A DNA stretch of 64,000 nt, taken from Muricea muricata. Taxonomy: Eukaryota; Cnidaria; Anthozoa; Malacalcyonacea; Plexauridae. Below are positions 1-64,000 of this stretch, in pieces (position 1 is the stretch's first letter; each line of letters begins with the position of its first letter). Made by a program: the position numbers and the translations under genes. The DNA lies in assembly GCA_963855995.1 (NCBI GenBank), contig OY979716.1:56778089-56842088 (forward strand), in the 5' to 3' direction. The notes under the pieces were generated by a model that was not told the DNA's origin, did not search any database, and saw only the letters and a program-made list of their open reading frames with translations.

Positions 1-33
1 GAAAATCTTTTTAGTATTTGTTTTGTATTTCAG

Positions 34-2889
34 TTTGAATGGCGAGTTGAATGCCATGCCTGGTGAAAACTGTGCGTTTTATGGCTGTCCAACGAGCCGA
101 AAACATGGAATTTCTCTGTTTAAAATACCGTCCGCTCGGGCTGACGAAAGCCAGGAAACGACTGATTTGAAAAAGAACGCGAGACAAGCTTGGCTGAATT
201 TAATTCTGAGAACGCGAGAATTAACGCCAGAGTTCAAGAAAAGTATTGATGCGAACAACATCCACATTTGTGAACGGCACTTCAAGCCTGAATGCATTCT
301 AATACGTGAGTACTGCAATTGTATTTTGTGCGTCTAATTAATTCTTGTATTGACATTTGTAACTAGTTAGAACAAAGGCCTTTCATGCATATCACGTCGG
401 CTCATGGTTGAATCGAATTTTATATTTTAAGATCCAAAAAGAAAGGTCTTGGTAACTGGGAGCATTCCTACTGAGAACTTGCCGACGAAAAGTCATGATC
501 AACCCACGAAAGAGCGTAGAACGTTGGTGAGGATTAGTGTTGATGACATGCCGTCAGCGTCCACGTCTAATGTGCCGACATTAACTCTTAAAGATCTTGA
601 GAAATATGTATTTGAAAAACGTATGTTGCCATGGACGGTGGAATTAAATAACGAGGAAAGTACAAAGTTCGTATACAGCGACGAGTCACACAGCATCCCA
701 AAATTTACTGTGTATGTAAATGCAAACTTGGAATTCACTGTGTGTTTACAATTGGCCAATTCCAGACGATCACAGCATTTACCAAGAAAGAAAGAGGTGC
801 CTTAAAACCTTGGATGGTGCCATAGAGATGCTAAGCTTAGTCACAAATTCTAACCTTTGTCCAGGGCTACCTCAAGACATTGATGCTATACAAACAGTAG
901 CAGTTGATCCAACTTGGAGTGAACAATTGTCCCATTGCACTCAGTCCACTGTTATTCGACACTCTGTTCCCAAATCAATTTGTGATACCCATTTTCAGTC
1001 AGATGTATCATTTCGCTTACCAGATTGTGAGGTTATTTTGGAAAACATTTCAAAAGAACAGTGCAAACCATGTTCCATGACTATTAATGCTTTAAGGAAA
1101 GCCGAAACAAGAAAGAGAAAGGTTTCCACAGTTCCAGCAAAAAGTAAAGCCTCCCTGGCTGCCTGTGGCCCAGAAAAGCTGGTAGCAACTGTAAAAGCAT
1201 CCCGCCTACAGAACAAGCAGTTAGAGGAAAGGATAAAACTGTTGGAGGATAGAATCCAAAAAGACGGAGTAGGGGTTAGTGAAGGTCTGGAGAATGACAT
1301 TTTAAAAATTATGGGAGGGCAGAACCTTGAGGGTACCCCTCACATGAAGTTTTTTTGGGAGCAGCAGATGAAGCTGTTGCAAACTAAAAAAGTGGGGAGA
1401 AGATATCACCCGCAAATTGTTCGGTTTGCATTGTCTTTACATAGCAAGTCCGCAGCTGCATATAGAGAGTTGCGAGAGAGTGGAGCTTTGGTTTTGCCCA
1501 GCGAGAGAGTTCTTCGTGATTATAAGAACTATTTTAAGCCAAAAGCTGGCATAAATGTGGAGAACATTGAATCTCTTCGTGAAAGAGGTGCCACATTAAC
1601 AGGCATTCAACGGTATCTGGTGTTGGTCATGGATGAGATGAAAATACAATCAAACCTTGTCTTTGACAAGTATTCGGGTGAGTTGATTGGGTTCGTGGAT
1701 CTTGGGGATCCAATGACGAACTATGCCAGTCTGGGTGAAGAAGGTGTAATGGCAACTCATGCACTCGCATTTTTGGTAAGAGGAATGTGCAGTGACCTCA
1801 AACATGTCATTGCATATTATTTTACTGAAAATGTCACATCCTACCAGTTAATGTCCATGTTTTGGAAGGTTGTAGGAGTGCTTGAGTTGTCATTAAACCT
1901 TTGGGTCATTGCTGCAGTCAACGATGGAGCATCACCTAATCGCAAGTTTTTTTGAGCTCCATTCTCAATATATGAGTGACATGGACGGTGATGTCATTTA
2001 CAAGGTACATAATATTTTTGCCACAACTCGATTCATTTACTTTTTTGCTGACGCCTGCCATTTAATGAAGACTGCCCGGAATTGTTTATATAACTCTGGT
2101 TCGGGTTCCTGCAGTCGTCTAATGTGGAACAATGGTAGATACCTGATGTTTAAGCACATCGCCGACCTTTTTTACGGTGACCAAGAATTTGCCTTGCACA
2201 CGTTGCCAAAACTATCACTCGACCATATAGTTCTAACTTCATACAGCAAAATGAAGGTGAAGTTGGCAACACAGCTTCTTAGTCAGTCTGTGGCAACAGC
2301 ATTGGAGGAAAAAGGTGATGATGTTCTTGGCACAGCAGAATTTTGTAAGATGATGAATTATTTCTTCGATTGTGCAAATGTTAGGTCACCGACTGAGCAT
2401 GTCAGAAGAAGAAATGATTTCATCAAACCTTACACTTCCCAAGATGACGAGAGATTTGCTTGGTTGAGGGATGTCTTTCTACATTACTTGGAGAAATGGA
2501 GAGAGAGTATCATGCAACGAGAGGGAATCTACACTGCTGATGAGAAGGGTAAGATGTTTCTGTCCTTACAAACTTACAAAGGCCTTAAAATTTATGTCCA
2601 CTCACATATTGAAGCCATTCAGTTTTTACTTGGCGAAGGGTTTAAATATGTGTTGAGTGAACGCTTCATGCAAGACATGTTAGAGGATTACTTTGGACAT
2701 CAGAGAGCAAAAGGTGGCCGTGCAGACAACCCAACTGCACAGCAGTTTGGGTATAATGATTTAACAATTGCAGCCCAGAGAGACATTGCGCCAGTATTGA
2801 GAGGCAATGTTGGAGGAAGATATGAGAAGCAGAAGTGGGGTGAAGTGAGTGACATGCCAGTAAAGAAACGGAAAAAGCCATCCAAGTAA
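34..2889 (+). pseudogene. P-element-type transposase with N-terminal THAP zinc finger, two frameshifts
   Basis: Seen: exon 1 (acceptor before 34, first Met at 56, donor GTGAGT at 306) encodes a THAP DNA-binding finger starting MPGENCAFYGC and ending with a CxxH pair (ICERHF). Intron 306-431 joins in frame to exon 2. The RNase H-like core follows: LVMDEMKIQSN carries the likely first catalytic Asp, NDGASPNRKFF a second, FADACHLMKTARN is the helix typical of the family, and FGHQRAKGGRADNPTAQQFG is the family's C-terminal signature. Known: THAP-P-element transposases bind terminal repeats and catalyse cut-and-paste transposition in the nucleus. Odd: the reading frame shifts near 740, in a short GT run, and again near 1950, where a seven-T run interrupts KFF-EL. 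One shift could be an assembly error; two suggest a dead or domesticated copy. The 5' end of the element lies outside the window, and I could not find terminal inverted repeats. Confidence 0.85.
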
Positions 2890-2979
2890 AACTGTAGGTT
2901 TGCAGGATATACTTGTGTACCTAGGCCTCCCTATTGAATTTGTAATCTGCTATAATTATGTTATCTACTGTTCATCTAT

Positions 2980-2985
2980 AATAAA
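2980..2985 (+). terminator. Polyadenylation signal of the P-element-type gene
   Basis: A perfect AATAAA lies about 90 bases after the transposase stop codon, the normal spacing for a metazoan poly(A) signal. The rest of 2890-3580 is AT-rich and shows no convincing coding sequence. Confidence 0.5.
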
Positions 2986-3585
2986 CTTCAGCAATTGAAT
3001 TGCTAGTATAACTTAATCAAGAATGGATTTGCACCAGGGTTGGTGAAAATAAGTACAGCTGTGGCAATGGAAGTGCATGTTCCTAAAATGCCATACAGTA
3101 GAGTCTCAAAAGTAAGCACTCTGCTTACATGTGCTTTAGATAGTTTCTTTGCCATTATATACATGAGGAGCAGTGGAGATCTTACTTGCGAGATTCAAAG
3201 GTATTCCACTTATGAATTGCGATAATATTAAATAATCATGGTCTCAATTCGTTTGCTCACATGAATCAATTCATTTAAGCAAATATTTGAAAGTTTAAAA
3301 TGTGATAAATTTCCTGTTGAGCTCTAATCATCGTGGTTTTGGCACAAGTGGCCAGTCATAAAAAGACAACTGTCTCAAATGAATTGTTTTTTACAAGCAA
3401 ATGAGTTGAAAATATATTGATATTTTAGGAACACTTGTATGTTTCTGATTATTTCTGGGGTTAGGATTTACCCTGGTTATTTAAACAAAGATTTTCTTTC
3501 TTTCTACCAAGGTTATGGGGCAATTATTGATCATCAGTGAAATGAATCACTGGATTCATATTACGATGAATCTAGTTTAATGGAC

Positions 3586-3810
3586 AATGACAGCTTCTAC
3601 AGGCAAACTTAGGCCACTTTTGCATGTTTTGCATTCCAAAAATACACTCTGAAGTATATATTCATAATTATTTAATTTTAGGTCTTTACTTTGGTGCATA
3701 ACCTGAAAAGTTTTTAAGTCAGAATAACCAGCTGGTGATTGGTTCATCTTAATTTGAAAACATTAAAAATATGCAAAAGTGGCCTTGGCTTGCCTGTTTG
3801 AGCTGTAATG
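3586..3810. repeat. Imperfect inverted repeat, possible MITE
   Basis: The left arm (3586-3625, containing GGCCACTTTTGCAT) and the right arm (3771-3810, containing ATGCAAAAGTGGCC) are reverse complements over about 40 bases with a few mismatches, enclosing about 145 bases of AT-rich DNA. This fits a small non-autonomous DNA transposon, but I could not identify a target-site duplication. Confidence 0.45.
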
Positions 3811-3999
3811 ATAAGTTTCCTGATGACATGTTATCAGTCTGTAATACAATGATATTTGAAATTTGATAAGTGGTGTAAAATGATTTTAATTGTATAAAAT
3901 TTTCGAATATATGGAATAATTCCATGGATCATTGTGACAATTATTTTCTTGTTTACTTCACTGACAACACCAGGGCTATATGCATATGGCTGATTATAT

Positions 4000-5262
4000 C
4001 TACACTGTACTAGATTGTTTCAAGTCCTTTCTCAGTGCTTTCTTCTTAAGTAGTTTTTCTTTTATCTTGTGCTTAGTTAAATAGTCTCTGGCATATGAAA
4101 ACGATCTGACCCTCAGGTAAAGTTTAATAACGTTTTCTAAACACAGTTTTTGTGTGCAACTTGACTGATCAACTCCTGCAGACATTACAATGTTATCCCA
4201 CAGTGACTGGACTACAGGTGATTGCAAGGTGCTATTACATATAGTGTCCGTGCAAATTTTTCTTAATGTGCCTTCGCTTGAGTCACTAACTTGTTTTCGG
4301 AATAAATATTCTGCTTCTTCTAAAATCCCCACCAGGTCTGTCGAAGGATTAACAAGCCCACCTCTCGAACGAGCAGAAATAAAATTTGTCGACTGATCAT
4401 TTGACTTCATGCTTTGCAAGAGAGACTGTAGCTCCTCGTTTTGATTCCCAGACTTTCGTTTGCTCTTCTGGAAAAGCTTTGAAACCACATAACCAGCAAC
4501 GTATGCCAATGGCCCACGCTCAGCTGGGTCAAGTTTTTTGATTTTAGAAGATTCTGTTTCTCCAGTATGTTCCTTACTGCTTGTGTGGTAAAATCCAACG
4601 AGGTGATCAGGTACGTGAATCATGATAAGATTTGAGACCTTGTAGTCTTTGCAGTTGAGTAAATCACACGATCTTCGGATGAGAGCAAAAAACGATTCGA
4701 CCAGTTTGTCTTGGTTTTTCTTCTTACAAAAAGTAGCAAATAACGGATGCAAGGCATCGAACAAAGCTTTAGTCGCAGTCGCTTTTTCTATAGCGGTGCA
4801 CATTTCAAGACCATATAGTTTCTCCTTAGTTATTTTTGTCTTGATCGATTCAATTATCGAAGCAACCGTTTCAAATGAAAAAGACTTTAAAATCAACGAC
4901 TGTTCGACTGGAACTTGGCCATGTTTTGAATTGAAATGCCTGGTAAGGCCGCCTTTAGACTTGCAAACTTTGTCGCATTGTTCGCATGGAAAGGATTTGA
5001 CCCCTGCGATTTCAACCAAGGCCTCATCGAATTCCTCTTCAATTTCTTCCCCTTCTATCTCAGCAATCGTAACACTTAAGTCTAACAAATACAAATCTGT
5101 CTGACTGGCACTGCCCTCGCATTCGTGGGTTTCATCGACTTGAATCGAAGTTATTGAACTGCTAGGTTCGCCCACTTCGAACGCAACAATATCGTCGATA
5201 TTTCGCTCTTTCGCGCCTGAAATTTCATCGCCAATATCCTGAAAATCTTCGCAGACATCCAT
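4000..5262 (-). CDS. Transposon-associated protein with one C2H2 zinc finger
   Basis: An intact 420-residue reading frame starts at 5262. Residues 1-90 are acidic and low complexity (EIEGEEIEEEFDEAL). Around residues 92-115 there is a single C2H2 finger, CEQCDKVCKSKGGLTRHFNSKH. The middle contains ERGPLAYVAGYVVSKLFQK, and later come a SARSRGGLVNPS segment and a basic Lys-rich tail (EKLLKKKALRKDLK). Similar AGYVV and RGGL segments are known to me from uncharacterised proteins that travel with P-like and other DNA transposons in invertebrate genomes; no activity is established. It lies about 1.1 kb from the P-element-type transposase, tail to tail, so it may be a second product of one composite element or an independent insertion. 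It is the longest undamaged frame outside the retroelements. Function unknown. Confidence 0.6.
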   Translation of the reverse strand: MDVCEDFQDIGDEISGAKERNIDDIVAFEVGEPSSSITSIQVDETHECEGSASQTDLYLLDLSVTIAEIEGEEIEEEFDEALVEIAGVKSFPCEQCDKVCKSKGGLTRHFNSKHGQVPVEQSLILKSFSFETVASIIESIKTKITKEKLYGLEMCTAIEKATATKALFDALHPLFATFCKKKNQDKLVESFFALIRRSCDLLNCKDYKVSNLIMIHVPDHLVGFYHTSSKEHTGETESSKIKKLDPAERGPLAYVAGYVVSKLFQKSKRKSGNQNEELQSLLQSMKSNDQSTNFISARSRGGLVNPSTDLVGILEEAEYLFRKQVSDSSEGTLRKICTDTICNSTLQSPVVQSLWDNIVMSAGVDQSSCTQKLCLENVIKLYLRVRSFSYARDYLTKHKIKEKLLKKKALRKDLKQSSTV

Positions 5263-5324
5263 TAACTCTTATTCGTTTGTAAACTCCTTTAGCAGACGAG
5301 AAACTCTAACAATAGATCGATATT

Positions 5325-5621
5325 TTATATGTAATATGATCTTTTTATATATACCGCTCCTGTAATCACGCTGAGATAATGCAGGTATCGGACCACGTGA
5401 TCAATTTTTTCATAGGCTCCCGACATAATGTCGCGAACCCTTTGAAGTTTGCCGACTAGCCTAACCATTTCCCTTCGATTAACTGTGGTAAAACGTTGTT
5501 TCACATGCCACAGTAACCCAATCAAATGCTTTATGTTTGTTGACCTGTTAACAACTAATAGAAAGTGTAAATTAGTTATGAATTCACGCTTGTTGCAAGT
5601 TACTATAAAATAAACGTGCAC
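5325..5621 (-). CDS. Unassigned short frame
   Basis: A 98-codon open frame with a basic middle (RREMVRLVGKLQRVRD) follows the zinc-finger gene on its 5' side. It could be an exon: a possible acceptor TTTCTATTAG precedes its second half. I recognise no family and cannot exclude chance. Confidence 0.2.
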   Translation of the reverse strand: MHVYFIVTCNKREFITNLHFLLVVNRSTNIKHLIGLLWHVKQRFTTVNRREMVRLVGKLQRVRDIMSGAYEKIDHVVRYLHYLSVITGAVYIKRSYYI

Positions 5622-5669
5622 AATCGTAAATATAACAATCGTAAATATAACAATCGTAAATATAGCAAT
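5621..5669. repeat. Short tandem repeat of a 14-bp unit
   Basis: The unit ACAATCGTAAATAT occurs three times in succession, the last with one change, followed by a partial unit. It lies between the unassigned frame and the decayed multi-exon gene. Confidence 0.8.
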
Positions 5670-5729
5670 CGATATGATTCCTACGCAGCAGTGCTAATCA
5701 ATTATGCTAAATTAGCTTATTAATACTAA

Positions 5730-8010
5730 CCATAGTCTCATCTTCATTCGTGTCAAGTTTCATTTTTTTCTCCATCTTTTCGTTCGTCTCAATTGATGGC
5801 TGAATACATACAAATAGAAAAAAAAGATATGAATTTGGGTAAAAAGCTATCGCAAATGCATACATCGAAGGAACACTACATAAATGCAATTACTTACCGA
5901 TGATTTTGCAAGTTCTTTCAGTTTTTGATGGAATACTGGCCTTCTTGAGTTTTTTGTTTGTATCCTTATAATTAAATTTATTTAATATTAGAATTATTAT
6001 CTAGCTTGACAAATGTAAGTCTATTCAAATGGCACAAAAACTTCGATAAGTTATTGATGAATTCTGCGGATAAACTTTAATATACCTTATTGTTTTTGTC
6101 ACAATTTTCTTTTACTGGCTTTTTGATTGGCGATTCACACACGGCTGCAGTCCCTAAGACGAATTCCTGGAGTAAAAAGAACAAACATATTTGATTGGTA
6201 CAACTACAAGATAGTCAACAAATAGTTTACCATGCTAGAAGCTTAAATTGTAGACAACGGAAAGCCTTTGGAACAGTTGGTATACACTATTTATATGGCA
6301 ATTTCATATAAAAACAATATTATTTATTGTCTGCCCCTGACACTTGCTCATTCCCTCTCCAAAGATTGTAACAAATGGCAGTGCATCTGTCTGTTTCTCT
6401 TCAATTAATGTCTCATCGTGCTGTATATAATATAACACACCCAATAAGATTTAATTTTATAAATACAGCATGTAAATAAAACTTTATAAAGGAAACATTT
6501 AGCTGCTGCACATACATTTAAAAAGCACGAGACGGTTTCATCTTTTCGTTTATTTCTACGGCGCTCTTCAAACAATTCTTTTTTCTTTGGAGTGTACTCT
6601 TCGTTATCTTCATCTATACTTGCATCCTATAAAGTACGGCTCAATTCAAATGTATCTTATTTCTAGGTTATACAGATTCATATATACGAGAAATATTTTC
6701 CTACCTTATCACCCGGTTCCTGTATTAGGAATAATTCACTAGTCTTTTCTTTTAATTTTTCCTCCATACTGGACAGTTTGAGGCGCAAGTCATCGATTTT
6801 CTAAACAATCATACTTTCAAGTTACCTAAATAATTATAATGTTATTTACAGTTACTATATATTTATCAGTTCTATATTAATGTTGAAAAACTAAGTTGAA
6901 TCTATAACACATACATGTCATACCTTTGCAGCTTTATCTTGAGCTTTTTCCCTAATCTGTCATAAGCCCATCTCTCTTTTTGAAATTCATCATTAACCTT
7001 TTCTAATTCCTGCAAAACATACAATCCACAAGTTAGATGACGATAAAGATTTAATGACTGAACCTATAATTACAGTTATTGTTCCTCAGTATAAGCATTC
7101 ATAGTTTAAAACAATAGTAGCTAAACAATAGTCAACAAACATGTATTGGGATTTTTCACGTTTTGACTAGATTATAATCATCAGGAAAAACGAATATATA
7201 TAATGTAGATGAAACAATACCTTCCTTAATTGAACATCACCATCTGTTTCAATTTCACTTTTATTTGCAGTTTTTTACTTCTGAAAAGCACAGAAAGCTA
7301 GTTCAAATTTACACAATCAGTTAATTTTCAAAGTTAAAAACCTGAGCTGATGTACTAAAATGTACAAAAACTGGATAGTATGCTCAAAATGACTGTACTG
7401 GCTGAGCAAACCAAGTAAAAATACTGTCAGCAACTGACACAACCTGCTTGGTAATTGCAACCTACTGGGTAATAATTATATACCTTTCCACTTGGTATGT
7501 AGTTTAGTTCCGTTGCTCTTTTCTTTCCTTCTAATATCTCTGAGAGTAGATCATATGATTCCGGTTCTGACTTTCCATTAAGAAATTGAAAAAAAGCCTT
7601 GTGATATAGTCTTAAAGTCTACAAACAAAGATCCAAGTTACAAAGATTAAATTTAATTGATTGAGGAATAAATTTTTGAAAAATTAATCAAGTTAAAAAA
7701 TAAATTTTTGCATATGTACCCACTCACCACTTTCACCCCATAAATTCTTTTGTTTTGATCTTTCCATCGTTTCACGCACGTTTTTTTATTTGAATCCATC
7801 TGTGTCTTATGCATATGCCCAAGAAATCTCTCTCACATTTCCTTGACGGTATCCATAAAGGGAGAAGGTTTTGTTGAGAACATACTTCCAATATTTCTAG
7901 GTGTATTTTGGCTTTCTGGTTGAATTGGTATAAAGTGTATTCTGCGTCAATAAATCTATAGGCATAACACTTGAATCTACTTCAGCTACTTGTTGCAATT
8001 TATCTTCCAT
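5730..8010 (-). pseudogene. Decayed multi-exon gene encoding a basic, coiled-coil-like protein
   Basis: Reading right to left, about ten short coding blocks are each bounded by plausible splice sites: 7728-8010 (start ATG at 8010, donor GTGAGT), 7484-7618, 7221-7280, 6924-7009, 6705-6800, 6516-6626, about 6346-6420, 6086-6167, about 5898-5938 and about 5730-5790. The first has KRWKDQNKRIYGVKV, the second LRLYHKAFFQFLNG, and blocks four to six are charged and heptad-like (DDLRLKLSSMEEKLKEKTSE). Damage: a frameshift and an in-frame TGA in block 1, a TAA at the start of block 3, and a 1-nt shift in block 4. Codon-phase continuity across several exons argues that this was a real gene. No enzymatic motif is visible. 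It could be a host gene relic or a second gene of a transposon. Confidence 0.5.
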
Positions 8011-9640
8011 TTTGCTTTTTATGTTCGAGTTTTTAAAAGTAACTTCAGAATGTCAGAATAGTTCCAACTTGTCAGTGAGACTGCATGCGAGAGTATGTTT
8101 TATATGACTGCCTTTTATATTTGCTGAATAGCATACTCAACTTTTAGCAATGTCATTATTTAATTACGTACGAGAATTACCTTTTTACAAAGCAGAGGCC
8201 CATAAAATCTAAAGTATCCTAGGGCCAGGAAGGAAGGGGGATGGGTGGTGTACGTAAATTTTTGAAGTGTTTACACAATGCGTTGGAAAAAGGAGCAGTT
8301 GCAATCCAATCTAGAAAACGCGTGGGGTCTACTTGATCTAGATGCGTATTAGAGAGAAAGGTGATGTACGCACCTTCTGCGGAAATCCACTATCGGGCAG
8401 TTTTTGTTACTTAAAAAATTTCCTGACAAAGTCTACATCAGTCTCTCTTTCACAGATTAATTAAAAAAACTTGTTTCGTGCATATGAAATACTGCTGCAC
8501 GAATTGATATTACTATACTGTTTTTATACTGCATATCAATAAAAATTTCTATCCTACATGTTGAGTCACTTTTGACACATAATTAACTTTCTCCCCGAAT
8601 AGTTTTTTCAATAGTTTTTTAAATCAGATAATTAATGTCGTTTTTTTCTGTAAAACAGATTCACGACATATTAGTTTACTGTGGTCAATTCAATATTATT
8701 TTGGTAGCTGTATTTTGACCAGCTAGAAATGTTTAGATGGTATTAAAGTAATAATATGATATGTGTGGAGACATATTGTGGAGGCAATATATTCATCGTT
8801 ACATGGCCCTTTATGTTAATACGACTGACTTTTATCATATCACTGGTATAGATGTATAATGTTGCCTTGAGACAACAACCTTCGGGGTCTTTTTATCGTA
8901 TAATCCCTAGCTCTCATCAATTCAACTTTTTTACTATGTAAACAGTAGTGATACAGAATATACTGTATGTTAACACAAATCTTGAAAAAAAGAAAGCTAT
9001 TTTCGCACATGCGTGTGTTTCATTTTGTAATTTATCTGATGTGTCAGCGCGTGATATGCAAAACACTAATTAGATAGATAATTGTGTGTATTTGACTTGA
9101 TTCATAGACTTAAATTAATGTCATGCCACTAGTTATTTTATACTTCCTATGTTTATATCATATAGAATACCGTGTGTAAGAAACATATAGCATGTTTGGA
9201 ATTTGTTGAATCATTCTTTCTCCACCCATGCATTAAATCTAAGATAATCATCAAAAAGCTCGAAATTTAATGGAATCTGTCACATTTACAAGTACATTTA
9301 CGTATTATGACAGTGTTTGCGCAATGTAAATTGGCATGTCGTGAATCTGCATAACTGGGGACTTTTGGCTGGTCTGTATCCTGCTTGCAGCCTGAAATTT
9401 CGAAAAAAGAATATTATCCAATTTCAGTAGGCTAAGCAAGGTAGCTATTATTTGTCAAAACAACTTATATAGCTTTTTAGAAGTTAAAGGCAGCAAATAC
9501 ATTCAGTCATGTAGAAAAAATTTCACTCTTAGTCACAAAGTACTAATCCAATAACAACGATACAAATGTGTCTTAAGGTTTGAATCCTACTGGAGGATCT
9601 TAAATATCGACATGACTATGATTTGCCCTGATATAGATAT
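8011..9640. other. AT-rich spacer
   Basis: No open frame of useful length, no convincing splice-bounded exon and no structured repeat was found. The sequence is strongly AT-rich with short homopolymer runs. Confidence 0.5.
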
Positions 9641-9757
9641 GTTACGACCACATATTAAATATTTTTATTAAACTCATTAATACTACTGGAAGAAAATACA
9701 AAGGAAATCACAACTGTGACAGAGGTTTTAAATCGGCAAGAGATTTGCCGATTTAAA

Positions 9758-9852
9758 ACGCGCACGCGCATGCGCACGCATACGCACGCACATATGTATA
9801 TATATATGTATATATATATATGTATACATATGTACATATACGTATATATATG
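9758..9852. repeat. Compound CG/TA dinucleotide tract
   Basis: Alternating purine-pyrimidine DNA runs from GCGCACGC-type steps into (TA)n. It lies just upstream of the first recognisable block of the plus-strand remnant. Confidence 0.8.
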
Positions 9853-9864
9853 CTTTTATTATAG

Positions 9865-10544
9865 GTAGAAAAAGGAAACACTGGGTTTTTACCTACACAT
9901 ATCACTGGCGTGATTGCGCATGGACAGAACCTGAAAATGTGTTTCATTGACCAGCTGAAGTGGCCTCCTGATGCCAATGTAACCTTGAACATTTTAGTTA
10001 CTGTATTAAACATTAAGCAGAAGGTTGCGACTTTATGATTTTTGTATATCGATATTACTAGTAATGTGCTCTTCCATGGAAATGCACATCATAGAGTGAC
10101 ACTAACCATGCAGTTTTACTTCAATTTCTAATTTTAGTTCGGCTTGGCTCCACCGGTATTGTATCTACAAATGAACAACTGTTTCAGGGATTGTAAAAAT
10201 GTGCATATTTTTGGGTTCTGCACCTATCTTGTGAAGATAGGCTTATTTAAAAAGGTATATATCAGTCTATATTCATTTAATTAGCATGGCGATCAGTTAA
10301 ATATTTTGCCATTCTTTAATTCCCCGAAAACTTAAAGACAGGCTCGTCGCAGAGTCGTACAAGGTCGTATACCTCCGATACGCATACTCTAAGAAAGGGA
10401 TATATTTGAGCCTTCTTTATTTTAACTCACATTGCATACACGTTTAATTTTAATTAACTCTTTCTACAGATAAGATTGTCCTATCTGATGGTTGGCCACA
10501 CGCATGAAGATGTCGACCAGGCAGGACGTAAATTCGAAATTTAG
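9865..10544 (+). pseudogene. Three exon-like blocks of a transposon-type protein (DUF7869-like)
   Basis: Block a (from 9865, acceptor TTATTATAG) includes THITGVIAHGQNLKMCFIDQ. Block b (10138-10254, donor GTATAT) includes APPVLYLQMNNCFRD and VHIFGFCTYLVKIGLFKK. Block c (10470-10544, acceptor CTACAG) includes IRLSYLMVGHTHEDVDQ. b and c join in phase 0. From memory of the family, a Q.DNC segment followed by a GHTHEDxDQ segment typifies a large group of uncharacterised, RNase-H-fold-like, transposon-derived proteins in invertebrates; activity is not established. No complete N-terminal part is visible upstream, so this is a remnant. The match is to remembered motif patterns, not to a search. Confidence 0.5.
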
Positions 10545-10799
10545 TGCTTTTAACTAATATTCAATTAAAATTAATAATTAAATTTAATTAACTGTCATAG
10601 CTACATACATTACACAATATAACCTATATTGTCGGAAATAATCCAGATAAGTGTATTTTTGTAGAAACACCACATAATTGCAGTATTCTAATCGATCCGT
10701 TAAATAGCTCGGATTGTCATTAGTGCATAAGCTTTGCACGCATATAATAAATATATGTGGTGTTTTAGAAAAATTAAATCTATACATAGGTGCACACAG

Positions 10800-10985
10800 T
10801 AAATTTCACGGGGTTGATTCAACTCCAAAAATGGAGTTAAACCAACAGTGACAGAATGACACCAGATTCAGAGTTATTTTAACTCCTTTAAGATCGCGGT
10901 TGTTTTAACTCCTCTAGGTAGGAGGGTTTTTAATTACCTACCGGAGTTAATACGACTCTTGGGAGTTAATTAGAGTTTAATCAAT
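10800..10985. repeat. Cluster of GGAGTTA / TAACTCC motifs
   Basis: Eight or so copies of the heptamer GGAGTTA or its reverse complement are scattered in under 200 bases, in both orientations, giving many possible small hairpins. No coding potential. It may be the core of a degenerate repeat element. Confidence 0.4.
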
Positions 10986-11574
10986 GGTAATTACGCAGGA
11001 CTCCAAATTCAGACAGCTGTGGTGGGACAGTTCATTCTGCAGTTCACAGGAGGGCAGGTACAGGTTACATGCAGCATATGATATCTGCTTGCTTAAGACA
11101 AAAGGGCCGTAAGCCAGGCAAAGCAATAAAAAACATTTTGGAGGAAACGAAAGAACATGCATGAACTGAATGGTAATGAAAGTTTATACATACTGACTCA
11201 TAGTTTTTACTTTTTAAAACTCTTAGTGCTGTGCAGCTATGTTAAGCTACTATAAAAAAGCAATAGTTTTTTATAACATTAGGAATTAAAAAGCTTCTTC
11301 GTACATAAAACGGCACATTGCATACAAATTAAGCAATATCAGAGCAACATAATTTGTTATAATTATAAAACGAAGATAAACAGCTAGATTACACTCGTGG
11401 CTCATAAATTAAAGGATGAACAAGACTAAAAACTTGCTTTAATGCTCTAATGCAGGTCCATATAACTAAAATGTAACTGGCCAGAAAAAATCCCTCGAAG
11501 TCTTGGCTGTATTGTAGGCAGGTTATCACCTTGTGTACAACAACTTTTCCTTTTATGATGTGGTTGTTGTCAAA

Positions 11575-11800
11575 CAAAACAGCTTCAAGAAAAGGGAAAA
11601 GAAAAGAGTATTGAATATTAAATGTATAATATACGGCAATTAAAACAATTGGAACCTCTACTAAGGAATGTGTCTTTAATGCTCCACCAATGGTTTGACC
11701 TTCAACTGCAAGGTAAATGGGATCAAGAGACTGGCCAACGCCCACAATTCTTGGTGTAGTTGTCTTGCTGATGGCTTTATCAATGTCTTCATTCTCCTGC
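11575..11800 (-). pseudogene. Exon-like fragment of a transposon-type protein
   Basis: A frame beginning after an acceptor-like ATATTTGCAG at about 11800 encodes PRIVGVGQSLDPIYLAVEG followed by a hydrophobic stretch with AVYYTFNIQYSFLF. The YYTFN pattern recalls C-terminal parts of uncharacterised transposon proteins common in cnidarians, possibly the same class as the remnant at 9.9-10.5 kb but on the other strand. Weakly supported; no domain name can be assigned. Confidence 0.3.
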
Positions 11801-11802
11801 AA

Positions 11803-11884
11803 ATATATATATATATATATGCATATGCACGCGCGCGCATGCACGCACACGCACGCACGCACGCACACACACACACACACACAC
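11803..11884. repeat. Compound (AT)n-(GC/CA)n microsatellite
   Basis: (AT)n passes into CGCG/CACG steps and ends in (CA)n. It directly abuts the stop codon of the minus-strand Penelope-like copy, leaving no 3' UTR between gene and repeat. Confidence 0.9.
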
Positions 11885-11885
11885 G

Positions 11886-13365
11886 TTAGATAGAGTCGTC
11901 TTTATAATGTCTATGGTTACGCTTGATAGAATCTAACAAGGGTAAATAACATGTCGGAAATAACGCGTGTTCATTAACCATATCTGCATTTAATTTTGAA
12001 TGTAAAGCCTCAAGGAAAATCCTTTGATCATAATTCTTATTTCCTTTCTCAAGAATGACTGCGTCGGACTTTTGTGCATCGTGACCCGTGCTTTCTGCAT
12101 GTGCTTTAATTGCTGAGAAATTTTCTCTTCGTACACCAGGCTTATGTTCCAGCCAACACGAACACCAGCATCTTTTAGATTCACCAATATAGGTAAACGA
12201 ACATGATCTACACTTGAACTTATAGACAATAGCTTTCATACGATCATCAGAATGCTTCATCTTGGGTTTGCGAAAAATATTAGCCAAAGTCAGCACTGGT
12301 TTAAAAGCAACTCGGATTCCCACACCTGTTAATATATTCTTGACTCTGTCTGAGACCCCTTTCACATATGGTAAACATGTCGAACCACGAAACTCAAACT
12401 CGGTATTATGACGAGTAGTCGTATCATCGGTGATGATTTTACCAATAAAGGTTCTTTTATAACCGTTTAATTCTAAAACTTCAAGAACTTTACCAATCTC
12501 ACTCTTTTGCAGTTGCGAAGTGGACGGAATAGATTTTGCATGCTCGAACAAGGTTTTTATCACTGCTTTTTTGTCATTAACAGGATTATGTAAATGAAAG
12601 TTCAAATATTTATCCGTGTGAGAACCTTTACGAAATACTTTAACCGTGATATTTCCAGACTTGGTGTTGATTTCGGTGTCTAAAAAGGCTATGGTTTGAC
12701 TGTCAGCATTAACGGTGGGTTTCTCAATAGTAAATTGAATATACTTGTTAATTGAATTTAAATGATTATGAAACGTTTCAACGTCATCCTGTTTTAAACA
12801 GGCATTGGAATCATCTACATAACGTTTCCACCATTTAACGGAAACCGGTGAAGATCTAAGGGCAGTTCTTTCGACCCTTTGCATAACTAATTCCGCTAAA
12901 GCTGCGCTCACTGGAGATCCCATAGCGCATCCAAATATTTGATGATAATGTGCACCTTTAAACACGAAAAAGCTGTTATTCAATACAAATGCTAATAAAT
13001 TGCATATCTGATCCACTGTCAAATTTGTCTGAGCCATCCAATCGTCGGTATTATTGAGCTCTTCTCTTACAATTTTTAGAGCAAAATCAACGGGAATAGA
13101 TGTAAACAGTGACACAACGTCAAATGATACAATCTGTTCATTTGGCAGTACCTTCTTTGTGGAAACAAAGTCCACAAAATCCTTTGAATTCTTCACTGTG
13201 TATTCTTCATCATACAAACATTTTAATATGCGTGTCAAATATTTTGACAATTCATAAGTTGGTGATCCAATACAGCTATTAATTGGTCTTAATGGTATTG
13301 CTGTATCTGCATCTATTGTATAATGATCTGACTGCTCAATTAAAGTAACTTTATGTACTTTTGGT
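11886..13365 (-). CDS. Penelope-like element, 5'-truncated copy: reverse transcriptase plus GIY-YIG endonuclease
   Basis: About 490 codons of element protein. Seen: RT motifs DVVSLFTSIPVDFAL and the catalytic box RYVDDSNAC, fingers-palm sequence GCAMGSPVSAALAELVMQ, then a C-terminal FTYIGESKRCWCSCWLEHK region corresponding to the GIY-YIG nuclease, ending LLDSIKRNHRHYKDDSI. Known: PLE proteins copy their RNA by target-primed reverse transcription, with the GIY-YIG domain nicking DNA. It is a near-identical inverted partner of the C-terminal two thirds of the adjacent plus-strand copy, differing by scattered substitutions. It lacks the N-terminal third. The 3' end stops at the termination codon, against a microsatellite. 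Confidence 0.9.
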
Positions 13366-13425
13366 AAAGTGTACATAAAGTGTTTTGTGTACATAAAGTG
13401 TACATAAAGTTTTGTACGTCTTTCC
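13366..13425. other. Head-to-head junction of two PLE copies with repeated TGTACATAAAGT
   Basis: TGTACATAAAGT recurs three times between the inverted copies. The same hexamer core (TACATAAAGT) occurs inside the element at the position where the minus copy's homology ends (about 14256), so the junction looks like a microhomology-driven template switch. Confidence 0.7.
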
Positions 13426-13439
13426 TTAAGTCGAAGTCG

Positions 13440-15725
13440 CCGGTAGATCATCCAAAGGCTTGGAAACTTGCCGAGAGGACAAGTTGGTCTTATCTACGGG
13501 TATTAATAAGCAGTTGTCATAACACCCTACAAAATGCTGGTAATGAGTCGAAGAAATTATACAAAGAGATCGAACAGACTTTAGACCCCAAGTCATTAAA
13601 TATGTTACGAGAATCTATAACAAACAGATGTTTACATGAAAAAAGTAGGATTGCACAAAGGCATAAGAAAAAGCTAAACAAGAATACCAGCGCGGCAATT
13701 GATCAAGCGAAGAAACATTGGGTTGTTAATGCGTCTCAACAGAACCAAAAATGTGATGAAATTGCTCTACTACGTAAAGGTATGAATTTTGCTATTACTC
13801 CAAAAAGCGTGCCCATAAAAGAAATTATCACAGCGGTTGAGCAAGGTATAAGAGATTTGCCATCTGATAAGAAAAATGATATACGAGAAAGAGTTAGCTC
13901 AACAGTCAAACATGCAAAATGCCCAAAAATTCGTAATATCTCGAGGCAGGAAGAGAAAGTACTAAAGGATTTACGCACAAACAAAACAATTTTGATCACG
14001 AAAGCAGACAAAGGAAACGCAGTTGTAGTTTTAAATCGTGTTGAATGTGAAAAGAAAATAGAAAGCATGTCAAGTGACGAAACAGTGTACAGACACATCA
14101 CCGATAAACGGTGTAATCCAACATCAAAATCTGAATTAGAACTACAAAATCGCCTTTTGAAATTAAAAAAGGCAGGACATTTATCAGATGCAGAGTATAA
14201 GAAAATAAGACCATCCGATTCTTATCCAGCGACCTTTTATGGTTTACCAAAAGTACATAAAGTTACTTTAATTGAGCAGTCAGATCATTATACAATAGAT
14301 GCAGATACAGCAATACCATTAAGACCAATTAGTAGCTGTATTGGATCACCAACTTATGAACTGTCAAAATATTTGACACGCATATTAAAATGTTTGTATG
14401 ATGAAGAATACACGGTGAAGAATTCGAAGGATTTTGTGGACTTTGTTTCCACAAAGAAGGTACTGCCAAATGAACAGATTGTATCATTTGACGTTGTGTC
14501 ACTGTTTACATCTATTCCCGTTGATTTTGCTCTAAAAATTGTAAGGGAAGAGCTCAATAATACCGACGATTGGATGGCTCAGACAAATTTGACAGTGGAT
14601 CAGATATGCAATTTATTAGCATTTGTATTGAATAACAGCTTTTTCATGTTTAAAGGTGCACATTATCATCCAATATTTGGATGCGCTATGGGATCTCCAG
14701 TGAGCGCAGCTTTAGCGGAATTAGTTATGCAAAGGGTCGAAAGAACTGCCCTTAGATCTTCACCGGTTTCCGTTAAATGGTGGAAACGTTATGTAGATGA
14801 TTCCAATGCCTGTTTAAAACAGGATGACGTTGAAACGTTTCATAATCATTTAAATTCAATTAACAAGTATATTCAATTTACTATTGAAAAACCCACCGTC
14901 AATGCTGACAGTCAAACCATAGCCTTTTTAGACACCGAAATCAACACCAAGTCTGGAAATATCACGGTTAAAGTATTTCGTAAAGTTTCTCACATGGATA
15001 AATATTTGAACTTTCATTCACATAATCCTGTTAATGACAAAAAAGCAGTGATAAAAACCTTGTTCGAGCGTGCAAAATCTATTTTGTCCACTTCGCAACT
15101 GCAAAAGAGTGAGATTGGTAAAGTTCTTGAAGTTTTAGAATTAAACGGTTATAAAAGAACCTTTATTGGTAAAATCATCACCGATGATACGACTACCCGT
15201 CATAATACTGAGTTTAAGTTTCGTGGTTCGACATGTTTACCATATGTGAAAGGGGTCTCAGACAGAGTCAAGAATATATTAACAGGTGTGGGAATCCGAG
15301 TTGCTTTTAAACCAGTGCTGACTTTGGCTAATATTTTTGGCAAACCCAAGATGAAGCATTCTGATGATCGTATGAAAGCTATTGTCTATAAGTTCAAGTG
15401 TAGATCATGTTCGTTTACCTATATTGGTGAATCTAAAAGATGCTGGTGTTCGTGTTGGCTGGAACATAAGCCTGGTGTACAAAGAGAAAATTTCTCAGCA
15501 ATTAAAGCACATGCAGAAAGCACGGGTCACGATGCACAAAAGTCCGACGCAGTCATTCTTGAGAAAGGAATTAAGAATTATGATCAAAGGATTTTCCTTG
15601 AGGCTTTACATTCAAAATTAAATGCAGATACGGTTAATGAACACGCGTTATTTCCGACATGTTATTTACCCTTGTTAGATTCTATCAAGCGTAACCATAG
15701 ACATTATAAAGACGACTCTATCTAG
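13440..15725 (+). CDS. Penelope-like element, near full-length: reverse transcriptase plus GIY-YIG endonuclease
   Basis: An uninterrupted frame (from 13380 if the junction is counted, about 760 element codons). The N-terminal part is basic (RIAQRHKKKLNKN). TKADKGNAVVVLNR is the conserved PLE motif before the RT core. Core motifs are YGLPKVHK, SFDVVSLFTSIP, GCAMGSPVSAALAEL and YVDDSNAC. The FLDTEI segment follows, and the GIY-YIG domain begins near YIGESKRCWCSCWLEHK. No stop or frameshift, so it may still be active. The true start is uncertain because the 5' end merges with the inverted-copy junction. Role: target-primed retrotransposition. A hammerhead-like motif and an (AT)n tract follow the stop codon. 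Confidence 0.9.
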   Translation, partial: PVDHPKAWKLAERTSWSYLRVLISSCHNTLQNAGNESKKLYKEIEQTLDPKSLNMLRESITNRCLHEKSRIAQRHKKKLNKNTSAAIDQAKKHWVVNASQQNQKCDEIALLRKGMNFAITPKSVPIKEIITAVEQGIRDLPSDKKNDIRERVSSTVKHAKCPKIRNISRQEEKVLKDLRTNKTILITKADKGNAVVVLNRVECEKKIESMSSDETVYRHITDKRCNPTSKSELELQNRLLKLKKAGHLSDAEYKKIRPSDSYPATFYGLPKVHKVTLIEQSDHYTIDADTAIPLRPISSCIGSPTYELSKYLTRILKCLYDEEYTVKNSKDFVDFVSTKKVLPNEQIVSFDVVSLFTSIPVDFALKIVREELNNTDDWMAQTNLTVDQICNLLAFVLNNSFFMFKGAHYHPIFGCAMGSPVSAALAELVMQRVERTALRSSPVSVKWWKRYVDDSNACLKQDDVETFHNHLNSINKYIQFTIEKPTVNADSQTIAFLDTEINTKSGNITVKVFRKVSHMDKYLNFHSHNPVNDKKAVIKTLFERAKSILSTSQLQKSEIGKVLEVLELNGYKRTFIGKIITDDTTTRHNTEFKFRGSTCLPYVKGVSDRVKNILTGVGIRVAFKPVLTLANIFGKPKMKHSDDRMKAIVYKFKCRSCSFTYIGESKRCWCSCWLEHKPGVQRENFSAIKAHAESTGHDAQKSDAVILEKGIKNYDQRIFLEALHSKLNADTVNEHALFPTCYLPLLDSIKRNHRHYKDDSI

Positions 15726-15739
15726 CGACTTTTAGTCAT

Positions 15740-15782
15740 ATACTCTGAAGAAGGCTTGCAGTTGCAGCCGAAAATTTAGTAT
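15740..15782 (+). ncRNA. Hammerhead-ribozyme-like motif after PLE stop codon
   Basis: Core CTGAAGA (15745-15751) and GAAA (15770-15773) flank a stem GGCT/AGCC. The outer arms ATACT (15740-15744) and AGTAT (15778-15782) are complementary, as for stem I. Stem III would be minimal. PLEs are known to carry such short-stem-III hammerheads. An unpaired A after the first core block weakens the case. Confidence 0.4.
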
Positions 15783-15791
15783 AATTTATCA

Positions 15792-15796
<5 letters not shown>

Positions 15797-15885
<89 letters not shown>
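15797..15885. repeat. (AT)n microsatellite
   Basis: Nearly pure (AT)n broken once by ATTAT. It begins about 15 bases after the hammerhead-like motif, at the apparent 3' terminus of the PLE. Confidence 0.95.
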
Positions 15886-15886
<1 letters not shown>

Positions 15887-16300
15887 GTGACTTTATAAAT
15901 TATTACTGAAGGTGAGCTGATTTATCAGTTGTGGAGATTATTCAGCCAATATACCCATGTAGAACGATTTTCTAAAACCCCTCGATATTTAAAGAATCAG
16001 TTGTGTGCATGTCAGTTTTTCAACATAGTTTTATCTACTATATTTAGGGTACGAAGGATTGCTTTGTGCGATATTTAGGGAGTTTACGATCTACGACACC
16101 GCAGGCTCGACGACGTGATATCGAAACCAATCTGTCTTGAAGAACATAAACTATGAAGAATTTGTGGTTTTCAATAATGGATTTCAAGTAGCATTCTGCA
16201 ACCGTCGCATCTTTTATGCTAAAACTTTGCCGTGCATGTGTAAGGTTATTTGTAGTAGCGTCAAACCTCTTATTAAAACAAGATGCCTGCTAAGGCGTTA

Positions 16301-17504
16301 ACTCCGCCTGCCAAAACGAAAATGGGCACAAGGCTGTAAATAGAGCATTCATTGGGGGTGGGGTATATTCAGTTATTTCTGTTTTGCCCAATGAACTCCT
16401 TTTTAAATCAGTTATTTTTAGGGTACCTTCGAAGGCATTTTAAGACATTGTTAGCACATCTTATGTAATCACTAAGATAACCAAAAATCAATGTCTCAGT
16501 GATTTGCCAGGCACTCTGCCCAGAGTCCTAGAAAGTTGCATTTTTTAGAATTTAATTTAAATTAAAGACTTTCATAGCACATACTTATTTTAAAAAAGAT
16601 TCTTTTGTGATAATACCACCAACATATGGCCGTTTTATTTCTGGGTAGTTGCAGGTAAAGAAAATTTTACTAAAAGTGTATACAATACATAAATATGTTA
16701 ACCTGATAGCATCATTTAAATCAATTCTGCAACGCACTGCCTGAAGTCTACACGATATAATTTGTTGGGAACTTTTGACTAACATACGTATTTCTGGAAT
16801 TGGAATGTTAAGTGTCTCTTACCTTTTATAAATGTATGAGATCCCACAAGCAAATAAATCATTTTGCACGAAATATCAGCATCTCAACATAGGTGTAGAA
16901 AACTGAGGAAAGAAATCACAATGAATACTTTGTGATTAGAACTAGCAACACATTTCCTACACCCACTCCTTGATCATGGAATGATGGAGTCTATCAAAAT
17001 TTGCCATTTTAAAACATTTCTGGAGCAATGTTTTGATAAAGAACCTTCCTGTCTCTTTTTAATAACTATTACATGTTAAAATTGTGTTTCGTATATAGAT
17101 ATTTCAGTAGAATTTGCGCTTGATTCTTGTGTAGAAATTTCTAAAATTCCTTAAAAGTGGAAACACAAGAGAAAATGACGGAAACACGCTCTCAAAACTT
17201 CACCGCGATACATAGCTCCTCGGTAAAGTTTTGTGGTGGAATTTGTCGTTTTAAAACATTTTGCATGAGAGTCTTTGCACATAAAACCTTCTTGCGGCTT
17301 AGATGTGCTAGCATACATGTTTAAATGCGTGTTTTGTTAACATATTCCGCTAGAAATTGAGTTTAAACGCTGTGTTTAGGTCGGCTCACGTGGCTTGTGC
17401 CAGCGGTATCACCCATGAGCACTGCGCCAACTTGTGACACCAAAAAATACCCCCAAAAACGGGGCGAATTTAAAACTCCGCCTCGCCTATGGCAGGCGGA
17501 GTAA
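16301..17504. repeat. Widely spaced inverted repeat with terminal hairpin
   Basis: ACTCCGCCTGCCA at about 16301 is the exact reverse complement of TGGCAGGCGGAGT ending at 17504. At the right end the arm also forms a local hairpin with ACTCCGCCTCGCC (17472-17484). It could be the ends of a 1.2-kb non-autonomous DNA element, but flanking duplications are unclear and no coding sequence lies inside. Confidence 0.3.
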
Positions 17505-17588
17505 ATAGTGCTATGCTTGGTTAAAATGTTATATTAAAACCACAACAATGTCAAATAGACATATTTTAGAATGAAAACGCATTGAGCC

Positions 17589-17591
<3 letters not shown>

Positions 17592-17673
<82 letters not shown>
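17592..17673. repeat. (GT)41 microsatellite
   Basis: 82 bases of uninterrupted alternating GT, able to adopt Z-DNA. No retroelement end adjoins it. Confidence 0.98.
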
Positions 17674-17675
<2 letters not shown>

Positions 17676-18151
17676 AACCACGTGATGATAGAGGGGAGGG
17701 TCATGGTGTTTCATGCTAGGCCCAAGGGAAGGGTAAGGAAATTTCTTTCCTATTGCTTAGATGGGTCACCTCATTTCCAACCTTAAGTTCTATATTTCCA
17801 CCCCCCTCCCCCCTGTTAATTTCTGACAAGTCCCTTATTTACAAGACCGTAGTGCAGAAGCCACTTGGAATATGGTGTTATTGGCCTTATAGTTCATTAC
17901 TATATAGAGTGAATTCGTGAAATACACAACAACGGTAACTCTGAATGAAGACAACATTTTAATTTCACGTTTCGACTTTATTTTCTTATCATGATTATTC
18001 CTAATGATGATTTACAGTTACCGTTGTTTCATGTAGCTGTTTCATGAAATTAAAGTAAATTTACCTGTGATGGTTTATTGTATTTGTTCTCTTCACTCGT
18101 TACTGAGGGGTTGCAGGTTTCATCACTAATGTCAGCTTTTACATTCAATTC

Positions 18152-19024
18152 TTACAATTTACTCTCTCGCAGAACAGTTAGAACATCACATGCCAAAGCC
18201 CTTTCACTGGGCTGAAAACCTGTGCACATTTCGTATGCCTTATTGATTTGTGACCACTGTTCAACGCAAAGGGATTCGTGTACATTTGAATGTGCTGGTT
18301 TTTCTTTTCTGTCCATAAGTTCCCCAAGTAAGACTCTTGCTTCAGAGAAGTCTTCTATGTCATGTTCTTCCAGTTCTTGGGAGTACGGAATTTCCAGTTC
18401 AGGATTTAATAATAGAAATAATAGCATCTTCAAAGACCAAATATCGCCTTGTTTCAACTCATTTAAGGAACAGGAAACGAGTTTGTGTCTGCCGTCTAAA
18501 GCCTCTGGTGGGTTGAACACAAGCGTTCCTCTTTGCAAGTTTGTTGTTCGCGTGTGATGGAGAGTAGCAGTTTGATCAAATTTGGAGCGACTTTCGCCAA
18601 AATCCGCAAGTTTGCAAACAATACCCTCACGTAACCATGCTTGTTCGACTTCAGATGAATTTGCCATGTTACAGTAATGCTTGTTAGAGACAAGGACATT
18701 AGCTGGTTTGATATCTCTGTGGACGATGTTTTTTCAATGTAGGTACTCGATAGCTGTAACGACATCTTGCGCGATTTTTGGTTGAAGACAGGACAATTGG
18801 TACACGAGTTTACCATTGGATAAAAATTCGAAATATTCCTTCAAAGATGATATGCGATGTCCATCTATACCAAGTGGTTTGAAATCAAAATATATGTACT
18901 CAAGTACCAATGCCACAGGATTTGGACAGTAGCCCTCTACACTCACGATGTGTTTGTCCAGCAAATCACCCCATTGAATTTGGGTTAAGCCAGGTATGGA
19001 AATATGTACTTCTTCACAACTAAC
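18152..19024 (-). pseudogene. Protein-kinase catalytic exon with one in-frame stop
   Basis: An acceptor TTTTATAG precedes 19024 and the frame runs to a stop at 18152. Seen in order: HIVSVEGYCPNPVALVLEYI (hinge region, end of N-lobe), VVTAIEYLH (helix E), an in-frame TGA at 18736-18734, then IVHRDIKPANVLVSN (catalytic loop, HRD), LADFGESRS (DFG loop), NPPEALDG (APE-like) and GDIWSLKMLL (helix F). The ATP-binding loop and the VAIK lysine are absent and would be in upstream exons to the right, which I did not find. The pattern is that of a Ser/Thr or tyrosine-kinase-like protein kinase. The single TGA sits just before the catalytic loop; one base change would remove it, so it may be a polymorphism, an error or a recent pseudogene. 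The rest is well preserved. Confidence 0.75.
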
Positions 19025-19217
19025 CTATAAAACAGGCAGTTTGCTGGCAGCCATGTAGAGCAGGGTGGGGGGAGGGAGGGGTGATTGTTGGCAAACCGAC
19101 AACACGCTCAAACAACTGCAATTTGTAAGGGTTCACTCACTATTAAAGAAAAACACATTGAAATTGTATCAGTGTACTGTTTGAATATATATGATAAATT
19201 TGTAGATATGTTAAAAA

Positions 19218-19293
19218 TTGACTCTGATTTTCAACATGGTGAACATGTTGAACATTTTTGACTCTGATTTTCAACATGGTGAACATGTTGAAC
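19218..19293. repeat. 36-bp direct repeat with internal hairpin
   Basis: The segment starting TTGACTCTGATTTTCAACAT occurs twice in tandem, spaced by four bases. Each copy contains CAACATG-GTGAA-CATGTTG, a 7-bp-stem hairpin. Confidence 0.9.
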
Positions 19294-21025
19294 TCCCAAT
19301 CAATGTTTTCGGTCGTTTTTGAGACTATATTCGTTCGGTACTTTTAGTAGAACTTCCACCTCACATCATCTGTCCAAACATAATTATTAGATTTGCTTTT
19401 CTCATTGGGTTTCTTTTGAGTTTTTGTCGTCTTAGACATGTTTGTTTTGTAAAATATTTCAAAGTGGCAGCATTCTTCTGTAATTAAATACAGCATCTGC
19501 GCTTGCTCACTCATGGACTTTTACGTTTTGATATCGTTTTCGCGTTTATGTGTGGACGCGGAATTCTTTGAAAATGAATAAATATTTTTGCGTTTTCAAA
19601 TTTATCCGGATACGTGTGGACGGGGCCTGAGACTATGTGCACACGAGGTCGTTTCCGAGCGTTTTCACAACAGTCAAAATGAGAACAATATGAACCATAA
19701 AAATTCTGATCACATGAACTTCTTAGTTTTGGTCCTTATACGAGGTTTATGCTGGTTTTCATTAAATTATTTAAACAAGTTGGAAGCTTTTTGAAATAAT
19801 TCGAAATGAAAACGCTCGCAAACGATACCGTGTGTTTTGAATTACGTGTGTGCAATGCTGCTACAACGCTATATAAAAACTGTGTGTATTCCCAGAAGTC
19901 ATGTGCTTTAATGCTTCAAAGAAAAACATGTTTTTTCTCTAAAAAATTTCTCTAAAAAACACTAATATGATGCACAGGTATTCTTTCAGTGTGAACAATA
20001 TGATGTAATTCATTGAATAAAGCTTAGTATTTGGCATTATCGATTATTAAATGTTAGCTACTGATCATGAATGTAGTGTTTTGACTTTTTAATTGTTTTG
20101 TACCACCACTGGCATATAAACTAAAAATAACATTACACAGCGGTTTCAGATATGTATTTTATCATTTCGTGGCGAAAACTATATTTTACTCATTCGTAAA
20201 AAATATTGTTCGTTCGAAGATAAAATTCCTGCCTATAGGCTATATACTATTCGATGATTCAATCTACATATTATTTATTAAAAGTGTAAAAAGCTATACG
20301 ACAAAATATATACGAATATTTAAAAATAAGCATACCTCGGAAATTCTTCCAACACCAATGTAAATTTTCAGGTAAAAGTAGCTTTGATTTTTCAAATAAA
20401 AATATATATACCTCGAGGTGTATCACACGCGCACTATCAGCTGCAAAAAGTAAGCGTAGTTTGACGTGCCAAATTTGGCGGTTTTCAAGATTTATCTGGG
20501 ATTTTAGGGGATTTTCAAAGATTTTTGGGGATTTTCAAGGGATAGACCACTGAGCTTTAAATTACTGGAGATGGTATGGTGGCCCAGGACTGCCATTGAC
20601 ATTTTTCATGTATTTCAAAAAAATCGTTAATTTTTTTTTTAAATTGTTTTTTTAATTTACTGTATAATTTTACGATAAAATTTTTTTAAAAAACAAATGA
20701 AACGAATTAAACAAAAAAAATTTTAAAAAATGAAAAATAAAATTTTTTGCGTTTTTACATTTTTTACCGGCGGCCCAGAACTGCCATAGTATGCTTTGTG
20801 GCAAAACCACTAAATAATTCTTATATGACATACCGTGTAAGCAAACTTGAAATACTGACCCTGATTTAAAAACACGTGCGTGATATCTGCCATAATTGTT
20901 TGATTGTCATTTGAATCATAATCTCTATGATTTGAATTATGAATGTTTGGAGAGATCTCGCTGGTGTGGACTAAAATTATTCACATATTAAACTTCATAA
21001 ATATTAATACAATTGTGTTCACATA
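19294..21025. other. AT-rich spacer
   Basis: No supported gene. 20620-20760 is A/T-homopolymer-rich. Confidence 0.5.
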
Positions 21026-21289
21026 TTGAAAGTGATGCCAAAAGAACAAAACAAAGATAATGAGCAAAAATGGAGAAGGTATGAGGATAAAATTAAAGCT
21101 AAAAGAGACATAAATACAAACAGGAAACGAAACTCCCCTACAGAAGTGCCAGCACCTAAGCTACATCAAGACGAACTGGTCGTGCAGCGATTAAGTACGA
21201 CGGTTTCAGGAAAAGCTCAAAAGTTCTCACGCATAGGCCCCAGAGAATTTGTACCATACCCTCATCATGATCTCAGTTCATGGGATTAA
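21026..21289 (+). CDS. Small hydrophilic unassigned frame
   Basis: An 87-codon frame, Lys/Arg/Glu-rich at the N-terminus (NEQKWRRYEDKIKAKRD) and ending SRIGPREFVPYPHHDLSSWD. Its composition is protein-like rather than AT-spacer-like, which is the main reason to list it. There is no recognised family. It could be an exon of a host or transposon gene. Confidence 0.25.
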   Translation: MKVMPKEQNKDNEQKWRRYEDKIKAKRDINTNRKRNSPTEVPAPKLHQDELVVQRLSTTVSGKAQKFSRIGPREFVPYPHHDLSSWD

Positions 21290-22408
21290 GGTGGCTCCCT
21301 ACAGTAGCATAAAATCATGTTAAAATTTCAATCCATTAGCTTTGCTTCTTGTCACCTTTTCTCAAGTGTTCTTACTTGATACCCGCAAAGCATTCTCGTA
21401 AAATCAACATGTCGCCATCTTTTTTGCTACGGCAAATTGTAGATTGAAGTGTAGACAAACAGGCAATTAATTCAGCTTGTTTTTGACATGCAATGTGTGT
21501 GAAAGTCAGTGCCTCAGTGGTGCATAAAAGATAACAATTTGGGTCATGTCTATACACCCCAAAAAAATTTACATTGTGCTGTTCTTTTTTCTTTTTTGAG
21601 TAATGTGTTAACATGCATTATGGACCTAATTTCTTATTTTGCTGTCTTACACCTGATAGTCATTCATCATGGAGAGTGCTGGACACTCAGTGGTTTTAAC
21701 AATTGCCTTGCATGTTTTTATGCATTAATTGAACACAAACAAAGTAGTAAATTTGTTTCTTATTTTATTGCAGACTTTAATGTGATGTACCAAGAACTAG
21801 AGCAAAACACTCCTACTGTCAACATGGATATATGTCATATATGTGTAATATTGTACATGTTGTGCAGTTTTCTTCAAATGTTGCACTAATAGTCTGTTAT
21901 CAATACCTCATCAAAATTGAGAAGAGGTTAGAAATCAAAGCCCATTTGGACAACACAATGATAGTTATGCCATAATCGTAATAGCATGCAATGCAGTTTT
22001 AGGCATTATTGTAAAACATCTGCACCACCAATGCAGAGATGGGAGATTCATGTAATCCTCTCAACCATCAGATGATTTAGCATTTTTACTATCTATCAGC
22101 ATAACACAATATTCTCATCCCACTACAGGAAGCATACATTGCTCAAGGGGGAGTTAGGATTGCTCTTGCTAAATGTGGAGTTGGTGGTTTTCTTCATGCA
22201 ATGACTCATTGTTAAATGAAATTACTAAACCTTGATTTTTCAATTTAAATAATACAACTAAGAAGTGCATCACTGGGGATTGGTTTTGGAGTAAGCAAGA
22301 ATACATTATTTAATAAGTTGTTCACAAAAGTCAAAAGCAGTAGAAATCATAAGGAGACGGATAATGGAGAGATGAGAGCTTCATCCTTTCCACCCAATTG
22401 GGGATTAG

Positions 22409-22541
22409 CCAGGGTGCATTCTGTGTAAAGTTCACACCGAAGATTAATGATTGTATGCCGACTTTTATTATAAATCATATTATGATTTTTGAAACCCCAC
22501 GCCGAAGATCTTCGGCGTACGGGACTTCAAATGCACCCTGG
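22409..22541. mobile_element. 133-bp hAT-like MITE with 8-bp target duplication
   Basis: The ends are CCAGGGTGCATT at 22409 and AATGCACCCTGG at 22541, perfect 12-bp inverted repeats. Both are flanked by the 8-bp direct repeat GGGATTAG (22401-22408 and 22542-22549). The interior contains a palindrome GCCGAAGATCTTCGGC. An 8-bp duplication and CAGGG-type ends are known features of hAT-superfamily non-autonomous elements. No coding capacity. Confidence 0.85.
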
Positions 22542-22619
22542 GGGATTAGGCATCTTAATACACTTGTACTTTTATTTTCAGCATTCAACTCCCTCACTTC
22601 ATATCATCCATATTAAAGG

Positions 22620-23276
22620 TAGCATTCATTTCTTGTGTGGAGTATTTATCTCTGTGGAGTCTTGGTAGTGAAAAATCATGCCTTAATTAATTCAAATACT
22701 GAATTAGAAAGTTTTGTTTTGGCACACTTTGTGGGCTATTTGTTTGCCTTTTTTGTGGCTCGCGCCGGTCAAACTATCATGAAAAATAACTTTTTCATCT
22801 ATTAGTTTTTTTTATGAAGTTTTCCAGTCTATAAACATGTCCTTTGAATATTTTCTTCAATATAAATAAATTCTAAACAAATGAATTTCTGTTAATCAAA
22901 TAACAAATCAAATACTTCAACCTATGGTAGGTTGCTTAATGGTGTGTGAAGAATTGGGTCACACATGCATGCAATAATGAGTTAAACCCCATTGAATACA
23001 AAAATACCCGATCTCAAAATTAACATGCTGAATATGCTAGTGTGATCCGACTCATCCAACATTCATTGGTAAACACAAAATCGTAGTGCAATCGTGTAAA
23101 GCCGTTTAAATCATGCCCAAAATAGGTCCAATTAGTTCTAGGTTTGATTAACAGCGATTCATTTGTTTAGAATGTATTCTGATGTATGTAGGGGGGAACT
23201 TTCTTTTTGTGCGGTGTTTATTTTGAACAAGAGTTGGTCAAATGCTAGCAAGAGTTGCATCTACAGACTCTCATCC
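22620..23276. other. Spacer without recognised features
   Basis: AT-rich; nothing coding or repetitive stands out. Confidence 0.4.
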
Positions 23277-24305
23277 TCGTTTTAGAGATTCCGGCTTTTA
23301 GTATTCCAGATTTTAGTATTCCGGAACCTCGACTTCAAAACCTCGACCTCGACTTCAAAACCTCGACCCTCTACAATTACCCAGACTCGACATTGGGTAA
23401 GTATCAGTATTGATAATGCAGTTCCCTTTCGTTTCCATAGTTTTGTTGCTATCACGAAAACCAGTCCATGTGGATAAATATTGACAATGGGTAGCTTTAG
23501 TTTCGTAAATGTCAGAATTTTTATTATCCATTGCAGACTTCAGTATGGTCGCTAAAGGAGATTGTAATTTCTTCCGCTAATGGTGCTATGATTTGGCCTT
23601 GGCTGGCCATGAAAATGCAGGACTTAGATAACACTTGGTAAATCAACAAATTCTCTTATTTGTTATATCTTGAGCTAAAGGTTCCAGTTACACGATACTG
23701 GGTTACTATCAGAGTGACATCAACTTAAAAAGCTTTCCAATCTTGTTTGCTTTTTGAGCTTTTCATATTGGCAATTTTTGTTTAATTTTGGTGTGTTAAG
23801 ACTTAAGTGCAAAATGCACCTTGAAAACCAAAATGTTATATCTCCGATATAATAGTCAATAATTAAAATAATCCGGTATTGTGTAACTGGGACGAAAAAA
23901 AGCCGACTTTACTCGGTGATAAAACTGAAGTCAAATCATTTTTTGTCTAACATTTACTGATTTTAAAACACAACTTAAGAAATAGTATTCCGGGTTTTAG
24001 AGTTCCGGGTTTTAGAGATTCCCCCTTTTAGTATTCCTGGTTTTAGAGATTCCGGCTTTTAGTATTCCGGGTTTTAGATATTCCCCGTTTTAGTATTCCG
24101 GGTTTTAGAGATTCCCCCTTTTAGTATTCCGGTTTTTGAGATTCCCCCTTCAGTATTCTGGGTTTTAGAGATTCCCTCCCTTTAGTAATCCGGGTTTTAG
24201 AGATTCCCCCATTTAGTATTCTGGGTTTTTAGAGATTCCGGCTTGTAGTATACTGGGTTTTTATAGATTCCGGCTTTTAGTATTCCAGGTTTTATTCCAG
24301 GAATT
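23277..24305. repeat. Minisatellite of GATTCC / TTTTAGTATTCC units
   Basis: Between about 23985 and 24305 a unit of about 36 bases recurs roughly nine times with variation, built from TTTTAGTATTCCGGG and TTTTAGAGATTCC. A small satellite cluster with the same words, and CCTCGACTTCAAAA repeated twice, lies at 23277-23370, separated from the main array by about 600 bases of ordinary sequence. Confidence 0.85.
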
Positions 24306-24315
24306 TGTAGTTTTT

Positions 24316-25229
24316 TGACTTCCCAATGCAATCCAACTTTAGGATTCTGATTTTTCCATACAAGAAGTAGATGAAGAAGGTAGTGGTGGTAATGAAACAG
24401 AAGTTGAAAATAGGGGACAGGGCAGAGGACGAGGCACACGACGAGGCAGGGGACGAGGCACACGACAAGGCCATGGTAGAGGTCAAGCTCGAGAAAGCAG
24501 TAAAAGACAAAGACAAGGACGTAGTGGTACTAGATGAGGTCATGGTAGAGGGCGTGGTAACAGGGGTCGTGGAAGAGGTTGAGGAAGGGGGCAATTAGTT
24601 GAAGAGCAAAATGCTGCTGAAAATCAAGTAAACCATGAGTGGGAATTAGTGGTAAATTTCTTTCTGACTATTTTCAATATGAATGCACAATTTCAGCATA
24701 CTATAATTGAAGTATAAAAAAACATTGTTTTAATCTGTTTTTATATGCATTTTAGAATATAGTAGAAGGAATGGATGCAGACATTTTAAAAAGATTTGCC
24801 ATGTGCTGATAGTGTAAATGGTGAGCTGGTACATGGCGATGGATTCCAACCAGATCCAGAACCAGGCAACAATTCACCCGAGCGGTGCAGTTGTCAGCAT
24901 TGTGTTATAATGCCAACACAAGAAGAAAACAAGTGCTGCACCCAAGTAAGAAGACCCTGTATATCCAGAACAAACTTATTCAGACAGTACTGGATGGCAA
25001 TGTTTTAGAGCTGTCCATGAGATACAGAGAGGATGTATTGGTTCTGAATAATAGCAGAAACAATGAAAACTTTCGACATGCAGCCTGCAGACAATATATT
25101 CTGTGGCAACATGGATGGTTGGGGAGGGGAAATAGGAGGGTTGTTCCCAGTTGTTGTGTATTGGCAATTCGTGCATGGTACCCATCACCTAATGGCATAT
25201 ACAGAGGTTATTTGCCTGCACGGTTGTAA
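24316..25229 (+). pseudogene. RG-rich and P2X7-tail-like domain gene relic
   Basis: The first part (24370-24600) reads, in the appropriate frame, as Arg-Gly-rich low complexity (GQGRGRGTRRGRGRGTRQGH) with in-frame stops. After an acceptor TTTTAG near 24755 comes a Cys-rich block CSCQHCVIMPTQEENKCC, then, after a frame change near 24945, NNENFRHAACRQYILWQHGW and GNRRVVPSCCVLAIRAWYPSP. This order (CxC..C..MPT..E..CC, then YRQ..LWQHG..G.GNRRV.PSC) is that of the P2X7 receptor cytoplasmic-tail domain, which also occurs alone or beside transposases in many cnidarian and fish genes. There are no channel segments, so it is not a receptor. It ends at a normal stop at 25229. Stops and a frameshift suggest decay. 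It may belong to the transposon whose transposase begins at 26.4 kb. Confidence 0.65.
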
Positions 25230-26418
25230 ATAGTTTTAATTAATGTCTGGTTTATTGAGAAGATCGATAATTGGGGTGGGAATTTATTCATAAATTTATG
25301 GTCACAGGCCTTAAAAACACATGATTACAAAAGAAATCAATAGTGCAAAAAACAAATATATGAATAAAGCCCCCCCCCCTCAATTATCAATCTTCCTAAT
25401 CCACTGATTATCAAATAGTTTGCACATTGCACCCTTTTTGTGGGTAGCCGCCCGTGCGCGCGCGGTCAGCAGCTAACCACTATGTTACTGTGCTGGCTGT
25501 ATATCCCAATGTCTGATAGATGGCACATGCGCCGCTAATATGACGTAATTTGCATTGCGGTAATGCAATTATCAATGGCTGATACTTTATGTCCCAACTG
25601 GCCTCAATAAAATAAGTCATCATGTGTGACCTATAACTTTGCAAAGCCGTATCTCCTGTTTAATACAAGCTATTTACACAAAAAACGACATTTTAGCCGG
25701 TGTTACAATATCTTTCAATCCAGCCTATTATTTATAAGTTTACTAAACAAGAAATGTGATTTTCAAACACAGAAAACTTCAGAACATAATAGTTAATTAG
25801 TATGAAAAAAATATATACAGCAATAACTTCCCTATCTTACATCGTATATTTTTCAAAATGCCACTGAAATAATCGCTACAGTTTTCTCTACATTTTAAGC
25901 TTTAAGTTTCATACGAAAATACTACAAACTAAAAAAAATACAGCGAAATGTAAACTATAGCGCGGTAACGATGTTTATGTACAAAATATTAATTACTACA
26001 AATTATTTTAACCTTTCGCTGCGAAAATCCACGGCATCCTTCATTGCAGCTTCCTCAAAATACCACTGAATGAATCGCTATGGTTTTCCCAAGATATTTG
26101 CCACTTTTAAGCAAAAAATATTAAATACTGAAGACGCTACAGCGACTTGCAGCCTAAACGTGAAGATAGTACAAATGTCGCATTTGATTTCAGTCAATTT
26201 TAGCCCGCAAGTATCACATTTCACCTGTCAAAACATGCAAAGAAAGTACCCTACGGTTCCCTAGGACTCGGAAACCGTATCTACAGGTTAAAATCTCGTA
26301 TATAGCGTGTTTCCGTGTGTCTATAGCTACAGGAATTCCTAAAATAGCATGCTATCTTGATGCACTGCCTACCAAGGCTAATGAGCTCCATCTACCCATA
26401 TTGTTGTTGCTTTTATCA
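25230..26418. other. Spacer without recognised features
   Basis: AT-rich with a poly-C tract near 25370. I see no supported gene. Confidence 0.4.
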
Positions 26419-28262
26419 TTAAAAGCGAGTTTGATGTTTATCAACCAAAGACTGGACTGAAGGTGGAGGGATTGGAGCTATATTGGATGTAATTCTTCTA
26501 GGATCATCACTATCCAAGTCAAGGCACCTGTCTATGGTTCCCTCTGAAGAAATCCTCTTTGCAAAAACCTTCAGTAAAAGGTCAGGAATATATGTATATT
26601 CCTTAGGCACGAGGACTTGTGTACGGCACCATTGCTTTGTTCACTTGCTAAATTTACGTCCGTACCTAGCAAGGAAAATTGCCACTACAAATGTACTGCC
26701 AGTTGGTTCCTAGCCTTGCATTACCAAATTGCTGGTTAATTAAGTCATTCATGTTGAAAGGTATGAAGAACGCAATGGTTTACTTACCTTACTCGACCAT
26801 CAGCTGTAGTTGCTGCCACTCTGCCTCTGTGGTAGTTAAAGTCTTGGGCAGCCAGCTGGTTCCTAGCCTTGTACACTGGATAGCTGTGGAGAAATAATAG
26901 TATGCTTATGGCACTTCCATGTATTTTTAGTACTATGAGCAGTGAGGGCCAGTGTGGGTAGAGAGTTTAAAGTTTCTTCACTGCATAAGGAATTCTTCTA
27001 CCTGAAAAATACTCTTGTATTTTTCTGGCAGAAGAACTCCTTACCTAGCAATGAAACTATTTTTAGCATTGCATAACTGAAAACAGTAAACATTTTTGTT
27101 CACTTTGTTCACTTACGAATAAGCTTGGCGTTTCGGAGCATACATCAGGATTACATTGTGATATGATTCTATAAATCCTGTGTGCCTAATGAAATTATTT
27201 TATTATAATTAGAAACTTGTTTCTGGAGAATATTATGTTATGCTATGCTTTAAGTTATTATCTAAAAATATTACCTGAAGTTGTCATAATAAGGTAAGGT
27301 GTTTAGGAATCTGACATCTAAGACAATCTTTGCAAGTGCCATTTTCACAGGTCTTTGCACAATGCCAGAAATGATTTCTGACAGATTGTGCCCAAAATGA
27401 GAGCTCATCATTTCCTTTAGCTTTAGCTGCCTGAAAATTCATGACAAATATGTTGTATCCAACCCATATATAGTATATATACTATAGTGAAAGGGTCAGT
27501 TACTCATTGCTAAAGAGAATTTATAGACATTTTTATATATTTTTGTTCATACATACAGCATTTACTTTCTTTGTGATACTTTTTCCACCATGCCACATGT
27601 CATTTTGATGTACCACATTCTTGTACTTGTCTTCTCTTTGTGAAAAACACATTGAAACACATGGCTTATTGTCATAAATGAAACTGTCTTATATTATATT
27701 TTTATTTGACAGTCATAATTTCACTCAGCAAAGACACACAGAAACAAACACGCAAAACGTGTTACCCCCATATACCATATAAAATCTGTTACCCCAAAAC
27801 TGTGTACCCCAATGATATACCCAGCATTTTGATTCTGCCCTTATTTCAAATAAAGGGTCTTTACTCAGGGCATTTAATTCTGTTGTATCATTTTGGTAAT
27901 AAAAATAAAGATACTTAGTCATTAATGCTGCTATCTCCAAATGACCATCTGTCACAACTTCCTTTACAATCATTGGTGAGGTAAGCTGCACATCCATTCC
28001 CCTCTCAAACCCCATTCTCTCCAAATTGTTACTTTTTCCAGCTGCTTCTCTCATATCAACAACACTGACTTGGACAATAGCTCTGTCGTTTGTATCTGCC
28101 AGGGTGTATGCACAGTATTGTGCACTGTGCCCTGGAGAATCGTTTCTCCCATCACCACTCAAAATTGTCTCCTTGTCTGCCTTTTCAGTCCATAACTTTT
28201 GTTGATGTTCATTCCAAAACTCATTGATTGCAGGGATGATGTACAACCTCTGGTACTGGTTT
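26419..28262 (-). pseudogene. DDE-type transposase, central and C-terminal exons
   Basis: Exon-like blocks, right to left: about 27940-28262 with YIIPAINEFW, SGDGRNDSPGHSAQY (likely first catalytic Asp) and VVTDGHLEIAALM (likely second); 27561-27639 with VVHQNDMWHGGKSITKK; 27300-27432 with NDELSFWAQSVRNHFWHC; 26785-26890 with PVYKARNQLAAQDFNYHRGR; 26430-26660 with KQWCRTQVLVPKEYTYIPDLL. Splice sites are plausible at most boundaries. The order matches, from memory, a widespread group of cnidarian and vertebrate cut-and-paste transposases with a DxxxDSPGHSA motif that I cannot place in a named superfamily with certainty. An in-frame TGA in the last block (before TKQWC) stands where an Arg codon CGA is expected. 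The exon normally preceding YIIPAI is present but inverted (next entry). Confidence 0.65.
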
Positions 28263-28815
28263 TGTGGGGGGGGTAAATGATCTAAGATTATAATTGTCTA
28301 CATTTTTTAGAGCACGTGTTGCTTCGGAGACAAAAGATCTGGTGCAAGATGATGCTGAACACAGGCTAGATGATACCTTGAATGTAACAATACAAGGACA
28401 GGATTGGGACAAACAAGAAAATGGTAATGATGGGGATAAAAGCAATACACCTTCAAGATATGTATCAACTGTGGAAGAGATTACCTGGAAGAAGCTATTA
28501 AAATGGAAAAATGTATTGTGTTTACAGACACCCTCATTTCACTGATAAAATCATTACACGGAGGTGTTTGTAAACGAGAGGATTGTGACCATGCCTTGGA
28601 GTATAAGAATTATTTTGAAGCATGCCTAGTCATATCCTGGAGTTGTAGTGCTGGTCATTCTGGTGGAAGATGAGCAGCTCAACCATCATGTGATAAAATA
28701 AGAGCAGGAAATCTGGTGCTTGCATCCTTATTATTGTTGTCTGGAAACTCATATACTAAAGTAGGGCTGATGTTCAACTTCTGCAATCTTACAGTATTTT
28801 TCATCAATGCTGTTT
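28263..28815 (+). pseudogene. Inverted internal exon block of the same transposase
   Basis: On the plus strand the frame reads CGRDYLEEAIKMEKCIVFTD, GVCKREDCDHALEYKNYFEA, WSCSAGHSGGR, a stop, then AGNLVLASLLLLSGNSYTKVG. This is the Cys-rich zinc-binding-like region and following helix expected immediately before YIIPAINEFW, which starts at about 28250 on the other strand. Exons further upstream in the protein are again on the minus strand. The simplest reading is a local inversion of about 550 bp, with breakpoints near 28263-28290 and 28815-28870, inside one transposase gene. The G8 tract at about 28265 lies at the left breakpoint. Alternatively, two fragmentary copies collided. Confidence 0.55.
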
Positions 28816-28875
28816 AATTAAAATTATGATGGGCACTTTAACAATAATATTAAAGTATACAATGTAGCTCATCTT

Positions 28876-29575
28876 ACTCAGAAGTTTCACTGAATGGATG
28901 AATCATATCATCTGTGCTAGAATCTCCTTCGCTCCCAATGATTGTGTCTTCAACAATTGAAGTCCTTAAACAGTAAAAGGATACATTAAAAACAAACACG
29001 CATCAAAGTTGGAAGACATGGTAAATAGATACTATCATTCAGGCGAACCTTCGTAGCAAGTGATGAGCTGTCAATGTCAGACAGCAGTCTTTTCCTTGGT
29101 GATGACACAGGAGTGGAAGAAAGTACTGAGCAAAAAAATGACAAAGAATATACCAATAAAAAACGTTATTTAAAGTGTCATCTGTAAATAATAGCTGCAC
29201 ATAAATTCACTCGCGTTGCGCTGAAGGAAAGCATCTTGTAATTTGATAACTTTTTTCTCCTTCGAAGGCGTCCATTGTTTGAGTTTCAACGTGACTATGA
29301 CGCTGAAATATTTATACTTTATTTACACTTAAAACTCTGTAATTATGTTAGAATGCAAATAAATTAAAGACATGCCAGTACAAATTTAAAATATCATTGT
29401 TCCTCACCAAGTTCTCTTAGTAGACTCCTTCATATATAAGTCCAGTAGCATCTCGGCTACCTGTTTGTCGGATTTAAGGTCGTTCTCCTCTTTCACTACT
29501 TTCCACCTATCGAAAGCTTCAAGAAGGCAAGCTTTTGTAGCATCTCTTCCCGCGCACACTTCTGGCGATTCAACA
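28876..29575 (-). pseudogene. N-terminal exons of the DDE-type transposase
   Basis: Four short blocks with GT-AG boundaries: 29405-29575 (CLLEAFDRWKVVKEENDLK, QVAEMLLDLYMKES, donor GTGAGG), about 29205-29300 (QWTPSKEKKVIKLQDAFLQR), about 29045-29130 (STPVSSPRKRLLSDIDSSS) and 28876-28967 (VEDTIIGSEGDSSTDDMIHP, donor GTAAG). The first resembles the N-terminal helix of the transposase group named above; the others are linker-like. The start codon is not certain. The first few codons fall inside the repeated U1 unit that continues to the right. Confidence 0.5.
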
Positions 29576-29787
29576 ACATGACTTACTTAATAAAAAGCCT
29601 AGAGCAAAGGCAGACAGTTCGAGACAGACATAGTGTATATAGCTTTTGCTGTTGCTTTTCATTGTCACTACTGAGTAGCCTCACTCCATGCTATAATAGT
29701 CTCTGTCTCAGTCTGTTGACCTTGTGTACTCATCATGCAGTCACTGCAATGACTATTCTAAATAAACTATTTTATAAGTTCAGAGAG
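29546..29787 (-). repeat. U1 3' flank, repeated at 46574-46810
   Basis: About 240 bases downstream of U1 are nearly the same at both U1 loci, including AATAAA-containing and TGTATATA segments. AGTTTATTTAGAATAG, directly after U1 on the minus strand, resembles the snRNA 3' box (GTTT-AAA-AGA) that directs 3'-end formation. Shared flanks argue for duplicated genes rather than reverse-transcribed RNA copies. Confidence 0.7.
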
Positions 29788-29952
29788 AAGGGAACAAGCG
29801 CGAACACAGGTCCCGACTAGCAGAGATTCTTCGCTCGAGTTACCCACATTAGGGGTAATCGCAGGAGTCAACCCAGGCTCGTTGTGCAAAGAAAGGGCCC
29901 CATCCTGAGATGACCTCCTAGTTGATCAAGGTGCCTCTCGCATCAGGTAAGT
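29788..29952 (-). ncRNA. U1 snRNA gene, lacks first two nucleotides, preceded by insertion
   Basis: Minus strand starts ACTTACCTGATGCGAG (the 5'-splice-site-pairing end). It continues through CCTTGATCAACTAGG (stem-loop I, U1-70K loop GATCA), CTTTGCACAACG (stem-loop II, U1A loop), CCTGCGATTACCCC and GTGGGTAACTCGA (stem-loop III region), AGAATCTCTGC where the Sm site should be, and GTTCGCGCTTGTTCCC (stem-loop IV). Known: U1 base-pairs with 5' splice sites in the spliceosome. The Sm site is degraded compared with AATTTSTGG and the promoter is separated from the gene by a 295-bp insert, so this copy is probably silent. The first two bases (AT) are found at 30259-30260. Confidence 0.9.
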
Positions 29953-30247
29953 TTTTATTGCAAGGCCTGCTCCCGACACCAATAGGGTCGTGCAATGGTC
30001 GCAGGGTAAATGCAACTTGGAAGACCCCCGTTCGCGAAACCGCACTTTTTTGTGAAGAAAAGCCCGCTACAGGTACCGCACCTTCCAGAGCACAAAACTA
30101 GTACGCCGTTAAGTGCACTAGCTAAATCTCCCCCAATGGAGAACAAAAAATACAACCTGCTGGGCGTACCATACAGGAGGAAAAAACTGCTGGGCAAACC
30201 ATACAGTATGAGGTGCCTGCTGGGCTAACCATACAGATGAAAAACTT
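29953..30247 (-). mobile_element. 295-bp insert in U1 with 11-bp target duplication
   Basis: Flanked by direct repeats ATCAGGTAAGT at 29942-29952 and 30248-30258 (sense: ACTTACCTGAT, U1 nt 3-13). In sense orientation it contains three variants of TGTATGGTTWGCCCAGCAG spaced by 15-25 bases and ends CCTTGCAATAAAA. Its 3' part has CCATTGCACGACCC, resembling CCATTGCACAATCCC at the matching place of the U1-associated LINE tail. It is therefore either a 5'-truncated diverged LINE relative or a SINE that borrows its tail. Confidence 0.8.
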
Positions 30248-30260
30248 ATCAGGTAAGTAT
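30248..30260 (-). ncRNA. U1 snRNA 5' end (13 nt) left of target split
   Basis: Sense ATACTTACCTGAT is U1 nucleotides 1-13, including the +1 AT missing from the main body. Together with 29788-29952 it gives a complete U1 interrupted by the 295-bp insert. Upstream 30261-30325 is the putative U1 5' flank; about 35 bases of it (GTGGTTCTGCC and on) recur at 50558-50590. Confidence 0.8.
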
Positions 30261-30446
30261 GTGGTTCTGCCTGCAGACTCCTGCTGCCTAGCTAATTTGC
30301 ATGGTTTGCCCTGGCCAGCTTGGCTAAGTTTATACTTTCAAATACGACATAGCCGTCCCAACTGAGGGATTGTGCAATGGCATGCCGAATTTCAGGGTGT
30401 GTAGCCACACGCAAAACAACTACAGAGACGATCCCTAACCCCGACT

Positions 30447-30468
30447 AAATGCCTGTGTAGCACACATT
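30447..30468 (-). promoter_or_regulatory. Shortened 3'-UTR hairpin of LINE copy 1
   Basis: AAATGTGTGC...GGCATTT is a reduced version of the longer hairpin seen in LINE copies 3 and 4; the CAGTGCCG/CCGGTG part is missing. Confidence 0.45.
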
Positions 30469-30606
30469 TAGCGCTAATAGACACGACAACACTCTGACAA
30501 ACAAGACAGAAAACAAGGCAGAAAACAACATAAAACATATAATTTCGTGGAACATAAATAGCGCTATAAACCCCTACAATTAAAATAAGCTAGATAATCT
30601 AACTAG

Positions 30607-30726
30607 GTTAAAAATGTATATATGTGTATGTGCGTATGTGCGTATGTGTAATTTAACCTATATGTATATACACGCACGCGGACGCACGCACACGCACGCA
30701 CACGCACACGCACGGACACACACGGA
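30607..30726. repeat. Alternating purine-pyrimidine tract in LINE 3' UTR
   Basis: TATG/TGCG repeats and CACG repeats occupy the 3' UTR of LINE copy 1 only; the other copies lack them, so they arose after insertion or in this lineage. Confidence 0.8.
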
Positions 30727-33700
30727 CAATGCACCATGGAAGATTGCACCTGGAGACAACCAAAAAGGTTAAAAAAGGAAAAAAGAGAAAAAAAACACAC
30801 CTAGAAGGAGAAGACAAGCTCCGAACCCTCCAAGTGCCCCAAAGAATCGTGGCCAAGCCACTACCACTCAAACGTGCAAATTTGAGCAGGGCTCTTGCAC
30901 CACTTAAATAATAGAGATCAATTAAATTAGATTCTAATAATAGCTATATGCAGTATTTGCAAAGCTATGGGTACTTTCTGACGAAATCGAAAGTCGCACC
31001 GGGCAACCCAAATGGCATATTTCATGACCAAAAGCACGAAAAGAAAGATGGAAGGGATTGCCCGACGACGAGCTTCCGAAAACCCAAAAAGCAGCTCATC
31101 AGCTGTAAACCGAACAATGGTTGGGTTGATACGGTTCAAGTTGGTGTACACCCAGGCCACTTAGAGGCGAGCACTTGAAAATAGATGTTCCGGCGTCTTG
31201 TCGGCAGCTGCACAAAATCAACGGCTGTCGACTCCATGCATACCAAAATTAATGGCCAAGTGGGCACATATGTAGAGAACCCCATGTGCGATCTGCCAAC
31301 TCAGATCGACCACCTTACGGTCCAGATCACAAATATGCAGCTGGCGTCATGTCTCTGGCCAGTGCAAGGGACCGTAAGTGTGGAGGAACTTCGAGATACA
31401 ATGGCGTTCCTTTGTGTTTCGCGATGTGAGCTGCGAGATGTTAACTGGGTTGTCAGAAGATACCCGAATGCCCAGCTCATCACTACCCACTATCAAACCT
31501 TGATCCAGGGCCCACTATACGCTGAAAAGGAGCTGATAAAAGGTGGGCAGAGAACATAAAAGGCGACGAGGCTGGGCAGTGAGAAGTGCGTTGCGTGGCT
31601 CTAAATGTAAAGAAATAAACAAAAAAGGCCTTCCATCTGCCATCGGAAGACACAAAAAAACGTTTGAGCCACTGCAACGCAAAAGCTTTGGCTTTTAATC
31701 TAAAGTTTACTACCCCAAAGCCACCCTGAGCTTTGGGGAGACTAACTGTGGTCCGGGCCACTTGGTCACGTTTGCCAGACCAAAAGAAGGTCTAAATGGC
31801 CTTATCAATGCGTTTCCCTGCCCAAACAGGAATGGGGAAAATGTGACACAAGTGCAAGATTTGAGATAGAGCTAGGGTGTTTATGACAACTGCCTTCCCC
31901 TGAAAAGACAGTTGTCGCTGGGACCACGAGGCAAGCCGAGTCTCCAAACTGGAAACGACTGGCTCCAATGTTGGGGTGGTGTAATCACCGACACTGAAGG
32001 TCGCACCAAGCAGTGGCAGTTGTTTTACCCACCGCAGCCCATAAGGGGTATCGGTGCGATCCTTCCAGGAACCAGCCCACATAGCCTTCGACTTGCCTCT
32101 ATTTAATTTAGCGCCAAAGGCCCTCTCGTAGGTAAAATAAACTGAGAAGGTCTCCTCTATTTATTGCTCTGTAGTGACGGCTACAGTGGTGTCGTCCGCG
32201 TAGCCAGAGCACTTGTACCCCTCCACCTAGTGGGGGATGATTACGCCCTGAATTTGCGGACATGCACGAATGCACTCCGCAAGCACTCTGATGGAGAGGA
32301 CATATAATACAGGAGACAGAGGGCACTCCTGGTGCACACTCCTAGTGGGGTTAAAAAAAAAGACGTCCAGCCGTTAATAACTACTGCGGATTGGACGCCA
32401 GTATAAAATAAATGGACCCAGTTGCAAAGCTGAGGTCCAAAGTTAAAAGTCTCGAGTATGCGGAGCAGGAATTCCCAATCAACCCGATCAAATGCCTTCT
32501 CTTGATCTAAGGAGAGAAGGGCGAGGGGAATATCTTCTCGCTCCTCATACTAACAAATCTCGCACTCCCGCGAGATTTTTGCTGATGGTCCGGCCACGCA
32601 CATTGCACGTCTGATCCGGACCAACAACGCTAGCCATTACACCAAGAAGGCGCCCGAAATAGCTCTAGTAGCGATCTTGTAATCTACATTGAGCAGGCTA
32701 ATGGGGCGCCAACTCTTGGTGTCAACAGGGTCATTCTTCTTGTAGAGTACAATAATGAGTTCCTGGCGCTGGGAGGTGGAAAGCTGGCCGGCCTCAAAAG
32801 CTGCATTGAGGACACGGACCAGATCAGCACCGAGGGACTGCCAAAATACTGTATAAAACTCCATAGGGAGACTGTCTGACCCGGGTGTCTTACCGTGGGG
32901 CATGCCCGAAAAGGGCGGCCCAACATTCATCAACGGTAAGACACCCCTCACAACCAGCCCTCTCAGCTTGACTTAAGCGACGTGTCAGCTGAGGGAGCAT
33001 GGTGTGTTGAGCTATAGGATCACACACCTGTGCGGTAATTAGGTTGTCATAATACGACCGCCAGACACCTAGGATCTCAAAAGGGTTATGGCGGACCAGT
33101 CCAGTTGCAGGGTCGCGTATCGAGTACATCATCTCCCGGGCATGATGTTTTGACTCCACGTTCAAAAAGTAGGAGGAAGAAGTCTCTCCCTCCTCTGCCC
33201 ACTGGCAGCGGGCACGAACCTGGCCCCTTTGGCCTTGTACAGGGCGATGTCTCGCAACTCCTGCTGGACTGTGCACAGGCGTGTGAAGGCCGTTTGATCC
33301 TCCTGATCGAACGCTACTTTTAACTTATTCATTTGTTTGGTAAGAGAGGCCTTCCTGCCGCGTTTGTTGGCAGCCTTGGCCTGTTGGTAAGTGCGGGAGA
33401 CCTCTCTCAAATAAAATTTGCCCTGGTCCCACCAGTCCATCAGGGATGGAAAGTCAGCATGACTTTCTATGGACTGCCAGTGGGACCAGAACGAAGAGAC
33501 TAGATTAATATACTCGGGGTCCTGGAGGAGCGAAGCATTCAGCTTCCACACCCCGGCCTCGGTCAAATTGTGGTGCTAATGAAAAATCCACCAATAGGTA
33601 TTGGTGGTCGGATAAAAATGTTGGATGGTACTTGCACCCTTGAATGTAATTACTTAATGCTGTTGGAGCCCACACCATGTCAATCCGCGACACGTGGGTA

Positions 33701-33827
33701 CCATCCCCATGCGTCCATGAGTACGCTGTGCGGCCTGGTTGTAGTTGGCGCCACAATGGGTAGATTTGCGTGAACGACATGAGGGACTCCAACGCAGCAA
33801 TGCTTTCCCGTTGCTGTGCAGCATTAA

Positions 33828-34182
33828 ATTGCATTACAGTAAAAAATATGAAATTTCGTGCTCAACGATAAGAAAAAACGACTGGCATCATCAGAAAAGA
33901 GCACAAAAACCTGCATATAAGACTCTTAAACAGTTTTTTTATCCTTCAAATAGTTTTCGTGTTATTTGTGTTTTAAAGGGGAAAATTGACCCGAAATCGC
34001 GCAATAAAAACTGGGAACTAACTTAAAAATGAGGGTTTGAGAACAAATAACTTGAGAACTATTCGGAGAATAAAAAAACGGTTTAAGAGTCTTATATGCA
34101 GTTTTCTCTGATCTTTCTGATGCTAGCAGTCGTTTTTACTATTGTTTAATATAAAATTTTACATTTTTTGCTGTAATACAAT
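33828..34182. mobile_element. 355-bp fold-back MITE flanked by TTAA
   Basis: Left arm ATTGCATTACAG... and right arm ...CTGTAATACAAT are inverted over about 120 bases (both contain TGCATATAAGACTCTTAAAC or its complement). TTAA lies directly outside at 33824-33827 and 34183-34186, the duplication produced by piggyBac- and Kolobok-type elements. It interrupts the endonuclease domain of LINE copy 1, so it is younger than that insertion. A further 160 bp of unknown DNA (34187-34345) follows before the LINE resumes. Confidence 0.8.
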
Positions 34183-36516
34183 TTAATAGTAGATAGCCAC
34201 AGTCTCTTGATTTTTCCCATAAAAATCCCGAATTAGGCTTGGTAACACCCCAAACCTATATCATACAAGCAATACAAAGACAAATATCGCGAATGTACTT
34301 TTCTAACACAAAGTTGCCATCAAACGATGTATTTCAAAACTTGGCCGGCCGGCCGACTAATTGAGGATCTAACACTGAATTAAAATCACCGGCCACAAAG
34401 GTTGGCCGGGATAGATCAAATAAGCCTGTTAACACGGCAAAAAAGTATTACGCGCCGGATTGTGGTTTGGCGCATATAAACTAATAAAGCTAGCCTGGCC
34501 TTCCCCGAAGTCCACAACGGCCTGAACATAGCGGCCATCTTCATCCTTGATTATCTTCATGATCTGGAGTCACACCACATCCACCTTCATACACGTAAGC
34601 CAGTTTACCAGTGCAGTTCGCTTTAGATGGTCGTTCAGACCGTTAATGGTCAGTGCTATTGCTCTGAGATCCATTATCGGACTCCAGGAAAGATGCAGGC
34701 AGCTCCATAAGGAGCTGTAAACAGTTAGGATCGGCGAGAAGCGCCCTGTTGATGTCCTCCAAAGTGTCCAGCGGCTACTGCCCTGACTGGGCCACAGAGG
34801 CCCCACCAATCAATTCTTCAAACCTCCCCGTTGATGATGCAGGGGAGGGTAGAAACCAGGGTATGAGGGGAAAGAGCCGAACAATGACTCATCTCCCTCT
34901 TCCACCGATGGAAAGGAGCTGCTATGGAATGGGCATGGAGTTTCCCACCTCGTGTTGGTAACCACAGCAGCTACGTTTGAGGACTGAGAGAGAGACTCCA
35001 TCGTCGACTCCATCTCCAAGCAAGAAAGAGGGGAGGAGACTGGCGGGATCTCGCTCCCCTCAACTAAATTATTGATATTTTATTATTATTCTTATTAATA
35101 GGAGGCTGGGCTGCTCTCTGACCAGCCTCGCCAGGAGCGGAAGGGGCAGTCTCACCCTGTGGGTCTTTGGCGACCGCCTTAACTCCCGCTCCCTTTGAAG
35201 ACCAACCCCTTAGCTTTGCCAGCCTCTCTATTTACTTTTGGTGGAAGGAAGCTGCATATCCATAAGATCAGCCTCTCCAAGGGCGCAAGGGACAGCCTCA
35301 CCTCAAGGGTCTATGGCGGCTTCCTGAACTTTTGGCCCCTTTGAGGACTGACCCACAGATGTGTCAGCCTCCTTAACAATGCTATTCTGTGTTTCTGGGG
35401 AGGATCTCAACGCAGCAGCTTTCGAAGGTGCCGACTTGACATCCCTCGACGCGTTGAGCTTAGTACGGAGATCCTCCACTGTTTTCTTAGGAAGGGCAGA
35501 GACAGTGCGCCCTGACCTTTAATACTAATTTGTGGGTCATCTTGACCTGATTCACCACCACCACTGCCTATGGTGTTAAATTTACTTTGGTACTATTGAG
35601 GTAGTAGAAGAGGTTTTTAGAGTTTTAGGTTATTGGTGGGAATGGATAAACATTGTGTGAATGAAATTTCTTTTACAAATAATTTCTGTTTCCTTTTAAA
35701 CTTGCCTGTCAATAACGAATTGGGGATAGTCCAAGATGGCCGCCATGAGTTCATTATGAAGTGTTTTAAACCTTCTTAAAACCATTAGAGAAGTTGTGGC
35801 AAGCTGTCTTCGCAGTTAATATGGGAAAGAGGTTTCCCTGATAATTTGGTCAGTTTTAATTTACACATTGCGATTAGATTTGCAGAAATTTTGATCGATT
35901 CTAGTATATCATCTCACTATAAATATTCTGGCTTTTTGGGTAACTGAATTCAAAAATTGGGTCACTGAATTCAAAAGGATGCTTTATCCAGTAATTTAGA
36001 TCAGTGTTGCCATCCCATTGTTGGTTTTTGGCTGATTTCTGGGCCCTCCAAGACTTTGGGCTGTACTTGCTCGCATGCTCTACCTCCAGGCATACGAAAC
36101 AAGTTGGTGGCTGCCCGCGGTAACGGAAGGATACCAAGAAACCACCGATATTAATGTTGGCTGGGATAGGCTTTGTGAGAACCATGGGCACCCTACGAGT
36201 GCTGCGGAGTGAACGGACTCAAAGCCATTCACTTTAAGATGTTGTACGGAAATTACTCTCCCGTAGGGTGCCAAGGTCTCAAACAAAATATTGTCTTGCA
36301 TTTTTGAAAATCCTACGAGCTAGTACATTCTTAAGGCGTTTATCAACGTTCTATCATGAAGTATTCATGTCTACAGTGAGACCGCTATGCATTATGGAAG
36401 AGCAACGGAAAATTTCAATATGACCCATAGCCCCCTTGCAAACTAAAACAAAAATATAAGTGTAGAGAGAAATTCTATTACACACGTATGATCTTAGTAT
36501 TCTAACATATAGTGTA

Positions 36517-38078
36517 CACTGCGTCCCAGAATTATATGCAAATCCAAATTTTTGCGATAACTTCGGCAATATTTAACAAAATTTGGTGAAATTTAAGTAT
36601 TGATTCTTTACTATTCTTGTCCACATAATGTACGAGACTCGCTCAATTCTGTTCATTGCCACTGCTTTGACTCATTTTACTGATTTTTTGTTGGTCTTAC
36701 TGTTCCAGAATTATATGCAAAGACATAAACAATGTCAAAATAGGATAAATTTGAAGGGAATATAAGGCTTGACAGTTTATTATGTTACTGTTAGGTATAG
36801 TTCGTTCAAAACAGCGTCAATGTGAACATTAACTTCTTAACCAGCACGCACAGCTCAGATAGAGAAAAATAACATTCAATCTATTCATATCGTCAAAGTC
36901 TTGACTGGATCACATGGATAGAATATCTTTGGATGGAGCCATGATGGCGTTTCAAGGATCATCTTTGGATTCGTACTGTCAGCCGTTGGCGTGGATCACC
37001 GCCGTAAGGATGATCCAGATGTTTCTCAGGTGGATTTACGCCTGGGCATGGCCTGCGTGGAGATCAGGCTGGATACTTCTTTTTTCCCCATATTTTGCTG
37101 GAACGAAGTTCAGGTATATATGGCGCAAAGTCTTGTGGTGCATGGCGTCCTGCATGACTGTGCATAAAAACAAGTTTTTCACAGATACACACTACCTTTG
37201 GTGGGCCTGGTGATAGCAGGCACGGAAGGTAATGTAGGTCAGATCAACGCACTCATTTTCTCAGACATCAGCGAATAGGTGTTAGAGTGATATTTTCGGC
37301 AGGAATTTTCGATAATGAGATGTTTCTGGTTTGATCATAAAGTCGAAATTACTTTTTGTATCTCACACACTACCTGAAGAAGAAGCTTATCCAATGGTAC
37401 AGGCACAACAGCTTAGTATGCACCAAAACTTTGTTTTTATGCATGATATTGGGCCATGCAATGTAACACGACTTCCACTATATACCTAAAATTCGTTTTA
37501 GTAAAATATGGAAAAAATTGGAACATCCAGCCTAATCCTCAGGCGTAGGTCCAACTGAGAAACTTCTGGATCATTCTTAAGCCGGCGATCCACGCCACTC
37601 AAAGACAGTACAAATCCAAAGATGATCTTAGAAACGCTATTATTGCATGTAACCCAGTCAAGAGTCTGACAATATGAATGGATTCAGGATTGTTTTGTAC
37701 AACTTCCAAACATGATGGTTGTATAAAATATTAACTGAGTTGTACAAGCTGGTTAAGTTGTTAATGTTTACTTTGACACTGTTTTGAACAAACTAAATCT
37801 AACAGTAACGTAATAAACCGTCAAGCCTAATTTTCCCCCTCAAATTTTCCTATTTTGACATTTCTTATGTGCTTTGCATATAATTGTGGAACAGTAAGAC
37901 CAACAAAAAATCAGGAAAATAGCTGCCATAGTGGTGGTAATGTACAGAATTGAGCGAGTCTCGCACAATATGTGGGCAAGAATAATAAACAATCAATACT
38001 GAAATTTGATCAAATTGTGTTAAATATTGTCAAAGTTATCTTAAAATTTTGATTTGCATATAATTCTGGAACGCAGTG
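36517..38078. mobile_element. 1.56-kb fold-back element, Tc1/mariner-type ends
   Basis: Ends CACTGCGTCCCAGAATTATA and its complement (...CAGAACGCAGTG type), each bordered by TA. The arms remain complementary with mismatches almost to the centre near 37290, for example ATCATCTTTGGATT near 36960 and AATCCAAAGATGAT near 37620. TA duplication and CACTG ends suggest a Tc1/mariner relative. There is no transposase, so it is non-autonomous. The whole element could form a single hairpin about 780 bp long. Confidence 0.8.
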
Positions 38079-38154
38079 TAGTATCTGTTCAGTTTTGGAG
38101 CACTTTGTTTCATGGTTGATTTCATAGTTCATTTTATATTTGATTCAAGGAATA

Positions 38155-38312
38155 GGTGGGCTGTTCTCGGTGGTAGTGCAATGACCGAGACAACCCGTGG
38201 CCAGGGCAAAGCAAGCTTTAGAGATAAGTCCCATGGCCGAGCTGCAAAAATCAGTTTAATTTATGAGTTAGGCATTGCCTAACATATCAGATATTAAGCT
38301 GATAAGAACAGA
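38155..38312 (-). ncRNA. U2 snRNA gene, 5' part replaced by retroelement
   Basis: Sense starts CTGTTCTTATCAG and continues TTAATATCTGATATG (stem-loop IIa region), a small stem TTAGGCAATGCCTAA, AATTAAACTGATTTTTGC (Sm region), AAAGCTTGCTTT (stem-loop III) and CGGTCATTGCACTACCACCG (stem-loop IV, U2B'' loop), ending GCCCACC. Known: U2 recognises the branch point. About the first 40 nucleotides, including the branch-point-pairing region, are missing; in their place lies the 3' end of the RLE retrotransposon. Several substitutions against the normally invariant sequence indicate a pseudogene or an old insertion. Confidence 0.85.
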
Positions 38313-38870
38313 GTTTCTTATCAACAATATCCAAAATGATGGGACCAAGCCAAGTGTGTGTGGTGGTGCAACACCGTCATCGTATAGAACAAAAAAGGTC
38401 ACTTGTATAAAATAACATATAACACAAAACAAACATAGATATGGAAAAAGAAATGAGAAACATGTTCCCACATGTACCACGTAGGGTGATAAGAAAAAAA
38501 AAGCAATAACAAGAAGAGAAACAATGAACTAATGTACAAGAGGACGTACGATTGGACAAACAATAGGACGTACAATAGGACAAAATGAAAACAATAAAAA
38601 ACAGGACAAAGGAAATGGATGGCTGATGTAACAACATACTGCATCCAAGGAATAAGATGGAAGCAATATTCCTTCTTCTGATGCTTAACCCGAGTAGCAC
38701 ACCTGGGACGAAAGAAAGAAATGGTACAACACATTACAATAAAACAGAACAAATAAATAAGAAATTAATAATTTCGAATGACTGACGTGATACCGCATCC
38801 AAGAAGTAAGCCCAAAGCAAAACTCCTTCACGTGGCAAACAAAAGGGAGCACACCTGGAAAACCGGGAGC

Positions 38871-41110
38871 TCAGGAGAGGGAGCCACCCAAGTATGGGGT
38901 GGAGGATTCATCACACCCCGAACGAAGTCGATAGATAGAATTAGACCCCTTAATAGCATCAGTACAACACAACTTGCGAAAGAGCGACTTGTACCTGCGG
39001 GTCATTCCCAGCCACATCGACAAAAGCTCATTTTGTTTGTACCACGACCCCAAGGCACCTACAACAAAGGGATAAATCTCACAAGATTTACCCTTGGAGG
39101 AAAGAAACTCCTTGAGGGGGGCATACTTGTCAATCTTGGCTGCAGCAGCATCACTCAGAGCAACAGTATCATTGTCGAAGGGACAAGTAACGTCAATTAG
39201 TAAAACACGATTGTCCTCTTCAACAATAACATCAGGTCGCAAGCAGAGGTAGGACTCTTGAACTGTACGGTCAGTTGTAATCTTGCCGAAGCGGATAGCA
39301 TTTATTAGGCGGGAAACAATCGCATTGTGGCGGTCACGAATCTGAACCATGTGAGGGCGACAATGGCAGATAACATGCGGTAATGTCTCGAGCATCAGGC
39401 AGTGGCGACACGTAGCAGCGGTGTTTGAGAAGTGACTCTTATTTGCATTGAGAGGAACTACATTGAGCCTGGTGCGGCGGATGAAGTGCCAGTCTTTAAA
39501 AGAGATGTTCAGACCAGTGCAGTGCCAAGTGGAGCCGTTACCATATTGACCATTAGAAAGGCACCGAGCAACCTTGCCTTGGTCTCAAAGAGCCATCAGC
39601 TCATCACCAAAACGCGACTAAGCCAGGCGATTTAAGAAAGTTGTAACAGTCCGAGACTTAATGGGCTCCGAGTCCTAGAGTCCTACGCAGCGATGGAAAC
39701 GTCATCAGCCTGTTCAGAGTAATGGAAACTGACACGGAGACGACGACAAGCCATACGGACACGCGACCACAGATTAGAATAGGTGTAGTAAAGGTGATCG
39801 GTTCGGCGGTCAGGTGACGAAGACAGGTAGGTAGACAACAAGTCAGGCATGGGATTCCACGGGTTGACCGGCGGACAATGTATTTCAGTCCTTGCCTAGC
39901 CATGGCAGCAACAGCGGGATCAGAAGATGACAGAATGCGCACAGCCTGAACGATGGCCTGAACAATGGCCTGAACGTCACACTCAGTTCACGGTTCCTAA
40001 AAAGCCAAACCACCTGTTCATTTAGTGGTGAAGAAATAAGAGGACGTTGCACGATCCGAAGGGAACAGACATCATGCAGCACAAGAACCAAGGTGGATTT
40101 ATAGATATCAAGGAACTGCATCTCAGGATTGCCAGCCCTAAGGGCATACGTGAGACACAGCTGTACAAAGGTGCAAATGGCATCCAACTTCTGCCACGGA
40201 GCCAAAAAAGAGTATCCAATAAGCTCAACATGCCGCGTAAGCTGCAGAACAATGCTAGGTAGATCATCAATGTTGTGAACGAGTCCAATTGGAACACCCA
40301 GGTAGTGGTACGACTGCTCCTGGGCCAAGGCTGGGATGTGATTACCCTGGATCAAAAAGTCCTGCTGATGAACAAATGTGGCACGCTGCTTAATTGACGT
40401 GAAGGATAGTGAAGCGCACTTGTCCAAACAGAACGAAAGACCAACAATATGAGCAGCATCAGAGGCAGCATCCAACAACAGCTGAAGAGCGGCCTTGCTT
40501 CGGGCTACAATCACCAGATCATCAGCATAGGCAGGGCAGGACAAGGCAGTTCCATAGTCATAACAATTACCAGATTTCAAACTTAGCAGCAGCCTTCACC
40601 CGACGTAGGATGAGCTCAATACAAAGATTGAATAAAATAGGGCTCAGCCGATAGCCCTGCTTCACACTGGCCTGAACAGGAATAGAGCGAGTTTCACCAG
40701 CAGGTGACTTGATGGTCGTGGAAGCACCAGTGTAGGCATTCATAATGAGGGAAACGATGGGATCAGGGACACCAATATGACAGAGGGTGTTCACAATGGT
40801 CACATGTGGAACACTACCAAACGCGTTTCGGATGTCAAGCCAAGCGACACACAACTTCTTATCGCGCCGGGCTTGACCAACCAAAGATTTCAAGATATAC
40901 GTGTGCTCATAACAACCCTCTGTGGGTCGAGCACATTTCTGTTTCTTCGACAAGATGCCAACATCAATGGACCACCAGGTCAAACGTTTAGCAATGATGC
41001 CCATAAACAGCTTATAAATGCAGGACATCAAAGCAATTGGACGAAAGTTACTGACGTCAGCGGGGTCTCCCTTCTTATAGATAAGGACAGTAAACGCTCG
41101 TTTCCAGAGG
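38871..41110 (-). pseudogene. RT and restriction-like endonuclease of the U2-associated LINE
   Basis: In sense order: RT fingers (PIALMSCIYKLF type), CVAWLDIRNAFGSVPH (motif A region with the catalytic Asp), QGYRLSPILFNLCIELIL (motif B), CPAYADDLVIVARSK (motif C, catalytic YADD), then CRHC...HVICHC (zinc knuckle before the nuclease) and LRPDVIVEEDNRVLLIDVTC (PD...D core of the RLE nuclease). The frame shifts several times (near 40575, 39900 and 39650), so the product is dead. The RLE makes the nick that primes reverse transcription and gives site choice. Confidence 0.8.
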
Positions 41111-41367
41111 TCAGGAACGTTCTGGGCTCTGAGACACGTGTTGAAGATAAGGGCCAGGATCTTTGCCGACAGATCAATACGCTTTCAGGTGGGCATATTC
41201 CACACGATCAGCACCAGGGGCAGTGTTGGCAGCACATCGGAGCTTCACAGCAACTTTAGCCTCCGAGACCTCCGACTTGAGATTGGCAGTCCGGTCATCA
41301 TCATTGGCGTTCAGGACGTCAGCACACAGTGCTTCAGCAAGAAGGGGTGGTGTTGCATGTTTTCTCA

Positions 41368-41859
41368 TCAAGAATCAGGACGAGGTTGAGCAGATGGAAT
41401 AGCATCATCATCATCGTCATCAGCATGGAGATTGGGATTCGTTCGTGATAGTAATGGAACGGCGGAAGTGCAGGAGGTCGGAGGTTGAGCACACTCAAGA
41501 TTAACAACGTCGACCGCACAGTCTTCATCAGCAGAATTGGCAGATGAAGGAGGAGAGGGCGTACGAGGATCCAAGCAGGAATCCTCATCACTTTCAGACT
41601 GAGGTCGTGGACAGAAGTGGTGCAACGTAGTGGCTAGGGCCTGCAAGGTGGAATTACTACCACGGGTAGCACCAGAGGGCCGAAAAATGTTCCGTCGCTG
41701 GGTAGGATCAACTGGGGGAGCAACCTCACAACACATACGCGTAGCCACCGTAGAGATGACAGTAGTACCACAGGAAGGACGAGCAACACACAAGGTGCAA
41801 GGAGGGCGAGGTGGAGGAGCAGGAGGATCAACGGGGGCAGAGCAGAAGGTTGCACGCAA
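41368..41859 (-). pseudogene. Linker region between zinc fingers and RT
   Basis: A Pro/Ser/Asp-rich frame (PSPPSSANSADEDCAVDV) with a poly-Asp run lies between the finger region and RT. No domain; probably a linker of the RLE LINE protein. Frame continuity with either neighbour is broken. Confidence 0.45.
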
Positions 41860-42294
41860 GATCTTGAGAGCGTTGAGATGGTTGGACTCAGCAGGATGCC
41901 ATGGCTCTCAGGGCTGGAAACCACCGTGGAAGGAACAGGAGATGGAGAACGCGAACGTGCGGCGACCAACACAATTCTCATTCATTCATTAACTCATTAA
42001 TTAACTTGACCACACGCCGGTCACCTTACAACCAACCTCCACAGAGGTTAGAACAACATTGTCAGAATCAATGCACGCTTCATTCTAAGCAGGGCTGAGT
42101 TGCATTCACGGAGAAATAGAGACCTCGTAGCAGAACCAGAAGGATCCAAAGGTGGAGTACAAGGATCCAAAGGTGGAGGTTCCAAAGGAGAATCACGAGG
42201 GGAGATAGATAAGGAAGTGGAAGGTGGACCCAAATAGGAAGTGGAGGAACACGAAGCTGGAGGTGGAGAAGAGGGACTCAAAACCGGGAGATGA

Positions 42295-42945
42295 TCAACT
42301 GAAGGAGAAGGTGTACATGGCACAGGAGGTAACAGCAGACAGCACCGCACTCGAAGGGACCAGTGGTGATGTAGATTGAAAGCTTGCACCAGCAGTCAGC
42401 TGCCCCATGGTATCCAGGCACTGCAAGGAGGAAGGGACAGGAGTAAAGGTGGACAGTGAGGCAGAAGGTGAGGCATCAAGCACACTGGAACCAAGCGAAG
42501 GAACCTGCGACTGAGGTTGTGACGGGTCCACATAGACGGGGAATAGCGGTGAAGGGATGCCAACATCACAGGTGGAAGAATCGGGTGTGGAGGAGGAGGG
42601 TTCGGAGGCACAACAAATACTACCCACATCTTGGGGGGGGGGGGCAGGAGGGAGACGGATGCAGGAGAGGAGGAAACGAGAGGGACCCATCAGTCGGGTT
42701 GATCGGGGGGGGGGGGGGGGGGGGGTGGGAGGGTCAAACGGTAAGCCAGCAGACCGGTGAATCGCATGAGCTCGAACATGAATCCTAATCTCAGCGGGAT
42801 CAATGTGGGCATCACACCACTGGCAGTGGTATGCTACACAAAGTTGGTGGTAAGGGTGCGCTGAAAGAAGTCTAGCTTGCTGGGTGGCAATGGCTTTAAC
42901 GTTCTTGCACCGCTCACGGGCAAACGGACAAAGCGGGCACTTCAG
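42295..42945 (-). pseudogene. N-terminal zinc-finger region of the RLE LINE
   Basis: Sense CPLCPFARERC and CQWCDAHIDPAEIRIHVRAH look like C2H2-type fingers, the DNA-reading part of R2-group proteins. A Pro/Ser-rich linker follows, containing runs of Pro encoded by G-tracts (plus strand 42633-42644, 12 G; 42705-42725, 21 G). The first residues overlap out of frame with the RT of the neighbouring LINE, marking the junction. Confidence 0.6.
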
Positions 42946-44875
42946 GGGCGTTGTCCAAAAGCAACCGAACATTTTCCGCAGGGGACCGACCTGGGATACC
43001 ACAGGACTGGTCGGGTGAAACCACCGAGGCGATCACCTGCAGAAGACAATTACCTAAGGCCTTACCGGCGATTTTATAGTCCTTACACAAAAGCGTGATG
43101 GGCCTCCAATTCGCCGGATCAAGGCAATCCCCCTTCTTATACGAAAGAGTGATGGCCCCATTTCTCTGGGATTTGCAAAGTCGACCGTGGTGAAAACAAG
43201 TGTTGTATACTTCTACTAAATCAGGGCCCAACGTGTCCCAAAAACACCGAAAAAATTCGGCTGGGAGACCGTCTACCCCGGGCGATTTAGCTGATGGCAT
43301 GTTCGAAAGAGCTTTCGAACATTCCTGAATGGTGAGGTCCCCCTCACACAACCTAAATTCGGCTGGGGTGAGCCTACGTTCGATGAAGTCAAGGAAAAGC
43401 CCTTGGTTGCCTTCGGACAGTTCCTGCGACGAGAACAAACGAAAATAGAACTCACCCCAGACATTCATAACGTCAGTTGTGTTCGTGGCTACTGTCCCAT
43501 CACTCTGCCTGATGGCATTGATCAGCGACTGCTGGCCTCGAACTCTTTCCTTCCTGAGGAAATAAGCCGTTGATCTCTCCCCTTCGACCGCCTCCCGGAC
43601 CTGTGCCCGTAACCTAGCACCCTGAGCTTGGTGAGATAGATACTCCTCAAGCTCAGCCCCAGCCTTTTCACGAAGCGCGGAGAGGTTTTCACCACGCTGA
43701 ACCCGTTGATCTAAGTCAGCGAGCCTGGAATTCAACCCGGCAAATTTATCCTTGTTCTCCTGCTCAAGATTACATGAGAAATCAATAATAAACCGTCGCA
43801 ATCATGCTTTGCGGGCTTCGTACCAATTAGAAAGGAGAGAAAACCCCCCCTTCTCTCGGCGCCATTTGCACCAGAGCTCTTCTACCCCGGTGCAAAAAGC
43901 CTCACGCTGCAGCAATGAAACGTTAAACTTCCACTGTCCGGGACCTTGCTCAACGCCCCAAGGGAAGTTGATCTCGAGGTACATGCACTGATGGTCAGAC
44001 CGAAGATATGGTGAAATTTCTATCTGCCTGACCAGGCCCAAATAGCGCACAGGCAACCAGATCATGTCGATGCGCAAATCCTGAGAACCATTTGTCCTCC
44101 TCCAGGTGAACGTTTTGACGTGGGGGTGACAAGCACGCCAAGCATCACAGAGTTCGAATGTACTCATCAACTGTCGATGAGTGGAGGCCCAATTGTTTGC
44201 CCAGGGGGATACAGGGTTGCATCCAAAACGATCGACATGGGGGTCAACCATTGCGTTAAAATCACCACACATCACAATTGGTATGTCTGGATCTACAGAC
44301 TGATAAAGGGACTCAAAAAATTGACGCCCTTCATTCCTAGAATTCGGTGCATATAGGCACATGACTTGGAAGTCAAAATTGTTGCCAGAAAATTCGACAA
44401 CAATAAGACGACCACAGTCATCCCTATGAACATTTTTAACCTGAAAAATGGGGCGAAAGAGAATGGCAACACCTGAGGATTGCGCGCTACCCGGTGAACT
44501 TTTGCAACACAATTGCTTGTGTGGCGGGGCCCTATTATTATAATCCTCCATCCAGGAGGAGAATTCCTGGATGGAGTTTGCAAGCGTTTCTTGCACACAG
44601 AGAAAATCAACGTTTAAACATAAAATCCAAGCAAATAATATATCCCTAGAGGCCTGCCCATGCAAGCCCTGCACGTTAAGGGTACAAAAGTTAGTGTTCC
44701 TCATCGAGGATCTTTGAGAGGGTGGACTGGTTGACGGTGGAGGATTTCTTTTTCTTGCCGCCTGTGGTGGTAATGGAGGGGTTGGTTTTTTACGTCCGCT
44801 TCCATGCAAGTTATTACTCAGGCGCTTTGGAGACGGATGCTTACGCTTCGAGGTTTTTGACCACTGACTCCGCAA
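42946..44875 (-). pseudogene. ORF2 of second LINE: APE endonuclease and truncated RT
   Basis: Sense: FCTLNVQGLHGQASRD (start of APE), VDFLCVQETLANS (catalytic Glu), IVMCGDFNAMVDPHVDR (Asp/Asn pair), LRIDMIWLP, and SDHQCMYLEI (terminal SDH). After a stop at 43802 the frame resumes with the linker and RT palm entry (PANWRPITLLCKDYKIAGKA, SCGIPGRSPAENVRLLLDNA), where it is cut off. Motifs A to C of RT are absent. A first stretch rich in Pro/Lys/Ser probably bridges from ORF1. An in-frame stop separates endonuclease and RT. Confidence 0.8.
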
Positions 44876-45322
44876 CGGACTGGATGTCTCCTTTTCAGTG
44901 GCAGAAGGATCAGACAGTTCTGAGGTCTCGCCTGGATGTGGTTGGAGTGTAGGAGTAGTGTTTTCTAATGGCTTTAATAGCTCATGCGTTGAGGGAAGGC
45001 GAGGCAGTGGTTCTTCAGTCTTCGAGGAATCAGGGTCGTCGAGAACTGGCGGGGATGTGTGTCCATAATTGAAGACTTGTGAGATTCTTCAGCCAACGGG
45101 AGGCTCGTATCCTCGTGGCCGGCTGGCGGAATGACCATACGGTCACAAGAAGAGGCCGGATCCACGGCAGGCAGAGCAGGTGGGGCCTGTGGTACGGGAG
45201 GGGGAGGGGGCACGGACTCGCCCTCTAAAGGCGGGACAATCTCCGAGACTACGGTGGCAGCGGACTCCTCCACAACCATCTCGGGCTGATCACTTTATTA
45301 GATTTTGACCCAGACTCAGTCG

Positions 45323-45871
45323 TCAAGGGGGGATCTGGGATGACTTGATTAGTTTGGACGGGAATGACAGGCTGTTAGGCCCCAGCCGCAATCTCCGCAA
45401 AGGAGCGCGTACCAAGTGGTGTGTCTTACGTGGGCAGCTACGGACCTCGTGGCCTGCTTCGCGACACACGAAGGAGGATCTAGGTTGGTTCTTATAGAAC
45501 ACGTTGATCGGGTTGCCCTGGATGGTAATTCTACTTGGAATGTCTTGCCTGAGTTCTATTTCCATGCGGTATTTAGACATCCCGTACCCTTTATGAGTAA
45601 TAGCCTTAAGGGCCGAGACAGGGCCGTATTTTGCAATGGTGGTTGTAATTGCTTCGTTCGGTAGACCGTATGGAACACGGTCTAGCACAACAATAGTTGT
45701 TGATTTGACCAGATCGATTTTTAGTTGATGCCCTCTAAAGGAGTACCCATGGGCAATGAATTCGGGTATCTGATCCTGACTGGCCAAGTGTAGTAGAAAG
45801 GCCTTGTTCCCGTGTTGCATGATGTTGAATACATGGCTTTTCATGATTTCCGAGCCTATTTGTCCCTCCAA
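45323..45871 (-). CDS. ORF1 of second LINE with altered CCHC knuckle
   Basis: About 180 residues: an RRM-like segment (VVLDRVPYGLPNEAITTTIAK) and a zinc-knuckle region SFVCREAGHEVRSC. The first Cys of a CxxCxxxxHxxxxC knuckle is replaced by Ser here, while the corresponding protein of the U1-associated LINE keeps it (CFVCQEVGHASKDC). Known role: RNA binding and RNP formation. Loss of the first Cys should weaken zinc binding. Confidence 0.65.
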   Translation of the reverse strand: MEGQIGSEIMKSHVFNIMQHGNKAFLLHLASQDQIPEFIAHGYSFRGHQLKIDLVKSTTIVVLDRVPYGLPNEAITTTIAKYGPVSALKAITHKGYGMSKYRMEIELRQDIPSRITIQGNPINVFYKNQPRSSFVCREAGHEVRSCPRKTHHLVRAPLRRLRLGPNSLSFPSKLIKSSQIPP

Positions 45872-46573
45872 ATCGTTGAAAATACCTGCCAGGGTTGGGG
45901 TAGGCTTCAGTGCCAGAGGGTATAGTACGTATTACCGCCCTCTTATGTTCGTAGATTGGCATTTACAATACAAAATAGAAAATAAATAAATGTAAGAGTT
46001 ACCAAAGCTGGTCCCAATTTGGGATGATCCAACTCAATATGTCCACAGTAATCCACACACACACACGAACACACCAATTATTTACAAGGGAGGCCAAGCC
46101 AAAAACACACGGACACGAGCTGGACCACAGACCAAAGGGGACAATGGCCAGCAGGCAGGACCAGAGGTCGGGACCAAGGCCAGCCAACAGCAATGGATGA
46201 ACCAGGACCACTGGACAGCACTTGGGACGAACTGCAACTGCTAGGCACACCAGACTGGAACTTCTTCAGGTCTTCACACAGGTTCTTCAACAGCAGTAAA
46301 TCTTCTTGTCTTGCTTTTCTTTCTCTTGCTTTTCGTACTTCTTCAGGAACTATCTTCAGAGGATAAGATATATTCTTAGCCAAAAGGCCGAGAAGCGATA
46401 CCTTGGCTGGGAGCGAGAAGCCTGTATCCCTCTCACTTTGGCGTGCGTGCACGTGGTACTTTCGTGAGTTGAGTTTGCATCAGAGTTGCTCGTGCAGCAC
46501 ACGAGTGCGCTGTATCGGGCATGCAGGTCACGTCATGCGTACACGGCGTGGGCATCGTCTATGGCTTTAATCA

Positions 46574-46810
46574 TCACGCGCAAACTTCCGGCGATTCAAC
46601 AGCACGACTTAATAAAAAGCCTAGAGCAAAGGCAGACAGTTCGAGACAGACATAGTGTATATAGCTGTTGCTGCTGCTTTTCATTGTCACTACTGAGTAG
46701 CCTCACTCCATGCTATAATAGTATCTGTCTCAATCTGTTGACCTTGTGTACTCATCATACAGTCACTGCAATGACTATTCTAAATAAGCTATTTTATAAG
46801 TTCAGAGAGA
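46574..46810 (-). repeat. U1 3' flank, second copy
   Basis: Repeats 29546-29787 with few differences, including the AGCTTATTTAGAATAG 3'-box-like segment. Homology stops near GCGCG on the left, where the transposase exon of the other locus continues. Confidence 0.75.
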
Positions 46811-46974
46811 AGGGGACAAACACGGACGCAGGTCCCCACCAGCAGAAATTCTACGCTCGAGTTACCCACATTAGGGGTAATCGCAGGAGTCAACCCAGTC
46901 TCGTTGTGATATGAAAGGGCCTCATCCTGAGAGGACCTCCTAGTTGATCAAGGTGCCTCTTGTGTCTGGTAAGT
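46811..46974 (-). ncRNA. U1 snRNA gene, second copy
   Basis: Sense begins ACTTACCAGACACAAGAGGC, then CCTTGATCAACTAGGAGG (stem-loop I), TATCACAACGAGACTGGG (stem-loop II region, altered), CCTGCGATTACCCC, GTGGGTAACTCGAG, GAATTTCTGCTGG (Sm site, better preserved than in the first copy) and GGGGACCTGCGTCCG...GTCCCC (stem-loop IV). Nucleotides after ACTTACC are changed (AGAC for TGAT), which would impair 5'-splice-site pairing, so it is a likely pseudogene. The LINE copy 3 3' end is joined directly before ACTTACC. Confidence 0.85.
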
Positions 46975-47089
46975 TTATATTTTAAAGATGGCGATTCTGT
47001 CCCTACTGGGGGAACATGCAATGGAATGCCATATTTCAGGGTGTGCACCTGCACGCAAACGACTGGGGAAACGATCCCCAACCCTGAAT

Positions 47090-47143
47090 AAATATGTGCA
47101 CCGGCTATTTCTTTTTACAGTGATGCGGCACTGGCACATATTT
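47090..47143 (-). promoter_or_regulatory. Conserved 3'-UTR hairpin of LINE copy 3
   Basis: Sense AAATATGTGCCAGTGCCG ... CCGGTGCACATATTT forms a stem of about 15 bp. Compared with copy 4 the outer pairs differ on both sides and remain paired (GTGGG/CCCAC versus TATGTG/CACATA). A second small stem GGGGA-TCGTT-TCCCC follows. Such 3' structures are known recognition sites for the LINE reverse transcriptase. Confidence 0.7.
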
Positions 47144-47555
47144 AGCACTAACACAAAATTGACCAACAGGACAGAAAACGACATAACCACAAGACAAACA
47201 TAAAGTGCGTACTTAATTTGAATTTAGATTACATGCCCCTACAATTAAAAGCTAAAAAAGCTAACTAAACTAAAACCGTGGACGGTGTGACACGCTAAGG
47301 TCACACCGGGATTAGAAAAAGAATAAAAAGACACTCAGAAGGCAAGGACTAATTCCGTACCCTAAAAGTGTCCCAAAGAACCGCGTGCAAGCCACTCCCG
47401 CTCAAATGCGCGAATTTGAGCAGGAGACTTACACCGCTTACTAAGTAAACCCAAGATGAACTTAATTTTTGCTAAGGCCTGATTAAGGCAGTTAGATGCC
47501 ACTGGCACCTTCTGACGAAAACGGAAGTCGCAACGAGCAACCCATATGGTATGCT

Positions 47556-50354
47556 TCATGACCAGCAGCATGAAGATGATAATAGAAGGGATTGCCCGCC
47601 GAAGAACTTCCAAAATCCAAACAGCAACTCCTCAATAGTGAAACGACTAGCAATTGGATCGATTGCCCTTAATTGGAGAAACACCCATGCAACCAGGAGT
47701 CGAGCCAATTGACACTCGGAAAACAGGTGTTCCAGAGTTTCGTCAGCTGCCCTGCAAAAGCAGAGGCTATCAACATGTTGCATGTTAAAGCGGTGCGCCC
47801 AACGAGCCCCAGTATACAAAATACTGTGGGCAACCTGGCAATTAAGATCTATTACCTTACGGTCCAGATCCCAGATGTGCAGCTGACTCCAGGTTTGGGG
47901 CCAGTGCAATGGACCGTAAGTTGGCAGGAACTTGCTGATATAGTGGGGCTGTTTGTATGTATGCAACCGCAATTGCTCGTAGGTGTTTTGAGAGGAGAGC
48001 TGTTCAACTGGAATAGGTATGTCAGAAGATGCCACAATACTTAATACCACACTATTCACTTCCCCCCGTCCATGGGTCCGCCATACCCTGAACAGGAGTT
48101 GGTAAAAGGTGGGGAGGGTTTCGACCAGATGGCGAGGCTGCGTGGATAGAAGGGCAGTCCATAGCTGCAAATTAAAAAAGGAAAAAACAAAATACACAAA
48201 AAACGATTTCCATTTCCTCACCGAAGGAACAAAAAATTGCTTCCGCCACTGAATGATAAAGGATTCCGCTTTTAAGGCGAAATTAATCACCCCAAAGCCA
48301 CCTTGGGATTTGGGGAGGCTTACTGTAGTTCGGGCAACCAAGCCTCGTTTGCCCGACCAAAAGAATGACCAGATTGCTTTATTTATTCGTTTCTCTGCCC
48401 ACGAAGGGATAGTAAAAACGTGGCAGAGATGCCAAATCTGGGACAGGGCCAAAGTATTTATAATAACTGTCTTGCCCTGAAAAGACAGCTGCCTGTCTGA
48501 CCACGCCGTGAGGGGCTTTTCTAGTTTGGCTACGGCTGGCTCCCACGTTGGGATGGTGTAGTCACCAACGCTTAAGATCGCAGCAAGCAACGGGAGTTGT
48601 TTAACCCAACACAACCCATGAGGGGCGTCGGTGCGAGCCTTCCAGGAACCAGCCCAAAGTCCTTTTGATTTGCCTCGGTTTAATTTTGCACCGGGGGCTC
48701 TCATATTTTGAGTATATTGTTAAAGACCTCCGCTAGAGAGTCATCGGTAGTAACCGCAACGGTCAGGTCGTCGGCGTACCTCGAACTCCTAAATTCCTCC
48801 AAAGAATTGGGAAGTGTAATACCAGTGAGTTTCGGAGACGTCCGAAGACAGACGGCAAGCACTTTAATGGATCGAACATAAAGTAGTGGGGATAACGGAA
48901 ACCCTAGCCACACCTCGCGAGAAGGAGAAAAAAAGGAGGAAGTCCAACCGTTGATAACGACGGCCGACTCTATATTATTATAAAATAATTTGATCCATTC
49001 AGTGAAATCTGGACCAAAGTTAAACGAAGAGAGTATGCGGATGAGAAAACCCCAGTCTACTTGATCAAAAGCCTTCTCTTGATCGAGAGACAAAAGCGCA
49101 AGCGGGAGATTCTCTCGATCCACATACTCTAAGAGATCTTGTCTGAGAGAGAGATTCTCAGAAATGGTGCGGCCAGGAACGCCACACGTTTGGTCTGCAC
49201 CAATCACAGAGCCCAAAACCCCTAAAAGACGACCCGAGATGGCCTGAGTAGCAATTTTATAGTCAACGTTTAAAAGACTGTTCGGCCTGTTCGGCCTCCA
49301 ATTCTTTGTCTCCAAAGGGTCGTCTTTTTTATATAATACTAAAATGAGCCCTCAATGCTGAGAGGTAGAAAGCTGGCCGGTCTCAAATGCAAGATTGAGA
49401 ACACGGACCAGATCAGCACCGAGATGTTCCCAAAAAGTAACATAGAATTCCATGGGGAATCCGTCTGAGCCCGGTGTCTTACTGCAACTCATGCCCATAA
49501 GAGCTTGAAAACACTCGTCCACAGTAAGACACCCTTCACATGAAGCCGAAGCCTGTTCAGTTTGATCGAGGCGACGTGTCAATTTTGCCAAAAGTTCATC
49601 TTGGGCCACAGGGTCGCACTGCGTAGCGGTGAAAAGGTCTTGGTAATAATTCCGCCAGACACTCACGATGGCAAAAGGGTCGTGGCAGACTTCACCCGTG
49701 TTGGGGTCCCTGATGGACTTCATGACCTGTTTGGCATACTTTTTGGTGGCAAGATTGAAGAAGAAACAGGAAGAGGTCTCCTTTTCCTCCGCCCACTGAC
49801 AGTGAGCACGGACCTGGGCACCTCGAGCCTCATGTAGAGCAATGTTACAGAGTTCCTGTTGAGCTTCACATAAAGTAGCAAAGGAGGCCTGATCTCTGGC
49901 TTCAAAATGGGCCTGCAATTCTCGCCTACGATTGAGGAGCGAGGACTTATGGTTGCGTTTTTGTGCAGCCTTATATTTAGAGTAGGAGCGAGTAACTTCG
50001 CGAAGGTAAAATTTTCCTTGGTCTCACCAATCTAGTGAGGACGCGAAGTCTGCATGGTTTTTGTACGTGTCCCAGAAGGACCAAAACGATTTTACTAAAT
50101 CAAAATACGTATTCTGGATCCTGGAGGAGGGAAGTGTTGAATTTCCACACCCCTGGTCCAGCAATAATAGGATCACGAAAACTGCACTTAACCAGTAGGT
50201 ACTGGTGATCCAAAAAGAAAGATGGATAATAATCGCATTCTTGGATGCAATCTTGCATGACAGTGGGCGACCAGATCATGTCTATACGGGACGGAAATTC
50301 GCCAGACCCGTGCATCCACAAATAGCTATGCGCTGCGGGTGAAGGGTGTGCCAT
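47556..50354 (-). pseudogene. ORF2 of LINE copy 3 (endonuclease end, RT, C-terminal region)
   Basis: Sense: endonuclease end FPSRIDMIWSPTVMQD and LDHQYLLV, linker, WRPNRPNSLLNVDYKIATQAISG, PGRTISENLSLRQDLLEYVDR, LALLSLDQEKAFDQVDW (motif A Asp), LGFPLSPLLYVRSIKVLA (motif B, normally QGCPLSPLLY), SSRYADDLTVAVTT (catalytic YADD), and a long C-terminal region ending with Cys residues (SLCFCRAADETLEHLFSEC). Breaks at about 49330, 48703 and 47560. Motif B is altered, so this copy is inactive. LSLDQEKAFDRVDW is typical of the Tx1 side of the L1 group. Confidence 0.8.
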
Positions 50355-50490
50355 AGCGGATATGTCTGAGTGAAAGACATAAGGGCCTCAACAGCAGGAC
50401 CACTCTCTTGAGCATGCACACTCGCACTGTCAGAAAATGAGGGATGGCGCTTGCGATCTAGAGCACTATCCAAAATGGAATTGAAATCGC

Positions 50491-50501
50491 CAGGTAAGTA
50501 T
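50491..50501 (-). ncRNA. U1 snRNA 5'-end fragment at 5' junction of LINE copy 3
   Basis: Sense ATACTTACCTG is U1 nt 1-11 exactly, followed by GGC shared with the LINE (GGCGATTTC). 50502-50690, to its right, would be the U1 5' flank; it shares about 33 bases with 30261-30295, displaced by a 57-bp indel. Alternative: a plus-strand 5' splice site CAG|GTAAGTAT, which has the same sequence by definition. Confidence 0.6.
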
Positions 50502-50689
50502 GAGTTTGAGCATGACTGGCACTCACCTTTTATTCACCCAACAAGAATGGAAACGGATGTGGTTCTGCCTACAGACTCATGCTGCCTATTGAAGGCTAGC
50601 CGTGCCAAAGGCCAGTCATTGTCAAGGAGGAAATCAAGTAAGACTGATGACGTAAATTCACAAGACGAGGTCGCTCGATCCCCCAAGGT

Positions 50690-50970
50690 CGTATCTGAGT
50701 TGATGGATACTCAGCCTTCACAGGAGACTTCGGTAGAAAAATTATCAACATTGCCTCTGGCTCGACATCTCACAGCTTTGCGCGAGATGTTTAACGTACC
50801 TACTCCATCAGACGATGATTTAGAGCCGGGGGAAATAAGAGACTCATCATCCATCCAGTCAATGGATGATGAGACATCTTCAGATCACTCTGATCTGAAG
50901 ATCAAGCTGGATGGTTCAGCAAAAACCATCCAGACAACTAGTGAGGCTGGCAGTCCATTGAGAGTTCAGC
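50690..50970 (+). pseudogene. ORF1 fragment of a LINE relative
   Basis: Frame with LPLARHLTALREMFNVP and DDDLEPGEIRDSSS, clearly related to SPLAHYLATLRQVFRM and DDLEPGEIRDSES in ORF1 of LINE copy 2. An open frame extends from 50451 to 51107 but its ends belong to other sequence (the last 40 residues read antisense LINE 3' UTR). No zinc knuckle is present. The fragment abuts the inverted part of LINE copy 4. Confidence 0.6.
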
Positions 50971-53900
50971 CTCAGAGTAGACTTAGAAGGAGAAGACAAG
51001 CTCCTGGCCCTCAAAGTGCCCCAAAGAACCACGGGCAAGCCACTCTCGCTCAAACGCACGTATTTGAGCAGGGCTTTTGCACCGTTTCGACATTAATTGC
51101 AGAATGAATTTTAATTCTGCTATAACTTTATTCAAACATGCTGATATTATCGGCGTCTTCTGACGAAATTGGAAGTCACAACGAGCAACCCAAGTGGTAT
51201 GTTTGACAACCAACAACATGTACATGATAGTTGCAGGAATTGCTCGACGACGTGCCTCTGAAAACCCAAACAACAACTCCTCAACAGTAAACTGACTAGC
51301 GGTTGGATTAATGGTGTATAAATTAAAGTATACCCAAGCAACCAGAAAGCAAGCTAGCTCGCACTCAAAGAACAGACGCTTGAGAGTCTCGTCATCAGCT
51401 CGACAAAAGCAGAGACTCTCAATGTGAAGCATGCCAAAGCGATGCACAAGACGAGCATTTGTGTAAAGCACATTGTGTGCTATCTGCCAGTTGAGATCGA
51501 TCACTTTACGGTCAAGATCGCAAATGTGCAACTGACTCCAGGTTTGAGACCAGTGCAACTGACCGTAAATTGGCAGATATTTCTACATGCAGTGCGGCTC
51601 TTTGTAATGATGAGACCGCAAAAGGGCACACACATTCTGTGAGGAGATTTGTTCTAATGCTAGAGGGACATCAGAAGACGCTTTAAGGCTGAGAACATCA
51701 CCATTTACTACGCCACCACCCAGGGTCCGCCATACCCGATGGATGATTTGGTAGAATTCAGGGAGTTGTTTTGCCTGCTGGTGATAGTGCTCGAGCAAGA
51801 GAGCATTGCGTGGCTGCATGTCAAAAGCTGACATGTAAAAGTGTGTGAGGAATGCTTTCCATTTGCCCTCAGACCGGGCAAAGAAGCGCTTCAGCCACTG
51901 CGATGCAAACGAGTCAGCCTTTTCTTGGAGTTTATTACCTCAAAGCCACCCTGGCCTTTGGGAAGGCTGACCGTTGTATGTGCAACAAGATCTCCAGACC
52001 GCCGTGATAATACGTCTTCCGGCCCAACGCGGCACCGGAAAAACGTGGCATAAATGCCAAAACTGGGACAAAGCCAGGCTATTGATGACTACTGTCTTTC
52101 CTTGGAAAGACAGTTGACGGCCTGCCCAAGCGGAAAGTCGCGATTCCAAATTACTAACTGCTGGTTCCTATGTTGGCGTGCTGTAATCGCCAACGCTGAA
52201 GGTCGCTCCAAGCAGTGGGAGTTGTTTCACCCACTGCAACCCATAAGGGGTATCTTGGCAATCCTTCCACAAACCAGCCCACATTCCTTTCGACTTTCCG
52301 CGATTTAGACGAGCGCCGGAGGCACGTTCGAATTTTGAATAGACGTGTAATGTCTCCTCGATAGATTGATTGTTTGTCACAGCTACGGTCGTATCGTCAG
52401 CGTAGCTGGAGCATTTGTATGGGTCCACCGAGTGCGGTATTGTAACGCTGGTGATTCTTGGTGACTTATGAATGTACTCAGCGAGCACCTCGATGGGGAG
52501 AACATACAAGAGAGGAGACAGAGTACACCCTTGCCGAACACCCCGCGAGGGGCGAAAGAAGGAAGATGTCCAGCCATTGATGACGACGGCAGATTCAACG
52601 TCTGTGTAAAATAGTTTGACCCAATTCAGAAAATCTGGGCCAAAGTTAAATGTTTCGAGTATGCGATGCAGGAAACCCAATCAACTCTATCAAATGCCTT
52701 CTCTTGGTCTAAGGAGAGAAGGGCCAGGGGGAGGTTTTCCCGATCAACATACTCAAGGAGATCTCTGATCGTAAATAGATTCTCGCTCATGGACCTGCCA
52801 CGTATGCCACACGTTTGGTCAGGTCCAATAATGCTTCCCATCACACCAAGAAGTCATCCAGATATAGCCCTAGTGGCGATCTTATAACCCAAATTTAAGA
52901 GACTAATCGGATGCCAATTCTTGGTGTCCAATTTATCGTTCTTCTTATAAAGAACGATAATCAAACCTCTGCGCTGAGTTGGAAAGTGGGCCGACCTCAA
53001 AAGCAGCATTGAGGACGTGAACCAAATCAGCGCCGAGGGTTTGCCACAATGTTTGATAAAATTCCACTGGGAAGCCATCCGAACCGGGGGTTTTACCCTT
53101 AGGCATACCCTTGAGAGCTTCAAAACACTCATCACAGTTAAGATTGCCTTCACAGCCAGGTCTCTCGGCCGTACTTAGACGACAATGTAGTTGAGAGAGC
53201 ATTTCGTCTTGCACAACAGGATCATAATCCTGTGCCGTGAACAGGTTCGAATAATGTGAGTGCCACACACCCAGGATCTCAAATGGGTCGTGGCGTACGA
53301 GTCCAGTCTCTGGATCGCGTATAGAGTGCATCGTCTGTCGGGCTTTTTGATGTGTTTCTAAATTGAAGAAGGAAGACGAAGTCTCTTTTTCTTCAGGCCA
53401 TTGGCAACGGCGCGCACCTGTGCCCCTCATGGCTCATGCAGAGCAATGCCTCACAATTCCTGCTGGACTTCGCATAATTTGCCAAATGCAGTTCGATCCC
53501 CCTGGACGAACGATCTTTTTAATTTGTGCATTTGGCGTGTGAGAGAGGTTTTCTTGCTGCATTGGTCGGCAGCTTTGGAACGAGAATATGAATGAGTAAC
53601 CTCTCAAATAAAATTTACCCTGGTCCCACCAGTCCATAAGGGAGGAAAAGTCCTCATAATCTTCTAAGGACTGCCAATGGGGCAGAAAAAGCTCACCAGG
53701 CTGACATAATCGGCATCTTGCAGGAGGGAAGTATTGAATTTCCAAACTCCTGGGCCCGAGTCAATTTTTGGTAATAGATGAAATTAAAAGATACTGATGG
53801 TCTGTGAGGAATAACGGATGGTATTCCCCACTTTGAGGGCCAGAAGCTTGTCTTCTCCTTCTAAGTGTCGTCATTTTAATAATTTCCCGATGTGACCTTA

Positions 53901-54208
53901 GCGTGTCACATCGTCCATTATTTTATCATTAGTTGACAATCATTATTCTAATTAATTTTATTTAGTAGGGGTTTCCGTATATGTTTATATGTTTAAAATA
54001 TGTCCCGTTCGTAACTGTTTGTCTTGTAAAATTAGCGCTAAATGTGGGCCAGTGCCGCATCACTGTTAAAAGAAATAGCCGGTGCCCACATTTAGTCGAG
54101 GTCAGGGATCGTCTCCCTGGTCATTTGCGTGCCGGTGCACACCCCGAAATACGACATTCCATTGCATGTTCTCTTAATAGGGACAGAAATGTCGTCTTTG
54201 AAATATAA
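50971..54208 (+). mobile_element. L1/Tx1-like LINE copy 4 with 5' inversion, 3' end in U1
   Basis: 53834-54208 is a plus-strand LINE 3' end (from AGCTTGTCTTCTCC to AAATATAA). 50971-53830 is the preceding LINE sequence inverted, from the same AGCTTGTCTTCTCC point on its left to a truncated endonuclease on its right. This order is what twin priming produces. RT motifs in the inverted part: LALLSLDQEKAFDRVDW, RGVRQGCTLSPLLYVL, SYADDTTVAV, with frameshifts. The 3' end is followed by U1 ACTTACCTGATGCGAG. Confidence 0.8.
54040..54093 (+). promoter_or_regulatory. Conserved 3'-UTR hairpin of LINE copy 4
   Basis: AAATGTGGGCCAGTGCCG pairs with CCGGTGCCCACATTT across a loop of about 20 bases; a second stem CAGGGA-TCGTC-TCCCTG follows at 54103-54119. 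It corresponds base pair for base pair to the hairpins in copy 3. Confidence 0.7.
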
Positions 54209-54224
54209 ACTTACCTGATGCGAG
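54209..54224 (+). ncRNA. U1 snRNA fragment between two LINEs
   Basis: ACTTACCTGATGCGAG equals U1 nt 3-18 as seen at 29952 and then stops. It separates the 3' end of LINE copy 4 from the presumed 5' end of LINE copy 2, as expected when two elements land in one U1 site in series. Confidence 0.7.
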
Positions 54225-54878
54225 TCACTTGCACTCGCATTAGTGTCTTCGACCGAGCAGTTGTGGACGTCAGATTGGTGCTCATAACACGACTGTGCCC
54301 GATTCTACTAGCTACACCCTCATTGTGCTTGGTGTAGACACTCCATTACCCTTACACTTCTAGTAGGTTTCTTCCGTTGCTCAGTCCGGCTGAGGGCATA
54401 GCCTCAGTTTGTCCGAATGGCAACAAATCCCCCTCTTTTTCTTGTTTTTAACCAGTTCGCTGGTTCTTCCGTTGTCCCTGATTAGCAGGGCAACTCCTTA
54501 CATTTATTGCACCATAGTGTACATACAATTATTAGGCAGAGGGAACTAGTTTTTTCCATGGTTGGGTCGGTCGAGCCTGGTGGCTCAAAGGTCAGGGATC
54601 ACTTTTTTTCTGGTTTCTTTGACGCTTCCTGTTGGGGTTCTTGGTCATCTTTTACCTTCAGGTTTTGAGCGTGTCTTTCATAGTATTTATGTGTTTGGTA
54701 AATACTGTGGTAGTCTATTAAAAGGCCGGAGTAGTCTGTGGGACAATCATACGTGATTGCACAGATGCCTTTTAATAGTAGGTTCTTTTGTATAAGTTTT
54801 GTTTTTGTTGGGAATTTGTTTTTCTATCCAGTAATTTTCTCTTGTTTTTGTTTTCTCTAATTTATTGATTAGAGAAGT

Positions 54879-57244
54879 GTGTGTTGTACTGGAATTTGTA
54901 CATATTATTCATTCCCTTTTTCTATTCTCACAAGAACCATAGCTACCAGCCAGAACAATAATAACAGCACTAGTTCGAACAACACAGTTACCTTCTCAGC
55001 TGCTGATATCCAGCGGTGGAATCAGACCACCTTGGTGGTTACGATTCCATCGCGCCTTATAAAATCAAGCAAAATCCTGCAGCTGAGGAAGGAAATAATC
55101 AATGCTATTGGGGAGCGCAAAGTTTCAGCTGTGCAAGCCTTGTCTCCTCCCAAATTCTGTATAGAGCTCCATAGAAGTTCTGATCGGCACGCTGCCGACA
55201 TCAACAGAATATCTTTTAGGGGTATCCATTTACAACCCCTACGCGCATACAAGGAGGTGAAATCAATATTTGTAGACCGTGCACCTCTTCAGATGAACGA
55301 TAATATATTGTATGAGACCTTGGCACCCTACGGTAGAGTAATTTCTGTCCAACATTTGAAAGTGAAAGGCTTTAAGTCCGTTCGCTCCGGCACCCGTAGG
55401 GTGTCCATGGTCTTCACCAAAGCCATCCCAGCTAACATCAACATTGGGGGCTTCATGGTGTCCTTCATGGTGTCCTTCTGTTACCGCGGGCAGCCACCGG
55501 CTTGTTTCGTGTGCCAGGAGGTGGGGCATGCAAGCAAGGACTGCCCAAGGTATCGGACGACCCAGAAGTCAGCCAAATCAAAATCAACTGATTGAGATGG
55601 CATTCAAAATAGTAAAAACAAAACCACAGGTCAGGATGACCTTAAAATACAAATTGAAGGGTCAGGGCTCACTGTCTCTGCCCTTCCTAAGAAAACACAG
55701 GTGGATCTCCGAGATAAGATCAACACGTCGAGGGCTGCCAAGTTGGCTCCCTCAAAAGCTGCCATGTCGAGATCCACCCCGGGCACAAAAGATACTATTG
55801 TTAAGGAGGCTGACACATCTGTGGGTCAGTCCTCAAAGGAGGCAAAAGTTCAGGCAGCAACCATAGACTCTCGAGGTGAGGCTGTCCCTTGCGCCCCTGG
55901 AGAGGCTGATCTTATGGATACGCTGCCTCCTTCTTCACCAAAAGCAAATAGAGAGGCTTGCAAAGCTAAGAGTCGGTCTTTAAAGGGAGCGGGAGTTAAG
56001 GCGGTCGCCAAAGACCCACAGGGTGACTGCCCCTTCAGCTCCTGGCGAGGCTGGTCTGAGAGCAGCCCAGCCTCCTAGTAATAAGAATAACAATAACATA
56101 TCAACATCTCCCCTGGCTCATTACCTGGCTACGCTACGCCAGGTGTTTCGCATGTCACCGTGGTCTGACGATCTGGAGCCGGGGGAAATTAGAGATTCAG
56201 AGTCGGAGGCAGATTTTACGTCTCTGGCCAAGCAGGTGCTGTCTATCGCCAATGTGGCAACGTTCGCCACAGCCACACCAGCGTCTTTCGCCTATACGGG
56301 TTCTGCTCGTTCGAGTCACTCAAGATTATCTAGGGCTAAGTCGGTCCTAGTTAGCGCACCAGAGGATGTTGCCTCTGGTGTCGCTCCCTCGGTCTAGCAG
56401 TTCTTCATGCTCGCGACCGTCTCTTCATCAACCATTACTGCCAGTGCCTCCACAGTTACATCCGAGTGGACAAGAGCGTATCAAGGTGCTTCGCGCCCTC
56501 CTCCTTGTTCCCCCCAGGGGCCTGGCAAATGCAAGATCACGCAGCTGCAGGTGGACGATGATGTCCCCTTGATGCAGCGGTCCAAACAACAAAAGAGACG
56601 GCGTTTGCACGTAACGCAAAAGGTGGAGGCTGTGGACGAGTGTTTGTTGGGGTCCAGTGTCATGGACCCCCTTGACGTAGACTGTCCTGCTATTACAACA
56701 AGTGGGGGGAGTGGGATGCCGCCAGTCTCCTCCCCGGGACTAGCCATACCATCGCTACGGTTGAGCAGATGTCGCCGATCTCCTTCCCTCAGCCTAATTC
56801 TGGGCCTGAGGCCATGTTGGTCTCAGACCCAGCTTGCCCTACCAACGCACTGAGGGGAGGGAGATGCCGCCTGTCTCCTCCCCTACATTAGGCTCGGAAA
56901 TTAGAGCCACGCCATCCCCAGTTTCTACAGAAATTAACAATAATAATATTGGTTCTAGGGCTATGTCGGTCCCAGTTCCTACAAATAACACCTCTTCTGG
57001 TTCTCGGGCCACGTCGGTCCCAGTCCCTTTAAATAATACCAACACTGGTTCTGGGGTCATGTCGACCCCAGTTCCTATAAATACCATCAACAATGGTTCT
57101 GGGGTCACCTTGGTTCCAGTTCCCAATACAAACAATGATAATAATTTAGTTGAGGGGAGCAAGATCCCGCCAGTCTTCTCCCCTCTTTCTCGCTTGGAGA
57201 GGGAGTCGACGATGGACTCTCTCTCTCTCAGTCCTCAAACGTAG
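54879..57244 (+). pseudogene. ORF1 of LINE copy 2: RRM-like domain, CCHC knuckle, repeat tail
   Basis: 54879-55595 encodes an Ala/Asn-rich start, TTLVVTIPSRLIKSSKILQL, an RRM-like part (ILYETLAPYGRVISVQHLKV) and a zinc knuckle CFVCQEVGHASKDC. A 12-bp direct duplication (TTCATGGTGTCC twice, 55450-55473) inserts VSFM just before it. Frame changes follow near 55600 and 56060, then SPLAHYLATLRQ and DDLEPGEIRDSES. The tail (56950-57140) has about four units of a 17-18 residue repeat containing SVPVP. Known role: RNA binding in the LINE RNP. Confidence 0.7.
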
Positions 57245-57249
57245 CTGCT

Positions 57250-57576
57250 GTGGTTACCAACACAGGGTGGGAAACTCCACGCCCATTCCACAGCAGCTCG
57301 TTTCCATCAGTGGAAGAGGGAGATGAGTCGTCGTTCGGCTCTTTCCCCTCGTTGCCGGATTTTTTACCCTCCCCAACATCATCAACGGGGAGGTTTGAAG
57401 AATTGATCGGTGGGGCTCCTGTGGCCTCCGTGTCTCAGTCGGAGCCGCTGGACACTATGGAGGCCATCAACAGGGCACTTCTCGCCGATCCTAATTGTTT
57501 ACAGCTCCTCATGGAGCTGCCTGCGTCTTTCCTGGAGTCCGATAATGGATCTCAAAACAATATCACTGAATATTAA
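57250..57576 (+). CDS. Acidic linker frame at ORF1/ORF2 boundary
   Basis: A frame with EEGDESSFGSFPS and MEAINRALLADPNCLQLLME ends just as the endonuclease frame starts (57547). Copy 1 has the same segment at 34700-35020. It is probably the end of ORF1. Confidence 0.45.
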   Translation: MVTNTGWETPRPFHSSSFPSVEEGDESSFGSFPSLPDFLPSPTSSTGRFEELIGGAPVASVSQSEPLDTMEAINRALLADPNCLQLLMELPASFLESDNGSQNNITEY

Positions 57577-58470
57577 CAGTCTGAAGGACCATCTAAAGCA
57601 AACTGCCGTGGTAGACTGGCTTAAGTGTATGAAGGTGGATGTGGTGTGTCTGCAGGAGACCCACTCCCATTCCCACAAGTCTGCCAGAATGTGGTTTGCT
57701 AACAGCGACTATCGCGTCGCCTCCTCTTCCTTAGCATCTAAGAGTGCTGGCGTCGCCATCCTTGTTAAAGATACATACAAGATCACGAAGATCATCAAGG
57801 ATGAAGATGGCCGCTATGTTCAGGCTGTTGTGGACTTCGGGGAACGCCAGGCTAGTTTTATATCATTGTACGTGTTGAATCGTAATCCGGTGCGAAACAC
57901 TTCTTTTTGGCCTCGCTAAGAGGCCTAATAGATCTATCCCGGCCAACCTTGGTGGCCGGTGATTTTAATTCTGCATTAAATCCAGCCATGAATAGGATGC
58001 GCAATCCAACATATGCTGCTGGGCCTGCTGCTCAGCAATGGGAAAGCATTGCTGTATTGGAGTCCCTCATGTCATTCACGCAAACCTACCCATTGTGGCG
58101 CCAATTACATCCCAGGCGCACAGCGTACTTGTGGATGCATGGGGATGGTACCCAGGCGTCGTGGATCGACATTATGTGGGCTCCAACAGCATTATCCAAT
58201 TTCATCAAAGGGTGTGAGTACCACCCATCCTTCCTTAGCGACCACCAATATTTATTGGTGGAATTCTCATTACAACCACAATTTGACTCAGGGCCGGGGG
58301 TGTGGAAGCTGAATGCTTCGCTCCTCCAGGACCCCGAGTACATTAATTTTGTAACATCGTTCTGGTCCCACTTAAAGTCCATGGAAAGTCATGCTGATGG
58401 ACTGGTGGGAGCAGGGCAAATTCTATTTGAGAGGTCTCCCGCACCTATGAGCGTCAGAAGGTACCCATAG
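57547..58470 (+). pseudogene. APE endonuclease of LINE copy 2
   Basis: Starts MDLKTISLNINSLKDHLKQT. VDVVCLQETHSHSHKSARMW carries the catalytic Glu, AGDFNSALNPAMNRM the Asp/Asn pair, TQASWIDIMWAPTALS (normally RIDMVW) the substrate region, and SDHQYLLVEF the final Asp-His. A frameshift near 57915 separates the halves. The domain is otherwise complete and comparable in length to other APE domains (about 230 residues). The frame then meets the deletion joint and terminates at 58470. In an intact element this enzyme would make the nick; the U1 junctions imply specificity for the U1 5' end. Confidence 0.75.
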
Positions 58471-58704
58471 CTTTGCAAGTTTTGCACATAGCTATTATTA
58501 GAATTAAATTTATTTTAACTCTTTTATTTAAGCGGTGCAAGAGCCCTGCTCAAACTTGCGCATTTGAGAGGGAGTGGCTTGGCCGTGGTTCTTTGGGGCA
58601 CTTGGAGGGTTCGGAGCTTGTCTTCTCCTTCTAAGTGTCTCTTTTTTCTTTTTTTAACCTTCTTGCTTGCTTCCCGGTGCAATCTTCCATGGTGTGCCAT
58701 CCAT

Positions 58705-59498
58705 CCACAGATGTGTATATACAATGACGCTCTTAAACGCAGCAACTTTCACGCTGAAATTAATTACGAACCCAGTGCTAACACTAACTCTATTAACAAA
58801 CGACGCACACGGCAACGAAACACTATTTGGTATAACCCACCATTGAGTAAGAACGTTACGACAAACATTGCACGAAATTTCCTACTGCTCCTCGACAAAC
58901 ATTTTCCACCGCACCACAGACTACACTCTATATTCAACAGACATACCGTCCGCGTTAGCTATAGTTGTAGCGATAACATGAAATCTTTCCTAAGCACAAC
59001 AAATACGTGCTAAAGAAGCATAACGACAAGGCCAAAAATACTAAGACGAACAATGACACAAAGACATGCAACTGCAGAAAACCCGATGAATGTCCTGTGA
59101 GCAACACATGCCTGGCAAAGAGCTTAGTGTACAAAGCTGAAGTCTCCACTGACAAAGATAATGCTAAAGTGTATATCGGGGTGACGGCTAACTCGTTTAA
59201 AGAAAGATTCAGAAATCACACGAAGTCCATTAAGAACGAACGCCATGGTAACGAAACAGAATTGTCAAAGTACATTTGGAAGCTCAAACGCGCGAAACGC
59301 TCATATGACATAAAATGGTCGATCGTCAAACGCGTACCCTCCTGCAAAGCTGGTTCCCGAAAATGCAATCTCTGTCTTGAAGAAAAGCTTTTGATCATGA
59401 AAGGAAACAAAGCGAACAACCTCCTGAATAAACGTTCAGAACTTTTCACTTTATGTAAACATATAACCAATAGTCATGTAACGTATCATAATACCTGA
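58705..59498 (+). pseudogene. PLE fragment: C-terminal region and GIY-YIG endonuclease
   Basis: 5'-truncated. RNTIWYNPPLSKNVTTNIAR precedes a frameshift near 59000. Then come the Cys-rich linker CNCRKPDECPVSNTC and the nuclease with KVYIGVTANSFKERFRNH (GIY-YIG variant) and CNLCLEEKLLIMK. The same order (NPPFS, CNCRKPTECP, YVGLTENKFK) occurs in the minus-strand PLE at 60 kb, but the sequences differ, so this is a second lineage. No RT core remains. The hammerhead candidate and (TA)n follow. Confidence 0.75.
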
Positions 59499-59545
59499 TA
59501 CATTTCCAGTGTCCTATACAATGAATAAATTAAACTTATCTGTCA

Positions 59546-59585
59546 GTCGCCTGATGATCGCCTAGTGCGTGAAACCCAGGGTAGC
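59546..59585 (+). ncRNA. Hammerhead ribozyme candidate at PLE 3' end
   Basis: Stem I GTCGC (59546-59550) / GCGAC (59584-59588). Core CTGATGA (59551-59557). Stem II CGC/GCG with loop CTAGT, with a U-U mismatch at its base. GAAA (59571-59574), a short stem III of A-U and two C-G pairs around CAG, then U-A with predicted cleavage after A. All conserved hammerhead positions are present, and the short stem III is the known PLE form. Confidence 0.7.
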
Positions 59586-59612
59586 GACAGCAGCAAAAAC
59601 TTGTCTGTTCCT

Positions 59613-59616
<4 letters not shown>

Positions 59617-59664
<48 letters not shown>

Positions 59665-59702
59665 TACATATATACATATATATATACATATATATATACA
59701 TA
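59617..59702. repeat. (TA)n tract between convergent PLE 3' ends
   Basis: Pure (TA)n then TACATA-type steps. The plus-strand PLE ends on its left and the minus-strand PLE on its right. Confidence 0.95.
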
Positions 59703-59705
59703 CAA

Positions 59706-62149
59706 ATAAGACACAAAGACTTAGCAAGTTGTGTAAGGCATATTCATTACTATTTAGTTTCGTACTACACTTAGTATAGCACTCTTCAGACAAATAGCCT
59801 AAGTTATATGATCTATAGAGTAACGAACTTTTAAATTATGTACAAACGGTTAAACGATTATTATCTTTACATATCAATTTACACCTCAAGTGGGATATTC
59901 GTAATTAAGACCTAAAGTTCTTTAGTAGGAATTTACTAGCATGTCTGCATGTAGAGACAAGTTCATTTCGTCGGTTAAGTGTAGCCATGTCCGGTTTACA
60001 GATAATGAAAAATTTCTCCCATAGACATAAGTTGCATCTTTTAGATATATTACTGTACGATTTCGCTCGCTTAAGGATTCTCCATTTGATTGAATACTCA
60101 ATACCCCTTTGCTTCAGATCCCAGATGTGCTTACTTAGTTCTGTGCAGTTCTGCTTTAGAATGCTGCAAAAAGATGTTTTATGATTGGCGTATCGTAATT
60201 TGAATTTGTTTTCTGTTAGTCCTACATATGTTTCGGGAGGTCGCTTATCAGATGTGGTCACTGTGGCTTGGTACACAATAGATTCGGTCAGGCAATTCTT
60301 GGGGATCGGGCATTCAGTAGGTTTCCGGCAGTTGCAATTGTTTACTTGAGTTTCTTTTACTGGTTTAGGTGCTAGTATAGATTTGTTGTGGCCGTCTATG
60401 TTTTGTTTGATGTTGCTCATACAACTGTAGCTGATTTTTACAGTGTTCCGGTTGAATATTTTATGTAAAATGTGACCTACCGGGAATTCTTTGTCTAGGA
60501 TCTTTAGGAAGGTCATACCAATGTTTGTAGCGACGTTTCAACTAAATGGCGGGTTATACCAAGTGATGTTGCGTTTACGACTGCGCGAATTGGTTTTGTT
60601 TTGGCTAGTCGGAGGTTGGAATTTTAATTGGTGTTGGTATCCACTCTTTGATATGGCTTCTTGGTACAATGGCGCAGCACTTTGGAACGAGTCTTCGTCG
60701 GACGATATTTCGCAAAGTCGTTTATTCATAGCTAGCGGTATGTTTTGTAGTATTTTAGGTGGATGGTTTGACTTGTGGACATAAAGGGGAACGTTGTTAG
60801 GTTTATTGTAAGGTTGGTATTTAGCAGTAGAGAGATTCAGAGTAACGTCCAGAAAATCTACAGCTTTCTTATTGGCTTCGATGGTGATTTTCAAACTGTG
60901 ATGGTTGAAGATGGAGCAGAGATCTTTTTTTATCATTTCGATTTCACGGGGAGTTGCTTTAACAACTCCAAGTCCATCATCGCGATAAAGGCCGAAGTTC
61001 TTCCCGTGCTTCTCCGCGATCTGGTGTAGTAAAAATGATCCGACTAATTCACATGATTCTGCACCGTCATAACTGCCCATGGTTATGTCGAAAAGATTGG
61101 TTGATGTTTTTTTGCCCCAGGACTGATTTGTATTGAATAGGCAAGATTTCTTTGCATGCAGGATGGTGTTTCTTTCCTCATCAGTAATATCAACATAACC
61201 TGAAGCGAATTTCAGCGCAGCGTCAAGCAGTTCGATTGAAATAGAAGGATAAAAGTCAACCACGTCAAAAGAAATAAATGAACATTGTTCCTTGTTAAAG
61301 ATGTTGTTGAACCATGCCAGTACCGCTGATGTATTTTTCCACTGATTAATGCCGGTGCTCTGGATTACTTTGTGGTTGATTCTCTCAAGTAATTGTTTGC
61401 TCATTTTCCCGATTTCAGATTTAGCAGGGTTTATAAGACGGCAGGTTGGGTTATTTTTGAAGTTGGGTTTCTGATCCTTTAGAGTAACAAACGCCTCACG
61501 TTCAGCTATAGTGTTTATCCTGTCCGCAAGATTTAACTCGGATGCAATGGCTTTGGCTTCGTTGTTGATGGACGATACAGTGGCAGATGGTATTTTTTTG
61601 TATGTTTTCGTTATATTTTTGTGTAGAAGGTTATTATAAGAAGTGGAATCCATTTTGTAGTAATTCGTGGTTTTATCAGCTGGGACAAATAGTTTGTCAG
61701 AGGATTTGATGTTTTTCATGTCCGAAGATATTTTCTTTTGGAATGAGCAACTAACTTTCTTGAACTTGATGTTTGTTATCATATTAATCATTCGCTTCTC
61801 AAACTTGGCCATCTCAGTGACTGGGGGAGGTGATTGATTTGACTTAAATCGGAATGTTTCCTTAGAGCTATTCTTATCAGCGTCGGGATTCAAATAAAAA
61901 TATGCTCTCCATCGCATCCGTCTACATAATTGTTCAGTCCGTTCAATAAGTTTCACTCTGTAGTTATCTTCTGATGGTAATGGAATATTCTTTGTTGAAT
62001 ATTCAAAACTTGTAGCCTCCATATCAGGAACAATGGTGTTTATAAAGAGTGCTCGAAAAAATAGGAGCAATAAAATAACAATAATTTGTGTTGGGTTATA
62101 AAAACCAATTATAAAGTGCTCAATGGATTTCCAGAGCATAATTAACAAA
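59706..62149 (-). mobile_element. PLE copy A of a third lineage (head-to-tail with copy B)
   Basis: 3' tail 59706-59904, coding part 59905-62157. The tail sequence (ACACAAAGACTTAGC on) is repeated at 62151, directly at the 5' end of this copy, so copies A and B are in tandem, as is typical of PLEs, whose 'pseudo-LTRs' arise this way. Confidence 0.8.
59750..59797 (-). ncRNA. Hammerhead-like motif in PLE copy A tail
   Basis: Sense CTATTT..CTGAAGA, a 9-bp stem GTGCTATAC/GTGTAGTAC with loop TAA (two G-U pairs), then GAAAC and AAATAG complementary to the start. Stem III is reduced to almost nothing, so activity would require a dimer. The outer arms are offset by two bases from the ideal. Confidence 0.45.
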
Positions 62150-62157
62150 CAAGACAC
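59905..62157 (-). pseudogene. RT and GIY-YIG endonuclease of PLE copy A, one in-frame stop
   Basis: Sense: a possible N-terminal hydrophobic stretch (IIVILLLLFFRALFI), VPADKTTNYYKMDSTSYNNL (PLE N-terminal motif), LKDQKPNFKNNPTCRLINPA, ISFDVVDFYPSISIELLDAA (motif A), TMGSYDGAESCELVGSFLL (motif B region), FGLYRDDGLGVVKA (catalytic RDD), VDFLDVTLNL, WYNPPFS, then TGA at 60540-60538. After it, CNCRKPTECP and YVGLTENKFKLRYANH (GIY-YIG), ending at 59905. The sister copy has CGA at the stop position, so a single C-to-T change explains it. Otherwise complete at about 750 codons. Confidence 0.85.
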
Positions 62158-63270
62158 AAAGACTTAGCAAGTTGTGTAAGGCATATTCATTACTATTTAG
62201 TTTCGTACTACACTTAGTATAGCACTCTTCAGACAAATAGCCTAAGTTATATGATCTATAGAGTAACGAACTTTTAAATTATGTACAAACGGTTAAACGA
62301 TTATTATCTTTACATATCAATTTACACCTCAAGTGGGATATTCGTAATTAAGACCTAAAGTTCTTTAGTAGGAATTTACTAGCATGTCTGCATGTAGAGA
62401 CAAGTTCATTTCGTCGGTTAAGTGTAGCCATGTCCGGTTTACAGATAATGAAAAATTTCTCCCATAGACACAAGTAGCATCTTTTAGATATATTACTGTA
62501 CGATTTCGCTCGCTTAAGGATTCTCCATTTGATTGAATACTCAATACCCCTTTGCTTCAGATCCCAGATGTGCTTACTTAGTTCTGTGCAGTTCTGCTTT
62601 AGAATGCTGCGAAAAGATGTTTTATGATTGGCGTATCGTAATTTGAATTTTTTTTCTATTAGTCCTACATATGTTTCGGGAGATCGCTTATCAGATGTGG
62701 TCACTGTGGCTTGGTACACAATAGATTCGATCAGGCAATTCTTGGGGATCGGGCATTCAGTAGGTTTCCAGCAGTTGCAATTGTTTACTTGAGTTTCTTT
62801 TACTGGCTTAGGTACTAGTATAGATTTGTTGTGGCCGTCTATGTTTTGTTTGATGTTGCTCATACAACTGTAGCTGATTTTTACAGTGTTCCAGTTGAAT
62901 ATTTTATGTAAAATGTGACCTACCGGGAATTCTTCGTCTAGGATCTTTAGGAAGGTCATGCCAATGTTTGTAACGACGTTTCGACTAAATGGCGGGTTAT
63001 ACCAAGTGATGTTGCGTTTACGACTGCGCAAATTGGTTTTGTTTTGGCTAGTCGGAGGTTGGAATTTTAATTGGTGTTGGTATCCACTCTTTGATAGGGC
63101 TTCTTGGTACAATGGCGCAGCACTTTGGAACGAGTCTTCGTCGGACGATATTTCGCAAAGTCGTTTATTTATAGCTGGCGGTATGTTTTGTAGTATTTTA
63201 GGTGGATGGTTTGACTTGTTGTGGACATAAAGGGGAACGTTGTTAGGTTTATTGTAAGGTTGGTATTTAC
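62150..63270 (-). mobile_element. PLE copy B, 5'-truncated
   Basis: Repeats the C-terminal part of copy A: PPFSRNVVTNIGMTFLKILD (intact here), CNCWKPTECP (one Arg to Trp change in the Cys-rich linker), YVGLIEKKFKLRYANH. Frame open to 62348. Homology to the element ends near 63268 (GGTTGGTATTTA), where it meets copy C head to head. Confidence 0.8.
62193..62240 (-). ncRNA. Hammerhead-like motif in PLE copy B tail
   Basis: Identical to the motif at 59750-59797. Confidence 0.45.
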
Positions 63271-63282
63271 AGAGATTAGAGT

Positions 63283-64000
63283 TTGAGAAGCGAATGACCA
63301 ATATGATAACAAACATCAAGTTCAAGAAAGTTAGTTGCCCATTCCAAAAGAAAATATCTTCGAACATGAAAAACATCAAATCCTCTGACAAACTATTTGT
63401 CCCAGCTGATAAAACCACAAATTACTACAAAATGGATTCCACTTCTTATAATAACCTTCTACACAAAAATATAACGAAAACATACAAAAAAATACCATCT
63501 GCCACTGTATCGTCCATCAACAACGAAGCCAAAGCCATTGCATCCGAGTTAAATCTTGCGGACAGGATAAGCACTATAGCTGAACGTGAGGCGTTTGTTA
63601 CTCTAAAGGATCACAAACCCAACTTCAAAAATAACCCAACCTGCCGTCTTATAAACCCTGCTAAATCTGAAATCGGGAAAGTGAGCAAACAATTACTTTA
63701 GGGAATCAACCACAAAGTAATCCAGAGCACCGGCATTAATCAGTGGAAAAATACATCAGCGGTACTGGCATGGTTCAACAACATCTTTAACAAGGAACAA
63801 TATTCATTTATTTCTTTTGACGTGGTTGACTTTTATCCTTCTATTTCAACCGAACTGCTTGACGCTGCGCTGAAATTCGCTTCAGGTTATGTTGATATTA
63901 CTGATGAGGAAAGAAACACCATCCTGCATGCAAAGAAATCTTGCCTATTCAATACAAATCAGTCCTGGGGCAAAAAAAACATCAACCAATCTTTTCGACA
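63283..64000 (+). pseudogene. PLE copy C, N-terminal RT region, runs off the window
   Basis: Starts within the element (FEKRMTNMITNIKFKKVSC) and continues VPADKTTNYYKMDSTSYNNL, LKDHKPNFKNNPTCRLINPA and FDVVDFYPSIS. An in-frame TAG at 63699-63701 replaces the Glu codon of copy A, and an A8 run at about 63967 (A7 in copy A) shifts the frame. Inverted relative to copies A and B. The missing first part and the two lesions make it dead. Confidence 0.75.

Follow-up and report, generated by a model that had tools for sequence, protein, structure and literature searches.

Stretches of U1 snRNA sequence that begin abruptly after inserted DNA raise the question of whether a LINE family is aimed at U1 genes in this genome. 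Within the window, by which we mean the whole 64-kb stretch of DNA analysed, the initial annotation had read the sense sequence as switching to U1 ACTTACC after an insertion at three positions, and ACTTACC is present at each, following ...TTGCAATAAAA at 29952, ...AAAATATAA at 46974 and ...GAAATATAA at 54209. The two long copies are U1, as had been proposed, with full-length Rfam matches above the gathering threshold of 69.5 bits (Table 1). There is no U1 gene at 54209, where the U1 sequence is only a 16-nt target-site duplication, directly adjoined by a further LINE copy that starts with its 5′ end. The LINE 3′ end that was thought to precede U1 does so at 46974 and 54209, and it is one and the same tail (84.5% identity between 46965-47151 and 54032-54218), whereas the insertion at 29952 is a SINE-like element of ~295 bp whose tail carries ATTGCAC. 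A further U1 start, additional to those first listed, lies at 30258(-), beside a promoter for which the genome's unit for comparison reads ACTCATACTTACCCAAGC..ATGCAAAT.

Insertions in the window

The clearest insertion is LINE B, which retains its reverse transcriptase (RT; RVT_1 at 48704-49351, E 3.4e-24). At its 5′ junction, 50499(-), which was not among the positions first listed, the U1 promoter ends in ..CTCAAACTCAT and is followed by ACTTACCTGGCG and then by the 5′-truncated LINE, and because this junction matches the one at the 3′ end, 50565-46810 spans an entire insertion within a U1 gene, although one with a mutated U1 site. The ORF2 part of copy C has the opposite orientation to the 3′ end that comes after it, an arrangement suggestive of twin priming. 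The pieces of a U2-targeting-type LINE include a Pfam Exo_endo_phos match within 43805-45088, and no junction to U2 was read for them within the window.

Table 1. Features located in the window, with the basis for each
Feature	Position	Strand	Basis or remark
U1 snRNA gene (nt 3 onward), downstream of insertion	29788..29952	-	Rfam U1 29789-29954, 109.4 bits; 91.5% to the genome's U1 unit
SINE-like non-autonomous element at U1 nt 2/3	29953..30247	-	91.6% to 318-bp tandem SINE unit elsewhere
U1 nt 3-13 (ACTTACCTGAT), left target-site duplication copy after U1 promoter	30248..30258	-	Sequence
U1 promoter region with ATGCAAAT octamer; starts with diverged decoy site ACTTAGCCAAGC	30259..30329	-	Sequence
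Fragmented LINE copy A of U1-LINE group; decoy site adjoins its 3′ end	30330..36301	-	69-82% DNA identity to L069 in pieces; tail and junction
U2 snRNA gene	38151..38340	-	Rfam U2, 103.9 bits
U2-targeting-type LINE pieces	42953..46035	-	42953-44759 89% to L070; 45425-46035 70%
U1 snRNA gene (nt 3 onward), downstream of LINE B	46810..46974	-	Rfam U1 46811-46976, 109.7 bits
U1-LINE copy B, 5′-truncated, in U1	46975..50487	-	67% to L069 over 3.5 kb; both junctions read
3′-terminal hairpin of LINE B	46988..47032	-	Alignment and pair counts; AUUGCAC is AUUGCAU here
Left target-site duplication copy of LINE B, ACTTACCTGGCG	50488..50499	-	Sequence
U1 promoter upstream of LINE B	50500..50565	-	89% to promoter end of U1-U2 unit
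U1-LINE copy C, ORF2 part	50981..53826	-	86.8% to L069 over 2.9 kb
3′ end of U1-LINE copy C with its tail; hairpin 54151-54195	53829..54208	+	72% to L069 6839-7289 (within-LINE numbering)
ACTTACCTGATGCGAG, target-site duplication separating copies C and D	54209..54224	+	Sequence
U1-LINE copy D from 5′ end	54225..58646	+	Four separate matching pieces; zf-CCHC in ORF1, Exo_endo_phos (APE)

The U1 site across the genome

The element, which we call U1-LINE, is a 7.3-kb non-LTR retrotransposon of the L1/Tx1 group, with an RRM fold and a CCHC zinc knuckle in ORF1 and an APE endonuclease and RT in ORF2 (in L069, an N-terminal Exo_endo_phos at 1.4e-15 and RVT_1 at 6.1e-35). The best PDB match of the L069 ORF2 is LINE-1 ORF2p (E 1.2e-79), with R2 proteins far weaker (E 2.5e-18); the likeness to Tx1 is one that we presume. 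Exact 5′ and 3′ junctions place the insertion point between nt 2 and 3 of the U1 snRNA gene, with a target-site duplication of 14-16 bp. Many copies have intact ORFs, copies are stacked head to tail, and SINE-like partners share the site.

A majority of tails followed by U1 had been proposed as the test of specificity. Among fetched tail copies that reach the 3′ end, U1 from nt 3 follows in 24 of 29 (30 of 44 matches were fetched, one of them incomplete). The last 16 bases of U1-LINE occur in 43 exact copies genome-wide, 29 of which run into U1 nt 3; four meet a look-alike (decoy) site upstream of U1, two are real off-target copies, three are chance matches (on C3, C7 and C9) and five are unread. 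The converse outcome, most copies ending in unrelated DNA, is not what the copies read display. The pattern exceeds chance, as WACTTACCTGAYGCG occurs 196 times in the genome and its reversed control 0 times. No exact site lies in range of 27 of the 74 RT matches; of the five such loci that were read, one has a mutated U1 site (L085), two are off-target (L081 and L082), and in two (L083 and L084) neither a tail nor a site was found. With most copies at one site and bounded by a target-site duplication, as in a target-specific LINE, U1-LINE is, on the reading of these sequences, almost certainly a site-specific non-LTR retrotransposon family whose target is U1 nt 2/3.

Two other explanations would deny this specificity. 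A single LINE-U1 join might have been followed by amplification of the array through unequal exchange, a segmental duplication of the kind the initial annotation had named as one of its hazards. The copies on C16 are identical and five fetched C16 loci form one group at 97%, and since many of these are array duplicates, copy number overstates the number of insertions. However, the 29 junction loci fall into 22 groups, flanks and duplications differ between copies, and LINE, SINE and LINE-on-LINE joins occur at the same base, with the decoy site used too. Filled and empty units adjoin in the U1-U2 tandem array, 72 exact empty U1 starts coexist with 41 promoter-LINE joins, the off-target copies on C10 have the same kind of 3′ end with no U1, and the relatives found in U2, in U5 and in a Penelope-like element have exact sites of their own, so that we regard a single duplicated join as very improbable. 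That the conserved DNA found immediately 5′ of U1 at many loci is a U1 promoter or spacer rather than the end of an element can be dismissed with near certainty, as the native promoter differs in sequence and has the ATGCAAAT octamer, and the tail is contiguous with ORF2 and occurs without U1 on C10.

Insertion and the 3′-terminal hairpin

The U1-LINE junctions would imply a nick in the antisense strand just before U1 nt 3, in keeping with the initial annotation. The ORF2 APE endonuclease, which would prefer ACTCATACTTACC, may nick this strand at ACTCAT^ACTTACC; the 3′ end so released would pair with the ACU(UACC) in which the LINE RNA or its U1 read-through terminates, and prime reverse transcription, and a second nick 14-16 nt downstream would generate the target-site duplication. 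Where ACT follows off-target copies, these could be the last bases of the LINE itself and not the product of target pairing. Because the duplication would rebuild the U1 target, further copies could stack up. An intact U1 promoter and 16 nt of U1 lie upstream of the element, which is therefore probably transcribed by the snRNA Pol II machinery; such transcripts would begin AUACUUACCUGACGCGAG and continue into the LINE. The conserved 3′-terminal AUUGCAC hairpin is the likely RNA handle, which may be bound by ORF1p (through its RRM), ORF2p or the host U1A/U2B′′/SNF.

How this hairpin should be understood is a question separate from target specificity. Both the U1-LINE tail and that of a related U2-LINE contain a hairpin that displays AUUGCAC, which in U1 is the loop bound by SNF/U1A. 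The RT of other LINEs recognises their own 3′ hairpins, and it is reasonably probable that the hairpin here is simply one of this kind, which the U1 and U2 lineages (kin to each other, with RT matching at about 50%) have by inheritance and the SINEs by adoption, and that it resembles U1 stem-loop II and U2 stem-loop IV by coincidence. Folding is consistent with this: in single-sequence predictions the U1-LINE hairpin did not appear and the motif was not in a clean loop, and the RNAalifold consensus kept the outer stem and inner hairpin, lost three pairs beside AUUGCAC and paired the last C of the motif. Against it, the two tails are by eye unlike outside the motif, yet the motif lies at -49 from the 3′ end in U1-LINE and at -46/-45 in U2-LINE; the 7-mer falls at -52..-40 in fewer than 0.1% of shuffled tails; and it is absent from the U5-LINE and Penelope-LINE tails examined, targets for which, to our knowledge, use of an AUUGCAC loop is not known. 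We speculate, as a less likely alternative, that the U1-LINE, U2-LINE and SINE tails mimic these stem-loops (C[AUUGCAC...]G), such that U1A/U2B′′/SNF or an SNF-like ORF1 RRM packages the RNA as it would an snRNA and delivers it to snRNA gene arrays. The best Foldseek rows reached E 6e-4, with TM-scores that were low across the entire model; in the rows listed U1A was absent and one yeast U1 snRNP chain (5zwn_Q) was present. The tail hairpin offers a directly testable idea of how such an element finds snRNA genes.

Related lineages and known systems

Relatives of U1-LINE elsewhere in the genome comprise lineages in U2, in U5 and in a Penelope-like element, together with non-autonomous partners, and their presence supports regarding the initial interpretation as incomplete rather than wrong. 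The U2-LINE (L070) is inserted in U2 between ..GGCTAAGAT and AAGATCAAGTGTAGTATCTG, and the U5-LINE in loop I of U5 with a 13-bp duplication. A sister lineage of the U5-LINE is inserted in a Penelope-like element with a duplication of 8 bp. Copies of this dispersed sister (L075-L079) had been considered as a non-specific control and were rejected, as the same Penelope-like DNA follows in 5 of 5 fetched and the LINE end is joined to CGAGAAAG at 32 places; no lineage here is therefore a proven non-specific control. Of 46 exact copies of the Penelope-like target, 28 are not preceded by a LINE end. A U1- or U5-specific LINE was not found in the literature searched, Repbase apart, and U1-LINE may be new.

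Only a few LINEs are site-specific, and they are under study as a means of inserting DNA into repeated sites that tolerate it. This one genome contains related LINEs with an APE whose exact targets lie in U1, U2, U5 and a Penelope-like element, so that kindred enzymes with different addresses can be compared to find the residues that set the address; among the sites targeted are the 5′ splice-site reader of U1 and loop I of U5. R2 and R1, with exact sites in 28S rRNA genes, are a model for use of a host promoter; like U1-LINE they insert at one exact position of an RNA gene present in many copies, they differ in their rRNA target, and R2 proteins match its ORF2 far more weakly. Tx1L of Xenopus is a LINE specific for another transposon, likewise combining an APE with an exact target, and the Penelope-specific lineage would be its analogue with a Penelope-like element as target.

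Among snRNA-directed elements, passages of PMC4640811 describe Keno as a Tx1-clade LINE in U2 snRNA genes and Utopia as an RLE-type LINE in U2 genes with occasional tandem insertions. Keno and U1-LINE have in common an APE-type LINE and an snRNA gene target; U1-LINE differs, in a comparison with Keno's description alone, by its U1 nt 2/3 site and 14-16 bp duplication, all copies read being in U1, at the decoy site or off-target. The U2-LINE, by its insertion in U2, is probably Keno-like, a likeness drawn from Keno's description. Utopia shares specificity for an snRNA gene and differs in its restriction-like endonuclease, where U1-LINE has an APE domain. U1 genes are also targeted by the Dada-U1 DNA transposons, for which passages of PMC3706591 describe tandem insertions in U1, ATTGCAC near one end as in U1 itself, and a duplication of 8 bp apparent and probably 6 bp (GCGAAT/GCGAAC). 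These elements use a DDE transposase, another U1 site and another mechanism, whereas U1-LINE encodes an RT and an APE and duplicates 14-16 bp.

Insertions in the window

The U1-LINE, a 7.3-kb L1/Tx1-like element lying between nt 2 and 3 of U1 snRNA genes, has exact ends, target duplications, empty sites and stacked copies. In the window, LINE B is a complete insertion with both junctions present: the U1 promoter runs to 50500 and is followed by ACTTACCTGGCG (50499-50488), a 5′-truncated LINE and U1, which resumes from nt 3 at 46974, as the initial annotation had read this LINE-to-U1 junction. Two further junctions to U1 proposed there stand only in part. At 29952, the join to U1 is correct, but the inserted DNA is a SINE-like element and not a LINE, its left flank being the U1 promoter and then ACTTACCTGAT at 30258; upstream of that promoter, LINE A ends at a second, diverged ACTTACC site. 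At 54209, U1 sequence does follow the tail of LINE C, but only for 16 nt, immediately after which the 5′ end of LINE D begins. The window also holds a reverse transcriptase (RT) of a different LINE type at 38874-41184 (RVT_1 at 40570-41184), a stretch with no match to U1-LINE or U2-LINE query DNA.

Small nuclear RNA genes and U1-LINE-group copies in the window
Feature	Position	Strand	Basis or remark
U1	29789-29954	minus	Rfam
U1	46811-46976	minus	Rfam
U2	38151-38340	minus	Rfam
LINE A	~30.3-36.3 kb		Same LINE group as B, C and D
LINE B	~47.0-50.5 kb		Same LINE group as A, C and D; carries RVT_1
LINE C	~51.0-54.2 kb		Same LINE group as A, B and D; ORF2 part inverted
LINE D	~54.2-58.6 kb		Same LINE group as A, B and C; APE endonuclease and CCHC knuckle

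Target specificity of the U1-LINE

The genome comprises 453 Mb in 74 contigs, with the window at C1:56778089-56842088, and its tandem snRNA arrays and LINEs identify it as eukaryotic. Across this genome, a search with the LINE 3′ region gave at least 44 matches with 40 of 77 candidates scored. Thirty were fetched and 29 reach the LINE end; the other, L012, is a shortened LINE joined to the U1 interior. In agreement with the target specificity first proposed, U1 from nt 3 follows the LINE end in 24 of the 29, the decoy ACTTACCCAAGC, a look-alike site upstream of the U1 octamer, in 4, and ACTTTCC in 1. Because the 4 decoy cases form three groups, they may represent fewer events. Exact 16-mer termini (n = 43) comprised 29 joined to U1 (5 of them assigned from site positions only), 4 at the decoy, 2 off-target (one on C10, the other at C1:44.48 Mb, on the contig of the window), 5 unread and 3 that match by chance and have no LINE tail. 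A second C10 copy has a different tail variant, followed by ACTATCG.

The sequence WACTTACCTGAYGCG occurs at 196 genomic places (reversed control, 0), and among the first 100 the spacing is often ~7.3 kb, the length of the LINE, 317 bp, that of the SINE, or 1634 bp, that of the U1-U2 unit, which measures 1634 bp in L071. Counting exact matches only, the U1 promoter continues into the U1 body at 72 places and into the LINE 5′ end at 41. At C16:6.11-6.51 Mb, U1-U2 units form an array in which most follow one another at 1.63-1.67 kb. Of the 72 exact U1 starts that are uninterrupted, 71 lie in this array and 1 on C1, despite the many LINE-joined U1 sites on C1.

The RT search scored the best 150 of 2814 candidates, and all 93 matches at ≥63% identity, together with 9 weaker ones, were tested for a nearby U1 site. 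Nineteen of the 93 lie beyond the site list. Among the 74 within its reach, an exact site is present 1.7-2.7 kb downstream of 47, and the other 27 lack one in that interval; of the 9 weaker matches, 1 has a site. Five loci (L081-L085) were read to account for matches lacking an exact site: the U1 site is mutated in L085, the insertions in L081 and L082 are off-target, and L083 and L084, as read, contain neither LINE tail nor site.

We infer that the U1 promoter would drive transcription of the U1-LINE, that the nick would fall at ACTCAT^ACTTACC, the sequence common to U1 and the decoy, and that ACT pairing would provide priming. ACT follows the LINE end in all three off-target copies read (L028, L081 and L082); this ACT could instead belong to the LINE's own end.

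Related lineages and non-autonomous partners

Two short elements share the U1-LINE insertion site: SINE2 (318 bp including one duplication) and a SINE-like 456-bp unit (L025, L029, L094, L095), which is tandem at U1 sites. The head of the latter is U1-derived: its first 87 bases match U1 nt 3-91 at 92% identity. Beyond the main arrays, this U1-headed unit has copies at C1:32.65 Mb and at C1:48.07 Mb, where it again lies in a U1-like site, ..TATACTTACCT.

A probably Keno-like lineage targets U2. Its copy L070, with an RT about half identical to that of the U1-LINE, is inserted in U2 with left flank ..GGCTAAGAT, right junction ..CAAAAT|AAGATCAAGTGTAGTATCTG and a duplication of about 5 bp. The lineage includes L087, L088 and window 42953-46035, and has the clearest AUUGCAC hairpin.

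As remarkable as the U1 case is the U5-LINE (C1:35.02-35.49 Mb; L072-L074, L089), inserted exactly in loop I of U5, in the layout promoter..CTTTCGCCTTTTACTAAAG|LINE..AATAAAAAT|CCTTTTACTAAAGATTTCC, with a 13-bp duplication, CCTTTTACTAAAG. By the coordinates of both junctions it is ~5.2 kb long, with an ORF1 of 517 aa stop to stop and an ORF2 frame of 1151 aa containing APE and RT; exact LINE-U5 junctions number 11 (control, 0). Its sister, the Penelope-LINE (RT 66-70%; L075-L079, L097, L098), uses a single site in the GIY-YIG domain of an element with RVT_1 and GIY-YIG domains, a pair from which we presume it to be Penelope-like. The 8-bp duplication, CGAGAAAG, has its left copy in 2 loci and its right copy in 5; three 5′ regions were fetched, and L096 stops before the junction. 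In L098, the Penelope-like site is uninterrupted. The 17-base terminus common to both sisters occurs at 46 places, 10 running into U5, 32 joining CGAGAAAG and 4 left over; the exact Penelope site also has 46 places, of which 18 come immediately after a LINE end and 28 do not. In the window, weak RVT_1 (11889-13493) and GIY-YIG (58977-59495) matches, each under the Pfam cut-off, lie in DNA that is perhaps Penelope-like, and large inverted repeats, ~98% identical, span 11884-15727 and 59702-64000.

Tail hairpin and comparison with known elements

AUUGCA is invariant in 18 distinct U1-LINE tails (mean alignment identity 91%). The stem closing on it has 96.3% of cells paired and 4 pairs changed on both sides, in 9 cells. 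Paired percentage, changed cells and score were each reached in 0 of 500 shuffles, the number of changed pairs in 5 and further pair types in 88, a test that overstates support because the tails are related. Slid versions of the stem scored lower on every measure, and the C-G pair adjoining the motif fails in 5 of the 18 tails. The U2-LINE carries the motif in a clean hairpin, GGCUCC[AUUGCACCGUC]GGAGUC, near-identical in L087 and L088. The 7-mer ATTGCAC falls at −52 to −40 in <0.1% of shuffled tails; both window strands hold 15 (7.8 expected), several in LINE/SINE elements and U2. Neither the U5-LINE tails of L072 and L089 nor the Penelope-LINE tail of L075 contains it. In the genome's U1 and U2 it falls in the loop of a predicted hairpin. 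Both U1 SLII and U2 SLIV are bound by SNF-family proteins, and the Drosophila U1 SLII used with SNF is GGCCGC[AUUGCACCUC]GCGGCC (PMC5992148). The LINE tail hairpin may be mimicry or an inherited handle.

No U1 or U5 LINE is named in the available portions of PMC4640811 (2015), PMC8869645 (2022) and PMC3706591 (2013), and none appeared among the titles and abstracts listed from the open-licence literature covered. Because that literature names none, U1 and U5 are, as far as could be seen from it, new targets for a known kind of element.
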